Of a stretch of 64,000 nucleotides of DNA, positions 1 to 64,000 are shown piece by piece (the stretch's first letter is position 1; every line of letters begins with the position of its first letter). A program made the position numbers and the translations under genes. The notes beneath the pieces were generated by a model. The model was given only the letters and a program-made list of their open reading frames with translations, searched no databases and was not told where the DNA came from. The stretch covers positions 1-64,000 of the forward strand of contig JAHDSQ010000041.1 of the NCBI GenBank assembly GCA_018432615.1, given 5' to 3'. This stretch comes from Clostridia bacterium (lineage in GTDB: Bacteria; Bacillota; Peptococcia; DRI-13; SM3-B62).

Positions 1-313
1 TCCAAACAAATGAAAAAAATTTTTAAAACGACCAAAAGGTGTTAATACATTGCGCACTTTTTTAATAACAATAAAAGCCTGTAACCTAATCATGTTAAGG
101 GTTATCAGGCTTTTTATTCTTTGCAAGTGTCAAAGACAGGATATTAACTATTTGTCAAATTTTTGTTTTAATAATTATTCCAATTATTTTTCTAATTTTT
201 TTCTAAACATCCCGCCCAAAAACAATGTTTCCTTCCTTGTCTATAATGGTTTCAAACCCAGCCACCACTCCAGGTTGTTAATCATAACTACAGCCTGTCT
301 TGGATCGCCCTGA
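1..313. other. AT-rich stretch without a supported gene
   Basis: I see no convincing gene here. A plus-strand open frame at 50-313 has no ribosome binding site, is rich in Asn, Phe and Tyr as expected of random AT-rich DNA, and overlaps a hairpin terminator at its 5' end. The stretch is therefore best read as the 3' flank of the aminotransferase gene and the end of whatever precedes the window. Confidence 0.6.
73..117. terminator. Rho-independent terminator, probably bidirectional
   Basis: An AAAAGCCTG arm pairs with CAGGCTTTT, and the stem continues through AACC/GGTT with a one-base bulge. A T-run follows on the plus strand and a shorter one on the minus strand. It could end a plus-strand gene to the left of the window or the minus-strand catabolic operon whose last gene stops about 200 bp away. 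Confidence 0.7.
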
Positions 314-1525
314 TTATTTGCGGTATCGTTCAATCAGTTTAATAATACGTTCAATGGCTTGTACGGCTGCTTGATGATCCTGTGAAAAATTAAGGCGAAA
401 GCTATCGGTAAATTGCGGGCCAAATTCCGTCCCGGGCGTAACCGTAACACCTGCTTGCAGACGCAGAATCTTGATAAAATCCTGCAGGTTGACAGTCAAT
501 TCAGGCATCCGCGGGAAAAGATAACTGCCTGCCTCTGTTGTCCTCGCTTCCATGCCCTTCACCAAACGGATTTTCGTAAGAAGGTCATCCCGAATATCCT
601 GATGTTTATTAATCCTTTCCTGCAACCAGCCCTCCGGTTCCGCAAACCATAATTTCAACACGGCCTGACTATAACCACCGGCACGTAACGACACGATGGC
701 CTGTAATTTCTCCATCCGCGCAATGATCTGGGCCGAACCGAAGGCAACGCCCAGACGGTAGCCGCTCAAGGACTCCGTTTTGGAAGGTCCAACGATTGTA
801 ATTAAGTTTTCCGGTGCAATATTTTCCGCACACAAATGAGTATATGTTCTGCCATCGAATATCTGTCTGGAGTACAATTCATCTACGATAACAGTAACAT
901 CGTATTTTTTGGCCATTTCTGCTACCAGGCGGATTTCCTCAGGCGAATAAATGACGCCGGTCGGATTGTTGGGATTAGAAAAAAGAAAAACTCTGACGCC
1001 GGATTTGAAGGCATCTTCCAACCGGTTAAGATCCAGACCCGCACGCCCGCTTATTCCCAGATAATCAAGCTTCACAGGTACGATTTCACCGTCAAAAAAC
1101 TGAACCAGCTTACGATTAGCAAAATAATCGGGTTCAACGATGGCAACCTTATCTCCCCTGGCAATAGTCGAGCCCATGGCCAAAAAAAGTGCCCCTTGTG
1201 TTCCGGGCGTTATAATAAGCCCCTCATCGGCCGAAACCGCAGCACCGGTAAAGTCCGCAAGTTTTCGGGCCAGGTCCTCACGAATGCTGCTTTTCCCGCG
1301 ATACTCCGTATAAGCCTGTTTGCCGCCAAGTTCAACGCCGGCGATAAAGGTATCCAGCGTACCTGGGATTGGCACGAATGCATCTACATCACCATGAGAA
1401 AAGTCAACAGGTTTCCCAGGTATGGCATCTCCCTTTATTTGAATTCCGGCCGTTTTTTGACGAATTTCCTGTCCGGGAGAGTTATCAACACCAAGCTTCG
1501 TGAATTTTTCCCTTAATAAATCCAT
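314..1525 (-). CDS. Pyridoxal-phosphate-dependent aminotransferase, class I/II
   Basis: This 403-residue protein has the fold-type I aminotransferase signature. Visible are NPNNPTG in the middle, VDELYSRQIF with the Asp that contacts the pyridine nitrogen, the SKTESLSGYRLG block with the Schiff-base Lys near residue 250, and a C-terminal FRLNFS with the carboxylate-binding Arg. Family members move an amino group between an amino acid and a 2-oxo acid. It is the last gene of the minus-strand catabolic locus, after the homoserine-dehydrogenase-like gene, so it may interconvert the amino and oxo forms of an intermediate. The substrate cannot be read from sequence. The ATG is preceded by a GAAGG ribosome binding site. 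Confidence 0.88.
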   Translation of the reverse strand: MDLLREKFTKLGVDNSPGQEIRQKTAGIQIKGDAIPGKPVDFSHGDVDAFVPIPGTLDTFIAGVELGGKQAYTEYRGKSSIREDLARKLADFTGAAVSADEGLIITPGTQGALFLAMGSTIARGDKVAIVEPDYFANRKLVQFFDGEIVPVKLDYLGISGRAGLDLNRLEDAFKSGVRVFLFSNPNNPTGVIYSPEEIRLVAEMAKKYDVTVIVDELYSRQIFDGRTYTHLCAENIAPENLITIVGPSKTESLSGYRLGVAFGSAQIIARMEKLQAIVSLRAGGYSQAVLKLWFAEPEGWLQERINKHQDIRDDLLTKIRLVKGMEARTTEAGSYLFPRMPELTVNLQDFIKILRLQAGVTVTPGTEFGPQFTDSFRLNFSQDHQAAVQAIERIIKLIERYRK

Positions 1526-1608
1526 GTTTCAGCCTTCTTTCTTTTGTTATCTTCTTAACCGACCAAAGGCCCCCACTGATGGTGCTCACTTCATTTATGG
1601 CCGCTAGG

Positions 1609-2646
1609 CTAAGGGAGCAGATGTGTGTGTATCACATCTTTAAGAAGCGCCGCAGCGGCTCCCAGAGGAGAACTCTTCCCACCTAAAACGGTAACCTGAC
1701 CCATGGTATCGGTCGTATAGGTGATTCCTTTTTCAGAGAAATTGATTGAAGCTAAAGGATGTGTTTTATCAAGGCGTTTGGGACTTACCTCCAGTGACAC
1801 TTCCCTTTTCCTTATCTCGGCTGTTGCCACTAGCTTGAGTACTTTCTCTTCTTTTATCGCCTTTTTAATATCTTCATAGGTTATTTCTGTAATGCCTTTT
1901 ACAGGCACATCGTTTATTCCTATCTTTGCGTCAAATAGTGTGTTGGCAATCAACACTATTTTGTTTCTGGAATCGTAACCTTCTACATCCAAGGACGGTT
2001 CTGTTTCAGCTATACCCATGATTTGAGCCTCTTTTAAAGCATCCGCATATGAACTTTTTTCCAGATTCATCTTAGTTAAAATAAAATTGGTTGTTCCGTT
2101 TAGTATCCCCTCTATTGAGGTGATGGTAGAGCCCGCGGTACTAAACCTTCCTATATCCATTGTTGGCAAGGCTGCCCCGGTAGCCGCGCTGATAAATATC
2201 CGGCTTCGGCTGACATCCGCCATTTTTTTAAGCTTATCATAGTATAAAACAAAAGGTCCCTTGTCTGCGGAAACAATATCCATCCCTTTTTCCAAAGCTA
2301 CTGTTACGGCACTATAAGCCGGTTCACCATTCCTGAGATTTGTTGGTGTCGTTTCAATTAAAATGTCAAAATCGTACTTTCTTATCGCCTCCACAATGCT
2401 CAGGCCTTTTTGTCCATAGCCGGGAAACCTTTCCGGTTGCCCACCGTTTTTTACGAACGCCATAAAATCAGTCATAGGAAGTACTCCTTTTTCAGCGATT
2501 GCAGCGCCTCCTAAATCGACAACACAGCTTATTTCAATACTCAAGCCGTACTTTTGACGCACATCTTCGGCCCTTTCTGCCACAAGCTTTAAAAATGTCT
2601 TCCCGACATTACCCAACCCACATAGAATTATTCTTTTAGTTTTCAC
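1609..2646 (-). CDS. Homoserine-dehydrogenase-family oxidoreductase (no ACT domain)
   Basis: The 345-residue protein starts with a Rossmann motif (LCGLGNVGKTFLKL) and carries the homoserine dehydrogenase core EGILNGTTNFIL, followed by DVEGYDSRNKIVLIAN with the conserved Asp and Lys of the active site. The C-terminal ACT domain of threonine-regulated biosynthetic enzymes is absent. Start is GTG, 2 bp after the stop of the thiamine-diphosphate enzyme gene, with AAGGAG inside the end of that gene, so the two are probably translationally coupled. No threonine-pathway gene is nearby. I infer a catabolic role on homoserine or a related 4-hydroxy amino acid, but a biosynthetic role is not excluded. 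Confidence 0.82.
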   Translation of the reverse strand: MKTKRIILCGLGNVGKTFLKLVAERAEDVRQKYGLSIEISCVVDLGGAAIAEKGVLPMTDFMAFVKNGGQPERFPGYGQKGLSIVEAIRKYDFDILIETTPTNLRNGEPAYSAVTVALEKGMDIVSADKGPFVLYYDKLKKMADVSRSRIFISAATGAALPTMDIGRFSTAGSTITSIEGILNGTTNFILTKMNLEKSSYADALKEAQIMGIAETEPSLDVEGYDSRNKIVLIANTLFDAKIGINDVPVKGITEITYEDIKKAIKEEKVLKLVATAEIRKREVSLEVSPKRLDKTHPLASINFSEKGITYTTDTMGQVTVLGGKSSPLGAAAALLKDVIHTHLLP

Positions 2647-2648
2647 TT

Positions 2649-4262
2649 CTATTTGTAACTCCTTGTGATTAAATTTTTATACACCGCTCCGTCAACACAA
2701 GCCTCGATGATTGCCGGGCCGCGTGTTGAAAGGACTTTAGGCAAGGATTCCTTCAATTCATTGGCGTTTTCTACCCTGAAGATGGGTACACCTAAAAACC
2801 TATCGGCAGCAAAGTATTCCCCCTCGTATAAGCTTGTCCCGTATTTCTCAATGTTTTCCCATTTTTGTTTGACTTTTATCAAGCTTAACTCCCTATCCCT
2901 CATTACCACGATGACTACATTTATGCCCAACCTGCGTGCGGTAAGAAGTTCGCCGCAGTTCATTAAAAACCCTCCGTCACCTGTAACACAAACGACAGTC
3001 TTATCCGGATTGCATATTTTTGCGGCAATGGCGGAAGGAATGCCAAAGCCCATGCTCGACCAACCGTTTGTCATGATAATTTGGTTAGGTTCTTCCTGCC
3101 TCCACAATTGTCCTATTAAATGAAGATGCGCACCCACATCCGTAGTTATGATTCCCGTTGTTGGCATTATTTCTTGCAAGGCGACCAAAAAATCGGACGG
3201 CGTAAAGGTGTTTGTCCGGGGAAGCAGTGCTTCGTACATTCTGTGCTTATTGGCCTTGATTTTTTCGGGATCCCAGTCGTATTCCGGTAGAATCAAGGAA
3301 TTTAAAAACGCCACTGAAACACCCAGACTCCCGGTTACTTCACATGCAACATCATATTCCGGCAGTATATCAGCTTCTTCGGTGTCAATATGAATCAACG
3401 GCACCTCAGGCATCCACGACTCATAATTAAACTCGATAGGGTCGTACCCTAGGCCAATTACTAAATCCGCACTTCTGTAAACATTTGCTACAATTTCGCT
3501 TTGGCAATGGAAAAGCACACCCGCATAACAGGGATGTTGGTCAGGTATAATTCCTTTGGCCATGGGTGTTACGACAACAGGTATATTGTTGTTATCTACA
3601 AACTCACGAATCGCTTGTTGCAAACCAAGTCTTACAGCCGTAAGACCTATGGCTAAAATCGGCTTTTTTGCGTTTTTTATTATTTTGGAGGCTGCTTTCA
3701 GGAAAAGAGGATTTGGTGATTGCATAGGCACTTTTGCAAAGGTATCGACAAAGGTATCAGAGTCCAAGGACTCGGCAGCAATATCAGAAGGCAACCCTAT
3801 ATGTACTGGCCCGGACACTTCTGAGACCGCAATCCTAACAGCTTTTTCTAGCGTCTCTTGAAAGTTTTCCCTAGATAGTCTGGTAGTCCATTTCGTAATA
3901 GGCTGATATAGTGCCTGATGGTCAATATTCATTTGAACTTTTCTGCCCTTATCCCTTGCTTTTACTTCGGTAGTAAAAGCAAGGAGGGGAGACCTGTCCA
4001 AAAAAGCTCCCGCCACCCCTGTTGACAAATTTGTTGCACCGGGCCCGTAGGTGGCGTGGCAGACTCCGGGAATCCCCGTTAAACGGGCGCAAACGTCCGC
4101 CATGATCCCAGCGCTTTGTTCATTTGAAACTAAAACAAATTCAATACCATGACTCCTCATTGCCTCTATGTATGGAATAGAAGGACCCCCGGGTATGCCA
4201 AACACTCTTTCCACTCCCAAAGCCTGAAGGGATTTAACAAGCTGCACCGCTAATTCTGTCAT
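2649..4262 (-). CDS. Thiamine-diphosphate-dependent enzyme, acetolactate-synthase-like
   Basis: The protein is about 537 residues with the three-domain layout of the acetolactate synthase/benzoylformate decarboxylase family. It has an N-terminal pyrimidine-binding domain with the catalytic Glu in SNEQSAGIMADV, a central domain, and a C-terminal diphosphate-binding domain with GDGGFLMNCGELLTARRLG. I chose the ATG at 4262 over a longer frame because AAAAGGAG precedes it; the extra N-terminal residues upstream do not look like the family. Acetolactate synthase, 2-oxo acid decarboxylase or a C-C lyase are all possible. No small regulatory subunit gene or other branched-chain gene is adjacent, which favours a catabolic 2-oxo acid activity within this locus. 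Confidence 0.82.
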   Translation of the reverse strand: MTELAVQLVKSLQALGVERVFGIPGGPSIPYIEAMRSHGIEFVLVSNEQSAGIMADVCARLTGIPGVCHATYGPGATNLSTGVAGAFLDRSPLLAFTTEVKARDKGRKVQMNIDHQALYQPITKWTTRLSRENFQETLEKAVRIAVSEVSGPVHIGLPSDIAAESLDSDTFVDTFAKVPMQSPNPLFLKAASKIIKNAKKPILAIGLTAVRLGLQQAIREFVDNNNIPVVVTPMAKGIIPDQHPCYAGVLFHCQSEIVANVYRSADLVIGLGYDPIEFNYESWMPEVPLIHIDTEEADILPEYDVACEVTGSLGVSVAFLNSLILPEYDWDPEKIKANKHRMYEALLPRTNTFTPSDFLVALQEIMPTTGIITTDVGAHLHLIGQLWRQEEPNQIIMTNGWSSMGFGIPSAIAAKICNPDKTVVCVTGDGGFLMNCGELLTARRLGINVVIVVMRDRELSLIKVKQKWENIEKYGTSLYEGEYFAADRFLGVPIFRVENANELKESLPKVLSTRGPAIIEACVDGAVYKNLITRSYK

Positions 4263-4344
4263 GATAAACTCCTTTTTTTTGAAAGCGGCACATAACTTAT
4301 TAAAACCAGTTATGTGCCGACTTCGCCATCTTTTATTCTGCATA

Positions 4345-5460
4345 TTATCCTTCTTTTATCTCAAACAAACTGGAGGCAAAGTTAATATCAGAAAGCACTT
4401 CAACTCCCTCGGGGCGAACCACCAAACAATCCTCTATATGATAACCTCCTACCCCGGGAACTAAGAATACCGGTTCAATACACATAACCATGTTCGGCTT
4501 GATTTCCTCTTCACTACTCACATTGAAATAGGGAGGCTCATGACAGGTAATGCCTAAACCATGACCCAGGAAATTCAAACTACCGCTGACTTTCATGATT
4601 TTTACCATATCCTCATTAAATTTGAGATATATTTCTTTGGTAGAGGCGCCGGGTTTAATCCGGTCTATACTGCGTCTGTGCACCTCATAGAGGCGGGCCC
4701 AAGTGTCGTTTTGCTCCTTGCTGGCCTTACCCACCGTGGCTGTTCTCGCTATGTCAAGGTTGAAATTCCCATAAGTCCCTAGCACATCGAAACGGACCAG
4801 TTCTCCCACTTGCAACTTTTTAGTGCTGGGCTTCACATTCACATCTGCACCACGAGAACCGGAACCCAGCGCCATCCGCGGGAACTCCACACCCCGTCGG
4901 GCCATCTCCTTCAAGCACATTCCGTACAGATCCATCTCCGTCATAGAACTGCGGGCTTCATCCCGTAGCATATTATATACTGCGCCGGTTATCTTACAGC
5001 ACTCGCGGATAGTTTCTATCTCTTCTTCTTCCTTGATGCTACGCAGCTTGAGTATGATATCCTCAGCCTCAACAATTGTCGTATTAGGCAGGTATTTTAA
5101 CAACTTGACATAGTCCGTGGCAAATAAATAGGATAATTCCACCGCGATTCTCTGGGTAGCACCTTTGGACTTTAGAAAATCGCACACCATTTGCACCGGA
5201 TCATCGGTGAACTCATTATACGCGACTACCGGCTGGATATACGAATTAGCTCGAGTGATATTCTCTTCCACGGTAACACAAATCAACTGTGCTTCACCAT
5301 CGGCCGTAATGATCGTGAAAACCCTTCTGTGCCGGTTTCTGTTGTGACTGGGAACCATGAAACCCGAGCAATAGGTGGCATTATCCGGGGAACAACAAAC
5401 AATAGCCTCTAAATCTCTTCGTTTGATTTCAGCCGCAATCTTCTTGATTGAATTAAACAT
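4345..5460 (-). CDS. M24-family metallopeptidase (Xaa-Pro aminopeptidase/creatinase-like)
   Basis: This 371-residue protein has an N-terminal creatinase-like domain (about 1-130) and a pitta-bread catalytic domain. The five expected metal ligands can be placed: two Asp in RFDVLGTYGNFNLDIART, His in GHGLGITCHEP, Glu in MCIEPVFLVPG and Glu in GYHIEDCLVV. Members cleave Xaa-Pro bonds or C-N bonds of small guanidino compounds such as creatine. Its place in a catabolic operon rather than beside efp suggests hydrolysis of the imported compound or of a dipeptide-like intermediate; this is inference. The ATG follows TAGGAGTGAG. Confidence 0.85.
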   Translation of the reverse strand: MFNSIKKIAAEIKRRDLEAIVCCSPDNATYCSGFMVPSHNRNRHRRVFTIITADGEAQLICVTVEENITRANSYIQPVVAYNEFTDDPVQMVCDFLKSKGATQRIAVELSYLFATDYVKLLKYLPNTTIVEAEDIILKLRSIKEEEEIETIRECCKITGAVYNMLRDEARSSMTEMDLYGMCLKEMARRGVEFPRMALGSGSRGADVNVKPSTKKLQVGELVRFDVLGTYGNFNLDIARTATVGKASKEQNDTWARLYEVHRRSIDRIKPGASTKEIYLKFNEDMVKIMKVSGSLNFLGHGLGITCHEPPYFNVSSEEEIKPNMVMCIEPVFLVPGVGGYHIEDCLVVRPEGVEVLSDINFASSLFEIKEG

Positions 5461-5508
5461 TGACTCACTCCTAACTCTAGTATTTAATTCTCTTTTGTAT
5501 GAACAAGA

Positions 5509-6201
5509 TTATATTTCCAGATATTTTGAATAGCCCGGCCTGGCAAAATCTTTGATCCCTTCTAAGCCAATCTGCAGCATAACTGCCATCTCCACTACCC
5601 TTCGTCCCATATTAAAGCTTCCCATCATAGCCGCTTCGTCATCAACGATAGTACCCTTTTCCCATGATGAAGCCCGACCGACAACCCCAACCTTAGCGTA
5701 TGGAGCTTCCCCGGCCACCGGTACGCAACGCATCAGTAATATATGCTCTACCACATGGGTCACAGAAAAATCTTGTCCGCCATGAACGCTCCCACCCTGG
5801 GTAATAACTCCGGCCGCCTTGAGAAAGCGGGGTGGTGTTTTCTTATATGCGGCTAAAACCGAATGACCCAGACGGTCTATTGCTGCCTTCATCTGGGATG
5901 TCATCCCCCTGTGGTATACGGGATAGGCATAAACGATTCCATCGGCGGCTTTCCATTTCTCCGCAAACTCCTGAAAATCATCCTTGATTACACAATATTT
6001 TTTAGTGGAGCATTGGAGGCATCCAATGCAGGGACTAACTTTTTTACCGGCAAAATCATACTGCATTATTTCCAGATCCACATGCTCCGACAATTCCCGT
6101 GCACCCTTAATAGCCTCGTTTACGAGAATTGAAGTATTGCCGTTCTTGCGGGGACTGCCGTTGACAAACAATAATTTAATTTTTGCCTTTTTAATACCCA
6201 T
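5509..6201 (-). CDS. NADPH-dependent FMN reductase / iron-sulfur flavoprotein-like
   Basis: The 230-residue product opens with a flavodoxin-like loop (LLFVNGSPRKNGNTS) and then has CIGCLQCSTKKYC, the Cys spacing seen in iron-sulfur flavoproteins related to NADPH-dependent FMN reductases. Pro-Val-Tyr-His in YPVYHRGMTSQMK fits the FMN-binding loop. The ATG at 6201 has GAAAGGAG in front; the longer frame would overlap the neighbouring gene by 31 bp and lacks a site. It lies right after the molybdenum hydroxylase subunits and could pass electrons to or from them, or carry out a separate reduction in the pathway. Confidence 0.8.
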   Translation of the reverse strand: MGIKKAKIKLLFVNGSPRKNGNTSILVNEAIKGARELSEHVDLEIMQYDFAGKKVSPCIGCLQCSTKKYCVIKDDFQEFAEKWKAADGIVYAYPVYHRGMTSQMKAAIDRLGHSVLAAYKKTPPRFLKAAGVITQGGSVHGGQDFSVTHVVEHILLMRCVPVAGEAPYAKVGVVGRASSWEKGTIVDDEAAMMGSFNMGRRVVEMAVMLQIGLEGIKDFARPGYSKYLEI

Positions 6202-6227
6202 GACAATGCTCCTTTCTTTTATCTCAT

Positions 6228-7082
6228 TCATTCGCCAATTGACGGCATATATTCCCATTGCTCCAGCATTTCCCGGAGCAAGGCGGCTGCCATATCCTGC
6301 TTATACTCGATAGAACCTCTCAAAGAATTGCGTCGCTTACCGGATAGAGAATCAACCTCCTGCCATACTGCAGCACAAATAGTATCTATATCATATCCTT
6401 TTGCCAACAAATCCTGAGCACGTCCGGCTCTTATCGGAGTGGGTGCCAGGGCACCAAAAGAGACATACCAAACCTCACCGTTTCCCGTATCATAGCAGCT
6501 TAACCCCAAAGCCGTAATCGCTAAGGCTAAGGCGCGTCGCAAAGCCAGTTTGCGGTATTGGGAACGCCGGGGCAGTTTGATTTCCGCACTAACAATTATC
6601 TCATCCTCTGCCGCTGCATTCTTTTGTGGCCCAACAAAGAAATCCTCAACTGATACTTTTCTGGTGCCTCCGGCAGAAGCCAAAACAACTTGCGTATCCA
6701 AACCCATCAAAACCACGTTAATATCACCGCCGGGCGACGATGTACCTAAATTGCCCCCTACCGTGGCGATGTTTCGTATCTGCGGAGAGCCTACTTCCAA
6801 GGCGGCCATTTTGAGGCCATCCAGGCAAGACGGAATTAAAGGTGATCTGCCTATTTCGGCAAAGGTAACTGCAGCCCCTAACAATAAGGCATCATCGACT
6901 ACCTCTATTTTCCTCATTTCCTCTACCTGGGAAACATCTAAAATCACTTTTCCTGTCATATCTTCATCGGCTTTTTTTATAACCAGATCCGTACCTCCGG
7001 CTACGATGAGGCATTTGCCACGTTTTTCTTTTAAAACTTTGGTGGCTTCGCTTAATCGATTTGGGATAATATATTGCGGCAT
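6228..7082 (-). CDS. Molybdenum hydroxylase (xanthine dehydrogenase family), FAD subunit
   Basis: The 284-residue protein matches the CoxM/XdhB type FAD-binding subunit. It has VAGGTDLVI near residue 30 and TVGGNLGTSSPGGD near residue 110, both FAD-contacting loops, and a C-terminal CO-dehydrogenase flavoprotein domain. It takes electrons from the 2Fe-2S subunit and passes them to NAD+ or another acceptor. Gene order 2Fe-2S, molybdopterin, FAD is tightly packed (1 bp from the large subunit gene). AAAGGGGG precedes its ATG. The physiological substrate of the complex is unknown. Confidence 0.9.
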   Translation of the reverse strand: MPQYIIPNRLSEATKVLKEKRGKCLIVAGGTDLVIKKADEDMTGKVILDVSQVEEMRKIEVVDDALLLGAAVTFAEIGRSPLIPSCLDGLKMAALEVGSPQIRNIATVGGNLGTSSPGGDINVVLMGLDTQVVLASAGGTRKVSVEDFFVGPQKNAAAEDEIIVSAEIKLPRRSQYRKLALRRALALAITALGLSCYDTGNGEVWYVSFGALAPTPIRAGRAQDLLAKGYDIDTICAAVWQEVDSLSGKRRNSLRGSIEYKQDMAAALLREMLEQWEYMPSIGE

Positions 7083-7083
7083 A

Positions 7084-9216
7084 TTATTCGCCCCCTTTTC
7101 CGCTTTGTGCCTTTTTCATGGCAAAATATACTCTTTCCGCAGTGATGGGCAACTCCTTCAGCCGTACGCCTACTGCTTTATTAACGGCATTGACAATTGC
7201 GGACGCTGTTGCAACCAGGGCCGGCTCACCAACCCCTTTTGCACCATAAGGACCACTGGCAGCAGGATCTTCGATAATTATACTAATCATTTCCGGCACA
7301 TCTACAGCTGTTGGGATTATATATTCATGAAATGAAACTGTACGCGCTTCCAGATAATTCTCACTAAGGGCATAGCCCGCACCCATGCAAATACCACCTT
7401 CAATTTGGCCCTTAACCATCTGCTTGTTGATAGCTCGTCCTACATCATGAGCGGCTACTACCCGCAGAAGTCTCACTTCACCCGTTAGTTTATTAACCTC
7501 CACGTCGGCTAGTTGGACAGCAAAAGCATATTCCGGATAGGGCGAACCATAATTGGTATCCTTTTCAAGAGGCGGCTTGTCCGGAATAAAAGTATGTTCT
7601 ACCATATAGGTTCTGTCCGGGTTAAAGTCGGCTGAGGAAAGCTGTTTCTTCAGTTTTTGGCATCCTTCCTCCAAGGCACGTCCTGCGGTATAGGTAATGC
7701 GACTGGCGGAGGTAATACCCGCATCCGGGCAGGTATCGCTATCAGCCCAGACCAGGGTAATATCTTTCAAAGGCATGTTCATGGCATGAGCGGCAATTTG
7801 CAGCATGGCTTGACAACATCCCTGACCAATCTCTGTAACACTGCTGAATACTGTTAATTTACCATTATTATATTCCAGCCGGACCGTGGCCGGGTCGACA
7901 CGACCGGTCTTGCCAATTCCGAAATACATACAGGCGAGTCCCCGCCCTCGAGAATATCCGACCGGCGCTTCATCTAACGGGTTATTTTTACGCCACTCAT
8001 CGAGAGCGTCCAAACAAGACGATAATCCTACACTGCTATCTAAAAGTTGCCCGGTAATAGTACGGCTACCAACCTTAAGACAATTCTTGCGCCGCAACTC
8101 CAAGGGATCGATTTTCAATGCCTCTGCCACCTGATCCAGTTGGCTTTCCAGGGCAAAATTTATTTGCGGAGTCCCATAACCGCGCATGGCTGAGGTTGGT
8201 GTATTATTGGTATAAACCAGTTTCAGCTCGATATCCACGTTGTCCACAACATAGCAACCGGCACCATGGACGACCATTCTCTTGCAGATAGCCGGAGCGG
8301 AAAAACTGTAAGCTCCGTTATCACAAAGGATATTGGCCTTGACGCCCAGGATGGTGCCATCTTTCCGGACTGCAGTGGTGTAAACAATATCGGCAGGCTG
8401 TCTCTTATATGTAATAAGAAACACTTCCCGACGGGTTAAGCGCATTAATGCCGGGCGTCCGTAGAGATACGTAGCCAAAGCCACAAACGGCTCAAAGTAA
8501 TAGTCTGTTTTTCCACCGAAGGCACCTCCCACGTTCGGATGCCTCACACAGATGCGCTCCTGAGGAAGCCCTAAATGACTGCTTAAAGAGTTAATCAGAT
8601 AATACGTATCCTGAATCTCACTATAGACAATAATTCTATCGCCTTCCATTGCGGCATAGCACGCATCCGGTTCCATATAAGAATGCTCTATCCTTGGAGT
8701 GCGATAGCGATTTTCCACAATCAAATCAGCCTCGGCAGCGGCCCTTTCAAAGTCCCCCCTCCGCAGCTTCATCACATCGACCAGGTTATCACTATCGGGA
8801 TGTACTCGGGGAGCGTTCTTCGCCAAAGCCTCCTCTACACTGAGCACAGGAGGCAATTCTTCATAGTCGAGTACAACAGCGGCTACACCGGCCTCAGCAG
8901 CTTGCCTGCTTTCGGCTACTACCACAGCTACCATCTCACCTTTATAGTTGAGCCGCTCGGTAGGAAGAATCATGTTATCCTTTATCTGCGCCCCTCGCTT
9001 GTGCTCGCCGGGAAAATCCGAACCCGTTATGACGCCCACAACTCCCGGGATACTCAAAGCGGTACTTTTATCAATACCTAACAAATTCGCCCTAGCTACA
9101 GGAGATAAAACAGGGCGCAACCACAAGGTATCTTTCGGAACTGTATCCCCACCGTATTTGGCGATTCCTTGCGACTTGTCAAAGGCGTCTATGCGCTTTG
9201 CATTCTCCCCAATCAT
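7084..9216 (-). CDS. Molybdenum hydroxylase (xanthine dehydrogenase family), molybdopterin subunit
   Basis: This 710-residue subunit should carry the molybdenum cofactor. Recognisable blocks are GGAFGGKTDYYFEPFVALA, AMRGYGTPQINFALESQLD, GQGCCQAMLQIAAHAM, and near the C-terminus PYGAKGVGEPALVATAS with the catalytic Glu of the family. Such enzymes hydroxylate a carbon of an N-heterocycle or aldehyde using water. The start overlaps the 2Fe-2S gene stop as ATGA (9213-9216), which indicates coupled translation. It is shorter than many xanthine dehydrogenase large subunits (commonly 750-800 residues). No cofactor insertion gene such as xdhC is in the locus. Confidence 0.92.
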   Translation of the reverse strand: MIGENAKRIDAFDKSQGIAKYGGDTVPKDTLWLRPVLSPVARANLLGIDKSTALSIPGVVGVITGSDFPGEHKRGAQIKDNMILPTERLNYKGEMVAVVVAESRQAAEAGVAAVVLDYEELPPVLSVEEALAKNAPRVHPDSDNLVDVMKLRRGDFERAAAEADLIVENRYRTPRIEHSYMEPDACYAAMEGDRIIVYSEIQDTYYLINSLSSHLGLPQERICVRHPNVGGAFGGKTDYYFEPFVALATYLYGRPALMRLTRREVFLITYKRQPADIVYTTAVRKDGTILGVKANILCDNGAYSFSAPAICKRMVVHGAGCYVVDNVDIELKLVYTNNTPTSAMRGYGTPQINFALESQLDQVAEALKIDPLELRRKNCLKVGSRTITGQLLDSSVGLSSCLDALDEWRKNNPLDEAPVGYSRGRGLACMYFGIGKTGRVDPATVRLEYNNGKLTVFSSVTEIGQGCCQAMLQIAAHAMNMPLKDITLVWADSDTCPDAGITSASRITYTAGRALEEGCQKLKKQLSSADFNPDRTYMVEHTFIPDKPPLEKDTNYGSPYPEYAFAVQLADVEVNKLTGEVRLLRVVAAHDVGRAINKQMVKGQIEGGICMGAGYALSENYLEARTVSFHEYIIPTAVDVPEMISIIIEDPAASGPYGAKGVGEPALVATASAIVNAVNKAVGVRLKELPITAERVYFAMKKAQSGKGGE

Positions 9217-9695
9217 AGTGACACCTCCCGATGCTCTTTAAAATACTCGGCTGCCTTTTTAACAGCTTCGATAATGACGTTGTATCCGGTACAACGACAA
9301 AGGTTACCGGAAATCGCAGTACGTATCTCCTTTTCGTCCGGATCCGGGTTTTCTTTGAGCAAAGCATAGACGGCCATAATCATTCCCGGAGTGCAATAGC
9401 CGCATTGAATCGCTCCGGCCTCAATAAAACATTCTTGAATAGGATGCAAGGCAGTAAGGCTACCTAAACCCTCAATCGTCACAATATTGGCGTCCTGAAG
9501 TTTCCCGGCCCAAATCAGACAAGAATTAACGATTTTACCGTTGAACCAAACAGAGCAAGCCCCACAGTCGCCTTGGCCACATCCCTCCTTAGTTCCCGTC
9601 AGGTACAACTTTTCTCGCAAAATGTGTACTAATGTTTCCGTGGGCGAAACCTCTAACCGCTCCGTTTTACCATTTACCGTAAACTCGACGATCAT
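9213..9695 (-). CDS. Molybdenum hydroxylase (xanthine dehydrogenase family), 2Fe-2S subunit
   Basis: The 160-residue protein has both iron-sulfur domains of the family. The N-terminal plant-ferredoxin-like cluster is in EGCGQGDCGACSVWFNG with a fourth Cys in VNSCL, and the C-terminal four-helix cluster is in QCGYCTPGMIMA with SGNLCRCTGYN. It relays electrons from the molybdenum site to FAD. It is the first of the three subunit genes and is preceded by GAGGAGG. Confidence 0.94.
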   Translation of the reverse strand: MIVEFTVNGKTERLEVSPTETLVHILREKLYLTGTKEGCGQGDCGACSVWFNGKIVNSCLIWAGKLQDANIVTIEGLGSLTALHPIQECFIEAGAIQCGYCTPGMIMAVYALLKENPDPDEKEIRTAISGNLCRCTGYNVIIEAVKKAAEYFKEHREVSL

Positions 9696-9739
9696 TTCCT
9701 TATCCTCCTCTGTTGCATGAATCCTTCAACCCTCCAAGT

Positions 9740-10912
9740 TTAAACTTCATACCAATATTTGTTTACCTTCTCCTCATCCAAGGTAATACCGAGTCCGGGA
9801 CGGTCAGGCACAAACAGTTCACCGTTTTCATATTCATATGCGTCTACAACGATATCATCCAAATAACTGCGATTACCAACCTTGGTTTGGCGTTTCTCGG
9901 CGGGGGCTGTCAGCGGTATTACCGCACCGATTTCCGCACCTTTATTGGCAGCGATAGTATGAACGCTCGCGGCATTGCCCACACCAAGTTCGCCGGAACC
10001 ATTCAGATTGAAAGGCAATCCGGCTCCTGCTGCAACAGCGGCAACCTTCATAGCACCACTGATTCCGCCCGCCTTAGCCACATATATGGAGAGGCAGTCC
10101 GCTGCTCGCAGCTGGCTGATTTCGATCACATCCCGTGGTGTCCAGCAGCTTTCATCCGCCATGACGGGAATATTCACCCGCCGGGTAACTTCTGCCATTT
10201 CTCCTAGCCCTTCCACAGGTTGTTCAGCTATGGCAATATCGTATTTTTCGAGTTCATTCAATGCTATAATGGCGGTTTTAGCCAAACGGTATCCTTGATT
10301 AGCATCCAGAGTAATCTGTAAGGCCTTGCCTACCCTAGCGCGTATCGCCTCTACGGTTTTGACATCATTTTCTAAGTCAAGACCCACCTTGACTTTTATA
10401 TCCTTAATGCCGTCCTCGGCCACTGCATAGGCTTCTGCGGCGGCATCTTCCGGCTTCATAATTCCAATACTATGCATCAAACGAATACGCGGACGTACCA
10501 ATCCGCCCAGCAATTCATATGCCGGAATATTGAGGACTTTGCCTTTGATATCGTGCAGTGCCATATTAATCGCGGCCTTGGCATAGGAATAACCTTTGAT
10601 AATATCGTCCATTTGAGCTGTAAGACGTTCGATAGCGAAGGGATTCTCACCTATTAGAGAAGGTGCTAAATACTTTCTGATTACTTGGGCTACTAATTCC
10701 GGTGTTTCCCCGTAATAGCGGTTATAATCACCGCCCCAATTTTGCATTACCCTAGCCTCACCAATACCCTTAATCCCCTTATCTGTTTCAATAACCACGA
10801 TATTAGAGATGCTGAGCGACTCGCCGGCAAAAGCCATTTTATGGAATCTACGTCGCGGTATAGCTACTGCAAATACCTTGATTTCAGTTATTTTTATTTT
10901 ATTTGTACCCAT
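9740..10912 (-). CDS. Mandelate racemase/muconate lactonizing enzyme family protein (enolase superfamily)
   Basis: The 390-residue protein has the enolase-superfamily capping domain (1-125) and barrel. Catalytic features are a KxK pair (IKVKVG), metal ligands in LDANQGY, AEQPVE and MADES, and a second Lys in SIYVAKAGG. Lys on both faces of the barrel marks the muconate-lactonizing subgroup, which includes cycloisomerases, dipeptide epimerases, N-succinylamino acid racemases and o-succinylbenzoate synthases. With an opine dehydrogenase and an M24 peptidase in the same locus, racemisation or epimerisation of an N-substituted amino acid is plausible, but this is inference. Confidence 0.88.
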   Translation of the reverse strand: MGTNKIKITEIKVFAVAIPRRRFHKMAFAGESLSISNIVVIETDKGIKGIGEARVMQNWGGDYNRYYGETPELVAQVIRKYLAPSLIGENPFAIERLTAQMDDIIKGYSYAKAAINMALHDIKGKVLNIPAYELLGGLVRPRIRLMHSIGIMKPEDAAAEAYAVAEDGIKDIKVKVGLDLENDVKTVEAIRARVGKALQITLDANQGYRLAKTAIIALNELEKYDIAIAEQPVEGLGEMAEVTRRVNIPVMADESCWTPRDVIEISQLRAADCLSIYVAKAGGISGAMKVAAVAAGAGLPFNLNGSGELGVGNAASVHTIAANKGAEIGAVIPLTAPAEKRQTKVGNRSYLDDIVVDAYEYENGELFVPDRPGLGITLDEEKVNKYWYEV

Positions 10913-10924
10913 CTTTATTCACCT

Positions 10925-11191
10925 CTATTTTTTCTTTAACTGTTCCTTACACTGCTCCTCAATATCTTCATCACTGATTATCTCCACATATTCCTCTTTC
11001 CGTCCCATATCAATGACCATGACCAGCGCAAAAACAAAGATAATACCAATCTTGATCAAGAAATGGAGATTCCAGATGCGCATATAAAAAATCGTTGTTC
11101 CGGCCAATACCAAAAACACCCATGAAGCCCACTCATTAACAAAACGAAGCAACCCATTATTCTTTTTGTCGTCAATTGCCTGGTCTCTCAT
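10925..11191 (-). CDS. Small two-helix membrane protein of unknown function
   Basis: The 88-residue protein has two hydrophobic segments, around WASWVFLVLAGTTIFYMRIW and LIKIGIIFVFALVMVIDMG, then a charged tail (EEYVEIISDEDIEEQCKE). The ATG at 11191 follows GGGGGAGATAAT; upstream in-frame residues lack support. It is the last gene before the IS110 insertion and the nearest preceding gene on its strand is the TRAP permease. It could be an accessory membrane subunit of that transporter, but I do not recognise the family. Confidence 0.6.
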   Translation of the reverse strand: MRDQAIDDKKNNGLLRFVNEWASWVFLVLAGTTIFYMRIWNLHFLIKIGIIFVFALVMVIDMGRKEEYVEIISDEDIEEQCKEQLKKK

Positions 11192-11224
11192 ATTATCTCC
11201 CCCTTGTATTATAGAGTAGTAGTT

Positions 11225-11442
11225 ATTAGAGCCCCTCTCCAAGGGCTTGTGCTAAACTGTAAGGGATGCTGTGGATTGGTTCACTCCTCCTACCACCAGA
11301 TGGTTCACGAAAGGCTCCAACCACAGCCCTTTGCAGATTTGTTAATCAGTTAGATACCGCCAGACGGTTTATTTGGAACAAGGTTACAAGAGCAAAGTGT
11401 ACTGTGGATGCAGCATCAAATAATATCGCTGGAGGTTTTACT
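11225..11442 (+). ncRNA. Candidate IS110 bridge RNA region
   Basis: The noncoding DNA just 5' of the transposase folds strongly. AGCCC/GGGCT forms a small hairpin at 11230-11247. AAGGG, GCTGTGG and TTGG (11261-11279) pair with CCAACCACAGCCCTT (11317-11331), broken only by AT and A bulges. The stem encloses a loop of about 37 nt that contains GGTTCAC, a copy of a 7-mer overlapping the loop's 5' edge. A stem with a large internal loop is what known IS110 bridge RNAs show. Location and structure are seen; the RNA itself is inferred. Confidence 0.4.
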
Positions 11443-12619
11443 ATGATTTGCGTAGGAATTGATGTAGCTAAAGACAAACATGACTGCTCCATTATCAGTT
11501 CGGAGGGCGAAGTCCTTGCGGGCGTATTTACCATCCCGAACGATATGACCGGTTTCAACTGCCTGTTGCAGAGGATCCAGGCTTGCTCTGCCGGACAGGA
11601 CAAAATTAAAGTAGGACTTGAGGCAACCGGACACTACAGCTACAACATTCTCGGGTTTCTGCTTGACAACGGCCTGGACAGCTTTGTCATTAACCCCTTG
11701 CACACCAACCTTTACCGGAAAAGTCTCAGTCTCAGAAAGACGAAGACCGACCGTGTCGATGCGCGAACGATTGCAATGATGCTCATGTCTGATGTGGGCC
11801 TCAAGCCCTACACAGACATAGCTTACCACAACGAAGAGGTAAAATCACTTACCAGATACCGTTTCGGCAAAGTAAAAGAACGAGCCCAGCTCAAGCAGTC
11901 GGTGACCAGACTGGTGTGCATCCTGTTCCCAGAGCTGGAAAAGCTGGTGCCAACACTCCATATGGCCTCTGTCTATGCTTTGCTTGAAGAGCTTCCGGGG
12001 GCGCACCAGATTGCGGCAGCACATCTAACACACTTAAAAACTGTTCTCCATGACGCTTCAAAAGGCCGCTACAGCCGGGGCAAGGCCATTGAGATACGTG
12101 AGGCTGCTAAATCATCCATTGGTTCCAGGATGCCGGCGAAGTCATTGGAACTTCGGCACACCATCCCCCTCATTCGGGAACTGGACGCTGAGATTGAAGA
12201 GATTGAGTCCGCCCATCCAAAACATTATGGATGAAATTCATTCTCCTATTACAACCATCCCCGGCATTGGGTTTCGCATGAGAGCTATGATTCTTGCCAA
12301 GACGGGCGATTTCTCCCGCTTCGATTCCCCGGATAAAGTGCTGGCTTATGCCGGTCTGTCGCCTTCTACATACCAATCCGGGCAGCTTGTTAACGGTTAT
12401 GCCCATATGGAGAAGCGCGGCTCCAAATACCTGCGGTTTGCCATCTTCAACGCTGCCAAGTATGTTTGCCACTGGGACCCAACCTTTGCTGCTTATCTCG
12501 CTAAGAAACGGGCCGAGGGCAAGCACTACAACGTTGCCATTTCCCACGCTGCCAAAAAACTGGTGCGGCTCATATATGCCTTGGAGAGAACCAGAGAACC
12601 TTACCGTCAGGTAGCTTGA
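11443..12619 (+). pseudogene. IS110-family transposase, frameshifted
   Basis: The N-terminal DEDD/RuvC-like domain starts at an ATG after GGAGG (GIDVAKDKHDCS, then GLEATGHYSYN and KTDRVDART with acidic catalytic residues). The C-terminal Tnp_20 domain (TTIPGIGFRMRAMILAKTG, YAGLSPSTYQSG with the presumed nucleophilic Ser) is in the next frame. The break lies at 12211-12214: GAGTCCGCCCATCC would read through as ...ESAIQNIMDE if one C of the CCC were absent. All other parts are intact, so this is a recent single-base insertion or a sequencing error. As written the protein ends after six wrong residues and is inactive. Confidence 0.9.
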
Positions 12620-12744
12620 TTTACTTAAATAACCTGCACGTCGTCTTAACAGACGTCTGCTTTGCTATACCCTTTGCTGAATCATCGATTTTTGGCATCC
12701 CTCCTCATTTTGAGGCTTGACTTTTAATAGTTAGTCTTTCGCCA

Positions 12745-14664
12745 TTACGCATTAGTATTTGAAGGATAGATGTCTTGGTTTTTTTTCTTAAAAATTGTAA
12801 AGTGAAGAACCACATAAAGCGCCATGATGGAAAAGCCGATTATATCGGTAGTCAAACCACCTGCTATCAGAAACATTCCGCCACTGAAGATAAGAATACG
12901 CCATAGCCAGCCCATACTGTGTATAAACCAGCCCTCGTTTGCCGCCGTAACCAGAAGCACCCCACAGATGGCGGTAAAACAAGTTTGAATTATTTTCAAG
13001 ACTGAACCGCTCATAAGTAGGCTCGGAGAATATACAAACATAAAGGGCACGATAAAAGAGGGTAAGGCGATTCGCCAAGCTGTCCAGCCCACCTGCATAC
13101 CCTTGGCACCTGCTAAGGAGGCTGCTGCAAACGAAGCCACACAAACAGGTGGTGTGATGAAGCTTAAGATTCCGAAATAGAAACAGAACAAATGAGCTGC
13201 CATCTGGGGAACTCCCATTTGGATTAGGGAGGGGATAACCAGGGCAGAAAGTGTTACATAAACACCTACCGCCGGCATTCCCATGCCCAGGATCAAAGAT
13301 ACCAATGCGGTAAGCATCAGACCGATCAGCATATTCCCACCGGAAAGGCTGACCAGTTCCCGAGAAAAACGGGCGCCAAGACCGGACTGATCAAGACATC
13401 CGATAACAATGCCCGCGGCTGCGCAGGCAATTACTACAATAAAGCTGGCCTCGATGGACTTACAAAGCGACATAAAATATTGCTTACTGCTCATCCTTGA
13501 TTTGGGATTAACCTGAACCATAACAACTAGTAAAACAATGCCTACAATAGCGGATTTGGTTGTGGAATACCCCTTTACCAGCATAAAAGTAAGAACAATC
13601 AGTGGCACAAGATACTGTATACCATCCACTAAAACCTTCAATATTTGAGGTTTTTCTTTCATCATAGGCTTTAACCCCCGCCTTCTGGCACGAAAATCCA
13701 CGGCCATAAAAACAGCGAGATAATAAAGAAGTGCGGGAATAACAGCTGCCTTGATAACCTCCACATAGGGCACCTTTAAAAACTCTGCGATGAGGAAGGC
13801 CGCAGCTCCCATAATAGGAGGCATAATCTGACCGCCGGTAGAGGCAACAGCTTCTACCGCAGCGGCAAAGCGAGGTTTGTACCCATATTCCTTCATCAAG
13901 GGTATGGTAACCGTACCGGTAGTAACCACATTGGCAACGGCAGCACCGGAAACTGTTCCGAATATGCTGCTGGCTACAACAGCGGCTTTAGCCGGTCCGG
14001 CCACCAAGCGCCCGGTAAACACCTGGGCCAGCCGAAGAAAATACGATCCTGCCCCTGACACTGCCAGTAGACCGCCAAAAATGAGAAACACCATAATATA
14101 TCCTGTTACCGCGCCAATGGCGGTACCAAATATCCCTAATTGTTGCACAAATATACTGTCTGCAATAGCTCTTGGGCTAACAGAAGGACCGAAAAATATT
14201 CCCGGAAGATATCTGGCAAAGCAGGCGTGAAAGAAAAAGAATCCGGAAATAATTACAAGCGGCCAACCCATGACCCTCCTGGTTGCTTCCAAAACAATAA
14301 TAATATAGATAAAGGCAATTACAATATCCTTTTGCTCCATGGTACGCCACATAAAGTCTTTGATATCAAGCATTGAATAGAAAATGGTATAGAGTAAGAA
14401 CAAGACAACTGCTGCATCAATAACTGTAAAGATATTTGGCTTATCGGTCCACTTTTTACGTCCCAAAGGCCTGAGAATAAAAATCAAAACCATAATAATC
14501 GTAACATTGAAGCCTCTATCCAACCTGGCAATGGGCATGCCGAAGAAAGCTGTCAATAAATGATAGCAACCCAGACAAAGCGCCAAAGCAGCCACAAACA
14601 TGGCAATAGTTCTATATATAGTATTTTCCTCTTTACTGCCAATCAGACGAAATACTTCATTCAC
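12745..14664 (-). CDS. TRAP transporter fused permease (4TM + 12TM, TAXI type)
   Basis: This 639-residue, very hydrophobic protein joins the small and large TRAP permease subunits, as is usual for TAXI-type systems. The DctM-like part contains GTVSGAAVANVVTTGTVTIP, STGGQIMPPIMGAAAFLIAE and LGMGMPAVGVYVTLSALVIP, typical of the sodium-coupled transport domain. It partners the binding protein encoded just upstream in the operon and should import the substrate of this locus. Start is supported by GGAGGTG. A hairpin separates it from the binding-protein gene. Confidence 0.92.
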   Translation of the reverse strand: MNEVFRLIGSKEENTIYRTIAMFVAALALCLGCYHLLTAFFGMPIARLDRGFNVTIIMVLIFILRPLGRKKWTDKPNIFTVIDAAVVLFLLYTIFYSMLDIKDFMWRTMEQKDIVIAFIYIIIVLEATRRVMGWPLVIISGFFFFHACFARYLPGIFFGPSVSPRAIADSIFVQQLGIFGTAIGAVTGYIMVFLIFGGLLAVSGAGSYFLRLAQVFTGRLVAGPAKAAVVASSIFGTVSGAAVANVVTTGTVTIPLMKEYGYKPRFAAAVEAVASTGGQIMPPIMGAAAFLIAEFLKVPYVEVIKAAVIPALLYYLAVFMAVDFRARRRGLKPMMKEKPQILKVLVDGIQYLVPLIVLTFMLVKGYSTTKSAIVGIVLLVVMVQVNPKSRMSSKQYFMSLCKSIEASFIVVIACAAAGIVIGCLDQSGLGARFSRELVSLSGGNMLIGLMLTALVSLILGMGMPAVGVYVTLSALVIPSLIQMGVPQMAAHLFCFYFGILSFITPPVCVASFAAASLAGAKGMQVGWTAWRIALPSFIVPFMFVYSPSLLMSGSVLKIIQTCFTAICGVLLVTAANEGWFIHSMGWLWRILIFSGGMFLIAGGLTTDIIGFSIMALYVVLHFTIFKKKNQDIYPSNTNA

Positions 14665-14738
14665 TAAAGGACACCTCCTATAATGTTGATCAGACAGGGC
14701 ACCTATTTCGTTCGAAAATACCTTCCCAAACCAAGTTG

Positions 14739-14806
14739 AAAAAACTGTATAAACAGCCCTGAGGAGACCCGGAAGGAATATGCAATATTTTCCGGGTCCT
14801 CTCAGG
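14739..14806 (-). terminator. Intercistronic hairpins between TAXI binding protein and permease
   Basis: On the minus strand, arms at 14758-14774 and 14790-14806 pair 14 of 17 positions (CCTGAG and ACCCGGAA blocks flank a short mismatch). Right after comes CTGT-TTATA-like-ACAG followed by six T (14739-14756), a small rho-independent-terminator shape. Because the permease gene follows in the same direction with its own ribosome binding site, this probably acts as a partial terminator or 3'-end stabiliser that leaves binding protein mRNA in excess. Confidence 0.65.
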
Positions 14807-14821
14807 TTTAAAAATTAGTCT

Positions 14822-15868
14822 TTAAAAATCAAACTTTCCTGCCTTCCAGTCATCATAAAACTGCTGCGCAGCGGGATGAATCGGCATATTAACAACACCA
14901 TCAAACATGGAATCCGGGGTCAATGAGGCAATGCGTTGTTCTGTGGCAGCAACTGCATCGAGGTTGGAATAGAAAGCCACACACAGATTATAAACTACAT
15001 CATCAGGAATATCGTCACGGCAAAAAACGTTCTGTACCGAACCCACTGCCAATACCTGATCTTCGGCAGTAAAGTCATAGATACCTACATCAGGCACCAT
15101 GGCGGAAACAACACCGGGGCCACTGTCTTTGATCTTTGCCACAACCTCTTCACTGATAGGTACCAGCTTGACACCGGTGGAAGCCTCAAGAGTCAAAGCA
15201 TTGCTGTTGGGATGATTAGCAAACAAACACGATGCATCGGCGTTTTTATCCTTAACCATAGTGGTGCCATCACCATAAGAAGCATTAGTAATAACCCCGC
15301 CGGCATCTTTAATATCATCATAGGTGTATCCGTGAGCATTTAAAACCATGCGGAAAAAGTTTTCGGCGATAGAGTTAACATCCCCTACCACAACATGCTT
15401 GTCCAGAAGGTCCTCAAAGCTTTCAATGTCACTGTTGGGAGTTGTCATAATAGTTAGGTACAGAGGAGTCATTGTTAATACATGACGGATATTTTTGAGG
15501 GGTTTACCTTCATAATCCCCGGTGCCCACATAAGCGGCCTCTTGGCTGTTAGTGTAGGTAAAGCCGATATCTGCTTCCCCCGTGGAAACATTGTTCATAT
15601 TACCAATAACCGTTCCCGGGCTGACAGAGGTACGCACATTATCCATGGTCTCTTCGAGAGACATTGCCAAGGCAGACATTTCCGAATACCATGCACCCCC
15701 TGTTGAACCTGCCGCCATTCTCAAAAGGATTGGTTCTCTCGCTTCTCCTCCTCCCTCTGCCGTCTCCCCATTATTTTGATTACAACCAACAAATACCACC
15801 ATAGAAATAAGTAGAATCATAAATACAGACAAGATACTCATCGGGTTCCAGCTAGTTGCTTTTTTCAT
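14822..15868 (-). CDS. TAXI-family TRAP transporter solute-binding lipoprotein
   Basis: The 348-residue protein begins with a signal peptide ending in a lipobox (VVFVGCNQN), so it should be tethered to the outer face of the membrane. The mature part has the TAXI hallmark near its start, LRMAAGSTGGAWYSEMSALA, and later ADIGFTYTNSQEAAY. TAXI proteins bind glutamate-like or other organic acids and hand them to the fused permease. The ATG at 15868 follows AAAGGGTGG; a GTG three codons earlier lies within that site. The ligand is unknown, but it defines the entry substrate of the locus. Confidence 0.9.
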   Translation of the reverse strand: MKKATSWNPMSILSVFMILLISMVVFVGCNQNNGETAEGGGEAREPILLRMAAGSTGGAWYSEMSALAMSLEETMDNVRTSVSPGTVIGNMNNVSTGEADIGFTYTNSQEAAYVGTGDYEGKPLKNIRHVLTMTPLYLTIMTTPNSDIESFEDLLDKHVVVGDVNSIAENFFRMVLNAHGYTYDDIKDAGGVITNASYGDGTTMVKDKNADASCLFANHPNSNALTLEASTGVKLVPISEEVVAKIKDSGPGVVSAMVPDVGIYDFTAEDQVLAVGSVQNVFCRDDIPDDVVYNLCVAFYSNLDAVAATEQRIASLTPDSMFDGVVNMPIHPAAQQFYDDWKAGKFDF

Positions 15869-16077
15869 TATGGCCACCCTTTCTTTATTCGTTTTTTTAC
15901 CTCAAGTGAGAATTGGAGACTCGTAAACAGCTAACACCTGACTCAGAAATCCGCTTGATTCATAAATACCATTTATCACCCCCGACCTAATTACGCATAA
16001 TCCTGATATATTGTGCTAATTTTCACATTCACTTTAAGGTGTCTTTATGTTTCTATCTTAATGCAAGATTGTTGCGA

Positions 16078-17181
16078 TTATTTTGTGTCGATACCTGCGC
16101 CGATTTTACGTGCTTCCTCAAGGCTGCATCCGGTTAAACCCATTTTTTCCAGGTTCATTCCTATCTCATGATAATCAACCTTGCTGATAATTGAAGCTAG
16201 CTGAATCAGGGAATCAATAACAGGGGTTTTGACTCCACTAAGTTTTCCTAAGGAACTAAACGCCACCAAACCATTGGAAACATCCTCTACAAGATAGCGG
16301 TCCCGGAGACTCTTGGGGCATTTAATCCTGCTGTTAGGTTTAGAGTTTTGCAAAGCCCCATATATGGTTCCACTGGCATACCCAACCTCGTCGGTATACC
16401 CCCCTTGATAAAACTGTTCGACCAAAGATACATTAGCAATCCCGAAAGCTTCAGCTACAGCCCTTCTTTCCGCATCTGCAGCCTCCATTACATCGCACAC
16501 GGCAGGACTGGAGGCCTCCAAATAATAGAGACAATCGCAGTCGTTTTCAATCCAGCCCGCATTCATGATCATACCCGCCGGATGAATGATAGGATTCATA
16601 TTAAAAAGAATACTATGGATTACTCCGGACATTTTATGGAAGGAAAACATGCCATTAAGAATCCCCCAGATACGCGAACCCTCGTAACCGGTGAGGGAAA
16701 CTGCGCCTATGGTTTGCCTCACTTGATAAATATTGACCAGATCCGGTCTCTCCAGTCGGGTGGAATAGGTTAACGTACATGTCTCCATCAAATCCAGCCG
16801 ATATTTGGACATTTCTTCACACCAGATATTACGAAACAAAAGTGATGTGCCGGAGCCGGGGATAATTGCAATTCCCAATCCTTCACGGAGATATGGTTTT
16901 AGAAGTTTGGCATAATATTCATGTGTATTACGGGGAACAACGACAATTACATGTTCTACGTCCCCCATCGTGCGTGCTAAGTCACTGCCAACATAGGCAA
17001 AATTCACAAAACCAGAGCCAAAAACCCCTTCATAATTTATACCCCCCAAAGCCTGGATAGGTTCCAATCTTGTCCCGGGACGGTTGTAAAGGTTAACCTC
17101 ATGCCCCTCCAGTGTAAAGTGTACCGCAATAGAGCAGCCACCGTTACCCGCTCCTATAACCGCAATTTTTGCCACATTCAC
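16078..17181 (-). CDS. NAD/NADP octopine/nopaline (opine) dehydrogenase family protein
   Basis: The 367-residue protein opens with a dinucleotide-binding motif (IAVIGAGNGGCSIAVHFTLEGHEV) and has the two-domain layout of opine dehydrogenases, with HPAGMIMNAGWIE near residue 210, where the family keeps a catalytic His. Opine dehydrogenases reductively join, or oxidatively split, a secondary amine formed from an amino acid and a 2-oxo acid. In an operon with an importer and an aminotransferase the splitting direction is more likely. The start overlaps the regulator's stop by 4 bp (17178-17181), so the two are coupled. Confidence 0.85.
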   Translation of the reverse strand: MNVAKIAVIGAGNGGCSIAVHFTLEGHEVNLYNRPGTRLEPIQALGGINYEGVFGSGFVNFAYVGSDLARTMGDVEHVIVVVPRNTHEYYAKLLKPYLREGLGIAIIPGSGTSLLFRNIWCEEMSKYRLDLMETCTLTYSTRLERPDLVNIYQVRQTIGAVSLTGYEGSRIWGILNGMFSFHKMSGVIHSILFNMNPIIHPAGMIMNAGWIENDCDCLYYLEASSPAVCDVMEAADAERRAVAEAFGIANVSLVEQFYQGGYTDEVGYASGTIYGALQNSKPNSRIKCPKSLRDRYLVEDVSNGLVAFSSLGKLSGVKTPVIDSLIQLASIISKVDYHEIGMNLEKMGLTGCSLEEARKIGAGIDTK

Positions 17182-17936
17182 TCCTCCTTGTTATCACCTT
17201 TCAGCATGGCGATATCCGCAAATACATTTTTCGTATTGGTAATATGGTCTTCCATAGCTTTAAGCGCTTTTTCCAAATCACCTCTCTTTAAAGCATTAAC
17301 GATATTATAATGCTCCTCAGCGGATTTAGTCAGCCTTCCCTCACGGCTTAAAACTGCCCGTCTATCGATACTGATCAAATCGGCGACCATAGCCGTCAAA
17401 CTACCCAGGAGCTTATTGCCACTCAACTCAGCCAATAAAACATGAAAGCGCATATCCAGCTTGGTAGCCAGTGAAATATTACTTGGATTTGTCTGGGCAC
17501 ACTCCCTCATATTTTCAACTATTCCTTCTATTTCGCTAAAATCCACCTCTGTGTGTCTACTACAGACTAGGCCGACGATTTTAGCTTCAAGGGCGGAACG
17601 CACTTCTAAAATCTCCATAACCTCCGTGCTGTTGACATGGGCCCATTTATTCCACACATTGAAGCGACTTTCAGCACCATTTGAATCAAGTACAAACGCT
17701 CCTTTGCCACGTTCCACCCGCACAACGCCCATCAACTCCAAAGCGCGCAAAGCCTCGCGGACACAAGGCTGGCTTACACCAAATTCCATAGCCAAAATAC
17801 GCTCGGAATCCAGCTTGTCTCCGTCTTTTAAAGTGCCCTCTTCAATCCTGGCCATTATTTGTTCCATCACATTTTCTGATGACCGTTTATGCCTTACCCT
17901 GGAAAACATTTTATTGTCTGTTACTTTGTCTACCAT
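17178..17936 (-). CDS. GntR-family (FadR subfamily) transcriptional regulator
   Basis: The 252-residue protein has an N-terminal winged helix (about 15-85) with the GntR signature LKDGDKLDSERILAMEFGVSQPCVREALRALELMG, given here in two parts in the protein, and an all-helical FCD ligand-binding domain (about 100-235) with metal-site-like His in MRFHVLLAELSGN and EHYNIVNAL. The ATG at 17936 has GGAGG 7 nt upstream. It heads the minus-strand catabolic locus and probably represses it in the absence of a pathway metabolite. A 7-3-7 palindrome overlapping its likely promoter is a candidate operator. Confidence 0.9.
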   Translation of the reverse strand: MVDKVTDNKMFSRVRHKRSSENVMEQIMARIEEGTLKDGDKLDSERILAMEFGVSQPCVREALRALELMGVVRVERGKGAFVLDSNGAESRFNVWNKWAHVNSTEVMEILEVRSALEAKIVGLVCSRHTEVDFSEIEGIVENMRECAQTNPSNISLATKLDMRFHVLLAELSGNKLLGSLTAMVADLISIDRRAVLSREGRLTKSAEEHYNIVNALKRGDLEKALKAMEDHITNTKNVFADIAMLKGDNKEE

Positions 17937-18060
17937 TAAGCATCCTCCGTTTAGATTTATTATCAACAACCAATCAAACCTATGTATGCCTAAAATCACA
18001 CTGATAGTGAACTCTCATCGCTATCCTAATTATAATTCATACAGTAAACACAACGTATAA

Positions 18061-18105
18061 TAGTAACCTAGTTACTAAGTTACCATGTTCAATAATCGTT
18101 GTCAA
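18061..18105 (-). promoter_or_regulatory. Promoter and candidate GntR operator for the catabolic locus
   Basis: On the minus strand a TTGACA -35 box (18105-18100) is followed after 17 bp by TAACTT (18082-18077), a weak -10. A perfect palindrome, TAGTAAC-CTA-GTTACTA (18061-18077), touches the -10 and start region. Short palindromes with a TnGT...ACnA outline are typical FadR-subfamily sites, so this is likely the autoregulatory operator. The remainder of 17937-18299 holds a terminator and no gene. Confidence 0.55.
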
Positions 18106-18186
18106 TAAAAAGTTGTGTGCTTGACTATTCTGTTATTTTGTTTTCTTATTAGATTCTCGCTATTACACAAGTACTTTTTTATTATC

Positions 18187-18233
18187 AAAAAAGCCTCCAA
18201 CTGTTGATTACCAATCGTTGCAGGCTTTTTTAT
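18187..18233. terminator. Bidirectional rho-independent terminator
   Basis: AAAAAAGCCTCCAAC pairs with GTTGCAGGCTTTTTT around a 15-nt loop, with one mismatch. T-runs occur on both strands. On the minus strand it lies about 65 bp past the guaA stop and separates the hpt-guaA unit from the regulator promoter. Confidence 0.85.
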
Positions 18234-18299
18234 CGCGTTTCGCTCTATGAAAGTATTATATTTTCACCGTTGCTTAATAGGAGAAAAGCAATGAATTTT

Positions 18300-19838
18300 C
18301 TACTCCCACTCGATTGTCCCGGGTGGCTTGGAGGTTATATCGTAAACCACTCGGTTGATTTGCTCAACCTCATTTACTATGCGATTGGCAATGATCTCTA
18401 ATAGCTCATAGGGCAGGCGAACCCAGTCGGCTGTCATTGCGTCTTCACTGGATACGGCTCTTAAAACAATAGGATAAGCATATGTGCGCTCATCACCCAT
18501 CACACCCACTGTCTTGATGCTGGGAAGTACCGCAAAGGTCTGCCATAATTTCTCGTAAAGACCGGCCTTTTTCATCTCCTCAATGATTATGGCATCCGCT
18601 TCCCGCAGGGTATCGAGTTTTTCCTCAGTAATATCTCCGATGATACGCACGGCCAAACCAGGGCCAGGAAACGGTTGACGGCTTACTATATCTTCCGGTA
18701 ACCCTAGTTCTCTTCCCACTATGCGTACTTCATCCTTAAACAATAGGCGGAGCGGCTCTATCAGCTCAAACTCCATATCTTCCGGCAAGCCTCCCACATT
18801 ATGATGGGATTTGATGGTAGCTGCTGTACCTGTGCCGCTTTCAATAACATCGGAATAAAGGGTTCCTTGAACAAGATAATCGATTTTCCCAAGCTTTTTT
18901 GCCTCGTCCTCAAAGACACGAATGAATTCATTACCGATAATCTTACGCTTTGTTTCCGGATCACTTACGCTTGCTATTTTACTCATAAACCTTTCCCTTG
19001 CATCAACAAAATCTAAATTGATCCCAAATTTTCCGCTGAATGTCCCCCTAACCTGCTCGGATTCACCTTTTCTCATGAAGCCATGATCGACGTAAACACA
19101 TGTCAAGCTGTCACCGACTGCCTTGTGTACAAGTAAAGCAGCGACTGAGGAATCAACCCCGCCGCTTAATGCGCACAAAACCTTTTTTGCGCCTACACGG
19201 TTTCGGATCTCCTCCACCTGCTCTTCGATAAACGAACCCATCGACCACTCGCCGCTGCAACCGCAGATGTTGAATAAAAAGTTGGACAGCACCTTCATCC
19301 CGTTTATAGTGTGTTTAACCTCGGGATGGAACTGTACTCCATACACTTTCCTCTCCTCATTGGCAACAGCCGCAAAGGGGGTATCCTCAGTATAACCGCA
19401 GGATATAAAGCCCTCGGGGACGGATGAAACATAATCCCCATGGCTCATCCAACACTGTTCTTTATCTTCAAGACCTGAAAACAAAGAATGGGACGCAGAA
19501 AAATTCACCATCGCTTTTCCGTATTCCCTTTTATCGGCCCTGATCACTTCACCGCCTAACATGTAAATAAGGAGCTGTAATCCATAGCAGATTCCAAAGA
19601 TGGGGATTCCCATTTCTAATATTCTTTTGTCTATTGCCGGAGCGTTTTTCGCGTACACACTGGCAGGCCCTCCAGAAAAAATTATTCCTTTTGGTTTTAG
19701 GGCGGCAATTTTTTCTATAGAGGTGTTATAGGGTAACATCTCGGAATAAACGTGCAATTCTCTCACGCGACGAGCAATCAACTGGCTGTATTGTCCGCCA
19801 AAATCAAGTACTAATACTAATTCATGTTCTTGAACCAT
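18300..19838 (-). CDS. guaA: GMP synthase (glutamine-hydrolysing)
   Basis: The 512-residue enzyme converts XMP to GMP with ATP and glutamine. It has a class I glutamine amidotransferase domain (nucleophile Cys in GICYGLQLL, His-Glu in [10 protein letters not shown]), an ATP-pyrophosphatase domain starting with [14 protein letters not shown], and the C-terminal dimerisation domain ending in the hallmark [12 protein letters not shown] at 19838 follows AAAGGGGA; residues upstream in the longer frame are not part of the family. It is 27 bp downstream of hpt and likely cotranscribed, joining purine salvage to GMP synthesis. Confidence 0.97.
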
Positions 19839-19865
19839 GGAGTTCCCCTTTCTCATTCCTCTTTT

Positions 19866-20402
19866 TCAGGCACTGGCCCTTGTATTTACTACCCCTATAT
19901 AAGGAAGGTTTCTAAAATTTTGGTTGTAATCCAGACCATATCCCACCACAAATTCATCAGGGATTTCATACCCGTTGTAATCGGGTATTAGCTGTACCTT
20001 TCTGCGGTCGGGCTTGTCCAGCATCGTACACACTTTCAAACTGGCAGGCTCCCGCGACAGCAGATTCTCCTTCAAATAACTAAGGGTGAGACCCGTATCG
20101 ATAATATCCTCAATAATCAAAACATCCTTATTGTTTATATCGGTATCCAAGTCTTTCATTATACGCACCACCCCTGATGTATGAGTGGTTGCGCCATAAC
20201 TTGAAACAGCCATGAAATCAATCTCCAGCGGCAATGATATTTCCCTAATCAGATCGGCTAAAAATACTACCGATCCCTTTAAGATACCGATAACAAAAAG
20301 GTCTTTATTTTGATAGTCATATGTAATCCTTTTTCCCAGTTCTTTTACCTTCTGCCTGATTTCCTCTTCCTTAATCAAAACCCTGCTAATCTCAGCTACC
20401 AT
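19866..20402 (-). CDS. hpt: Hypoxanthine phosphoribosyltransferase
   Basis: The 178-residue protein carries the PRPP-binding loop VLIIEDIIDTGLTLSYL and the N-terminal ILKGSVVFLADLIREI segment of bacterial hypoxanthine-guanine phosphoribosyltransferases; the C-terminal FVVGYGLDYNQNFRNLPYIG is also typical. It salvages hypoxanthine and guanine to IMP and GMP. ATG at 20402 follows GGAGGGAGGG. It is the first gene of a pair with guaA, driven by a near-consensus promoter 70-100 bp upstream. Neither tilS nor ftsH, frequent partners of hpt in Firmicutes, is nearby. Confidence 0.95.
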   Translation of the reverse strand: MVAEISRVLIKEEEIRQKVKELGKRITYDYQNKDLFVIGILKGSVVFLADLIREISLPLEIDFMAVSSYGATTHTSGVVRIMKDLDTDINNKDVLIIEDIIDTGLTLSYLKENLLSREPASLKVCTMLDKPDRRKVQLIPDYNGYEIPDEFVVGYGLDYNQNFRNLPYIGVVNTRASA

Positions 20403-20473
20403 AATACCCTCCCTCCTCAGTCCCAAACACCCTCAATAGCTTGTCCGGCTACCGTTGGCTACAATCCGTAATG

Positions 20474-20502
20474 ATTATATCAACGGTACAAGGCAGTGTC
20501 AA
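20474..20502 (-). promoter_or_regulatory. Near-consensus sigma-A promoter for hpt-guaA
   Basis: On the minus strand TTGACA (20502-20497) and TATAAT (20479-20474) are both perfect and separated by exactly 17 bp. The -35 box overlaps the stop codon of the upstream gene. No purine riboswitch-like structure is visible in the 70-bp leader. Confidence 0.9.
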
Positions 20503-21209
20503 TCTGCGGAAGGGTCAACCGCGGAAGGATCAACCGGCGGAGTTATTTCAAATTCTTCATTGTAATCCCAGAAAAGCACACTTACTTTCAATAGGTATTG
20601 AGAATTGTCCCTGTGTTCAGCAACTATTTCAGATTTTCTAATCGCTCCACTCTTTTTGTCTAGCCATAATTTGTATCTGAAATCCTGCCAGTACAACTCC
20701 ATAAATTTATTGACTTCTCTGCCCATTATCTCATAAACACGACAGACCTTTCCCCCGGCTTTTTCTTTACCGGCGTATTTAACATCCAGCTCCCCGGAAA
20801 AATCAAAAACAGCCAAAGGATTCAACTCAGCAATCAAATTTTCTACGGCAGGATAAGACCTTTCCGGTATGATGAGCCAATCTGCAGTAAATGAATCCCG
20901 CCGGTACATGACATCCTCATATTTATAGATCTCAACTTCTGAATTTATCAGGGGAATTTCCCCTTTCAAATGAACACTCTTGCCGTACTTTTCCCCTTGT
21001 ATATCTGAAATAACCGCTTCCTCCCCCATAAGCGTACTCGTGGCGAGCGAGCTATAGCGATAACTCTGGGCGTTGACCGTTTTCAGCAGCCCCTGCCGTA
21101 CTGCCTCGCAAGGAGGCAACCGTGTCAGTTTTTCATATAAAAACAGATTAGCAAGCAGCAAAAGTACAATTAAACAGAAGACTGCAGTCCATTGATAAGT
21201 CTTTTTCAT
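20499..21209 (-). CDS. Membrane-anchored extracytoplasmic protein of unknown function
   Basis: The 236-residue protein has an N-terminal transmembrane anchor or uncleaved signal (TAVFCLIVLLLLANLFLYE) and a predicted outward domain of alternating strands with EIYKYEDVMYRRDSFTADWLI and AGGKVCRVYEIMG. The layout recalls LolA/LppX-type lipid-carrier-like folds, but I recognise no signature. The last residues contain VDPSAVDPSAD, encoded by a 15-bp tandem duplication. It stops inside the hpt promoter. Ordinary MKKT start; RBS is weak (CTGGAG). Confidence 0.65.
   Translation of the reverse strand: MKKTYQWTAVFCLIVLLLLANLFLYEKLTRLPPCEAVRQGLLKTVNAQSYRYSSLATSTLMGEEAVISDIQGEKYGKSVHLKGEIPLINSEVEIYKYEDVMYRRDSFTADWLIIPERSYPAVENLIAELNPLAVFDFSGELDVKYAGKEKAGGKVCRVYEIMGREVNKFMELYWQDFRYKLWLDKKSGAIRKSEIVAEHRDNSQYLLKVSVLFWDYNEEFEITPPVDPSAVDPSAD
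20506..20535. repeat. 15-bp tandem duplication
   Basis: Two adjoining 15-mers (20506-20520 and 20521-20535) differ at one base (GCGGAAGGGTCAACC and GCGGAAGGATCAACC). They encode the repeated VDPSA at the C-terminus of the upstream protein and lie next to the -35 box of hpt. Confidence 0.9.
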
Positions 21210-21419
21210 CTAATCAACTCCAGTTTTGGTCTTTCCGAGATTATTCTTGAACTATTTCTTAATTTCTACTATGAACATAAGAAAATTATGCCTGGTGCTA
21301 ACCTGTATTTACTATTTTTTTCTGTACTTTTAGAAAAATTAATGTCATAATAATTACAAGATTTTCGACAATACATCTGTTTTTGGTTTTTTCGACAACT
21401 TCTGAAAGGATGGTCAAAT

Positions 21420-23615
21420 ATGGAATTCAGGAAAAAAGCATCACTCAACATCGGAACCCGGATTACCGTATATATCACTTTGTTAAGCCTGATAGTCTGT
21501 AGTACTATGGCCTTCGTCTCCTATCAGAATGCTAAAAGCATTTTGAGCAATCGTATCCAGTTATCTTTAGAAACACAAGTATTCGACAATGCCCGTATTA
21601 TGTCAAAAGACATCAACTCCAAAATGATTAACCTCGAGACAATTGCTGCTCAACAGCAAATAGCAAGTATGGTCTGGGAAGAACAGGTACCTATTCTCAT
21701 CACCGAAACAAGGCGTCTTGAACTTATCTCCCTTGGGGTAGCAAACATGGACGGTGAGGTAACATACTGCAACGGAGCTACCGGAAATATTGCAAATGAA
21801 TCATATTTTCAAAAGGTATTAACGGGGGAAAGCAATTTTTCCGAACCCCATTACAACAGTTTACTGGATGCCTTCCAAATCATTATTGCCGTTCCTATCA
21901 GGGACGAGTACTACCATGTCAACGGGGCCTTAACGGCCTGTATGGACGCCCGAGCACTCAGTGATCTGGCGGCTGAAATCTCCATCGGGGAAACCGGTTA
22001 CGGCTTTCTACTGGATAGAAACGGTACTGTAATCGCTCATCCTGATTATGACACGGTCAGCGCACAGACCAACCTGATAATAAATGAAGCAGAAAACCCT
22101 CATTATACAAACCGAATTGAAATAGAGAAAAAAATGATTTCGGGAGATGTCGGTACCGGTTCCTTTGTATTCGACGGAGTAGAAAACCTCCTCAGTTATG
22201 TTCCGGTCCCCGACACTAATTGGTTCCTTGGCATTATTGTCCCAAAAGTCGAGTTGTTCCATGAAGTCGATGCACTTTTAATAAAACTTATCTCCGTAAC
22301 CCTCATAGTTATCTTGCTTGGGATAGTACTCGGTGTCTTTATCTCCAGATTAATTAAAAAGCCTACCCTCAACGTTCTGGAATTCTGCAAACGCTTAGCC
22401 GGCGGTAACCTCACCTACAGAATAAGTTCCACACGCAACGATGAATTCGGACAGATAAGCGAATCCTTGAATGTTGCGGCAAGCAATCTGGAGGACACTA
22501 TTAACACCATCCAGCAAAACAGCAATACCTCCGTCAATCAACTACATACCACCAACCAGCTACTTGAGGAAATAAAGACGGATACTTTTCAGATATCACA
22601 ATCCACAGAGCAAATTTCTGCCGGCATGGAGGAATCCTCAGCAGGTATGGAGCAAATTTCCGCAAACATTAAAACGGTGGAGGATGCCATCAACAACGTA
22701 GTCAGCAAAGCAAACGAAGGACTGCAATTATCGGAAAGCATCAAGGAAAGAGCAGAAAAATTGCGTAGTGACAGCATAACGGCACAGGAAAACACAGATA
22801 ATATTTACCAAAAAACTAAAGCCGACCTGGAAAAAACAATTGAGGATGCAGCAACAGTGAAGGGTATCTCAGAAATGGCCGACACTATCCTTGATATAGC
22901 TAGACAAACAAATCTCATCGCTTTAAACGCTGCAATCGAGGCAGCACGTGCAGGTGAGTACGGTCATAGCTTTGCCGTAGTAGCCGAGGAAGTAAGGAAG
23001 CTTGCCGACGAATCCTCTCAAGCGGCATCAAAAATTCAAGATTCAGTTTCATCTGTCATAACCTTTATCGAACAATTCATCCAATCAGCTCGTGAAATCA
23101 TGAATTTCTTGGAAACAGACGTAGTACAAACTTACAGCAACTTAGTAAGTGTTGCGGAAAAATACGAGCTTGATTCGGAGACTGTTGCAACTATGATGAA
23201 AGACTTCACACAGCATTCGGAAGAAAGCGCAGAATCTATCAGCGAAATCTCCAGAGCCACCGAGGAAATAATCCTTTCCATCACCGAGGGAGCAGAAGCC
23301 TCCGGGGAAATAGCCGCAGGCTCCAATCAAGTCTTGACAAGGATCGAAAATATTACCGAAAGATACGCTCTGGTGGCTAACAGCTTCATGATAATGCTGG
23401 ACAAAATCAATGAGTTGGTAACCTCGGGGAGTGAAGTAACAAAACAACTTGAGAACGAAACAATTATAGAAAAAGAAACCATTGATGAAGAAACCACTCC
23501 TCAGGAGCAAGGTGAATTTGAAAACACAGATATAGAAGCAACAGAACCGGAAGTATTACCTGAAGACATAGTTGAAGAAATAGATGAAGAAGATAATGAT
23601 TTATCTAGGTACTAG
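21420..23615 (+). CDS. Methyl-accepting chemotaxis protein with extracellular Cache sensor
   Basis: The 731-residue receptor has a first membrane segment (about 15-35), a double-Cache-like extracellular sensor to about residue 285 ([20 protein letters not shown] is characteristic), a second membrane segment ([20 protein letters not shown]), HAMP, and a signalling domain to about 680. The hairpin tip reads [20 protein letters not shown] followed by [14 protein letters not shown]; the usual GRGFAVVA is replaced by GHSFAVVA. A tail of about 45 residues, very rich in Glu and Asp, follows, and there is no NWETF-like pentapeptide. Divergent from the preceding gene; GAAAGGATGG precedes ATG. No che genes are in the window. 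Confidence 0.93.
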
Positions 23616-23643
23616 TTACCACAAAAGCATGGACACACCCATA

Positions 23644-23684
23644 CAACAATACCCCCTGTTCGCAACGAACAGGGGGTATTGTTG
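23644..23684. terminator. Bidirectional terminator between convergent genes
   Basis: A perfect 19-bp stem (CAACAATACCCCCTGTTCG and its complement) closes on a 3-nt loop between the chemoreceptor gene and the oppositely oriented CBS gene. There is no long T-run, but the G+C-rich stem core and convergent context indicate termination on both strands. Confidence 0.8.
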
Positions 23685-23692
23685 CATACATG

Positions 23693-24124
23693 CTACATGC
23701 TTGGCTGGCTTGGTGTGGAAATCTGACCAAGGGCTTCCTCTGTTGCCCTATCATACCTAGTATTTACAGCCACATCCCCTAATGACACGAAACCTGCCAG
23801 TCTGCCGTTTTCCACTACCGGCAGCCTCCTAACCTGCAGATCCCCCATTAAGTCGATTGCCTCTTCCACATCCATTTCTGTTTTCCCTACTGCCAAACTA
23901 TCAGTCATAATGTCTTGGCACCTCACGTTGTGCGCATCTTTGTCGTCACACACAACTCGCAGCACGATATCACGGTCTGTTACAATCCCTTCCACATTCA
24001 TATCATCGGTACATATCGGTACTGAACCCACATTCCGATCCCTCATGATACAGGCAGCATCATAGACCGATGTGTCCAGGGATACCGCCGTTACATCCTT
24101 TGTCATAATGTCCCCTAGCTTCAT
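23693..24124 (-). CDS. Tandem CBS-domain protein
   Basis: The 143-residue protein is essentially a CBS pair: MTKDVTAVSLDTSVYDAACIM begins the first domain and MTDSLAVGKTEMDVEEAID the second, with GIVTDRDIVLR and GFVSLGDVAV at their ends. CBS pairs bind adenine nucleotides or related ligands and often act as stand-alone energy sensors in Firmicutes. ATG follows AGGAGG with a rather long spacing. Single gene by its context. Confidence 0.9.
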   Translation of the reverse strand: MKLGDIMTKDVTAVSLDTSVYDAACIMRDRNVGSVPICTDDMNVEGIVTDRDIVLRVVCDDKDAHNVRCQDIMTDSLAVGKTEMDVEEAIDLMGDLQVRRLPVVENGRLAGFVSLGDVAVNTRYDRATEEALGQISTPSQPSM

Positions 24125-24297
24125 TATTTTTCATACCTCCTGCTATTTTTCATTATCCGTATTATGATACCTCATCTTTTTTTATTTATTCATCGCGAAA
24201 ATGAATGATATTAATTGATATGCAAAGCTTTTTTATTCTATTTTTTCCTAATCAACTTTATCTGACCATTACTGACCATATAGTATCCAGAGCAACT

Positions 24298-24326
24298 TTG
24301 ACTATCTCTGACCTTAATATTAAACT
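24298..24326 (+). promoter_or_regulatory. Candidate sigma-A promoter for the hsp20 gene
   Basis: TTGACT (24298-24303) and TAAACT (24321-24326) are 17 bp apart and about 50 bp before the start codon. Short CTGACC repeats occur at 24262, 24272 and 24308. No CIRCE element is present here, so this gene is not under the same HrcA site type as groES. Confidence 0.55.
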
Positions 24327-24373
24327 ATCAGTAAAGGAAATAATATTGATAAAAAACAAAGGAGGTCGATCGT

Positions 24374-24790
24374 ATGTATGGTTTGATTCCAAAAAGGATG
24401 TTCTCCCCCTTGGGATCCCTGGACAAGGACTTCTTTAAGTTTCCCTGGTCTGACTTTAAGAGCTTAACTGCCGCAGATTTTAAGATCGATATTCAGGAAA
24501 AAGATGACAGTTATCTTCTTAATGCAGAACTCCCAGGTTGCGACAAAAACAATATCGACGTCAAAGCGGAAAACGGAGTGATTACTATCACAGCCAGCCG
24601 TCATGAGGAGGTTAACGAAGAAAAAAATAATTATATCCACAAGGAAACCTTTTCCGGAAGCATCAGCCGTCAGATTTTTCTAGAGAATATCGACGAGGAT
24701 CAAATAGCGGCAAAATATGAAAATGGTGTGCTCTCCCTGAGAGTTCCCAAGAAGCAAACCAACAAAGAAAAAAGAATTCTCATCGAATAG
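24374..24790 (+). CDS. Small heat shock protein, Hsp20/alpha-crystallin family
   Basis: The 138-residue protein has the alpha-crystallin domain (about 35-125) with YLLNAELPGCDKNNIDVKAE and the closing YENGVLSLRVPKK, and a C-terminal ILI (I-x-I motif) that docks between subunits. It should hold unfolding proteins without ATP. GGAGG lies 8 nt before the ATG. It is a single transcription unit ended by a strong hairpin that includes its own stop codon. Confidence 0.95.
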   Translation: MYGLIPKRMFSPLGSLDKDFFKFPWSDFKSLTAADFKIDIQEKDDSYLLNAELPGCDKNNIDVKAENGVITITASRHEEVNEEKNNYIHKETFSGSISRQIFLENIDEDQIAAKYENGVLSLRVPKKQTNKEKRILIE

Positions 24791-24830
24791 ACAAAGCCCC
24801 TCAGAGTTCAAACTCTGAGGGGCTTTGTCT
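24789..24830. terminator. Terminator shared by hsp20 and the CofE-like gene
   Basis: A perfect 20-bp inverted repeat (AGACAAAGCCCCTCAGAGTT and complement, 2-nt centre) starts in the hsp20 stop codon and ends 6 bp before the stop of the convergent downstream gene. It can terminate both transcripts. Confidence 0.85.
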
Positions 24831-24836
24831 ATTCCA

Positions 24837-26024
24837 CTACTCGGTAGCATAATTGTCAAAATAACCTTGTATCAGCACTATTGGCGTTCCCTTATCGCCG
24901 CTGCCGCTGGTTAAATCACAGAGGCTGCCCAGCAAGTCCGTCAATTGACGAGGTGTAGTACCCTGAGAAGCTAGTTCTCCGACAAGGTTATTATCTTTTC
25001 TTCTTATTTGAGATTTCATAGCTTCTGTCAACTCATTACCACACAAGTCTTTCAAATGATGATCGGCAAAATATTTTATCTTCAGCTCATTAGGTGTACC
25101 GGAAAGCCCTGTAGTATAAGCAGGAGAAACAACAGGATCAGCCAGCTCCCATATCTTGCCGACCGGATCTTTAAACGCGCCGTCGCCATAAATCATGACT
25201 TCGACCTTTCTGCCTGTTAACTCCCCTAATTTCGCTTGAATTTTTTCTACGTATATTTGTCCGTCACGTGGGAACAGCTTCAGTTGTTCATCATTGGCCA
25301 TATTCGAACCTAACAAGCCGAATTCAGGATTATATCCTTTGCCTTCATGAGGCGCGTTACAAATATCAGCCAAAGTGTAGACTAATTCGGCGCCCGCCTG
25401 TGCTAGTAGTTTCTTCGTCCTTCTTCTCGTATGGACATCGGCTGTCAGTATCTTTTTAGTGAATTTTAGAATGACCCGCGGGTCGTTAGCCAAATGGATA
25501 GAGATATTATCATCCACTGCTAAGTCTTTATACATTTGGACATAGTCAATACCGGTAAAGGGATGCCGAAAGGTTCCAAACATCTTGCGGTATTCCTCTT
25601 CGGACAAAACATCCTGAAAGGGTATTACCCCTAAATCGTCCATTCTTTCAACATCCATGAGATGATTTCCAACCTCATCGGAAGGATAACTTAATAACAG
25701 GTGGATTTTTTTTGCCCCCCGCGCTATTCCTTTCAAAATCATTGAAAATCTGTTCCGGCTGAGGATAGGGAAAACAACCCCGATCTCAGCATCGCCAAAC
25801 TTACTCTTGATATCTGCGGCAACCTCATCCACTGTTACATAATTTCCTTGAGCCCTAGCCACCAGGGATTCGGTTATTCCGATTACATCCCCCTCATTTA
25901 GTTGATACCCTTCTGTTTTTAGGGAAGTCATGATCGAATTAACGACCGTCCCGACTAAATCGTCCCCTTCTCTAACGATTGGTGCCCTAATTCCACGTAC
26001 TTGTGTTCCTGTTGTTCTGGACAA
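24837..26024 (-). CDS. Coenzyme F420-0:gamma-glutamyl ligase-like protein (CofE family)
   Basis: The 395-residue protein matches the F420 ligase (CofE) fold: an N-terminal VRGIRAPIVREGDDLVGTVV, then NEGDVIGITESLVARAQGNYV, and a later GSNMANDEQLKLFPRD and MIYGDGAFKDPVGKIWE. CofE adds glutamates to F420-0. It is longer than archaeal CofE (about 250 residues), and no other F420 gene is nearby, so the acceptor may be a different molecule. Start is TTG at 26024 just after GGGGTGAGG. Several Firmicutes carry such stand-alone homologs of unknown substrate. Confidence 0.75.
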   Translation of the reverse strand: MSRTTGTQVRGIRAPIVREGDDLVGTVVNSIMTSLKTEGYQLNEGDVIGITESLVARAQGNYVTVDEVAADIKSKFGDAEIGVVFPILSRNRFSMILKGIARGAKKIHLLLSYPSDEVGNHLMDVERMDDLGVIPFQDVLSEEEYRKMFGTFRHPFTGIDYVQMYKDLAVDDNISIHLANDPRVILKFTKKILTADVHTRRRTKKLLAQAGAELVYTLADICNAPHEGKGYNPEFGLLGSNMANDEQLKLFPRDGQIYVEKIQAKLGELTGRKVEVMIYGDGAFKDPVGKIWELADPVVSPAYTTGLSGTPNELKIKYFADHHLKDLCGNELTEAMKSQIRRKDNNLVGELASQGTTPRQLTDLLGSLCDLTSGSGDKGTPIVLIQGYFDNYATE

Positions 26025-26231
26025 AAATCCTCACCCCTAATCAAAGAACCATTTTTAACAATTATAGAGTTCTGCTAAAACCCAATAAATCCTTTAAATA
26101 TATAATCATAATGATATTTTTACAAGCGCTTCTTATATTTTTGATTTTTTCTTTTAAGTTTATCAGAAATTGTCATCTCTATTAACCGGGAATTCAGAGC
26201 GGTCATTAAATAAGTTTTTTTGTTGTATTTA

Positions 26232-26259
26232 TTTACATCACAGTATTTTGTTGTATAAT
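26232..26259 (+). promoter_or_regulatory. Sigma-A promoter for the small coiled-coil gene
   Basis: TTTACA (26232-26237) and a perfect TATAAT (26254-26259) are 16 bp apart. The -10 box lies 22 bp before the start codon and only 7 bp before the AGGGGAG ribosome binding site, so the 5' leader must be very short. Confidence 0.75.
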
Positions 26260-26281
26260 TTACATAGGGGAGTTGATCTTA

Positions 26282-26587
26282 ATGAGTAATGAAGAAAAAA
26301 TCCTTTCCTTATTGGATAAGATGTATGTAGACATTAATAAGAGATTTGATAATTTGGAAACACGGTTCGGAGGTCTTGAAACACAGGTCGGAGGTCTTGA
26401 AACACAGGTCGGAATCATTGAAAAAGAATTGGCTAGTGTTAAATCCACTGTTATTAAAATCGAAAACAATCACGGTGAAAAACTGAGTTCTCTCTTTGAC
26501 GGCTATAAGCAGCATACGGATCAGCTTGAACGTATAGAAAAAGAGGTATCGAAACACGAGGAAGTTATTTTAAGAAGAATAAGATAA
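26282..26587 (+). CDS. Small coiled-coil protein with tandem heptad repeats
   Basis: The 101-residue protein is predicted to be one long helix. Heptad spacing is clear (ILSLLDKMYVDINKRFDNLE...), and GGLETQV occurs twice with a third, degenerate copy (GIIEKEL). No enzymatic motif is present. Similar short proteins are often annotated as conserved hypothetical in Clostridia. The ATG at 26282 is 9 nt after GGGGAG; a TTG three codons upstream would be too close to it. Good promoter and terminator make it a single-gene unit. Confidence 0.75.
   Translation: MSNEEKILSLLDKMYVDINKRFDNLETRFGGLETQVGGLETQVGIIEKELASVKSTVIKIENNHGEKLSSLFDGYKQHTDQLERIEKEVSKHEEVILRRIR
26368..26409 (+). repeat. 21-bp tandem repeat inside the coiled-coil gene
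   Basis: Two identical adjoining 21-bp units, each reading GGAGGTCTTGAAACACAGGT plus C, encode the repeated GGLETQV. A preceding partial copy (TTGGAAACACGGTTC) and a following one (GGAATCATTGAAAA) show earlier rounds of duplication. Each unit adds exactly two helical heptads' worth of phase to the coiled coil (7 residues, one heptad). Confidence 0.9.
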
Positions 26588-26624
26588 AAAGTTGGCAGGA
26601 TACCCATTTAAACGAGCCCAAAAG

Positions 26625-26652
26625 AAAAACCCCTGAAATTTCAGGGGTTTTA
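26625..26652. terminator. Bidirectional terminator between the coiled-coil gene and groEL
   Basis: A 26-bp perfect palindrome, AAAACCCCTGAAA and its complement without spacer, gives a hairpin with A and T tails on both sides. It lies between convergent genes. Confidence 0.85.
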
Positions 26653-26660
26653 TAGTTGTC

Positions 26661-28343
<1,683 letters not shown>

Positions 28344-28362
28344 TTAGGTGTTTTGTCACCCA

Positions 28363-28647
28363 TTAAATTACGGCGTGTATATCGCGTTCACTTAAAATAA
28401 GAACTTCCTCGCCATCGATTTTGATTTCTGTTCCTGCATACTTGGAATAAATGACCTTGTCCCCTACTTTAACCTCCATAGGCACCTTTTGTCCGTTTTC
28501 CAGGATTCTTCCTGAACCAACAGCCAATACTTCGCCTTGTTGCGGCTTTTCCTTTGCGGTATCAGGTAGAACGATACCACTTTTGGTCTTCTCTTCCTGA
28601 GCCAATGGTTTTACAATTACTTTTTCGCCGAGGGGCCTAATATTCAT
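28363..28647 (-). CDS. groES: Co-chaperonin GroES (10 kDa)
   Basis: The 94-residue protein begins [15 protein letters not shown] and has the mobile loop [20 protein letters not shown] and the C-terminal [20 protein letters not shown]. It caps GroEL. The ATG at 28647 follows AAGGAGG; the longer upstream frame would run into the CIRCE element and is not used. First gene of the groES-groEL operon. Confidence 0.98.
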
Positions 28648-28681
28648 TCTGACAAACCTCCTTAATAATTTAGATTTATTG

Positions 28682-28708
28682 TTAGCACTCAACTATATCG
28701 AGTGCTAA
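28682..28708. promoter_or_regulatory. CIRCE operator (HrcA binding site)
   Basis: The sequence is a perfect CIRCE: TTAGCACTC, 9 bp, GAGTGCTAA. It starts 34 bp before the groES start codon. This predicts repression of groES-groEL by HrcA and release on heat shock. hrcA itself is not in the window. Confidence 0.97.
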
Positions 28709-29026
28709 TATTCATTAATAATAATAGTTGAGGCCTTGCAAGTTAGCAACACCCGTATTACCTTTTCATCTTGATATATTATCCATTTTCTTCGTTTTTA
28801 TCTTTATTTCGCTTCTTTTCTTCCAGATGCGTTTAAATACTCATAACACCCGCTCCCCGTAGCATTTTACACATACTAAGAATATCCCCACCTCGTAATT
28901 TTTTATACATAATATACCATCTACTGTTCTTGCTTTTTTATCCCACTCCGATTATTATGAAATGAGTCTCATCAATGGGAGTACCAGAGCTGGTTAATGA
29001 GATTAATTCCAAAGGAGGAAGTAGCA
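28709..29026. other. Intergenic region between divergent groES and cyclo-ligase genes
   Basis: About 320 bp of AT-rich DNA hold the groES promoter (TTGCAA and TATTAA-like boxes on the minus strand are only weak matches) and presumably that of the plus-strand cyclo-ligase gene. I see no gene, RNA structure or repeat. Confidence 0.5.
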
Positions 29027-29611
29027 ATGTCGAAAACAGAAAAGAGTTTTTTACGACAACAAATGTTAAAAAAAAGAGGTACCCTCAACTGGCTGGAGGT
29101 ACAGGGCAAAAGTCACGAAATGACGCAGTACCTTTTTTTGCTTCCTCAATTTGTACAAGCCAACACCGTACTTGTTTATTTACCCATTAAGAATGAAATT
29201 GATACTTTTCCTATTATTAAAACAATATGGCAACAGAATAAGCAAGTTGTCATTCCGATTTGTCAACCGGATAATAAATTGCTTCTATCGCGTTTTAAAG
29301 ATGTTAATGACTTGGCAGAAGGAACTTTCGGCATTATGGAAATAAAAGAGAATTGCCTTGACCCTGTTCCAAGCAGCGCAGTGGAGATAGTATTGGTACC
29401 CGGTCTTGCTTTTGACAAAGACGGACATCGCCTCGGATACGGCAAGGGATATTACGATCGCTTTTTAAAAACCCTGCCTCCCAAAACCCCTAAAGTTGCT
29501 TTAGCCTTTGACTTTCAATTACTTGAAAAACTGCCCACCGAAGAACACGATGTGCCGCTGGACATTATTGTAACCAACCAAGGCATCCATTATGTGAATA
29601 ATAATAAATAA
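29027..29611 (+). CDS. 5-formyltetrahydrofolate cyclo-ligase
   Basis: The 194-residue enzyme converts 5-formyl-THF to 5,10-methenyl-THF with ATP. The family signature LGYGKGYYDRFLKTLP is present near residue 140, preceded by VLVPGLAFDKDGHR. ATG at 29027 follows AAAGGAGG; a longer frame beginning upstream is not needed. It complements the Fhs/FchA one-carbon genes near the other end of the window. It is a monocistronic unit ended by a hairpin. Confidence 0.93.
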   Translation: MSKTEKSFLRQQMLKKRGTLNWLEVQGKSHEMTQYLFLLPQFVQANTVLVYLPIKNEIDTFPIIKTIWQQNKQVVIPICQPDNKLLLSRFKDVNDLAEGTFGIMEIKENCLDPVPSSAVEIVLVPGLAFDKDGHRLGYGKGYYDRFLKTLPPKTPKVALAFDFQLLEKLPTEEHDVPLDIIVTNQGIHYVNNNK

Positions 29612-29640
29612 AAACGCTGTGGCGCTGCCACAGCGTTTTT
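29611..29640. terminator. Rho-independent terminator
   Basis: AAAACGCTGTGGC and GCCACAGCGTTTT form a 13-bp stem with a 3-nt loop and T-run immediately after the cyclo-ligase stop; the A-run on the other side lets it serve the convergent ridA gene as well. Confidence 0.92.
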
Positions 29641-29655
29641 AGTTTGTATTTCACC

Positions 29656-30120
29656 TTAAACCTTAACTTTTACAATTAATTCAACCTCACAGGTCGAATC
29701 CAAAGGCAATTCATTAACACCGACAGCGCTGCGGGCATGAGCACCCTTTTCTCCAAATAGTTCAGCAAACAGTTCCGACGCCCCGTTTGCCACCTTCGGC
29801 TGCATGTTGAAACCAGGGGCGCTGTTGACAAACACTACTACCTTGATTATTTGTTCGACTTTATCTAAATCACCCACAAGCCCTTTGACAACTCCCAGGC
29901 AGTTTAAGGCACACGCCTTGGCAGCCTCATAACCTTCTTCAATCGACATTTCTGCCCCTAACTTGCCCTTGTACTTTAACTCACCACCAACTAAAGGGAT
30001 TTGCCCGGCAGTATATATCACATCGCCTGTTAAGACACCTGGGACATAAGCAGCAACCGGACTTGGTGCCTGGGGAATACTCAATCCCATTTCCGAAGCT
30101 TTTTTTTCAATCTTTGACAT
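29656..30120 (-). CDS. ridA: RidA/YjgF-family enamine/imine deaminase
   Basis: The 154-residue protein has the RidA core: TGDVIYTAGQIPLVGGELKY, then NCLGVVKGLVGDLDKVEQIIKVVVFVNSAPGF, and HARSAVGVNELPLDSTCEVE with the Arg that contacts the substrate carboxylate. RidA proteins hydrolyse reactive enamines/imines released by PLP enzymes or amino-acid oxidases. It follows an FAD oxidoreductase gene in the same direction, 66 bp apart, so it may quench an imine made by that enzyme. ATG at 30120 follows GGAGGG. Confidence 0.92.
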   Translation of the reverse strand: MSKIEKKASEMGLSIPQAPSPVAAYVPGVLTGDVIYTAGQIPLVGGELKYKGKLGAEMSIEEGYEAAKACALNCLGVVKGLVGDLDKVEQIIKVVVFVNSAPGFNMQPKVANGASELFAELFGEKGAHARSAVGVNELPLDSTCEVELIVKVKV

Positions 30121-30186
30121 AATGCTCCCTCCTATTACCATAACAAATTTTTATAACCATTCTATCATATAAATTGTTACTTCGTA

Positions 30187-31491
30187 CTATTTAGCAACGT
30201 TCGCTGAAGTTTTCGCCTTATCTTTGCTCGCAAAGATGCCTGTTAAGCCCATTTTCTCTACTCTGTCCCTTATTTCGTCTATATTTGTTGTATAAAGACC
30301 CTTTTCCTTCATCCGGTCAAAATAGACCGACCCGGAAAAGGTATATTTATACCGCAAGCCTTCCTCGGTCTTCATTTGTGCACCAACGTACGCAATGGCA
30401 TCACCAATAGCTAACTCATCCGGCAGCGTTAACAATTCACTTCCCATTGCGTAACGAGCGGCATTATGCCCGGCTAATGTCCCCGTCACAATAGCTTCAG
30501 TATGACCAACCAAAAGTCCGGTCTTTTCTCCCCCGCAGAAAAGGTTGTCCACCCCATCTACCTTCAATTGATTGCTGCGCGGCGAAATCGCAAAATAGCG
30601 CATAGAATTGCCTATACCACCTGCATAGGGATCTTCGTAACGCGCATTTTCAAACCCGGGGATCTGTCTTAGACTTTCCAAAGGATAAAACGGGGTCATC
30701 AATTTGGCATGACCGGTATCCAATAGAATCACGTTTTCGCTGAACTCCTTCAAGGCGTACTGCTGACATGCTTTTTTCTCCAAGACACCCTTTTTCTGCA
30801 GATATTCCGGAATCGGAACAACACAAACACCGGTACTGTCCAATTTCTCAACAATCTCAGGGGAAAGAGAATCCTTGTTAAGCTTACACGAACCGCTCAT
30901 TGCACCAATTGAATCATCTGCTTTTCTGCCGACCATTTCCTTTACTCCCGCTTTGCCCGCCAGACTTACACGCGGACCAAAAGTCGGGCAACGGAGAATA
31001 CACATGGCACAACCGTTTCCATATTTTGTACAGTTCCCCTGTGGCCCAAATGTACCCGTCGTATCAAGAAAAACGTCTCCTTCCAACACTTGACCGTCCG
31101 CTGTTTTTACTGCCTTGATCTTTGTGCCCTCCATTACTGCCTCGGTCACTCTTGCCTGCAACTTTATCTCTATACCGGCATTTTTCAAGACCTTCTTTAT
31201 TGCCGGCTCAATTTTGCTGACATCATACAGCCAAGCATGTTTATGACCCGGAAACTCAATATTTTTGTGGCGCGCGTTTTCATCTATTGTTGTAAATATT
31301 TCCGGTGCCCCTAAAGCAATGCATTCCTCAGTGGCCGTGAAGCGTCCGTTGTTCTTCATTATTCCTCCAACAAGTCCGGTTCCTAAAAGCATATCGGCTC
31401 TTTCTAATAATACTACTTCGGCCCCTAATTTCACTGCGGATACGGCAGCTGCCGTGCCTGCCCATCCTCCGCCAACAATAATAACTTTCAT
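30187..31491 (-). CDS. FAD-dependent oxidoreductase with a Cys cluster
   Basis: This 434-residue flavoprotein starts with a Rossmann GGGWAGTAAAVSAVKLGAEV and ends its FAD domain with LFCGGEKTGLLVGHTEAIVTGTLAGHNAAR, a layout shared with GidA/TrmFO-like and amino-acid-oxidising FAD proteins. In the middle is NCTKYGNGCAMCILRCPTFG, four Cys that could bind an iron-sulfur cluster or zinc. TrmFO is unlikely because folate and tRNA-binding regions are not evident. It sits between an unknown gene and ridA, which fits amine or amino-acid oxidation. ATG at 31491 has GGAGG 10 nt upstream; an ATG 9 bp earlier is too close to it. Confidence 0.8.
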   Translation of the reverse strand: MKVIIVGGGWAGTAAAVSAVKLGAEVVLLERADMLLGTGLVGGIMKNNGRFTATEECIALGAPEIFTTIDENARHKNIEFPGHKHAWLYDVSKIEPAIKKVLKNAGIEIKLQARVTEAVMEGTKIKAVKTADGQVLEGDVFLDTTGTFGPQGNCTKYGNGCAMCILRCPTFGPRVSLAGKAGVKEMVGRKADDSIGAMSGSCKLNKDSLSPEIVEKLDSTGVCVVPIPEYLQKKGVLEKKACQQYALKEFSENVILLDTGHAKLMTPFYPLESLRQIPGFENARYEDPYAGGIGNSMRYFAISPRSNQLKVDGVDNLFCGGEKTGLLVGHTEAIVTGTLAGHNAARYAMGSELLTLPDELAIGDAIAYVGAQMKTEEGLRYKYTFSGSVYFDRMKEKGLYTTNIDEIRDRVEKMGLTGIFASKDKAKTSANVAK

Positions 31492-31526
31492 CGCCTTCAT
31501 TCCTCCTGTCTTTTAAACCTATTATA

Positions 31527-31952
31527 CTATTTTATTAACACAATTTCCTCCAGTTCAAGCCCCAACTCAACACCCGTCCTTCTCTTTTCTGACTTAATCA
31601 CAATGTTGAGGTGATTAGACATATGTGTCTCATCAAATCCCGCAATCTTGCCTACGGTAAGCTTTCCGATTTTTATTTCATCCCCCGTTACAATAACGGT
31701 ACCCTGCAGCACTTCAAAAAACCCCACATAGGCAATTGCATTAACCTCCCTTCCCGGTCCCGCCGTATCCTCGTCCGTAACTATCAGCTCGTGAATATCT
31801 CCCACTGCCAGGGCTCGCGATATCGGTGTTATCAATTGCAACCCTCTGTCTGCAATTTTGCCGTCTAAGACCACCACCAATTTCCCCAGACAATCCCTTT
31901 TTGCCGCATAAGGGTTTTGCTTAAACATTCCTTTTTCATACGGATCAACCAC
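31527..31952 (-). CDS. Conserved hypothetical protein, unknown function
   Basis: I do not recognise this 141-residue protein with confidence. It is soluble, has no signal or membrane segment, and is dominated by strand-forming segments (KLVVVLDGKIADRGLQLITP, GTVIVTGDEIKIGKLTVGKIAGFDETHMSNHLNIVI) suggesting two beta-barrel-like halves. HMSNH might be a metal site. It lies 35 bp before the FAD oxidoreductase gene with the same orientation and probably belongs to that operon. GGAGGAGGGTAAAG precedes the GTG-or-ATG start region. Confidence 0.65.
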   Translation of the reverse strand: MVDPYEKGMFKQNPYAAKRDCLGKLVVVLDGKIADRGLQLITPISRALAVGDIHELIVTDEDTAGPGREVNAIAYVGFFEVLQGTVIVTGDEIKIGKLTVGKIAGFDETHMSNHLNIVIKSEKRRTGVELGLELEEIVLIK

Positions 31953-32363
31953 CTTTACCCTCCTCCCTCATCAAAGATGAGTAGTTCGTACATTTATTTA
32001 TTCTCTACTTTGCTGCAAAACTCCTGCTGCTTGCAAATATTTTTGTTCTACAATTACATTTAACTTCATAACATGTAAAAAGAAATTTTACTTCGGGTTT
32101 TGCGATTGGGAACATACGCTCGCTATCCACATAATCCACATACTTATCCACAGGTTCGGAACAATTACTTCCGTAAAATCCGCTTCGTTTTCCACATTAC
32201 ACACAAAAAATGTCGATTTTCTGTTATTTTTTTATCAACAACAAGAAAATCTTGGACCCCTTTAAAAATCTGTTGTCCACATAACTGTCCACATTATCCA
32301 CAATCCCCTCATTACTGGAAGCATGAATAGAATAAATTCCTATGATTAAAGCCTGCCTTAATT
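31953..32363. promoter_or_regulatory. Intergenic array of DnaA-box-like sites
   Basis: No gene is found in this 411-bp gap. It contains nine 9-mers within one mismatch or two of TTATNCACA, all on the plus strand: 32123, 32132, 32144 (TTATCCACA), 32188, 32197, 32232 (TTATCAACA), 32273 (TTGTCCACA), 32285 and 32294 (TTATCCACA). Three pairs abut exactly. An AT-rich tract lies at 32029-32095. Such clusters bind DnaA at origins or at titration/regulatory loci. Flanking genes are not dnaA, dnaN or rpmH, and gene direction does not switch here, so a bidirectional oriC is not favoured. Confidence 0.6.
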
Positions 32364-32382
32364 TCATAAGGCAGGCTTTTTT
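32347..32382. terminator. Terminator overlapping the CNNM gene stop
   Basis: AAAGCCTGCCTT and AAGGCAGGCTTT form a 12-bp stem with an 8-nt loop and a T-run on the plus strand; on the minus strand the stem begins inside the last codons of the CNNM-type gene (stop at 32364). Confidence 0.85.
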
Positions 32383-33623
32383 AAACGCAACTTCGCGATG
32401 CGGTGGCCCTCCATCAACTGGACAACCAATTCAACTCCGTTCACACGTAAACTGTCACCAACCACGGGAACACGTCCCAACTCCGCAAATACCAGTCCAC
32501 CGATTGTATCGGCTTCCTTGCACTCCAGGTTCAGTCCTAACATTTCGTTTAGTTCATCAATTCTGAGACCCGCATCGATCTCATCCGTTTGTGTATCTAT
32601 TCTTATTAAAGGTGGTTCTTCAACATCATGCTCGTCCTGAATATCTCCCAGGATTTCCTCGATTAAATCCTCCATAGTAACCAATCCGGCGGTGCTGCCA
32701 TACTCATCAAGAACTACAGCCAAATGTATTTTTTCCTTTTTCATTTCCTTAAACAATTCATTGACCTTTTTTGTTTCAGGGACAAAAAACGTTTGGCGCA
32801 AATAATCGCCGGCCTTAAAGCCATTCTGTTTTTCACTATCTATTGCTATCAAATCCTTAATATGGACAATTCCTAATATGTTATCAATATTTCCCTCATA
32901 AACGGGAATGCGGGAGAACTTTTTCGCATTGATTATCTTCATGGTTTCCGTGTAAGAAACATCATTTGCGACGGCTACAATGTCGAGACGCGGCACCATT
33001 AAATCCCTAACAACCCTATCGGAAAAATCAAATACGCTGCGAATCATCGTTTCTTCTTCTTGATGAATCACTCCTTCTTCCTGTCCGGCCGCCACCAACC
33101 CAATTATTTCTTCCTCGGCAGGATCTCCTACGGTCGGTGTTTCTTTAGCGCCTACCAGCTTGGCAACAATCACAGCTACCAGTCTATTTATTTTTACTAG
33201 TGGGGACAAAACACATACCAGCGCTCGTGCTGTTTTAACCACAACATAGCTTACATGTTCCGGGTTTCTGGAAACTAATACCTGGGGGATTGTTTTGGCG
33301 AAAATCACAACAACACCTGTCATAATCAATATTGCCAACAATGCTGACATTCTGCTTTGATTACTGTTTATTATCAGCGAAGATCCCAGCACAATAACAG
33401 ACGTTAACACCAAGGTACTCCCAATCATCAACGCATCATAAAGCTTAACGGGTTCCTCTAAAAGCATACAAAGCTGTCTTGCTTTTGGATCCGACCCGGC
33501 TGCCAAGTGTCTTAAACGATACCTGTTCAACGACAACAACGCTGCCTCCACACCCGCAATTAACACAGATATGAGTAACAAAATAATAAAAAACAGCATT
33601 CGATAACAACCATCAGGGTCCAA
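32364..33623 (-). CDS. CNNM/CorC-type membrane protein with CBS pair (hemolysin C-like)
   Basis: The 419-residue protein has an N-terminal DUF21/CNNM membrane domain (about 8-180, with segments LFFIILLLISVLIAGVEAAL and LLAILIMTGVVVIFAKTIP), a CBS pair (about 205-325; VRDLMVPRLDIVAV, EYGSTAGLVTMEDLIEEILG) and a C-terminal CorC_HlyC domain. The family is linked to magnesium and other divalent cation efflux. Start is probably TTG at 33623 with GAGGAG upstream; an ATG 24 bp further in lacks a site. Nothing nearby suggests a specific partner. Confidence 0.9.
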   Translation of the reverse strand: MDPDGCYRMLFFIILLLISVLIAGVEAALLSLNRYRLRHLAAGSDPKARQLCMLLEEPVKLYDALMIGSTLVLTSVIVLGSSLIINSNQSRMSALLAILIMTGVVVIFAKTIPQVLVSRNPEHVSYVVVKTARALVCVLSPLVKINRLVAVIVAKLVGAKETPTVGDPAEEEIIGLVAAGQEEGVIHQEEETMIRSVFDFSDRVVRDLMVPRLDIVAVANDVSYTETMKIINAKKFSRIPVYEGNIDNILGIVHIKDLIAIDSEKQNGFKAGDYLRQTFFVPETKKVNELFKEMKKEKIHLAVVLDEYGSTAGLVTMEDLIEEILGDIQDEHDVEEPPLIRIDTQTDEIDAGLRIDELNEMLGLNLECKEADTIGGLVFAELGRVPVVGDSLRVNGVELVVQLMEGHRIAKLRLKKPAL

Positions 33624-33742
33624 TCTAAAACCAACTCCTCTTTTTCTAATCTACACTTTCATTGTATATGTTTTTAGATTATACCACAATATTAATTTAT
33701 TTGGTTTGTGTTCATTTTAAGTATGTGTTTATTTTAAGTACG

Positions 33743-35026
33743 TCACGATTTCTTTGATAATACTTCGGGTAGATAGGTGATCAATTCCGGAATAAATGTT
33801 ATCAGCACCAAGATGACTAGACCTACAACAAAGAAAGGTAAAGCTGCTATAACAGTTCTCTCCATTTTTTCCTTGGCGATATCGTTTCCTATTAGAATAC
33901 TTGCCCCAACTGGAGGGGTTAGAAGTCCCAAACAGAGATTAAAAGTCATCACAACTCCAAATTGTAGAGGTGTCATGCCTATTTTCATTACTAGAGGAAT
34001 GAGTACCGGAGTTAAAATTACAATAGCAGCGTTTGCTTCCATTAAACAACCAACAACAAGGAGAATCAAGTTTACTAATAACAGGATCCCTACTTTGCTA
34101 GTTGTATAGCTTAAAATACCACTAGTAATAATTTCAGGCAGGTGTGAAGTAACCACAATCCAACTGGAGACTTTTGAAGTTGCTAAAATAATCATGATAA
34201 CTGCAGTTCCGATAGCCGAATCAATTATTACCCCATATAAATTTGATATTTTTAAATCTTTATAGATCAAGAATCCAACAAGCAAAGAATATACCACAGC
34301 AATAACCGATGCTTCTGTAGGTGTAAAAATACCCCCAAATATACCACCTAAAATAACCAAGGGCATGACTAAAGCCCAAATTCCGTCCTTGCCCGTTTTT
34401 AAGATTTGCGGGAGAGAAGCCTTGCCATGCTTAGGAAAATTATTTTTTTTGGAGATAACATAAGCAGTTGCACACATCACAACCCCTAAAATTAGTCCGG
34501 GGATTAGCGCTCCGATAAATAAATCACTAATGGACATCCCCAAAGCCGCACCATAAACAATTAAGGGAATACTGGGTGGTATGATGGGGCCACATACTGC
34601 AGCCGAGGATGCCAGTGCCCCGGCAAAGGGCGCACTATAACCTTCTTTTTTCATCGATGGAATAGTAAGTCCTCCTACAGCTGAAACCGTGGCAACAGCC
34701 GAGCCGGAAATAGCTGCGAAAAACATTGAAGCAACAACAGTTACCATAGCCAGACTTCCCGTAATCCACCCTACAATTGAATTAGCAAAATCAATAATTT
34801 TTTTATTTAAACCGCCAACGGTCATCAGGTTACCTGCGAGGATAAAAAAGGGGATGGCCAAGATGGGAAAAGAATCAATTCCCGTGAAAATTTTCTGAGG
34901 AATAACCAGTAATGGTAAATTACCATTATATAACATGGCAAACATAGATGAAATTCCTAATACAAATCCAATGGGAACTCCTAAAAGCGTCAAAACGAGT
35001 ATTCCTATAATCAAAACTAATGCCAT
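33743..35026 (-). CDS. dctM: TRAP transporter large permease subunit (DctM-like)
   Basis: The 427-residue protein has about twelve membrane segments and DctM-family signatures: MFFAAISGSAVATVSAVGGL, CGPIIPPSIPLIVYGA, GIFTPTEASVIAVVYSLLVG and LGLLTPPVGASILIGNDIAK. It forms the sodium-driven transport channel with DctQ and takes ligand from DctP. Its ATG is 4 bp after the dctQ stop, with AAGGAGG inside the end of dctQ, so they are coupled. Last gene of the SDR-dctP-dctQ-dctM operon. Confidence 0.95.
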   Translation of the reverse strand: MALVLIIGILVLTLLGVPIGFVLGISSMFAMLYNGNLPLLVIPQKIFTGIDSFPILAIPFFILAGNLMTVGGLNKKIIDFANSIVGWITGSLAMVTVVASMFFAAISGSAVATVSAVGGLTIPSMKKEGYSAPFAGALASSAAVCGPIIPPSIPLIVYGAALGMSISDLFIGALIPGLILGVVMCATAYVISKKNNFPKHGKASLPQILKTGKDGIWALVMPLVILGGIFGGIFTPTEASVIAVVYSLLVGFLIYKDLKISNLYGVIIDSAIGTAVIMIILATSKVSSWIVVTSHLPEIITSGILSYTTSKVGILLLVNLILLVVGCLMEANAAIVILTPVLIPLVMKIGMTPLQFGVVMTFNLCLGLLTPPVGASILIGNDIAKEKMERTVIAALPFFVVGLVILVLITFIPELITYLPEVLSKKS

Positions 35027-35029
35027 TTC

Positions 35030-35518
35030 TTACTCATCCTCCTTTAACACTACCCTATTGCCCTTTAAGTCTGTAATGAAAGTTTCAAATAAAAATATTA
35101 GCATTAGGATACCACCAACCGGAATAGATGCATACGCATACGACATTGGTAAACTTAGACCGGTAGAAAGCTGTCTATGAGCTAATAAAACCAGTTGAAC
35201 GCCATAATAAGTCAGAACAATAAGGAATAATACCAAACTGAAATTTAACATTGTTTCAATGACTCTTTTCACTCGCGGAGGAAATAAATTTATAAAAAAG
35301 TCTATTCTCATATGTCTGCCTCGTCTAACTGCTACAGCTGCTCCAAGTAATACTAACCAAACAAACGAATATCTCGCTAGCTCTTCAGCCCAAGAATTAC
35401 CCATGTTAAAAACGTACCTAAGAACTACCTGCAAAAAAATCGAAAATACCATTACTGAAAACAGTATAATTATTACTACTAAGGAATATTTCTCAATCAT
35501 GTCTAATATTTTTTTCAT
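35030..35518 (-). CDS. dctQ: TRAP transporter small permease subunit (DctQ-like)
   Basis: The 162-residue protein has four membrane segments and the DctQ motif NMGNSWAEELARYSFVWLVLLGAAVAVRRGRHMRIDFF, of which WAEELARYSFVW is the core. It pairs with DctM. ATG follows GGGAGG, right after a 19-bp intercistronic hairpin. Confidence 0.94.
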   Translation of the reverse strand: MKKILDMIEKYSLVVIIILFSVMVFSIFLQVVLRYVFNMGNSWAEELARYSFVWLVLLGAAVAVRRGRHMRIDFFINLFPPRVKRVIETMLNFSLVLFLIVLTYYGVQLVLLAHRQLSTGLSLPMSYAYASIPVGGILMLIFLFETFITDLKGNRVVLKEDE

Positions 35519-35540
35519 AATAACCTCCCTACAAAATCAA

Positions 35541-35583
35541 GTTATAATAATGGGATGCTATAAAAGCATCCCATTATTATAAC
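35541..35583. repeat. Intercistronic 19-bp inverted repeat between dctP and dctQ
   Basis: A perfect 19-bp stem (arms 35541-35559 and 35565-35583) with a 5-nt loop begins 15 nt after the dctP stop and ends 22 nt before the dctQ start. There is no T-run on the minus strand, so it is more likely a 3'-end stabiliser/processing element than a full terminator. It would keep binding-protein mRNA above permease mRNA. Confidence 0.8.
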
Positions 35584-35598
35584 TTGTTAAATTATTAA

Positions 35599-36591
35599 CT
35601 ACTGGATAGCTTGTATTTTAGCTACTAAGTCTTTAAGTTCAGGAAAATCATTAATAAACCCTTCTAATTTTGCTGTAAATGTATCGATATCAGGTTCGAT
35701 CACTGTTACGTTTTTATCTTCAAACATTTTAATATATTCGGCTTCTTTCTCAATGATATAATTTGTTCTCCACTCCGCCGCTTCATTGGCTGCTTCCGAA
35801 ACGGCATTTTTAATATCATCAGGCAAATTAGCAAAGTATGTTCTGTCAAAAATGAATACATCAAGGCTATAGACGTGTTTTGTTTTAATTAAATATGGGC
35901 AAACTTCATAAAATGCCGATGAATAGGAGAGCGTAAGTGGGTTTTCTTGCGCCTCAACAGTACCCTGCTGCAAACCTGTATAAACTTCGGTAAAAGCCAT
36001 AGGAGTTGCTGTAGCGCCTAGTTTTTCCCATGTTTTCATATAAATCTTAATATTTGGAACTCTAATTTTTAGTCCATTTACATCATCAGCGGTTTCTATT
36101 TTCTTTTTACTTGTTACATACCGGGCACCTCTGTGCATAGGCCCCATTAGTTCAAATTGGCCTTGAGCGCCTACGTCATTCAACAATTGTTTACCTAAGT
36201 CACCATACCAAACTTTTTTAAAATGGTCTTCGTCCCGATACATAAAAGGTACCGCATCAATTGCCGCTAAACTAGTATAGGGTTCCAGTGTACCAACACT
36301 TTCCAATACTACTTGTACAATACCTGGTTTTAGTCCCTCAATTGTTTCTCTCCAGTCACCAAGAGTTCCTCCAGAAAAAACATCGACCTGTACCTTCCCA
36401 TTTGTTTTCTTTTCTACTGCTTCAGCAAATTTCGTGGCAGCCATATCTCTGGGATCACCAACAGGAGAAACGTTAGCCAGTTTTAAAACAATAACTTTAT
36501 CTCCTTCTTTATCAACCGTTTTCTGCCCACAACCTACTACAATACCAAATATAAATACCAAAATTAAACCTAACACAATTGGTTTTTTCAT
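35599..36591 (-). CDS. dctP: TRAP transporter solute-binding lipoprotein (DctP-like)
   Basis: The 330-residue protein has a lipoprotein signal ending FGIVVGCGQ and a DctP fold. The region GLKIRVPNIKIYMKTWEKLG contains the conserved Arg that binds the ligand carboxylate, followed by FTEVYTGLQQGTVEAQENP, the family signature. It should bind an organic acid outside the membrane. ATG at 36591 follows GGGGGA. The upstream SDR suggests the ligand is, or yields, a hydroxy or oxo acid. Confidence 0.94.
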   Translation of the reverse strand: MKKPIVLGLILVFIFGIVVGCGQKTVDKEGDKVIVLKLANVSPVGDPRDMAATKFAEAVEKKTNGKVQVDVFSGGTLGDWRETIEGLKPGIVQVVLESVGTLEPYTSLAAIDAVPFMYRDEDHFKKVWYGDLGKQLLNDVGAQGQFELMGPMHRGARYVTSKKKIETADDVNGLKIRVPNIKIYMKTWEKLGATATPMAFTEVYTGLQQGTVEAQENPLTLSYSSAFYEVCPYLIKTKHVYSLDVFIFDRTYFANLPDDIKNAVSEAANEAAEWRTNYIIEKEAEYIKMFEDKNVTVIEPDIDTFTAKLEGFINDFPELKDLVAKIQAIQ

Positions 36592-36650
36592 TCTCAAAAT
36601 CCCCCTTCATCATTTTATTAAAGCCTTCCTCACAAATAATCACAGAATCA

Positions 36651-37397
36651 TTAATCCATCATTAAACCACCGTCTACGTCCATAATCTCGCCTGTCATGT
36701 AATCAGACCAGCTTGAGGCTAAGAAACAAACAGCTTGGGCAACGTCTTCTGGACGTCCAGTACGACCTAGAGGAACTAACTTAATAATTGTTTCTTTTTT
36801 CTCCAAATCAATGTCCTTGGTCATGTCTGTTTCAGTAAAAGCGGGCGCGATAGCATTAACATTAATACCGTGTTTTCCTCCCTCACGGGCAATACCTTTG
36901 GTAAAAGCAATTACACCGCCTTTTGAAGCAGCATAAGCTGAATTTCCCAGGAGTCCTCCACCTCTTTTGCCTGCTACAGAAGCAATATTAATAATTTTTC
37001 CGGATTTTTGGTCCATCATAAAAGGAAATACTGCTTTACAACACAGGAAAACACCTTTTAAATTTACTGCCATTACCAAATCCCATTCCTTGGGTGTAAT
37101 TTCTTTTAAGGATTTGGTATGAACAATTCCTGCATTATTCACGATAATATCAACTTTCCCAAAAGTATCCATACATGTTTTAACCATATTATTTACTTCT
37201 TCTTCATTCGTCACGTCTGCTTTGACAAAGAGTGCTTGTATACCCATCTTTTTAACTTCATTCACTGTTTTTAATGCAGGCTCCATATTTATGTCATTAA
37301 TAACTATATTTGCTCCTTGTTCCGCCAAGGCAATAGCAATAGCCTTTCCTATTCCTCTACCCGAACCTGTTACAATAGCCACCTTGCCAGTTAACAT
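36651..37397 (-). CDS. Short-chain dehydrogenase/reductase (FabG-like)
   Basis: The 248-residue protein is a classical SDR: TGSGRGIGKAIAIALAEQG cofactor loop, NNAG near 90, catalytic Ser in NIASVAGKRGG, and the YAASKGG Tyr-Lys pair near 155. A FabG role in fatty acid synthesis is unlikely because no fab genes are near; it leads the TRAP operon and probably oxidises or reduces the transported compound. A run of eight G followed by seven A and GATT precedes the ATG and acts as its Shine-Dalgarno. Confidence 0.92.
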   Translation of the reverse strand: MLTGKVAIVTGSGRGIGKAIAIALAEQGANIVINDINMEPALKTVNEVKKMGIQALFVKADVTNEEEVNNMVKTCMDTFGKVDIIVNNAGIVHTKSLKEITPKEWDLVMAVNLKGVFLCCKAVFPFMMDQKSGKIINIASVAGKRGGGLLGNSAYAASKGGVIAFTKGIAREGGKHGINVNAIAPAFTETDMTKDIDLEKKETIIKLVPLGRTGRPEDVAQAVCFLASSWSDYMTGEIMDVDGGLMMD

Positions 37398-37545
37398 AAT
37401 CCCCCCCCTTTTTTTGTGTTTTGGTATGGTATTAATTGTATATTTTAGTATTGGGGAAAATATGATGCACTTGTATTTTCGTTGTTATTTTTACTTTTTG
37501 TGATATATTTTGTGATTATTGTTATTTATGGTCTGCTGGGAAACC

Positions 37546-37596
37546 AAAGAACGGGCCGCTACCCCTTATTTATCAAGGAGTTGCGGCCCGTTCTTT
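37546..37596. terminator. Terminator downstream of the second chemoreceptor gene
   Basis: AAAGAACGGGCCGC and GCGGCCCGTTCTTT form a perfect 14-bp stem around a 23-nt loop, 39 bp past the chemoreceptor stop on the minus strand. T-runs are broken on both sides, so efficiency is uncertain. Confidence 0.7.
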
Positions 37597-37634
37597 GATG
37601 GATTTTTTCTTGATGGGTTTTTAGTTAACACGAG

Positions 37635-39608
37635 TTATTTGATTTTGAACTTATTAACCTCTTGGTTTAATACCTTCGCGCTTTCATCAATGTTTTTGCA
37701 CATCTCAACAACTTCCTCTGTTTTTTCCATGATCGTTACAATGCTTTCGCTGATGTTATTGGCTCCTGACGCTCCTTCGCTGACAGCAATGGCAATTTCA
37801 CCAATCGCCTTGGTTACCTGATCTACGGTGGCAGTCAATAACTCAGCGGTATTACTAAAATCATTCATTGTCTTATTAAACATCTTCGCATCGTCATCAT
37901 ACTGAATTATCGTTTCAGTAAAGGTTTTGTAGTCTTTTTTAACATCGTTATCGACAAAAGTCAGGAAGTTTTTCGAGCTGTTGACCAGATTGTCTACTGA
38001 GGTAATGACGTTGCCGATGATATTGTATATGTTGGAGGCCGTTTGAGCAGACTGCTCGGCCAGTTTCCTTACTTCCTCGGCTACCACGGCAAAGCCTCTA
38101 CCCTCTTCGCCGGCCCTTGCCGCCTCTATTGCTGCGTTTAAGGCCAACAGGTTTGTTTGTTCGGCAATGTCCATAATACTTCCTGTCATTACTTCAATTT
38201 CCTTAACAACCTTGGATTCCTCCATAGCTTTTTCCAATTCTGCTTTAGTATTGTTAAGTATACTCTCTGTATTTTCTATAGATTCGTTAGCGCCTTTTCT
38301 CAGATTCTCCGCTCTCTCTTGTATCAATGCCGCGTTTTTAGCTCCGTCCTCTGCCTTGTGTGCCATGACCTCTATCGAAGAGCTAATCTCCTGAGAAGAC
38401 GCATTAACCTCTTCAACCGCAGAAGAACTCTGCTCCATCCCCGCCGATAGTTCCTCTACTGTGGCTGAAATATTCTCTACAGTGGTACGCAGCTGTTCAA
38501 CTGAAGATACCGATGCTTGAGCCGCCTCTCCTGTCCGACCGCTTTCTCCCATTACGTTATCTACAATATTCTTTAAATTATTCAGCATAACACCGAACTG
38601 TTTACTGAGCTGCCCAATCTCATCATTACTATTAACAACAGTAACAGAAGAAGTCAAATCTCCCGCAGCCATACTCTTTGCAGCCTCCGTAACATGCTGC
38701 AGCGGCTTAAGACTTCTGCCGATTACCACCACCATAGCAATAATGCTTAAGACTACAAATATTGCGATCAAGAGCAAACTGAAGGTGCGAATATTATTTA
38801 CCTTAGCATTTAGTGTATCCGTATACTCGGTCATGACTACCGTCCACCCCGTAGAACTAATAGGCGAAAAGGCTATGAACTTTTCTTCCCCTTCATAAAC
38901 CCACGTGCCTGATCCCTTTTCTCCAGTCAGCATTCTTTCCGCCATCTGAACAGTTTCAGGAATTGGCTGGTCTAAGATGTTCTGTTCCATTACTATTTCC
39001 TGGTTGGGATGAGCTATCATCAAACCTTCTTTGCTCAGCATAAAGCCATAACCGGTATCTCCCAGTTTTTCTTCATTGATTATCGCCGAAACCTTCTCAA
39101 GTTCCACAGCGCCTGCAATTACCCCGACGATTTCTCCTCCATCGTTTTTGATCGGTGTGGCTATGTATATATTAGCTTTCCCGGTAGATTTTGAAATAAC
39201 AGGATCAGGAATACTTGTTCTACCTTTCATCGCTTCGATAAAATATTCTCTGGTGGATACATTGCCGGAAGCCCCGAGATTTGTGTTGTAATTGCCATCC
39301 ACTTCCGCCACCAATACCAAGCTAAACTCATGATATAATGCTTTGTTTTTCTGGAAGTATTGATCGATTTGATTCCAATCCATCGTCTTCATTACATCAC
39401 TGGCAGCTGTGATTTCAACTATTTCAGCCCATCTTGCAAGTTGATCCTCGATATATACCTGCAACTTGTCCGTTTTGGCCTCCGCGATAATTGCAATATC
39501 TTCTTCTAAATCTGCAACATACATATTCTGTGTGTAAATAAACACTCCCAATGCTGCCACAATCATTATAATTATCGGTATTAATATTTTTGTTTTTAAT
39601 GATTTCAC
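37635..39608 (-). CDS. Methyl-accepting chemotaxis protein with extracellular Cache sensor
   Basis: The 657-residue receptor has a membrane segment near the start ([19 protein letters not shown]), a dCache-like sensor ([34 protein letters not shown]), a second segment ([20 protein letters not shown]), HAMP, and a signalling domain with the standard tip [20 protein letters not shown] followed by [18 protein letters not shown]. No C-terminal tether is seen. I chose GTG at 39608 because GAAAGGAAG lies 7 nt upstream; the ATG at 39626 contains that site and has none of its own. Confidence 0.93.
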
Positions 39609-39708
39609 TATTCTACTTCCTTTCATGTTTTTTATGTTAGTATGTTAAATTCAATATATAATTAAAATTACCTGCTATTGGTCCCTATTTTTTATGCAAT
39701 TAAATCTA

Positions 39709-40827
39709 TCATACAAGGATATCTCTTAGTGTTTTAATCGAATCCACCAGATACGTCGGCATGGCCTTTTTTAATTCTTCGGACGAACCGTATCCGTATA
39801 ACACACCTATCGAATCGATCCCCTCTTCTTTTGCCCCAATAATATCGTACTTTCTATCCCCCACCATTACTATTCTTTTATCAGATGACATCTTCACTTT
39901 ATTAAGAACGTATTCTATAACTTCGCTTTTCACTACTCTACTGCCGTCAAGATTGCTTCCTACAACCGATTTAAAATATTTTAGTATTTGAAAATGATTC
40001 AATATCTTTTCCGCATATACTGTCGGTTTTGAGGTTGCGACAAACAACGTTTTCCCTCTTTCAGACAACTCGGCAAGAAGTTCGGCTATAGCCGGATAAA
40101 GCTTATTTTCAAAGAGACCCTTTTCAGCAAAGTATTCTCTGTATTTTTTTATCGCCACTGCAGCAGCATCATCATTAAAACCATAGTACTCCCGAAATGA
40201 ATCCTTCAAGGGCGGTCCTATAAACTTAATGAGACTATTTAAATCGGTTTCGTCGATACCGAATGAGGCCAGCGCATATTGTACCGCCTTGGTTATACCC
40301 TCTTTGGGATCGGTGAGAGTACCGTCCAAATCAAACAGGATGACATCATATATCCTTTTTCCTTTGGCACAAAACATCTTGGCCATTCTGTTGTAACACA
40401 AAACCTGCCTTTTCTGTGTAATGATCCTTTCATATTTTATCGGCTCGTAGCCCCTTTTCAAATACATGCTGTACGCAGGAAAAGAAGAGTCAAGCACCGT
40501 TGTGGCATAACCCGCCTTTTCCGCCCGCTGTTCCAACCTATCCAGCAACAAACTGCCGCAACCGCTGTTTTGGTAGTCCGGCAGAACAAAAACCCTTTTG
40601 ATTTCATTTTTAAAAAGCGAACCTGTTCCAATAGTCTTTTCTCCAAGTTTGGCCAACAGCACGTATTCCCTGCAGACAGCCTTCTCAATGCTATCCAGAG
40701 AGTGGTAGTTTAAAAAGAAATTCACCACATCCTCGGGGTAATAATCAGGATACACTTCTGTAATAGTCACCCGAACAATATCCTGTATTGTTTGTACATC
40801 CCGCTCTGTTGCTTTAAATAGCTTCAA
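39709..40827 (-). CDS. Fusion of GNAT acetyltransferase and HAD phosphatase
   Basis: The 372-residue protein joins two domains. Residues 1-145 are a GNAT N-acetyltransferase: FVLPDYQNSGCGSLLLDRLEQRA holds the acetyl-CoA loop. Residues 160-372 are a HAD hydrolase of phosphoglycolate-phosphatase type, with VILFDLDGTLTDPKEG (nucleophile Asp), a Lys in ATSKPTVYAEKIL, and VMVGDRKYDIIGAKEEG. Start is TTG after GGAGG. Both active sites look complete, so one polypeptide may acetylate and dephosphorylate related metabolites. Frame is continuous with a short linker. No operon partner is certain. Confidence 0.88.
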   Translation of the reverse strand: MKLFKATERDVQTIQDIVRVTITEVYPDYYPEDVVNFFLNYHSLDSIEKAVCREYVLLAKLGEKTIGTGSLFKNEIKRVFVLPDYQNSGCGSLLLDRLEQRAEKAGYATTVLDSSFPAYSMYLKRGYEPIKYERIITQKRQVLCYNRMAKMFCAKGKRIYDVILFDLDGTLTDPKEGITKAVQYALASFGIDETDLNSLIKFIGPPLKDSFREYYGFNDDAAAVAIKKYREYFAEKGLFENKLYPAIAELLAELSERGKTLFVATSKPTVYAEKILNHFQILKYFKSVVGSNLDGSRVVKSEVIEYVLNKVKMSSDKRIVMVGDRKYDIIGAKEEGIDSIGVLYGYGSSEELKKAMPTYLVDSIKTLRDILV

Positions 40828-40859
40828 CTCTCATACCTCCGTTTTTTCATCCCCCAAAA

Positions 40860-41405
40860 TCAGAGACTCTCGCTACCATCAACGGCAGATTTGATATATC
40901 CAATCAACTCTTCGAGCTCTTCTTTCCTTGTGAAATCCACAGGATTCTCGTAAGCAGCAAGCATACCTCTATCATCTGCTGTTAATTCCTTTTTCCTTTT
41001 TAAATATATTTTTAAAACTACCATCATCATCTTATCTTTAAGATTTAGTTTGCTGTAGTCAAAACCACCCCGTAAGTAGAAGAAGGGAATTTGCTCTTGT
41101 TGTTCCACATAAAAATTTCTGTTCCTTATTTCTTCAATCACTTCTTTTCTGACCGGAGACGCCCCGGTCGCAAAGACAATAATCTTCTTACCCTGAAGCT
41201 TATCAAGGTCTCGGGTTATCATCTTCACACCGTTGATTCCACCGCCGTATAAACCTCCACCGTAGATTATCATGTCATAGTCGGTTAACTTTTCAACAGA
41301 GCACCTTGAGGCCTCAAAAACATCGGCGGACAGTTCCGGCGCCAACCATTCGGCATACTTTTTTGTAAAGCCGGTTTTTGAACGATACACTACTGCAATT
41401 CTCAT
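40860..41405 (-). CDS. Flavodoxin-domain protein
   Basis: The 181-residue protein starts with a flavodoxin FMN-phosphate loop (AVVYRSKTGFTKKYAEWLAPEL) and contains IIYGGGLYGGGINGVKMI, the second FMN loop, and VFATGASPVRKEV. It resembles flavodoxin-type proteins related to protoporphyrinogen oxidase HemG but has a C-terminal helical extension. It lies 32 bp upstream of the GNAT-HAD fusion gene. Function as an electron carrier or quinone reductase is inferred. Confidence 0.82.
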   Translation of the reverse strand: MRIAVVYRSKTGFTKKYAEWLAPELSADVFEASRCSVEKLTDYDMIIYGGGLYGGGINGVKMITRDLDKLQGKKIIVFATGASPVRKEVIEEIRNRNFYVEQQEQIPFFYLRGGFDYSKLNLKDKMMMVVLKIYLKRKKELTADDRGMLAAYENPVDFTRKEELEELIGYIKSAVDGSESL

Positions 41406-41596
41406 TTTGCATCTCTTCCTTCCGCTATCATACTTACAACTTTTCTAATTATACTATTCAACAAATCCTCAAAATTTCCTTGCCTTTCAAGGTAGGAATC
41501 ATACTTGTCTCACTTGTTGTTAGGTTGTCCGTATAATATAAAAGAAAATGCACAAAAAATATAGGTGTCAAAACAATGTCTATGGAGGGGATTTTC

Positions 41597-43336
41597 TTGT
41601 ACGAACACGGATACGAAACCGCAAGCGCAAACGAGTATGAACCCATATTTCTAAAATGGAGAGAAAGAAGCACCATTCCGGATCTCCGAGAAGAGCTGAC
41701 TGCTATCGAACAAAACCCTGACGAAATCAGCGACCGTTTTTACAAAAGCCTGGAGTTTGGCACCGGCGGCATGAGAGGAGTTATCGGGGCAGGCCTTAAC
41801 CGTATGAATATTTACACCGTCCGTAAAGCCACACAAGGACTGGCTAATTATATTAATAAGACAGCAGCGCCTACCGAAAGGCAAGTCGTAATAGCCTATG
41901 ATTCACGACATAAATCAAAGGATTTCGCCCTAGAGGCCGCTTTGGTATTGGTGAATAACAGCATTAAAGCCTTCCTGTTTGAAGATATCACCCCTACTCC
42001 CCTTTTATCTTTTGCCGTCAGAGAGCTTAAGACTTTTTTCGGTATCGTCGTAACCGCCAGCCATAACCCCAAAGAATACAACGGTTACAAGGTCTATTGC
42101 AGTCACGGCGGCCAAATCACAGACGAACTTGCAACACTTCTGACCACGGAGATTGAAAGGATCACCGATGTATTTGATATTGGAACTGCAAAGATGGACA
42201 AAGCCTTAAATGACGGGATGCTGATCTGGCTCAAAGACGAGATCCTTAATAAGTATGTACACATCACCCAAAAGCTCACTCTCAACAAAAAACTCATCAC
42301 CCAAAATTCTTCCAACTTGAAAATAGTTTATTCACCCCTGCACGGCACCGGTCTCGTTCCTTTAACCAAGCTTTTTGCAGCCTGCGGCTTTAATAACTTG
42401 CATCCGGTTGCGGAACAAGCCAAAGCCGACCCTGATTTTCCGACAGTTATCTCTCCCAACCCAGAGGAAGACGCAGCCGCCGCCCTCTCTCTCCAAACCG
42501 CTGAAAAAATCGATGCGGATCTCATTATGCTCACCGATCCGGACGCCGATCGCCTGGGCGTTATTGTCAAGGATGAAAAGGGAAGTTACATCCGGCTGAC
42601 CGGGAACCAAATCGGTGCTTTGCTTATCGATTATCTGCTGCAGACACGTTTGCGTCTCAACACACTCCCCGCCAACGGGGTCATTATCAAAACTATCGTT
42701 ACTTCCGACCTGGGAGTCGAAATTGCTGCCGATTACGGAATAAAGCATTTGGAAGTATTGACCGGCTTCAAATACATTGGCGAACAGATCGCCGGTTTCG
42801 ATAAACATGCAGAGCACGTCTTCTTGTTTGGCTACGAGGAAAGCTACGGCTTTCTTATCGGCGATTTTGTACGAGATAAGGATGCCATACAAACCGCACT
42901 GTGCATAGCTGAGGCCGCACTCCATCATAAGACGAACGGCTCCGGTCTCTATCAACGCCTGCAGGAGCTCTTCGCAAAATATGGCTATTACCTGGAAGAC
43001 CAAGAAAGCATTCACCTGACAGGAATCGCAGGACAGAAAACAATAAAAAATATTATGGAAACCCTTAGGCAGACTATTCCCCAACCGCTGCAGCGTTTAG
43101 GAATAGTCTCTGTTAAGGACTATCAAAGTGGAGTGGAAACACCTATCAATCTACCGCTTTCCGATGTGCTCTATTACCGACTGCAACAGAACAGTTGGTG
43201 CTGCATAAGACCATCAGGCACGGAACCAAAACTGAAAATGTATTTTGGTGTCAGGGAACAAAACCGCGAAGCTGCGGTAAAACGTCTCGCGCAACTCAAG
43301 GAAGCCTTTTTGACAGCACTGCAACCCTGGCTTTAA
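41597..43336 (+). CDS. Phosphoglucomutase/phosphomannomutase
   Basis: The protein is about 579 residues of the alpha-D-phosphohexomutase family. Motifs are GTGGMRGVIGAGLNRMN (N-terminal), VTASHNPKEYNGYKVY with the phosphorylated Ser, the metal loop LTDPDADRLGV, GYEESYGFLIGDFVRDKD for sugar binding, and RPSGTEPKLKMYF for phosphate. It interconverts glucose-1-P and glucose-6-P, linking the adjacent glycogen operon to glycolysis. GGAGGGG lies 6 nt before a TTG at 41597, which I prefer to the ATG at 41576. Its TAA overlaps the malQ stop codon on the other strand. Confidence 0.92.
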   Translation: MYEHGYETASANEYEPIFLKWRERSTIPDLREELTAIEQNPDEISDRFYKSLEFGTGGMRGVIGAGLNRMNIYTVRKATQGLANYINKTAAPTERQVVIAYDSRHKSKDFALEAALVLVNNSIKAFLFEDITPTPLLSFAVRELKTFFGIVVTASHNPKEYNGYKVYCSHGGQITDELATLLTTEIERITDVFDIGTAKMDKALNDGMLIWLKDEILNKYVHITQKLTLNKKLITQNSSNLKIVYSPLHGTGLVPLTKLFAACGFNNLHPVAEQAKADPDFPTVISPNPEEDAAAALSLQTAEKIDADLIMLTDPDADRLGVIVKDEKGSYIRLTGNQIGALLIDYLLQTRLRLNTLPANGVIIKTIVTSDLGVEIAADYGIKHLEVLTGFKYIGEQIAGFDKHAEHVFLFGYEESYGFLIGDFVRDKDAIQTALCIAEAALHHKTNGSGLYQRLQELFAKYGYYLEDQESIHLTGIAGQKTIKNIMETLRQTIPQPLQRLGIVSVKDYQSGVETPINLPLSDVLYYRLQQNSWCCIRPSGTEPKLKMYFGVREQNREAAVKRLAQLKEAFLTALQPWL

Positions 43337-44832
43337 TGGAAACCCTGCCTGCCATGCTTTACCGTCAATGCCGCTAGTCTTTCCGTAAATTCTGCCGTTA
43401 GGCATTCTCTGCCAAATCGCCATGCCCAGTTACCGCCCGCTGTTCCCGGAGTGTTCATTCTGGCACTGCTGTCGAGACCTAAATGATCTTGTAGTGGCAC
43501 AATCGCCATCCTGGCATTACTCCGAAAAACGCTTTCGATTAGGCCTTGGCAAATATCCTGGATTTCTTGCTGTTCCAAGGGTCTTTTAAGGTTGTCCGAC
43601 ACCGTTTTCGTATACCATCCCAGCAAGGTATCGTTGTCGTGGGTACCTGTGTAATACACATAATTCTCTGTCTCAGGTCCTTTTGCGACCTGTTCTTTGT
43701 CAGTAAACTGCAGAACCTTCATTCCCGTATAATGAAAGGCATCCCTGAGCTCGTAAACCTCCGGCGTAATATACCCTAAATCCTCGGCCACGACGGGTAA
43801 TTCTCCCAGATATTTCTCTAATACAGCAAAAAATTTCTCGCCCGGTCCCTTGACCCACTTCCCGTTGACAGCGGTCTCAGCTCCGCCTTCTACCTCCCAG
43901 TAAGCCTCAAAACCCCTAAAATGGTCTATCCGCACAATATCAACCAATTCCAACAGCAGTTTAAACCTTTCTCTCCACCAGTAATAATCATCCTCTGCCA
44001 TTACCCTCCATTTATAATGGGGATTTCCCCATAACTGCCCGGTATGACTGAAGCAATCCGGCGGGACGCCGGCCAGCTTGGCAGGATAACCTTTTTCATC
44101 GAGTTCGAATAGCCGGGGATTTACCCAGGCATCACTGCTGTCATAACAGATAAACAGCGGCAAATCACCCATGATTGCTACCCCGTTTTTTACTGCATAT
44201 TCCTTCAATGACTTCCACTGATCGAAAAACTTGTATTGTAAAAAAAGATGATACTGCACATTTTCAGCCAGCAGGTTTTCAAAATACCCTCTGGCTTTCT
44301 TTTCTCTCCAGGCTATAGCTTGATCCCATTCGTTCCAAGGCCTATTATCATAGTATTCCTTTAAGGCCATAAACAGGGCAAAATCATGCAGCCAATAGCA
44401 GTTTTTTTCTAAAAACGCAAAGAATCCCTGATTAACCGCACGCTGTCTAAACCGACTATAGGCTTTTTTCAACAATCCGTGTTTGTACTCTTTAACCTCC
44501 TGATAAGCAATCCTGTTTTCCGGAAAAACCGGGGTTTCTTGTATCTCTTCACTTGTTAACAGTCCCTCGTGCCGAAGGCAGTCAATACTGATTAACAGAG
44601 GGTTGCCCGCAAAGGCCGAGTACGATTGATACGGAGATTCGCCATAACCAGCCGGATGCAGAGGCAACACCTGCCAGATCGTTTGCTTGCTGTCTTTGAG
44701 AAAATCAACAAATCGGTAGGCTTCTGCACCAAGCTCCCCTATGCCATACCGCGAAGGAAGCGAAATGGGATGCAGCAAAATACCGCTGCTTTTTCTTGTC
44801 TGTTCCAAACACCGCATCACATCTTGGTTCAA
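43333..44832 (-). CDS. malQ: 4-alpha-glucanotransferase (amylomaltase)
   Basis: The 499-residue GH77 enzyme shows SLPSRYGIGELGAEAYRF at the start, IGDLPLFICYDSSDAW, PPDCFSHTGQLWGNPHYKW, VRIDHFRGFEAYW with the nucleophile Asp, AEDLG with the acid/base Glu, and TGTHDNDTLLGWY. It transfers glucan chains, releasing glucose and remodelling short oligosaccharides from glycogen breakdown. The start is TTG overlapping the preceding TGA as TTGA (44829-44832), with AAAAGGG upstream. It ends the glycogen operon. Confidence 0.95.
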   Translation of the reverse strand: MNQDVMRCLEQTRKSSGILLHPISLPSRYGIGELGAEAYRFVDFLKDSKQTIWQVLPLHPAGYGESPYQSYSAFAGNPLLISIDCLRHEGLLTSEEIQETPVFPENRIAYQEVKEYKHGLLKKAYSRFRQRAVNQGFFAFLEKNCYWLHDFALFMALKEYYDNRPWNEWDQAIAWREKKARGYFENLLAENVQYHLFLQYKFFDQWKSLKEYAVKNGVAIMGDLPLFICYDSSDAWVNPRLFELDEKGYPAKLAGVPPDCFSHTGQLWGNPHYKWRVMAEDDYYWWRERFKLLLELVDIVRIDHFRGFEAYWEVEGGAETAVNGKWVKGPGEKFFAVLEKYLGELPVVAEDLGYITPEVYELRDAFHYTGMKVLQFTDKEQVAKGPETENYVYYTGTHDNDTLLGWYTKTVSDNLKRPLEQQEIQDICQGLIESVFRSNARMAIVPLQDHLGLDSSARMNTPGTAGGNWAWRFGRECLTAEFTERLAALTVKHGRQGFH

Positions 44833-46766
44833 CCCTTTTCATCTCCCACTTGTTCTTCTTGGTGTAAAAACACTCTGCCTTCCAGCGGAGAAAGCACAAA
44901 TTCTTCCGCCTCCTCTTGTATTTGCAAGGGACCCTTTGGCCGTTCGGTCAACAATTCTTGCCATAAGCCCTTACCCCAAAGCCCCAATTTAAGAGTAATA
45001 ACATGTGCGCTCACCGCGTTTCTGTTAATAACAACCGCAACCGTTTCTTTTCCATATCGCCTGATAAAACCGTAGACATCCCCGTCTGCATATAAAAGCC
45101 TCCAAATACCTTTTTTAAAAGCCTCACTGCTGTTACGCAACATAATGGTCCTGCCATACCAACTCAACAACTCTACTTCTTCCCTAGCCCAGGGATACGG
45201 CCCCCTGTTGAAGGGATCCGCATACCCTTCCATTCCTGCCTCATCCCCATAGTAAACACACGGAACTCCCGGGAAAGTCATTTGCCACAACACAGCCAAC
45301 TTTAAACGGGCGATTCCCAACTCGCGTTGTTCCTGAGATAATCTCATTTTTTCCTGTTCGGCTTCGTTTAGGGCATCCTGGGGTACGCCCTCCCCCAACA
45401 AGGTGAGAATACGGGGCACATCATGACTTCCCAGCAAATTCATACAGGCATAAAAACAAGGGGCGGGATAATTTTCATAGAGGTTCATCAATTTCCTGTG
45501 GGTCAGGAGCGCATCATTTTCCCCCAGGAGAAACTCCAACAAGATCTTGCGAAAGGGGTAGTTCATCACCGAGTCAAGTTCTTCTCCCCAGACAAAAGCC
45601 CTGTTCTGACCATAACTCACCTTGTTTGAAGCGTCCTCCCATACCTCGCCGATCAGCACAGAATGGTGATCCTGCTCCTTCATCACCTGGCGCAGTTCCC
45701 TGATAAATTCATCGGGCAGCTCATCGGCAACATCCAAACGCCATCCTGCGGCCCCCAGCTTCATCCAGTATCTAACAACGCTGTTCTCATCATACATGAT
45801 AAAATTTCGATAGGAGGGCTCCATTTCCTCAACGTTTGGCATTGTCCCGATACCCCACCAGGCTTCATAGGCATCGGGATAATGGCTGAACCTAAACCAT
45901 TTATAGTAGGGCGATTCCGGGGACTGGTAAGCGCCAACCTCAGAGTAATTGCCCTCCTTGTTGAAGTAAACGCTGTCACTCCCCGTATGGCTGAATACTC
46001 CATCCAGAATGACCCTCATGCCCAGCTTGGCCGCTTCCTTACAGAGCCGCTCAAATGTTTCGTTCCTGCCGTACATCGGATCGATTTTGAGATAATCGCC
46101 GGTATCATATTTATGATTGCTGGGTGATTCAAAAATCGGATTTAAATAAATAACCCCTATTCCTAATTCCTTTAAATAGGGAAGTTTTTTTATCACGCCC
46201 CATAAATTACCGCCGAAGAAATTCCAACGCAGAATACCGTTTGTCTGAGGTTCCCTGATATATACTGGGGTATCGTGCCACTGTCCGTGAATAAGTGAGC
46301 CTTTCTTGGGATTGTGAACCTTCTCATCTTCCAGTCCGTTGTAAAAACGATCAACAAATATCTGATACATCACCGTTTCACTGAACCAGGGGGGCACGAC
46401 AAAGTTGCCATTGTACACCGTAACCTGATAAGAAGGAGGTACCTGTTCTTGCAGCAGACCCAATCCGCCCAGTCTCTGAGGGTTGTTGCCGTAGTAATAA
46501 ACGTTTCCTTCCCTGATGACAAAAAAGTAGTACCACATCAACCCCGGGTCGGAGGGAGCGGTCAATACCGCCTCATAAATCCTGCCCTCTACCGCAGCCA
46601 TCTCGACATTCTGCTCTTTTCCCTTCTTCCAGACACGCAAATGAACGGAATCGACAGCTTCCTCGGCTAATACCTTCAACCGCAAAATGACTTCGGTATT
46701 ACAAGCAACCGCACCAAAGGGGTTGCGATAAAAACTGTCCTGGGAATCATGAACGAGCCAACTCAA
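44829..46766 (-). CDS. GH13 alpha-amylase family protein (neopullulanase/maltogenic amylase type)
   Basis: The 645-residue enzyme has an N-terminal CBM34-like beta domain (about 1-130; RNPFGAVACNTEVILRLK) and a GH13 barrel with FVDRFYNGLEDEKV, AAGWRLDVADELPDEF (nucleophile Asp), LIGEVWEDA (acid/base Glu) and LLGSHDVPRIL. No signal peptide is evident, so it acts inside the cell, probably debranching or trimming glycogen-derived dextrins. Start is TTG at 46766 overlapping the glgA TGA as TTGA, with GGGGGG 6 nt upstream; the longer frame would overlap glgA by 76 bp. Confidence 0.92.
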   Translation of the reverse strand: MSWLVHDSQDSFYRNPFGAVACNTEVILRLKVLAEEAVDSVHLRVWKKGKEQNVEMAAVEGRIYEAVLTAPSDPGLMWYYFFVIREGNVYYYGNNPQRLGGLGLLQEQVPPSYQVTVYNGNFVVPPWFSETVMYQIFVDRFYNGLEDEKVHNPKKGSLIHGQWHDTPVYIREPQTNGILRWNFFGGNLWGVIKKLPYLKELGIGVIYLNPIFESPSNHKYDTGDYLKIDPMYGRNETFERLCKEAAKLGMRVILDGVFSHTGSDSVYFNKEGNYSEVGAYQSPESPYYKWFRFSHYPDAYEAWWGIGTMPNVEEMEPSYRNFIMYDENSVVRYWMKLGAAGWRLDVADELPDEFIRELRQVMKEQDHHSVLIGEVWEDASNKVSYGQNRAFVWGEELDSVMNYPFRKILLEFLLGENDALLTHRKLMNLYENYPAPCFYACMNLLGSHDVPRILTLLGEGVPQDALNEAEQEKMRLSQEQRELGIARLKLAVLWQMTFPGVPCVYYGDEAGMEGYADPFNRGPYPWAREEVELLSWYGRTIMLRNSSEAFKKGIWRLLYADGDVYGFIRRYGKETVAVVINRNAVSAHVITLKLGLWGKGLWQELLTERPKGPLQIQEEAEEFVLSPLEGRVFLHQEEQVGDEKG

Positions 46767-48223
46767 GGCGTTCCCCCCTGCCCTTGCAATTTCCGATACA
46801 GCATGCGATAGACACGTGCGGAATTCTCCCAACTGCAATCGGTACGCAGTGCATTCCCCACAATCTTAGCCCAGACTTCTTCTTTCCGATGTAAACTCAA
46901 AGCCCTTCTGATGGTAAAGAAAAAGTCATCCGCATTATAATTTGTAAAGCTAAACCCGTTCCCTTCACCGGTCACCTCGTTATAAGACAGCACTGTATCC
47001 TTTAACCCTCCCGTTTCCCGTACTATAGGCAGGGACCCATAACGCAGGGCTATCATTTGACTCAGCCCGCAGGGTTCAAAAAGCGAAGGCATCAGGTAGA
47101 TATCGGAGGAGGCATAAATCCTCCGAGCCAAGCCCTCATCGAATGAAAGCTTGACCCTCACCCCGCCCGGATGTCTCCCGGCCGCATCGGCAAGAATCCC
47201 TTCATACTTCTCTTCTCCGGTCCCAAGTATCACCAGCTGCAACTCCAAAGAAAGCAGCTCTTCAAGTATGTGGACTAGCAAATCCAGACCTTTTTGCACC
47301 GTTAATCTGCTGACAATACCCAACAGAGGAACCCTTTCATTTATCGGCAGTCCAAGCTCTTTTTGAAGCCGTACTTTGTTTTTTTTCTTCTGCTCCACCG
47401 CCACGAGAGGATTATCGGTCTCATAGTTTACGGCTATGTAGGGATCTGTTTGAGGATTGTATACTTCATAATCCAAGCCGTTTAATATACCGACCAACTT
47501 GCTTTCCTTTTCTCTTACCAGACCGTCGAGTCCCTCACCAAAGAAAGGATATTTTATTTCTTCGGCATAAGAGGTGCTAACGGTACTCAGCACGTCACTA
47601 TGAACAATCCCGGCCTTCATCAGGTTAACTTCTCCGTGGTATTCCAACTCGTCTTTGCTAAAGAATTCATCGCCCAGACCCAGGATGTTATGCAGGATCC
47701 AGTGGGTGAAAATACCCTGATATTTGAGATTATGAATGGTAAAAATTGTTTTTATCCTACGTTTATCCGGGTCTTCCCGGTAGCATGCCCGCAAAAGGAG
47801 CGGCACAAGCCCGCTTTGCCAGTCATGGCAATGCAATATCTCAGGTTCAAAGCCTAAATAGGGCAACCCTTCCAAAACAGCCCGGCAAAAATAAACAAAA
47901 CGTTCCGCTTCATCGTAATATCCATAAACCCCATCCCTTTTAAAGTAAAACTCATTATCAACAAAATAGAAGGGTACCCCTTTGTAGTCCAACCTGAAAA
48001 TACCGCAATACTGGTTACGCCAAGCCACCGCTGTAGTATATGTTTTAAGCAATCTCATTTCTTCTTGTAAAGAAGGGTCGATTGACCCGTATTTAGGCAT
48101 TATTACCCTGACGTCTACGCCTTGTTTTCTTAAGGCCACGGGCAGGCTACCTGCCACCTCGCCCAGCCCTCCCGTTTTGGCGAAGGGCACTGCCTCTGAA
48201 GATACAAATAGTACTTTATCCAT
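46763..48223 (-). CDS. glgA: Glycogen synthase (ADP-glucose type)
   Basis: The 486-residue GT5 enzyme has the N-terminal FVSSEAVPFAKTGGLGEVAGSLP with KTGGL, the ADP-glucose site, then IHNLKYQGIF, VSRLTVQKGLDLLV and the C-terminal PSLFEPCGLSQMIALRYGSLPIVRETGGL. It extends alpha-1,4-glucan from ADP-glucose. ATG at 48223 follows the glgD TAG by 2 nt; a GTG three bases earlier is an alternative. GAGGGAG lies 10-13 nt upstream. Confidence 0.96.
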   Translation of the reverse strand: MDKVLFVSSEAVPFAKTGGLGEVAGSLPVALRKQGVDVRVIMPKYGSIDPSLQEEMRLLKTYTTAVAWRNQYCGIFRLDYKGVPFYFVDNEFYFKRDGVYGYYDEAERFVYFCRAVLEGLPYLGFEPEILHCHDWQSGLVPLLLRACYREDPDKRRIKTIFTIHNLKYQGIFTHWILHNILGLGDEFFSKDELEYHGEVNLMKAGIVHSDVLSTVSTSYAEEIKYPFFGEGLDGLVREKESKLVGILNGLDYEVYNPQTDPYIAVNYETDNPLVAVEQKKKNKVRLQKELGLPINERVPLLGIVSRLTVQKGLDLLVHILEELLSLELQLVILGTGEEKYEGILADAAGRHPGGVRVKLSFDEGLARRIYASSDIYLMPSLFEPCGLSQMIALRYGSLPIVRETGGLKDTVLSYNEVTGEGNGFSFTNYNADDFFFTIRRALSLHRKEEVWAKIVGNALRTDCSWENSARVYRMLYRKLQGQGGTP

Positions 48224-48225
48224 CA

Positions 48226-49356
48226 CTAAATAAAAGCTCCCTCTTGAAAATAAGTTGCTCCTCTTTCCACCACAACCGGCTGCCCCTTTGGGGCTTTTAA
48301 ATGTACACCTTTCCCTACGGCGACACCCTTGTCAAGAATGACTCCATCCAGATAAGCCTCCGCCTGCACCTTCACCTTCGGCATTATAATACTGTTTCGC
48401 ACGATAGCCCCTTCTTCGATCTTGACCTTGCGGAAAACCACGCTGTTTTCCACAACACCTGCAATTTGACAACCGTTGGCAATTAAAGAGTTACTGACCC
48501 GACAGGTCCGATAATACTTGCTTGGCGGTCCGTCTTTCCACTTAGTGCATATCGGTCCATTGGCAAAAAATAATTCCTGCAGCACTTGCGGCGACAAAAG
48601 CTCCATCTGACAGCGATAATAACTTGCCAGAGAGTTGATTACAGCAAAATAACCGTCGTAAAAAAAGGCCCGGATATCTAGATCTTCAACTCTTTTAGCC
48701 AGCACATCTCGAATCAAATCCCACCTGTTGCTGTCGGCACACTCTCGTAGAATATCCACCAACAACTCTTTCTTTAGCAAGTACATATCCAAGGAAACCA
48801 CCGGCTGGGTATCCGGCTTTTTGTTTTTGCCGATTATCAAGCGGTGAATCCTGCCCCCTTCATCTGCATCTAAAAATACCTGACCTTCCTTTTCCCCCCC
48901 GGAGCACACCACCGTAATGTCAGCCCCCGTGTCTAAATGACCTTGAAATACCTTGTGATAATCAATATTGCAAACCACATTGCTGCCGGAAATAATTAGT
49001 TCTTCTTCCTCCCGGTTTTCAAGAAAGTCGAGATTGTGGTAAAAATCCCGCAGATCAACAATCCTCCTTCGCCCTGTTTTGCGTCCGTTTGCTGACGGAA
49101 GAAAAACCAATCCCCCATGTTTTTTATCAAGACCCCATCCCCGGCCGCCTCCCAAATGGTCCATGATAGAACGAGACCCAGCAGGAGTGACCAGTCCAAT
49201 ATTGTCGATACCCGCATTAACCATATTGGATAAGACAAAATCCACCAGCCTGTACTTGCCGCCAAAGGGTACGGCGGCCATACAGCGATGATGGGTTATG
49301 CTTTTTAGTAGCCCTTCATTTTTCATCTGATGCACTAAACCTAAAACCTTCTTCAT
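48226..49356 (-). CDS. glgD: Glucose-1-phosphate adenylyltransferase regulatory-type subunit GlgD
   Basis: The 376-residue protein is a GlgC paralog of the nucleotidyltransferase fold with a C-terminal left-handed beta-helix. The pyrophosphorylase loop GGQGSRL of GlgC is replaced by VHQMKNEGLLK, so it is expected to be non-catalytic and to modulate GlgC in a heteromer, as known in Bacillus-type systems. ATG at 49356 follows GGAGG by 5 nt. It is 27 bp downstream of glgC. Confidence 0.95.
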   Translation of the reverse strand: MKKVLGLVHQMKNEGLLKSITHHRCMAAVPFGGKYRLVDFVLSNMVNAGIDNIGLVTPAGSRSIMDHLGGGRGWGLDKKHGGLVFLPSANGRKTGRRRIVDLRDFYHNLDFLENREEEELIISGSNVVCNIDYHKVFQGHLDTGADITVVCSGGEKEGQVFLDADEGGRIHRLIIGKNKKPDTQPVVSLDMYLLKKELLVDILRECADSNRWDLIRDVLAKRVEDLDIRAFFYDGYFAVINSLASYYRCQMELLSPQVLQELFFANGPICTKWKDGPPSKYYRTCRVSNSLIANGCQIAGVVENSVVFRKVKIEEGAIVRNSIIMPKVKVQAEAYLDGVILDKGVAVGKGVHLKAPKGQPVVVERGATYFQEGAFI

Positions 49357-49383
49357 ATCGACCTCCAACCTGCTGCAGGTTCT

Positions 49384-50622
49384 TTACACACCGGAAATCC
49401 CGCTCAGCTGTTCCTCATCCTTCTTGACCATTACCAAAACACCTATATGGCTGTATGGCGCGATATCACTATTATTCTCGATAACCGTAATATTATGTTC
49501 CCTGCTTCCCCTTACTTTTGCGTATTCTTTGCTGTATTCCCCTCCCACAACAGCACCTTCGCCGACGGTTACTTCTTCACCGATAATGGCCTTATCTATA
49601 ACTACTCCTGCAGAGATTTTCACATTTGCCATGATAATAGAGTCCTTAACCCTCGCCCCCGGTTCCACTTTCACACCTGAAAAGAGAAGAGAGTTCTCTA
49701 TCTCCCCAGATATCCGACAGCCCTCGGCAACCATGGAATTTTTCACATAAGACCCGGTAGCAAAGTACGCGGGAGGAAAGGACGTACTTTCCGAATACAC
49801 ACACCAATCGTTATCAAACATCTTAAGCTTAGCATCATCATCCAATATTTCCATACTGGCCAGCCAGTAGCTTTCTACTGTTCCCACATCCCGCCAATAC
49901 CCTTGATAGGGAAAGGCATAGATGCTGCAACCCTCCCTTAGCATACGGGGGATAACATTCTTACCGAAGTCGTTGTTTGAGGTGCTGTCTAAGGCATCCT
50001 TTTTCAAATATGTTTTCAATACCTCAGTTTTAAAAATATAAATACCCATGGAGGCCAAATTGTTTTTCGGTTTTCTCGGCTTTTCTTCAAATTCGGTGAT
50101 TCTCATATCTCCGTCGGCATTCATAATGCCAAATCTGCCGGCTTCCTCCCAGGGTACCTCAATCACAGATATCGTTAAATCGGCATCTTTTCTACGATGG
50201 TAGACAAGCATTTCCTCATAATTCATTTTATAAATGTGGTCTCCCGAGAGTATTAAGACGTGTTCAGGTTCAAAGCTATCAATGTAATCAATGTTTTGAT
50301 ATACCGAATGAGCCGTGCCCTGATACCAGCAGCCGCCTCTGTCACCCACATAAGGTGGCAGTATCGTTACCCCTCCCCCATTGCCATGCAAATCCCAATT
50401 GACGCCCATACCAATATACTTGTTCAGCAACTGAGGCTTATATTGAGTTAACACACCCACCGTATCTATCCCTGAATTGGCACAGTTGCTTAAACTAAAG
50501 TCTATGATGCGGTATTGTCCTCCAAAGGGAACCGCCGGTTTGGCTATATTCCTAGTCAGCCCCCGCAGGCGGCTCCCCTGACCGCCGGCAAGTAGCATAG
50601 CGATGCACTCTTTTTTTTGCAT
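49384..50622 (-). CDS. glgC: Glucose-1-phosphate adenylyltransferase
   Basis: The 412-residue enzyme makes ADP-glucose from glucose-1-phosphate and ATP. It has [34 protein letters not shown] with the catalytic loop [28 protein letters not shown] with the metal-binding Asp, and [22 protein letters not shown]-terminal hexapeptide beta-helix follows. It is the committed, usually regulated step. Starts 3 bp after the glgP stop is reached on the other side (glgP lies upstream); TAGGAG precedes ATG. Confidence 0.97.
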
Positions 50623-50625
50623 TTT

Positions 50626-53064
50626 TTATTCTCCTATCTCAGATTCGTCAATAGGTCTGATTTTCCATATTTCCTCTGCATACTTACTTATTGTCCTATC
50701 ACTGGAAAAATCCCCGGCATGAGCTATGTTGTGGATACACATCCTTCTCCATGCAGATTGTTCCCTGTACTTTTTCCCTAAGCGCTCTTGGACTGCCGCA
50801 TAATCATTAAAATCATGCAAGACAAAGAAAGTATCGTTATGAAAAAGCAAATGCTCATAAATGGCTTTGAATTCTTTGTTTTGCCCGAAAAACCCGCGCA
50901 ACAACTGTTCACAGACGGTTTTAATTCTTTCGTTCCGGTTGCAAATGGTCAAAGGACAATACCCTCCATAACGGCAGAAGTCGTCAGTCTCCTTTGCCGT
51001 AGCGCCGAAGACAAAGATGTTGCCCTCGCCAACCTTTTCCCTAATTTCTATATTGGCACCGTCCCTCGTTCCGATTGTAATGGCTCCGTTCATCATGAAT
51101 TTCATGTTCCCCGTTCCTGAAGCCTCTTTACCCGCCGTGGATATCTGCTCACTCACATCGGCAGCCGGATAGGCTTTCTCGGCTAACGACACATTATAGT
51201 TTTCTAAAAACACAACCTTAAGCTTATCGTTTGTCCCCGCATCATTGTTAACGACTTCGGCAACACTGTTGATCAATTTGATTACCTGTTTGGCCAGGTA
51301 ATAGGCAGGAGCTGCTTTTCCCCCAAACAAAAATGTTCTGGGGAAGAATTCTGCCGTCGGACATTCACGCAAGCGATTGTAGATACTCATAACGTGTAAA
51401 ATATTTAGCAATTGACGCTTATAGCCGTGAATCCTTTTAATGTGTATATCAAATATAGATTCCGGCTCCACAATAACACCCTGACTCTTTTTGAGATATG
51501 CAGCAAGATTTTTTTTGTTTTCCAGTTTTATTGAAGCAATTTCAGCCTGGAAGGAGGCGTCGTCGGCGTAGTCCTTTAGCTGTATCAGTTGAGTAGGTCT
51601 TGTAATCCATTCCCGCCCTATAGCCTCAATTATCAGGCTGCTCAAACGCGGATTTGCCAGCAGCAACCACCTTCTATGGGTAATCCCGTTTGTTTTGTTC
51701 GTAAATTTACCCGGGTAATATTCATGGAAACTCTTCATTACACTTTGTTTTAAAATCTGAGTATGAAGCTTAGCTACCCCATTGACAGTGTGACTGCCAA
51801 TAACGGCAAGGTTCCCCATTCTGATAAAGCCATCCCAGATTATGGCCATCTCTTTTAATTGCTCAGTACCATACGGATACTTACCGATTACCTCCCGGCA
51901 GAACCTTTCATTAATCTCCTCAATAATCATATAGACTCGGGGCAAAAGCTCGCGGAAAAAATCCATCGGCCATTTTTCCAAAGCCTCAGGCAGTGTTGTG
52001 TGGTTCGTGTAGGAAATAGTATTCTTAGTGATTTTCCAGGCTTCATCCCAAGACATACCGTTATCATCAAGTAAAATCCTCATCAATTCCCCCACTGCCA
52101 CGGCGGGGTGGGTATCATTGATGTGCACGGCCACCTGCTCGGAAAGGAAATTAAGGTCCTTGTATTCCTCTTTATATTTACGAATGATGCCCTGCAGACT
52201 CGCCGAAACAAAAAAGTACTCCTGCTTCAGCCTTAGTAATTGTCCTTCATAGGTTGTATCATCAGGATACAAAACCTGTGAAACAGCTTCCACAAAACAC
52301 TTATGTTTTAAAGCACCCGTGTAATTTCCACGGCAAAAGGTGTGAAAGTCAAAATCAACCTGGGCGGTTTCCGCGCTCCAAAGCCTCATGTAATTGACCA
52401 TCCCATTTTGGTAGCCGACAATAGGTATATCATAAGGAACGGCACGCACCGTTTCATAATCTCTATGTTCAAAGCTCAGACTACCCTCCTTCCCGCTGAT
52501 GATCACAAAACCGCCATACCTTACTTGTTCGGCTTCTTCAGGTTTCCTGTATTCCCAAATGTTTCCGTCTTTCAACCAGTCATCCGGAATCTCGACCTGT
52601 TCACCATTGATTATTTTTTGTTCAAATAACCCATATTTATAGCGGATACCACAGCCATATCCCTGAAACCCGAGAGAAGCAAGAGAATCAAGAAAACCCG
52701 AGGCCAGTCTCCCTAAACCGCCGTTGCCTAATCCGGGGTCTTCTTCCTGCTCTGCTAAATCATAAAGGTCAAGCCCCATTTCTGCCAAACCTTTCTCAAC
52801 CATATCCTTTATCCCCAAGTTAAGCAGGTTGTTCAGCAAAAAACACCCAGGCAAAAACTCTATCGACAAGTAATAGATCTTTTTTCTTTTTTGCGCTGAA
52901 CAGTTTTGCACTGAAGCATCCCATGCCCTACTTATTTCGTTCCTTACCAATGTCGCCAAAACAGTGTACTTTTCCCGCCTAGTTCCGGCCTCAATGTTTT
53001 TCCCGTATAGCTCAATGAACTTTTCCTTTATTTTTTCTTTAAATACTTCTTTATCCTGCAACAT
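50626..53064 (-). CDS. glgP: Glycogen/starch phosphorylase
   Basis: The 812-residue GT35 enzyme has EEDPGLGNGGLGRLASGFLDS, VAVHINDTHPAVAVGELMR, KTNGITHRRWLLLANP and EASGTGNMKFMMNGAITIGT; the Lys in GTGNMKF carries pyridoxal phosphate. It releases glucose-1-phosphate from glycogen chain ends, feeding the mutase. It lies 58 bp downstream of glgB and 3 bp upstream of glgC, placing synthesis and breakdown genes in one transcript. GCGGGGG precedes ATG. Confidence 0.97.
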   Translation of the reverse strand: MLQDKEVFKEKIKEKFIELYGKNIEAGTRREKYTVLATLVRNEISRAWDASVQNCSAQKRKKIYYLSIEFLPGCFLLNNLLNLGIKDMVEKGLAEMGLDLYDLAEQEEDPGLGNGGLGRLASGFLDSLASLGFQGYGCGIRYKYGLFEQKIINGEQVEIPDDWLKDGNIWEYRKPEEAEQVRYGGFVIISGKEGSLSFEHRDYETVRAVPYDIPIVGYQNGMVNYMRLWSAETAQVDFDFHTFCRGNYTGALKHKCFVEAVSQVLYPDDTTYEGQLLRLKQEYFFVSASLQGIIRKYKEEYKDLNFLSEQVAVHINDTHPAVAVGELMRILLDDNGMSWDEAWKITKNTISYTNHTTLPEALEKWPMDFFRELLPRVYMIIEEINERFCREVIGKYPYGTEQLKEMAIIWDGFIRMGNLAVIGSHTVNGVAKLHTQILKQSVMKSFHEYYPGKFTNKTNGITHRRWLLLANPRLSSLIIEAIGREWITRPTQLIQLKDYADDASFQAEIASIKLENKKNLAAYLKKSQGVIVEPESIFDIHIKRIHGYKRQLLNILHVMSIYNRLRECPTAEFFPRTFLFGGKAAPAYYLAKQVIKLINSVAEVVNNDAGTNDKLKVVFLENYNVSLAEKAYPAADVSEQISTAGKEASGTGNMKFMMNGAITIGTRDGANIEIREKVGEGNIFVFGATAKETDDFCRYGGYCPLTICNRNERIKTVCEQLLRGFFGQNKEFKAIYEHLLFHNDTFFVLHDFNDYAAVQERLGKKYREQSAWRRMCIHNIAHAGDFSSDRTISKYAEEIWKIRPIDESEIGE

Positions 53065-53122
53065 TTAAAACCCCCGCTCAATGTTGGGTGCTAGTTCTTA
53101 AGTTTCCCCCAGGAGCCTTTTT

Positions 53123-55006
53123 TTATTTCCCCGCTTTTTGCTTCAACACCACAAATGCTAAAGGAGGAATAATCATTTCAAGAGAATAAGGTTGATTGTG
53201 CCATGGTATTTTCTCCGTCTCAAGAATACCTTCGTTTTTCTTGTCCGATCCTCCATAAATTTCTAAGTCGCTGTTAAAAATTTCTTCATAACTTCCTTCT
53301 TGCGGTGTCCCTATCCGAAATTCGGCAAAATATTGGGGAGTAAAGTTACAAAGAATAAGGAGCCAATTCTGTTTCTCCTTGCTTTTCCTGACAAAAACAA
53401 TGATGCTTTGCCGATTGTTATGACAATCGATCCACTCAAAACCTTCCCAACCATGGTCAAGCTCCCATAAGGCTTTCTCCTCAAGATAAAAGTGATTCAA
53501 GTCTCTCACATAATTATGAAAAGCGGTATGCATAGGGAAATCCAAAAGTTTCCACTCAAGTCCTTCGTAATAGCGCCACTCAATAAACTGCGCAAATTCC
53601 CCTCCCATAAACAAGAGCTTCTTCCCCGGGTGAGACATCATGTACCCCAAAAACACCCGTAAATTTGCAAATTTTTGCCAGTAATCCCCCGGCATTTTCT
53701 CGATCAGCGACCTCTTGCCATGTACCACCTCGTCATGGGACATGGGAAGTATGAAATTCTCCGAAAAGGCGTAAAGGAAGGAGAAGGTCAGCAAATTATG
53801 ATGCCATGACCTGAACAAAGAATCGGTTTCCATGTACCGCAGTACATCATTCATCCAACCCATATTCCACTTGTAATTGAAGCCTAATCCTCCCATATCC
53901 GTAGGTCTTGTTACCAGCGGCCATTCCGTCGATTCCTCAGCAATCATCAAGGCATGGGGGAAATATGAAAATACCACCTCGTTCATTTGCTTGATCAGGG
54001 AAATCGCCTCCAGATTCCCATTCCCCCCGTACTTGTTCGGGAACCATTCCCCGGCTTTTTTACCGTAATCGAGATAGAGCATACTGGCAACAGCGTCCAT
54101 TCTCAAGCCGTCGATATGATAAATGTCAAACCAAAACACCGCGTTGGAAATTAAAAAGCTTTTGACCTCCGGTCTCCCGTAGTCAAATCTCATCGTTCCC
54201 CAACCGTAGAGTTCTTCGGCCTCATACAATTTGCTTCCGTCAAAAGAGGCTAAACCATGTCCATCCTTGCAAAAATGGGCGGGCACCCAATCGAGGATGA
54301 CCCCGATCCCACGCCGGTGACAGCAATCCACAAAATACATGAAATCGTGGGGTGTCCCATATCTGCTGGTCACAGCGAAATATCCGGTGACCTGATAACC
54401 CCAGGAACCGTCGTAAGGATGCTCCGTCACAGGCAGCAGCTGCAAATGGGTATAGCCCATCTCGGCGGCATATTCGACCAACTCTTCAGCCAGTTCCCTG
54501 TACGTATAAAGGCTCCCATCCTCTTTTCCTTTCCAGGAGCCAAGGTGCACCTCATAAATGTTCAGCGGCTTCTCATAAACAGTCTCCTTAGCCCTTTTTT
54601 CCATCCAATCCGCATCTTGCCATTCATATCCTTCTAGCTCAAATACCCTGGAAGCCGACTTCGGTCGACATTCCGCATAAAATGCAAAAGGATCCGCCTT
54701 GGTCAGTTCATAACCGTCTGGAGTGAGAACCATGAATTTATAGAGATCGCCGTTTTCCACTCCCGGCACAAAAAGCGTCCATAAGCCGGAATTTTCTACC
54801 CTCTGCAAGGAATGGCTCTCTTTGTTCCAGACGTTAAAATCGCCAACTACACTGACATCCTTTGCCCGAGGTGCCCATACGGTAAAACGCACCCCTTTGC
54901 TGCCGTCTTCTTCACACAAATGAGCACCCAAAACACGATAGCTTTTGTATAGAGTGCCCTGGTGAAAGAGATAAACATCATCTGAACCGGGAAAGCTTGA
55001 ACCCAT
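53123..55006 (-). CDS. glgB: 1,4-alpha-glucan branching enzyme
   Basis: The 627-residue enzyme has an N-terminal CBM48 (FTVWAPRAKDVSVVGDFNVW), a GH13 catalytic barrel with GLRMDAVASMLYLDYG (nucleophile Asp), MIAEESTEWP (acid/base Glu) and ILPMSHDEVVHGKRSL, and a C-terminal beta domain. It introduces alpha-1,6 branches. First gene of the glg operon. The start has only a weak GGACGG site, so expression may be limited or an internal start used. The 124 bp upstream hold the likely promoter (a TATAAG box near 55044) but no clear -35. Confidence 0.96.
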   Translation of the reverse strand: MGSSFPGSDDVYLFHQGTLYKSYRVLGAHLCEEDGSKGVRFTVWAPRAKDVSVVGDFNVWNKESHSLQRVENSGLWTLFVPGVENGDLYKFMVLTPDGYELTKADPFAFYAECRPKSASRVFELEGYEWQDADWMEKRAKETVYEKPLNIYEVHLGSWKGKEDGSLYTYRELAEELVEYAAEMGYTHLQLLPVTEHPYDGSWGYQVTGYFAVTSRYGTPHDFMYFVDCCHRRGIGVILDWVPAHFCKDGHGLASFDGSKLYEAEELYGWGTMRFDYGRPEVKSFLISNAVFWFDIYHIDGLRMDAVASMLYLDYGKKAGEWFPNKYGGNGNLEAISLIKQMNEVVFSYFPHALMIAEESTEWPLVTRPTDMGGLGFNYKWNMGWMNDVLRYMETDSLFRSWHHNLLTFSFLYAFSENFILPMSHDEVVHGKRSLIEKMPGDYWQKFANLRVFLGYMMSHPGKKLLFMGGEFAQFIEWRYYEGLEWKLLDFPMHTAFHNYVRDLNHFYLEEKALWELDHGWEGFEWIDCHNNRQSIIVFVRKSKEKQNWLLILCNFTPQYFAEFRIGTPQEGSYEEIFNSDLEIYGGSDKKNEGILETEKIPWHNQPYSLEMIIPPLAFVVLKQKAGK

Positions 55007-55130
55007 ATTTTCCAGTACCGTCCTTTTTTAATTTAACTACCTTATAACCATGCCCATATATTTTGCCATTTATCAGCTTTGATTAAACAAAAAAAAGACC
55101 CCAACAGGGCCTTCACATTAGAAACGTCTC

Positions 55131-55514
55131 CTAACTAATGGCATTATAAATATCCAATTTCAGTTCCTCATCGATTTCATATGTACCATCCATAATGGCA
55201 GTCATAATACGATGCAGTAAACTTTTATCGATTTTACCGGCTGCTACTTGATAACTGATGTTCTCTGTGATTTCAAAAAATCGTTTAGCTACTGCCATAT
55301 AACCGTTTAGTAGCAGAAAATAGGCAGAAAGTGTGATTGCCAAGCGTTTATTACCGTCTTCAAAACAATGAAATTCGCAGGTGCAGAAAAACAGATGCGT
55401 TACCTTATCTACAAATGTAGGATAGTAATCATCATTTTGAATGTTTTGCAAAACACTGTCTAATCTTCCTAAATCATAGTGCCATATCACGACTTGCCAT
55501 TTTAATGCGCCCAC
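55131..55514 (-). CDS. Doc/Fic-family (death-on-curing-like) protein
   Basis: The 127-residue protein has the Fic core HCFEDGNKRLAITLSAYFLL, close to the Doc motif HPFxxGNKRTA, with catalytic His and the phosphate-anchoring NKR. The segment YPTFVDKVTHLFFCTCEF precedes it as in Doc. Doc proteins phosphorylate EF-Tu; other Fic proteins AMPylate. The frame opens after a TGA at about 55523 and overlaps the end of the RhuM-like gene by 41 bp; the only starts are GTG (55514 or 55490) without a good site. It may be a coupled toxin or the C-terminal half of a frameshifted fusion. Confidence 0.7.
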   Translation of the reverse strand: MGALKWQVVIWHYDLGRLDSVLQNIQNDDYYPTFVDKVTHLFFCTCEFHCFEDGNKRLAITLSAYFLLLNGYMAVAKRFFEITENISYQVAAGKIDKSLLHRIMTAIMDGTYEIDEELKLDIYNAIS

Positions 55515-56346
55515 GATGAATCAGAGGCTTCCATAATGCCATATTTTCAAAGTTTTCAAGTAATACTTCAACTTCACGGCAAGAAAGCAAATGTCCACAT
55601 TTCTCATATTCTTCCTTGATAGCATCAGCCAATCCGCATTCATAAGCTACTATAATGTCTAGAATTTCACTAAAAAAAGTGTCCCGCACTTTGTCGCTGG
55701 CTTTCAAATCAAGTATTTTTTTATATTCCTTGGCTTTCTCCTTGAATATACTGACGTAAATCAAATCGGTGAAATGAGCGTACTTATAGCGATCATCCAC
55801 CACATAAAACTTCAAAGCATCGGTGAATTGACGGCGATAATTATCTTCCTGCAATGAAGCGGAAATAAAATCTTTGTCACGCTGATTAATATATTTAGTA
55901 GCTCCGCCTGTTTTTTTATTAATTAAGTCGATGACGATGTCCAGCATCATTTGGCGCAAGGTTTTTGCTCGCTCACTTTCAGAAAGAAGCATGGCAAGGT
56001 TTAGAAATGCGCGAAAATCAAACACACCAATAACTGTTATTTTGGTACCGACATTAATGTCGGTACCAAAACTTTGGCGGTAACATTGAATGAAGTCTTT
56101 AAGTTCTTTCCCTCTAAGTATTTCATAGCCGTTTTGTGACAGTTCTTCTGAAAAAGCACTGATATATCGTTCAATTGTTCGAGAGTCAACTTCGAAAAAA
56201 TTCGATACCATTTCTTTTGTAAAAAGAAGTTTGTCTTTGAAAAACACACCATTAAAATTGGACTTTTTCTGAATTTCAGCAATAGCGAGGTCATTATTTA
56301 AAATGTTTTGTCTATCTATGTGAGAAGTCGTTAAATCTTTAGCCAT
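55474..56346 (-). CDS. RhuM-like DNA-binding domain protein
   Basis: The 290-residue protein resembles virulence RhuM-family proteins: an N-terminal LLFTKEMVSNFFEVDSRTIERYISAF helix-turn-helix-like segment, then FDFRAFLNLAMLLSESERAKTLRQMMLDIVID as in the KilA-N/ORF6N/RhuM group, and KYAHFTDLIYVSIFKEKAKEYKKIL near the middle. Such proteins occur in phage-derived and restriction-linked islands. The Doc-like frame begins within its last codons, so it is a candidate partner or antitoxin. ATG follows GGAGAG. Confidence 0.7.
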   Translation of the reverse strand: MAKDLTTSHIDRQNILNNDLAIAEIQKKSNFNGVFFKDKLLFTKEMVSNFFEVDSRTIERYISAFSEELSQNGYEILRGKELKDFIQCYRQSFGTDINVGTKITVIGVFDFRAFLNLAMLLSESERAKTLRQMMLDIVIDLINKKTGGATKYINQRDKDFISASLQEDNYRRQFTDALKFYVVDDRYKYAHFTDLIYVSIFKEKAKEYKKILDLKASDKVRDTFFSEILDIIVAYECGLADAIKEEYEKCGHLLSCREVEVLLENFENMALWKPLIHRGRIKMASRDMAL

Positions 56347-56403
56347 TCGTTCATCTCTCCTTTTAACTGGATACTTCCTACTTCAATCAACTCCATTGTT
56401 TCG

Positions 56404-56622
56404 CTAATTGCGTTTTTTCCCCTCTATTTTGATTTCCATGATATCGCATATATCGCACTCTAGAGCGATACAGATTTTCTGCAACATCTCTGTACTTACA
56501 TTCTTGTTTTTTCCAAGCTTAGTGATGGAAGCAGAACTAATTCCTGCAAGCCTTTGCAGGTCTTTCTTTTTCATATCTCTATCAATGAGTAGCTTCCATA
56601 GTTTTTTATAGCTAATTGCCAT
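56404..56622 (-). CDS. Small Xre/Cro-CI-type helix-turn-helix regulator
   Basis: The 72-residue protein is almost entirely one HTH domain: YKKLWKLLIDRDMKKKDLQRLAG followed by ISSASITKLGKNKNVSTEML, then LQKICIALECDICDIMEI, the typical YozG-like form. ATG at 56622 follows AGAGGTGG. It lies just upstream of the RhuM-Doc pair in the same direction (57 bp gap), so it may control it. Confidence 0.88.
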   Translation of the reverse strand: MAISYKKLWKLLIDRDMKKKDLQRLAGISSASITKLGKNKNVSTEMLQKICIALECDICDIMEIKIEGKKRN

Positions 56623-56770
56623 CCTATCCACCTCTGTATCATAATAGCTATCATAATAGTTATTATATAACGCAATCTATAAATAACAAAGATATTCTTT
56701 ACGTTTGCAAGATTATTGCTCCAATATTGAGGTTAAATATGCGGAGTTGTTGAGATTCCAAGCAGGCATA

Positions 56771-56812
56771 AAAAAACAGCATAGCCACTAATCAGAACTA
56801 TGCCGAATTTTT
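56771..56812. terminator. Hairpin with T-run on the minus strand
   Basis: GGCATAG and CTATGC arms around a 13-nt loop are followed on the minus strand by seven T. It points toward the Xre gene and may be a leader attenuator or an orphan terminator. Confidence 0.5.
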
Positions 56813-56871
56813 GGGTTAAAAATCGCTTTTTGCCTAGGTGTTCCGGTTCAAACTCACCGAAATAGCGGTTC

Positions 56872-56910
56872 AAAAAGGCCCACTATGAATATGAGCCATA
56901 GGGGTCTTTT
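56872..56910 (-). terminator. Rho-independent terminator of the NYN gene
   Basis: On the minus strand GACCCCTATG pairs with CATAGTGGGCC (one bulge) and five T follow. It begins 13 bp after the NYN gene stop. Confidence 0.75.
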
Positions 56911-56922
56911 GCCTTTCTTTGA

Positions 56923-57471
56923 TTATTTTAACACGTCTTGAGAAAAATCATTAATCCAATAAATCTTATCCGCATATGATTGCAAGTCCGGCGAAACACC
57001 GTACCTAAAAACACACAATTCAATCCTCTTATTTAGGTACTCTCTGACATGTGATAAGGCATCCTCCAGGTCGCCGTCACCTGAGGATAGAATAAGGTTT
57101 TCATAATTCTCCTGATAGGCCAGTTTCACAATCAGTGTGGCAATACCTACATCAACACCTTTTTGCATCTGCTCGCCAATGACTTTAGCGCAATATGGAC
57201 ACCTGAATTCCTGTTCCTTCAATTTGTATAACTTTACAATAAATTGAGGTCCGTCAGGCCAAGCTGTCTTTAGCCAAGTATTAAACGCATTCTGCGCATC
57301 CGAGGGCGGGTTCTTGGTTGAATTCAGATAATACCCTCTGCTTATTGGCCCATCCTTTTCAAGCTCCTTTCTAAGCTTAAGATAGTCAAAATTATACCCG
57401 TTGTTAACCGAACGCTGAGCGTTGAACAAATAGGCTGCATCTATCAGCCACACGGTTTTCCCTGTTCTCAA
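56923..57471 (-). CDS. NYN-domain (LabA-like) nuclease-like protein
   Basis: The 182-residue protein has the PIN-like NYN layout: an early Asp in VWLIDAAYLFNAQ, KGVDVGIATLIVKLA near 115, and LILSSGDGDLEDALSHV near 135, giving the acidic residues of the metal site. An inserted FRCPYCAKVIGEQ gives a CxxC that could be half of a zinc site. NYN proteins are RNases or nucleic-acid-binding proteins in regulation and defence. GGAGGTGG lies 8 nt before a TTG at 57471, preferred over the GTG within that site. Confidence 0.8.
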   Translation of the reverse strand: MRTGKTVWLIDAAYLFNAQRSVNNGYNFDYLKLRKELEKDGPISRGYYLNSTKNPPSDAQNAFNTWLKTAWPDGPQFIVKLYKLKEQEFRCPYCAKVIGEQMQKGVDVGIATLIVKLAYQENYENLILSSGDGDLEDALSHVREYLNKRIELCVFRYGVSPDLQSYADKIYWINDFSQDVLK

Positions 57472-57710
57472 GGACCCAACCACCTCCTGTTGTTAGTTGC
57501 CTTTTCTTCTCTCTCCTTTCTTTTTGTTGCTGTTTTTATTATTAAACACCTAACATTTGTGTATATTACCAATTCTAGACTGTACCATAATATTCCTGCT
57601 TGGTTTTCTATATTTTAATAATAATTTAAAATAGTACAAGAAATCTCCCGCCTCAAAGCTATATACCGCCATAGCTAGGTTAAAAACGAGAGATGAATTA
57701 CATCATTTGT

Positions 57711-58184
57711 TTATTTGATTTCCTGGAGCCATGCTAAAACCTTTTGCTGGTTAGTCTCTTTGTCTTCTTCTTTCGTACGAAAACTCATTTCACCTACAAT
57801 TTGATTCCCAGTCAATTCTTTCTTCATTGCTTCTAAGGTCGAACCCTCACCACCCCTATTAGTGCAAAACAGAGCTACTTTTTTACCCGTTATTTTTTCC
57901 TTAGTGAAAAATGTCCTGATTGCCGGCGTATAAGTCCACGCCCAAACCGGAGTTCCAATGATAATTAAATCATAATCGTTAAAATTAACATCATATGCCT
58001 GCAATTCGGGGGTAATCTTTCTAACCACTTGACCCCCTCCGGTCATATACTTCAACGCCCCGGGAGAAATGTCTTTTAAGGGTTTTAGTTCCAGTATCTC
58101 CGCAGAAATCTCTTTCGCCATAATTTCGGCTATCTCCTTGGTGTGTCCTTCTAATGAATAATAAACAATAAGTGTTTTACTCAT
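57711..58184 (-). CDS. Flavodoxin
   Basis: The 157-residue protein starts with the flavodoxin phosphate loop (TLIVYYSLEGHTKEIAEIMA) and has IIIGTPVWAWTYTPAIRTFF, the second FMN loop. It should bind FMN and carry electrons. ATG at 58184 lies within the last codons of the GIY-YIG gene (8-bp overlap) after GGGGTGAG, so the two are coupled. Confidence 0.9.
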   Translation of the reverse strand: MSKTLIVYYSLEGHTKEIAEIMAKEISAEILELKPLKDISPGALKYMTGGGQVVRKITPELQAYDVNFNDYDLIIIGTPVWAWTYTPAIRTFFTKEKITGKKVALFCTNRGGEGSTLEAMKKELTGNQIVGEMSFRTKEEDKETNQQKVLAWLQEIK

Positions 58185-58428
58185 TCTTATTCTCACCCCA
58201 CAACTCTTTTTTTGCGCTTCTCGTCAACTGTTTTATCCCGTATTCTCTTTTCATCGCCTCCCTCTTATCATCATACTCCTCAAAGTACTTCAGCTTTACA
58301 GGGTTTCTGGTCCGTGTATATTTGGCGCCCTGTCCCTGGTTATGCTTATTGATTCTTTCCTCAAGATTTACCGTCCACCCAGTATAGTAAGTACCGTCAC
58401 TGCATTCTAATATATATACGTAATACAT
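58177..58428 (-). CDS. GIY-YIG nuclease-domain protein (YhbQ-like)
   Basis: The 83-residue single-domain protein has YYVYILECSDGTYYTGWTVN, containing the YVYI and YTGWT strands of the GIY-YIG fold, Arg in LEERINKHNQG, and a C-terminal Glu-rich segment. Members are small structure-selective or repair-type nucleases. ATG follows AGGATCG, a weak site. Confidence 0.92.
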   Translation of the reverse strand: MYYVYILECSDGTYYTGWTVNLEERINKHNQGQGAKYTRTRNPVKLKYFEEYDDKREAMKREYGIKQLTRSAKKELWGENKNE

Positions 58429-58460
58429 TCAACGATCCTATCTCCTTTTGCCGATTATAT

Positions 58461-59027
58461 TCATTTCAATTCAAAAATATTATAGCTCTGCTCCGGCAAA
58501 AAATCATAACTGTTAACAAGAATATAACCTGTATTTTCCATCGTTTCAAGGATAGCTTTTTCCTCCACATAATGTCCCCACAGGGAAATGAAATTGAGAG
58601 CACTCCGTCTTTTATATTCAATTATTGCAACTTTCCCTTTGGGTCTCAAATATCTTTTCATATTTTCAAAATACCATGTTCTATCTTCTATATGATGGAG
58701 AACATTTCTCAAAAATATCAAATCGCAGCTTTGATCCGGTAAATTTAATCCGACACCGTCGACTTTAACAAGCTCGATATTTGTTATTTGCTTTTTATGA
58801 ATATATTCTCCCACATAAGCCAAATATTTTTCATTAATATCCACCGCATACACTTTTCCGTCTTGACCAACCATCTCGGCAAAACGTATCGTAAAACAGC
58901 CCCCACCACACCCAATATCCGCAATAACTGCTCCTTGTGAAATTGGAAGTTTCTTAAACATTTCATCAATCTTAAATTTCTGTTGATTTGCCCTGCGATT
59001 TAACATTTTTGCTCTGTTAAAAATCAT
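58461..59027 (-). CDS. Class I SAM-dependent methyltransferase
   Basis: The 188-residue protein has motif I VIADIGCGGGCFTIRFAEMVG (written VIADIGCGGGCFTIRF), acidic VYAVDINEKYL, and LIFLRNVLHHIEDRTWYF as the post-motif region of small-molecule methyltransferases. The acceptor is unknown. It starts 6 bp after the EamA transporter stop and is probably cotranscribed with it, so it might modify the compound that is exported; this is inference. Confidence 0.88.
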   Translation of the reverse strand: MIFNRAKMLNRRANQQKFKIDEMFKKLPISQGAVIADIGCGGGCFTIRFAEMVGQDGKVYAVDINEKYLAYVGEYIHKKQITNIELVKVDGVGLNLPDQSCDLIFLRNVLHHIEDRTWYFENMKRYLRPKGKVAIIEYKRRSALNFISLWGHYVEEKAILETMENTGYILVNSYDFLPEQSYNIFELK

Positions 59028-59033
59028 TAACAG

Positions 59034-59957
59034 TCACTCGCCTTTTTCTGGATTATTGCCTCGCACACCTTTTATTTTAGCATAACTCCGCCTGACATTA
59101 TTAATTTCCATTACAATAATGCCCATTATTATCATCAGTCCGCCAAAGTACTGCACAATTTCCATTTGCTCATCTAAGAATATTTTTGCCATGATGGCGC
59201 CCATCACGGGTTCGGTTGTACAAATAATACCGGTACGACTGGGTTCAATGTATTTGTAGGAAAGAATGATCAAACTATACCCCAGTAGTGTGGGAAAAAT
59301 GGCTAGGGCCAAAATTCCTGCAAAAGAATACCGGCTCAAGGAAACTGTCATAATAGCTACCGGGTCCTTTAAAAACAAAAACAACGCTCCGATTCCAAAA
59401 CCATAAAACACAACCGCCAGCGAATTATACTTGTTTGTTAAAATTTTACTCATAACAATGTAAATGGCTGCCGTCAGACCGGCCGATAGACCCCAACAGA
59501 TACCAATAGCATTATATTTAACGAAGGAGGTATTGTATATTTGGATCACCAGCAACAGTCCCAAAAAGGTAAGGACCAAAGCGGAGATTTTGTTCAATGT
59601 GACTTTCTCTTTAAATATAAACGCCGATAAGATAACCACCAAAGCCGGATACGTGTATAGCAAAACAACAGTGATCGTCCCACTGGTCCATTTAAGGGCA
59701 TATATATAGCTTGCATATTTAATGGCGACAATCAATCCATAAAACAAGAAAAAGCAAAGATCCCTTGCCTTGATGATTAACAATGACCTGTCATAAACGA
59801 GTAAAAAGCAACCCATTATAACAAAAGCAATCAAAGCCCTAAAAAAAACAATAACTATGGGGTCTATTCCCTCATTTAAGATCAATTTGCCTAATATTAT
59901 GACGGAAGCCAGTAAGAAAGCCGCTAATGTTGCATAGAGATGTCCTCTATATTTCAC
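59034..59957 (-). CDS. EamA/DMT-family transporter
   Basis: The 307-residue protein has ten membrane segments in two EamA repeats (SVIILGKLILNEGIDPIVIVFFRALIAF begins the first; GICWGLSAGLTAAIYIVMSK the second, with EPVMGAIMAKIFLDEQ near the end). The family exports amino acids and other small metabolites. Start is GTG at 59957 after GGAGG (8 nt spacing). It lies 40 bp from fchA, possibly in the same transcript. Confidence 0.9.
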   Translation of the reverse strand: MKYRGHLYATLAAFLLASVIILGKLILNEGIDPIVIVFFRALIAFVIMGCFLLVYDRSLLIIKARDLCFFLFYGLIVAIKYASYIYALKWTSGTITVVLLYTYPALVVILSAFIFKEKVTLNKISALVLTFLGLLLVIQIYNTSFVKYNAIGICWGLSAGLTAAIYIVMSKILTNKYNSLAVVFYGFGIGALFLFLKDPVAIMTVSLSRYSFAGILALAIFPTLLGYSLIILSYKYIEPSRTGIICTTEPVMGAIMAKIFLDEQMEIVQYFGGLMIIMGIIVMEINNVRRSYAKIKGVRGNNPEKGE

Positions 59958-59997
59958 CTGCTATTCCTCCAACCCTTTTTCGTACCCACTTAGACCA

Positions 59998-60624
59998 TTA
60001 TAACAAAGATTCTTCTACCCTGTTATAAATTCTATCTGCTAAGGGTACCGCCTCAAGCAATATTGCTTCCCCCCTTGCCTTATACTCTGCAACAAAAGAG
60101 TCATCCTTAATACTGCCCAGGTTGATCAAGACATTCAACCAAGCACCCTGCAAGGAACTTTTTAAAATCAAAGCGCCGACACCCAAATCACTAACGGCAT
60201 TAGAGTTTGATCTACCAAGAGATTTCTCCAAGAGCCTCAAAGCCTCAACTGATTTTTCCATCATGGAAAACGGCACCTTTGTAGCAAATTTCAAAGCCTC
60301 CTGCAAGGCCTCCTTTCTCAAAGCCTTCTCTTCTTCGCTTGTCTTGGGCAGGGCAAACACAGCTGCTACCCTGTTAAAAGCCTCGGTATCGCGATCAATC
60401 AATTCCGTGAATTCATTAGCTATTACCGCAGACTCTTCAAGGATTTCTTTCATTAACTCTTCGTGTTCCTGGTACTTTTCCTTGCCCACAGTAAGATTAG
60501 CGACCATACAGCCTAGGGCAGTGCCCACAGCCCCGCACAAGGCGGCGGCTGAGCCTCCTCCTGGGGCTGGTTTTTTTGAAGCCATTATTTCAATAAATTT
60601 ATCAACCTGAATTTGCCTTAGCAT
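59998..60624 (-). CDS. fchA: Formiminotetrahydrofolate cyclodeaminase
   Basis: The 208-residue protein begins with VDKFIEIMASKKPAPGGGSAAALCGAVGTALGCMV, where the glycine-rich PAPGGGSAAAL is the family signature. It converts 5-formimino-THF to 5,10-methenyl-THF and ammonia. It acts on the product of FtcD encoded upstream and its product joins the one-carbon pool made by Fhs. ATG follows AGGAGG, 12 bp after fhs. Confidence 0.95.
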   Translation of the reverse strand: MLRQIQVDKFIEIMASKKPAPGGGSAAALCGAVGTALGCMVANLTVGKEKYQEHEELMKEILEESAVIANEFTELIDRDTEAFNRVAAVFALPKTSEEEKALRKEALQEALKFATKVPFSMMEKSVEALRLLEKSLGRSNSNAVSDLGVGALILKSSLQGAWLNVLINLGSIKDDSFVAEYKARGEAILLEAVPLADRIYNRVEESLL

Positions 60625-60636
60625 TTTTTATTCCTC

Positions 60637-62307
60637 CTAAAAAAGACCGGTTATGATCCCTTCTTCATTTACGTCTATTTTTTCGGCGGCGGGAACTTTG
60701 GGCAAACCGGGCAATGTCATAATGTTTCCGGTAATAGCTACAACAAATCCTGCCCCTGCCGATAACCTGACCTGCCTGACAGTAAGTTCAAACCCTTTTG
60801 GTGCTCCCAGTAATTTAGCATCGTCAGAAAAAGAGTATTGTGTCTTAGCCAGACAAACCGGTAATTCCTTGTAACCTAAGGCTTCGTATTCCGCGATGGC
60901 TTTTTCAGCCTCTTTGGTAAAAGCAACAGAAGCTGCCCCGTATACATCCCGGGCTATCATACCAATCTTTTCCTTGATACTCAATGACAACGGATAGACG
61001 TATTTGAAATCGTTTTTCTGTTCCGTCAGCTTAAGGACATTCTCCGCTAACATCAGTCCGCCTTCTCCTCCTTGGGTAAAGACCTCGGAAATTGCGACCG
61101 GTGCCTTCATTTTCTCACAGCTATTGAAAACAAGTTCCAATTCCTTCTTTGTATCGGTAGGAAAACGATTAATAGCCACGGCTACGGGCAATCCATACAC
61201 CTTGGTAATATTATAAAGATGTTTTTCAAGATTTTCCTTTCCTTTTTCCAAAGAAGCTAAGTCTTCCCTTCCCAAATCCTCTTTGGCACATCCCCCATGG
61301 TGCTTCAAGGCCCGTATGCTAGCCACCAGCACTACGGCAGCAGGCTTGATCCCTGCCAACCTGCATTTAATGTCTATGAATTTCTCAGCACCTAAATCAG
61401 CGCCAAAACCTGCTTCCGTCACTACATAGTCGGCAAGCTTCATAGCCAGCTTAGTGGCAATAACACTATTACAACCATGAGCAATGTTAGCAAAGGGACC
61501 GCCATGAATGAAGGCCGGCGTTTGCTCCAAGGTTTGTACCAGGTTAGGGTTAAAGGCTTCCTTCAAAAGTGCGGTAATCGCTCCCTGAGCATTGAGCTCC
61601 CCAGCCGTCACCGGTTTTCCTTGATAAGTATAGGCCACTACCACCCTGGCCAGGCGTTCTTTTAAGTCCTTTAGATCCTGAGCCAGACAAAACACCGCCA
61701 TGATTTCAGAAGCTACGGTGATATCAAATCCATCTTCCCTAGGCACTCCATTTGTTTTGCCTCCCAATCCGTCCACTACGGCCCTCAGCTGCCTGTCGTT
61801 CATATCCAAAGCCCGACGCCAAGTAATTCTCCTGGGGTCGATATTCAGCACATTACCCTGGTAAATGTGGTTATCCAGCATAGCAGCCAAAAGGTTATTG
61901 GCAGCGCCGACGGCATGTAAATCACCGGTAAAATGAAGGTTTATATCCTCCATGGGCACTACTTGGGCATATCCCCCACCTGCCGCTCCCCCTTTAATAC
62001 CAAAAACGGGCCCTAATGAGGGCTCTCTTAAAGTAATAATCGTTTTCTTCCCCAGACGGTTCAATGCATCTCCCAAACCCACTGTGGTGGTTGTTTTTCC
62101 CTCTCCCGCGGGAGTGGGAGTGATAGCCGTAACCAAAATGACCTTAGCATCTTTTTTATCCTGTCTTTCCTTATACAACCTGTGGTCTATTTTAGCCTTG
62201 TATTTACCATAATACTCTACATCTTTCTCTTGGATCCCCAACCTTGCGGCTACTTTCCCAATAGGTATCTTTTTTGCCTCTTGAGCTATTTGAATATCAC
62301 TTTTCAT
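60637..62307 (-). CDS. fhs: Formate--tetrahydrofolate ligase
   Basis: The 556-residue enzyme has the ATP loop [39 protein letters not shown], and [19 protein letters not shown], all strongly conserved in the family. It makes 10-formyl-THF from formate and ATP, or runs in reverse to gain ATP when one-carbon units come from histidine or purines. The latter direction fits the hut/ftcD/fchA context. ATG follows AGGAGAG. Confidence 0.98.
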
Positions 62308-62347
62308 AATCTCTCTCCTAGCGTATTTAGGTTTTTTTTACCCTGCT

Positions 62348-63607
62348 TTAATTGGAAACAACGACCTTCCCCTTTTTGATAACGGTTTTCACCTGATTAA
62401 TGCCGTAATGATAAAAAATATAGTCTAGCTCCGGAGCATCCCACATGATGATATCAGCTTGTTTTTCGCTTTCAATACTGCCAATAAACCAGCTCCTGTT
62501 AAGTGCCGCTGCCGCGTTTAAGGTAACTGCTGTTAATACCTCCTCCGGCGTCATGCGATATTTCAAGCATGCCAGATTCATGGGCAACTGTAAGGAAAGA
62601 TTAGGACTGGACCCCGGGTTAAAATCGCTTGCCACAGCGACGGGGACACCCAGCTCAATCATCTTTTTTGCCCGGGCGTAGCTCTCGTTAAGGTAGAAGG
62701 AAGTAGCCGGCAGCAACACCGCTATCGTACCTGCCTGAGCCATGGCCTCTAAACCTTCGTCCGTTGTCTTGATTAAATGGTCCGCCGATATAGCCTGTAC
62801 TTCCGCCGCTAAGGCTGCTCCTCCCAGAGGAGTAATTTCATCGGCATGTATTTTGGGAACAAGGCCATATTTTTTCCCTTCTTCCAGGATCGCACGTGAT
62901 TCCTCTAAATCAAAAACACTGTCTTCGCAAAAGACATCACAGAATTCTGCCAGTTTGTACTCCTTTACCTGCGGTAGCATCTCTTCGCAAACAAGCTTTA
63001 TGTATTCCTTTTTGTTGCCTTTATACTCTTCAGGCACGGCATGAGCCCCTAGAAAAGTACTTACCAGATCAACAGGATGTCTTTTTAATTGCAATTCCCT
63101 TACTGCTTTCATCTGCTTTATTTCACTGTCTGTATCCAGCCCATAGCCGCTTTTTGCCTCGCAAGTGGTTGTTCCATGCCTAAGCATCTTGTTGAGAATC
63201 CCTTCGGCCTTTTTTACCAAATCTTCATAGGAAGCAAGGCGAGTACTTCGCACCGTACTCAAAATCCCCCCGCCCTGGCGCAGTATTTCCAGATAGCTTA
63301 CCCCTCTTAGCTTTTGAGCTAATTCCTTTTGCCTCCAGCCCCCAAAAACAAGGTGAGTATGGGCGTCCACCAAACCGGGGGTAACAAGTCTGCCCTCGGC
63401 ATCTATTATCTCTGTTTTTTCGTCCGTTGCAACATTAGCAAGCTCATTTTTTGTACCCACCTCGCTTATTATACCGTCTGTTACGGCTATAAAAGCATCA
63501 TATAAAACGGTCGGCCTTCCCTGTTCTTCACCTTTTTTTGCCTGGTTACCTATGGGAGTGACCAGCATTCCAATGTTTTTGATTATCAGGTCCGCTGTTT
63601 TTTGCAT
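62348..63607 (-). CDS. hutI: Imidazolonepropionase
   Basis: The 419-residue amidohydrolase opens the ring of 4-imidazolone-5-propanoate in histidine breakdown. It has the metal motif DAHTHLVFGGWRQKEL, GTTTCEAKSGYGLD, HADEITPLGGAALAAE with metal His, and ASDFNPGSSPNLSLQLPMN with metal Asp. ATG at 63607 has GAGGTG 6 nt upstream, better placed than the GTG at 63616. hutH and hutU are not in the window. Confidence 0.96.
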   Translation of the reverse strand: MQKTADLIIKNIGMLVTPIGNQAKKGEEQGRPTVLYDAFIAVTDGIISEVGTKNELANVATDEKTEIIDAEGRLVTPGLVDAHTHLVFGGWRQKELAQKLRGVSYLEILRQGGGILSTVRSTRLASYEDLVKKAEGILNKMLRHGTTTCEAKSGYGLDTDSEIKQMKAVRELQLKRHPVDLVSTFLGAHAVPEEYKGNKKEYIKLVCEEMLPQVKEYKLAEFCDVFCEDSVFDLEESRAILEEGKKYGLVPKIHADEITPLGGAALAAEVQAISADHLIKTTDEGLEAMAQAGTIAVLLPATSFYLNESYARAKKMIELGVPVAVASDFNPGSSPNLSLQLPMNLACLKYRMTPEEVLTAVTLNAAAALNRSWFIGSIESEKQADIIMWDAPELDYIFYHYGINQVKTVIKKGKVVVSN

Positions 63608-63648
63608 TTTCTTCACCTCGCTGCTGACTCAATTCTCTTTGCAAACGG

Positions 63649-64000
63649 CTATCCCTGCAACAGATATTTTTCCAGCACCTGCTTTTCATTATCAAAGCCT
63701 TCTATTTGCAGGTAGTATTTAGCCGTATCAACCAAAGCATCCACCGGTGTTAGCCCTATGATCTCACTGCCGAGTACACCTACTCCGTACCTTTGAGCCT
63801 CTATTTTAACGAGTTCAAAGACCCGGTAAAGAGGTGTCTTTTGATAGTTGGTCATGTTTATGGAAACCTGAGCAATATTCTTATCCTCCAGCATTACCCC
63901 GATTGACTTGACAAAACTTAATCCCCCGCCCGATTCCCTGATGATTTTAGCAATGTTATTAGCTATTGTAATGTCCGAGGTATCGAGGTTAATGTTATAG
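63649..64000 (-). CDS. ftcD: Glutamate formimidoyltransferase, C-terminal part (cut by window end)
   Basis: The frame stays open from the stop at 63649 to the right edge of the window, giving at least 116 residues. It begins YNINLDTSDITIANNIAKII, then GGLSFVKSIGVMLEDKNIAQVSINMTN and PLYRVFELVKIEAQRYGVGVLGSEIIGL, the C-terminal lobe of formiminotransferases. The enzyme moves the formimino group from formiminoglutamate to THF. It does not carry a fused cyclodeaminase domain at its C-terminus, which agrees with a separate fchA downstream. Confidence 0.93.
   Translation of the reverse strand, partial: YNINLDTSDITIANNIAKIIRESGGGLSFVKSIGVMLEDKNIAQVSINMTNYQKTPLYRVFELVKIEAQRYGVGVLGSEIIGLTPVDALVDTAKYYLQIEGFDNEKQVLEKYLLQG

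Follow-up and report, generated by a model that had tools for sequence, protein, structure and literature searches.

Bacterial opine dehydrogenases, the M24-family C–N hydrolases ectoine hydrolase and creatinase, and the pathways degrading aminopolycarboxylates and canavanine are the described systems closest to the locus analyzed here. In aminopolycarboxylate degradation, NtaA-type monooxygenases split C–N bonds and glyoxylate is passed on to malate synthase. Carboxylated compounds are taken up by importers of the TAXI–TRAP class. The utilization of canavanine runs via homoserine (PMC10018355).

We analyzed a stretch of 64,000 nucleotides from an anaerobic Clostridia bacterium (contig JAHDSQ010000041.1; below, the window) and found in it a locus that resembles each of these systems in part. 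Its opine-type dehydrogenase (ODH) has the fold, the length and the aligned HP-motif histidine of the bacterial opine dehydrogenases (1bg6), but is set among an M24-family hydrolase (M24), an enolase-superfamily enzyme of the muconate-lactonizing-type subgroup (MLE) and a molybdenum hydroxylase. As with ectoine hydrolase and creatinase, the M24 fold occurs in a small-molecule catabolic locus; the window M24 retains the full set of five metal-binding residues (D, D, H, E and E), but its score against the ectoine hydrolase DoeA model is far below the cut-off (TIGR02993; 67.7 bits, cut-off 613). Some relatives of the locus share with aminopolycarboxylate degradation an NtaA/DmoA-family monooxygenase and a flavin reductase; in others, the shared enzymes are a D-amino acid dehydrogenase and malate synthase G. 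No such monooxygenase was found in the window locus, which has the molybdenum hydroxylase instead. The canavanine route is similar in its pyridoxal phosphate (PLP) enzyme and its homoserine step, and homologs of the window's aminotransferase-fold enzyme (AT) are also found in Rhizobiales, but the route is described without an MLE, an ODH or a molybdenum hydroxylase, all of which are present in the window (PMC10018355). In the literature searched, we found no description of this combination of genes.

Searches with Pfam and NCBIfam profiles located every named family within positions 314–17,999 of the minus strand (Table 1), and all family assignments of the first-pass annotation, made from the letters and their open reading frames, proved correct. 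Read from 17,999 down to 314, the order is GntR regulator, ODH, TAXI protein, TRAP permease, small membrane protein, MLE, the three molybdenum hydroxylase subunits (MoS, MoL and MoM), flavoprotein, M24, thiamine-diphosphate (TPP) enzyme, homoserine dehydrogenase (HSD) and AT. The same annotation had described one minus-strand run and had not mentioned the IS110 transposase gene on the plus strand; lying between the permease and the small protein next to MLE, this gene breaks the run into two stretches, and the gene set as first described is partly confirmed. The transposase gene is frameshifted, with overlapping frames; the genome contains no second copy of it, and the sister species (G001) gave no match. 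It is an insertion outside the pathway. The intergenic gaps from MLE to HSD (10,912 to 1,609) are −4 to 48 bp, which suggests one transcript, while gaps of 157–200 bp separate the right-hand genes on the ODH, TAXI and TRAP side, and HSD and AT are 83 bp apart. ODH and MLE do not adjoin in the window, being separated by TAXI, TRAP and IS110. Position 1 of the window is also where the contig begins, so that any part of the locus past AT is out of view. Base composition does not set the cluster apart as a horizontal island, since its G+C content of 43–48% overlaps that of the rest of the window. Scans for Rfam families and tRNAs gave no match, and the small membrane protein had no match in Pfam or NCBIfam.

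Table 1. Features of the locus, by position in the window (bit scores are followed by the model cut-off).
Feature	Coordinates	Strand	Basis
AT, aminotransferase-fold PLP enzyme, PRK06207 subfamily	314–1525	−	NF004854, 709.1 bits (464)
HSD, homoserine dehydrogenase, 345 aa	1609–2646	−	NF005290, 317.2 bits (286)
Thiamine-diphosphate (TPP) enzyme, acetolactate-synthase-like	2649–4343	−	Pfam TPP_enzyme N/M/C
M24-family hydrolase	4345–5460	−	Pfam Peptidase_M24
Flavodoxin-like reductase, iron-sulfur-flavoprotein type, Cx2Cx2Cx5C	5509–6258	−	Pfam FMN_red, sequence
MoM, molybdenum hydroxylase FAD subunit	6228–7082	−	Pfam FAD_binding_5
MoL, molybdenum hydroxylase Mo-binding subunit	7084–9216	−	Pfam MoCoBD_1/2, solved relatives
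MoS, molybdenum hydroxylase 2Fe-2S subunit	9213–9695	−	Pfam Fer2_2 and Fer2
MLE, enolase superfamily, muconate-lactonizing-type subgroup	9740–10912	−	Pfam MR_MLE
Small predicted membrane protein, ~88–105 aa	10925–11242	−	ORF and translation
IS110-family transposase gene, two frames (11266–12234 and 12050–12619)	11266–12619	+	Pfam DEDD_Tnp_IS110, NF033542 (first frame)
Fused TRAP permease	12745–14664	−	TIGR02123, 606.6 bits (320.65)
TAXI solute-binding protein	14822–15877	−	TIGR02122, 180.8 bits (84.35)
ODH, opine-type dehydrogenase; 4-bp overlap with gntR	16078–17181	−	Pfam Octopine_DH
gntR, FCD-type (FadR subfamily) GntR regulator	17178–17999	−	Pfam GntR and FCD
Candidate operator, perfect inverted repeat TAGTAACCTAGTTACTA (18061–18077) and overlapping imperfect copy (18069–18085)	18061–18085		Pattern search

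Readings as a plain xanthine dehydrogenase, muconate cycloisomerase, acetolactate synthase or ectoine hydrolase were rejected on scores under the curated cut-offs. In an alignment of six MLE members, the KxK motif, the Asp/Glu/Asp triad, the Lys and Glu308 are invariant, and the columns K173, K175, D203, E230, D253 and K280 place the protein in the MLE-type subgroup; against the muconate/chloromuconate cycloisomerase model (TIGR02534) it reached 229 bits, below the cut-off of 334.95. ODH carries the opine dehydrogenase family domain (PF02317; 126.3 bits, cut-off 30) and the catalytic histidine. Its nearest solved structure is N-(1-D-carboxylethyl)-L-norvaline dehydrogenase (1bg6, E 1.1e-48), to which it aligns at the HP-motif histidine (His200), and staphylopine dehydrogenase is a more distant match. 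ODH is nearest to a soil bacterial opine dehydrogenase, and an NAD(P)-dependent activity on an N-(carboxyalkyl) amino acid is predicted. MoL carries the GVGEP glutamate and scored below the xanthine dehydrogenase cut-offs (TIGR03311, 464.9 against 830.45; NF043082, 457.6 against 780 bits). The TPP enzyme likewise fell short as an acetolactate synthase (NF006187, 413.2 against 509 bits, with the other listed models lower and all below their cut-offs). The importer is a TAXI–TRAP transporter, its binding protein and fused permease both exceeding their cut-offs.

To study how often the genes occur together, we searched 72,556 plasmids by tblastn, separately for M24 (E limit 1e-30), MLE (1e-60) and ODH (1e-30). 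The M24 and MLE searches returned the identical 13 records, nine from Aminobacter, three from Shinella and one from Phyllobacterium, many of them closely related and hence not independent cases. The ODH search returned 14, comprising 12 of these 13, a Cytobacillus plasmid carrying ODH without the rest of the locus and an Aminobacter plasmid on which part of the locus lies flanked by transposons. The four plasmid loci that we examined start with MLE, M24 and an amidohydrolase, followed in some by a D-amino acid dehydrogenase, malate synthase G and a heme-binding protein, and continue with ODH, a DpsA-like protein, a second amidohydrolase, a further protein, a tautomerase and an isochorismatase-fold protein; three then have cytosine deaminase, GntR, RidA and GTP-binding protein genes, and the fourth leads directly to an ABC-transporter gene.

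Among 249 genomes of the rhizobial order to which Aminobacter belongs, seven have the MLE family. M24 lies beside or near it in six (one of these six loci ends at a contig end inside M24), and ODH was found within the ~20 kb fetched in five of the seven. One such locus (L151) has a molybdenum hydroxylase nearby, together with an NtaA/DmoA-family monooxygenase (525.9 bits, cut-off 279.7) and a flavin reductase; another (L154) combines a fused TRAP permease and a TAXI-type binding protein with the same core, and a third (L153) has another luciferase-like monooxygenase. In aerobic relatives, monooxygenases and amidohydrolases stand where the window has the molybdenum hydroxylase: the core is accompanied by an NtaA/DmoA monooxygenase and a flavin reductase, by a luciferase-like monooxygenase and a TctABC importer, or by amidohydrolases. 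In a sample of 398 genomes of the window's phylum, the MLE family was rare, and the only strong match beyond the window (E 2.1e-145) was in a distant Bacillota genome (G063), where one run holds MLE, ODH, M24, a proline-racemase-family enzyme, a tautomerase, a UbiD decarboxylase, three molybdenum hydroxylase subunits and a second M24; an attempt to find more examples around it reached that one genome only. A genome of the window's own order (G013) has MLE beside M24 and GntR, with no ODH match in the 40 kb searched. MLE occurs with neither M24 nor ODH in the genome G486.

As a background, 80 loci centered on AT relatives (1.42 Mb) contained M24 matches in five cases and MLE or ODH in none. The association of MLE, M24 and ODH in Alphaproteobacteria and distant Bacillota is more than chance. 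The MLEs of these modules cluster together, apart from the outgroups used, with an SH-aLRT support of 99 in a quick tree, while the ODH tree had long, poorly resolved branches and was left out as evidence for co-inheritance. The metal ligands of M24 are all kept in G013 and G063, as in the window, but are altered or lost in the alphaproteobacterial copies; the shared step may therefore not be chemically identical, and one common substrate is not required.

The remaining enzymes are attached more loosely. The TPP enzyme, with weak relatives only, and HSD, whose nearest relatives in six Bacillota genomes lie in stretches without core genes, both failed as anchors of the locus, and neither was found with the core outside the window in the plasmid and genome searches; they are lineage-specific partners of the core. 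The best plasmid match of the TPP enzyme has genes for a semialdehyde dehydrogenase and for an amidase as neighbors, and one for an aspartate dehydrogenase ~10 kb off. The best 80 relatives of AT are 64–95% identical, come from Bacillota, Proteobacteria and others, and sit among genes other than the window's set (RidA, an aspartate-dehydrogenase-like protein, hydantoinase and M20, and in a few cases a TPP enzyme), so that AT too was rejected as an anchor. Found in other neighborhoods, AT and the nearest relatives of HSD and the TPP enzyme do not form a fixed part of the combination, and the membership of AT in the locus is uncertain. The flavoprotein served no better as an anchor, its relatives in other genomes having no core genes nearby: for those in nine other genomes of the phylum sample, stretches of ~20 kb in eight gave no molybdenum hydroxylase, MLE or ODH match. 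Within the same genome, a paralogous cluster on another contig (C8) joins M24, a flavoprotein paralog and a molybdenum hydroxylase. The true start of the window's flavoprotein is likely near 6201.

The sister species, the sole other member of the genus compared, is informative about the history of the locus. The gene order of its corresponding region (L009) follows that of the window through hpt and guaA, at 92% identity, and AT is retained at 94% DNA identity, but only ~2 kb separate guaA from AT. This interval holds genes that we read as an AbiE-like toxin–antitoxin pair, around which the 3' end of guaA recurs as a direct repeat of 65 nt, and a search of the genome gave no MLE match. Directly before AT lies a 62-bp remnant that is 88.7% identical to the interior of HSD (L009 9906–9967 against window 2061–2000), indicating that the common ancestor had HSD adjoining AT. 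Loss of the whole cluster in the sister species is the simplest account; that the window's lineage instead acquired the genes lying past HSD is a less simple alternative.

The finding of the three core enzymes together in distant bacteria makes it very likely that the locus encodes a genuine, so far undescribed pathway that breaks down an unusual nitrogen-containing compound. We give an even chance to the more specific reading of a GntR-controlled locus that degrades an N-substituted amino acid taken up from outside, an opine-like secondary amine that probably has a ring or an amide; the steps, their order and the substrate class are deduced from protein families and gene neighbors. The FCD-type GntR would control the unit from the palindrome at 18061–18085, and the TAXI–TRAP importer would bring in the carboxylated substrate. 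The molybdenum hydroxylase, an oxygen-independent enzyme, would oxidize the carbon next to the nitrogen with water as the oxygen source, passing electrons to the iron-sulfur flavoprotein; MLE would carry out an isomerization, an epimerization or a ring opening, M24 may hydrolyze the resulting amide or lactam, and ODH may oxidatively split the secondary amine to an amino acid and a 2-oxo acid. Entry into central metabolism could be through the TPP enzyme for the 2-oxo acid and through HSD for a four-carbon aldehyde or alcohol (aspartate semialdehyde or homoserine). The genome has an ordinary HSD on contig C32, and the short second copy in the locus fits such a four-carbon product; AT may or may not take part. 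The theme common to the core and its relatives is best read as the opening of an N-substituted or N-heterocyclic amino acid at the carbon next to nitrogen.

The general reading first proposed for the locus, with import, hydroxylation, isomerization and C–N cleavage, agrees with the genes co-occurring with the core elsewhere, while the parts resting on AT, HSD and the TPP enzyme as fixed members and on an uninterrupted locus did not hold. The observation first named as refuting the reading, homologs scattered into unrelated neighborhoods, does not apply to the core, as MLE, M24 and ODH stay together across phyla; AT lies elsewhere, and so do the nearest relatives of HSD and the TPP enzyme.

The locus could instead consist of two or three separate units lying side by side, with GntR, ODH, TAXI and TRAP forming one, MLE to HSD serving a different substrate and AT being unrelated. 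The right-hand genes are indeed set off by IS110 and by their wider gaps, AT occurs without the cluster in the sister species and in its best 80 relatives, and ODH stands alone in Cytobacillus; however, ODH accompanies MLE and M24 in G063 and in most alphaproteobacterial loci, and L154 has a TAXI–TRAP importer with the same core, and we consider such a division rather unlikely. Alternatively, the compound degraded could have a ring of the purine, pyrimidine or hydantoin type, with a xanthine-dehydrogenase-like molybdenum hydroxylase and the rest of the genes handling the ring-opening products; in favor of this, the alphaproteobacterial loci add deaminase-type and allantoinase/hydantoinase-type amidohydrolases, cytosine deaminase and an isochorismatase-fold hydrolase. 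The window itself points away from it, as MoL is well below every xanthine dehydrogenase cut-off (464.9 of 830), no amidohydrolase is among the genes at 314–17,999, and the neighboring guaA and hpt are ancestral, being present in the sister species without the cluster; we judge ring breakdown to be distinctly improbable.

A synthetic role of ODH, with an opine-like metabolite as the product of the locus, seems highly improbable: the best-matching solved dehydrogenases, including the more distant staphylopine dehydrogenase, are opine synthases, but the locus has an importer instead of an exporter and a molybdenum hydroxylase, and malate synthase G and D-amino acid dehydrogenase in the relatives point to breakdown. 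Returning to the catabolic reading, it is tentatively possible that an undescribed MLE–M24–ODH module is common to Alphaproteobacteria and anaerobic Bacillota, and that the molybdenum hydroxylase and flavoprotein of the anaerobes replace the NtaA-type monooxygenases of the aerobes. MLE, M24 and ODH provide a three-enzyme signature that can be searched for and assayed; for enolase-superfamily, M24 and opine-dehydrogenase proteins that otherwise lack annotation, it limits the class of substrates to be considered, and it points to a testable oxygen-independent counterpart of aerobic C–N bond cleavage.

In a pattern search of the genomes, the exact form of TAGTAACCTAGTTACTA was absent from G001, G013 and G063 and occurred once in the window's own genome (G000). 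There it forms a perfect 17-bp palindrome upstream of gntR, and we infer that the palindromic region at 18061–18085 is a putative operator of the GntR gene.

Among the 80 stretches fetched around the best relatives of the PRK06207-subfamily aminotransferase-fold enzyme in other genomes, 30 (L030 and others) also carried a RidA-family gene, mostly directly after the aminotransferase-fold gene. This shared neighborhood hints at an enamine or imine as the product of the enzyme. In the window, an FAD-dependent oxidoreductase showed 52% identity to the one ending the module of G063, a distant Bacillota genome.

In the sister species G001, an AbiE-like toxin–antitoxin pair was bracketed by a 65-nt direct repeat (92%). 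The repeated sequence is the 3′ end of guaA, possibly an island attachment site. Within the window's own genome, genes for acyl-CoA ligase subunits and for an enzyme of the methionine-gamma-lyase family adjoined those of the second cluster on contig C8.

Features in the window, the G001 locus (L009) and the contig C8 stretch (L121)
Sequence	Position	Strand	Feature	Context
Window	11266-12619	+	IS110-type transposase gene, frameshifted, single-copy	inside catabolic locus
Window	29656-30141		RidA-like protein	beside FAD-dependent oxidoreductase
Window	30187-31500		FAD-dependent oxidoreductase	
Window	31527-31952		DUF6917 protein	beside FAD-dependent oxidoreductase
Window	33743-37397		second TRAP transporter: DctM permease and neighboring ORFs	beside short-chain dehydrogenase
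Window	41576-55006		genes for glycogen synthesis and degradation: GlgA, GlgD, GlgB, phosphorylase, 4-alpha-glucanotransferase	
L009	7869-7933 and 9836-9900		65-nt direct repeat copies	guaA 3′ end
L009	9906-9967		62-bp remnant of the window's homoserine dehydrogenase gene	just upstream of aminotransferase-fold gene
L121	8425-19064		second cluster: M24-family hydrolase, iron-sulfur flavoprotein, Mo hydroxylase, BKACE enzyme	contig C8
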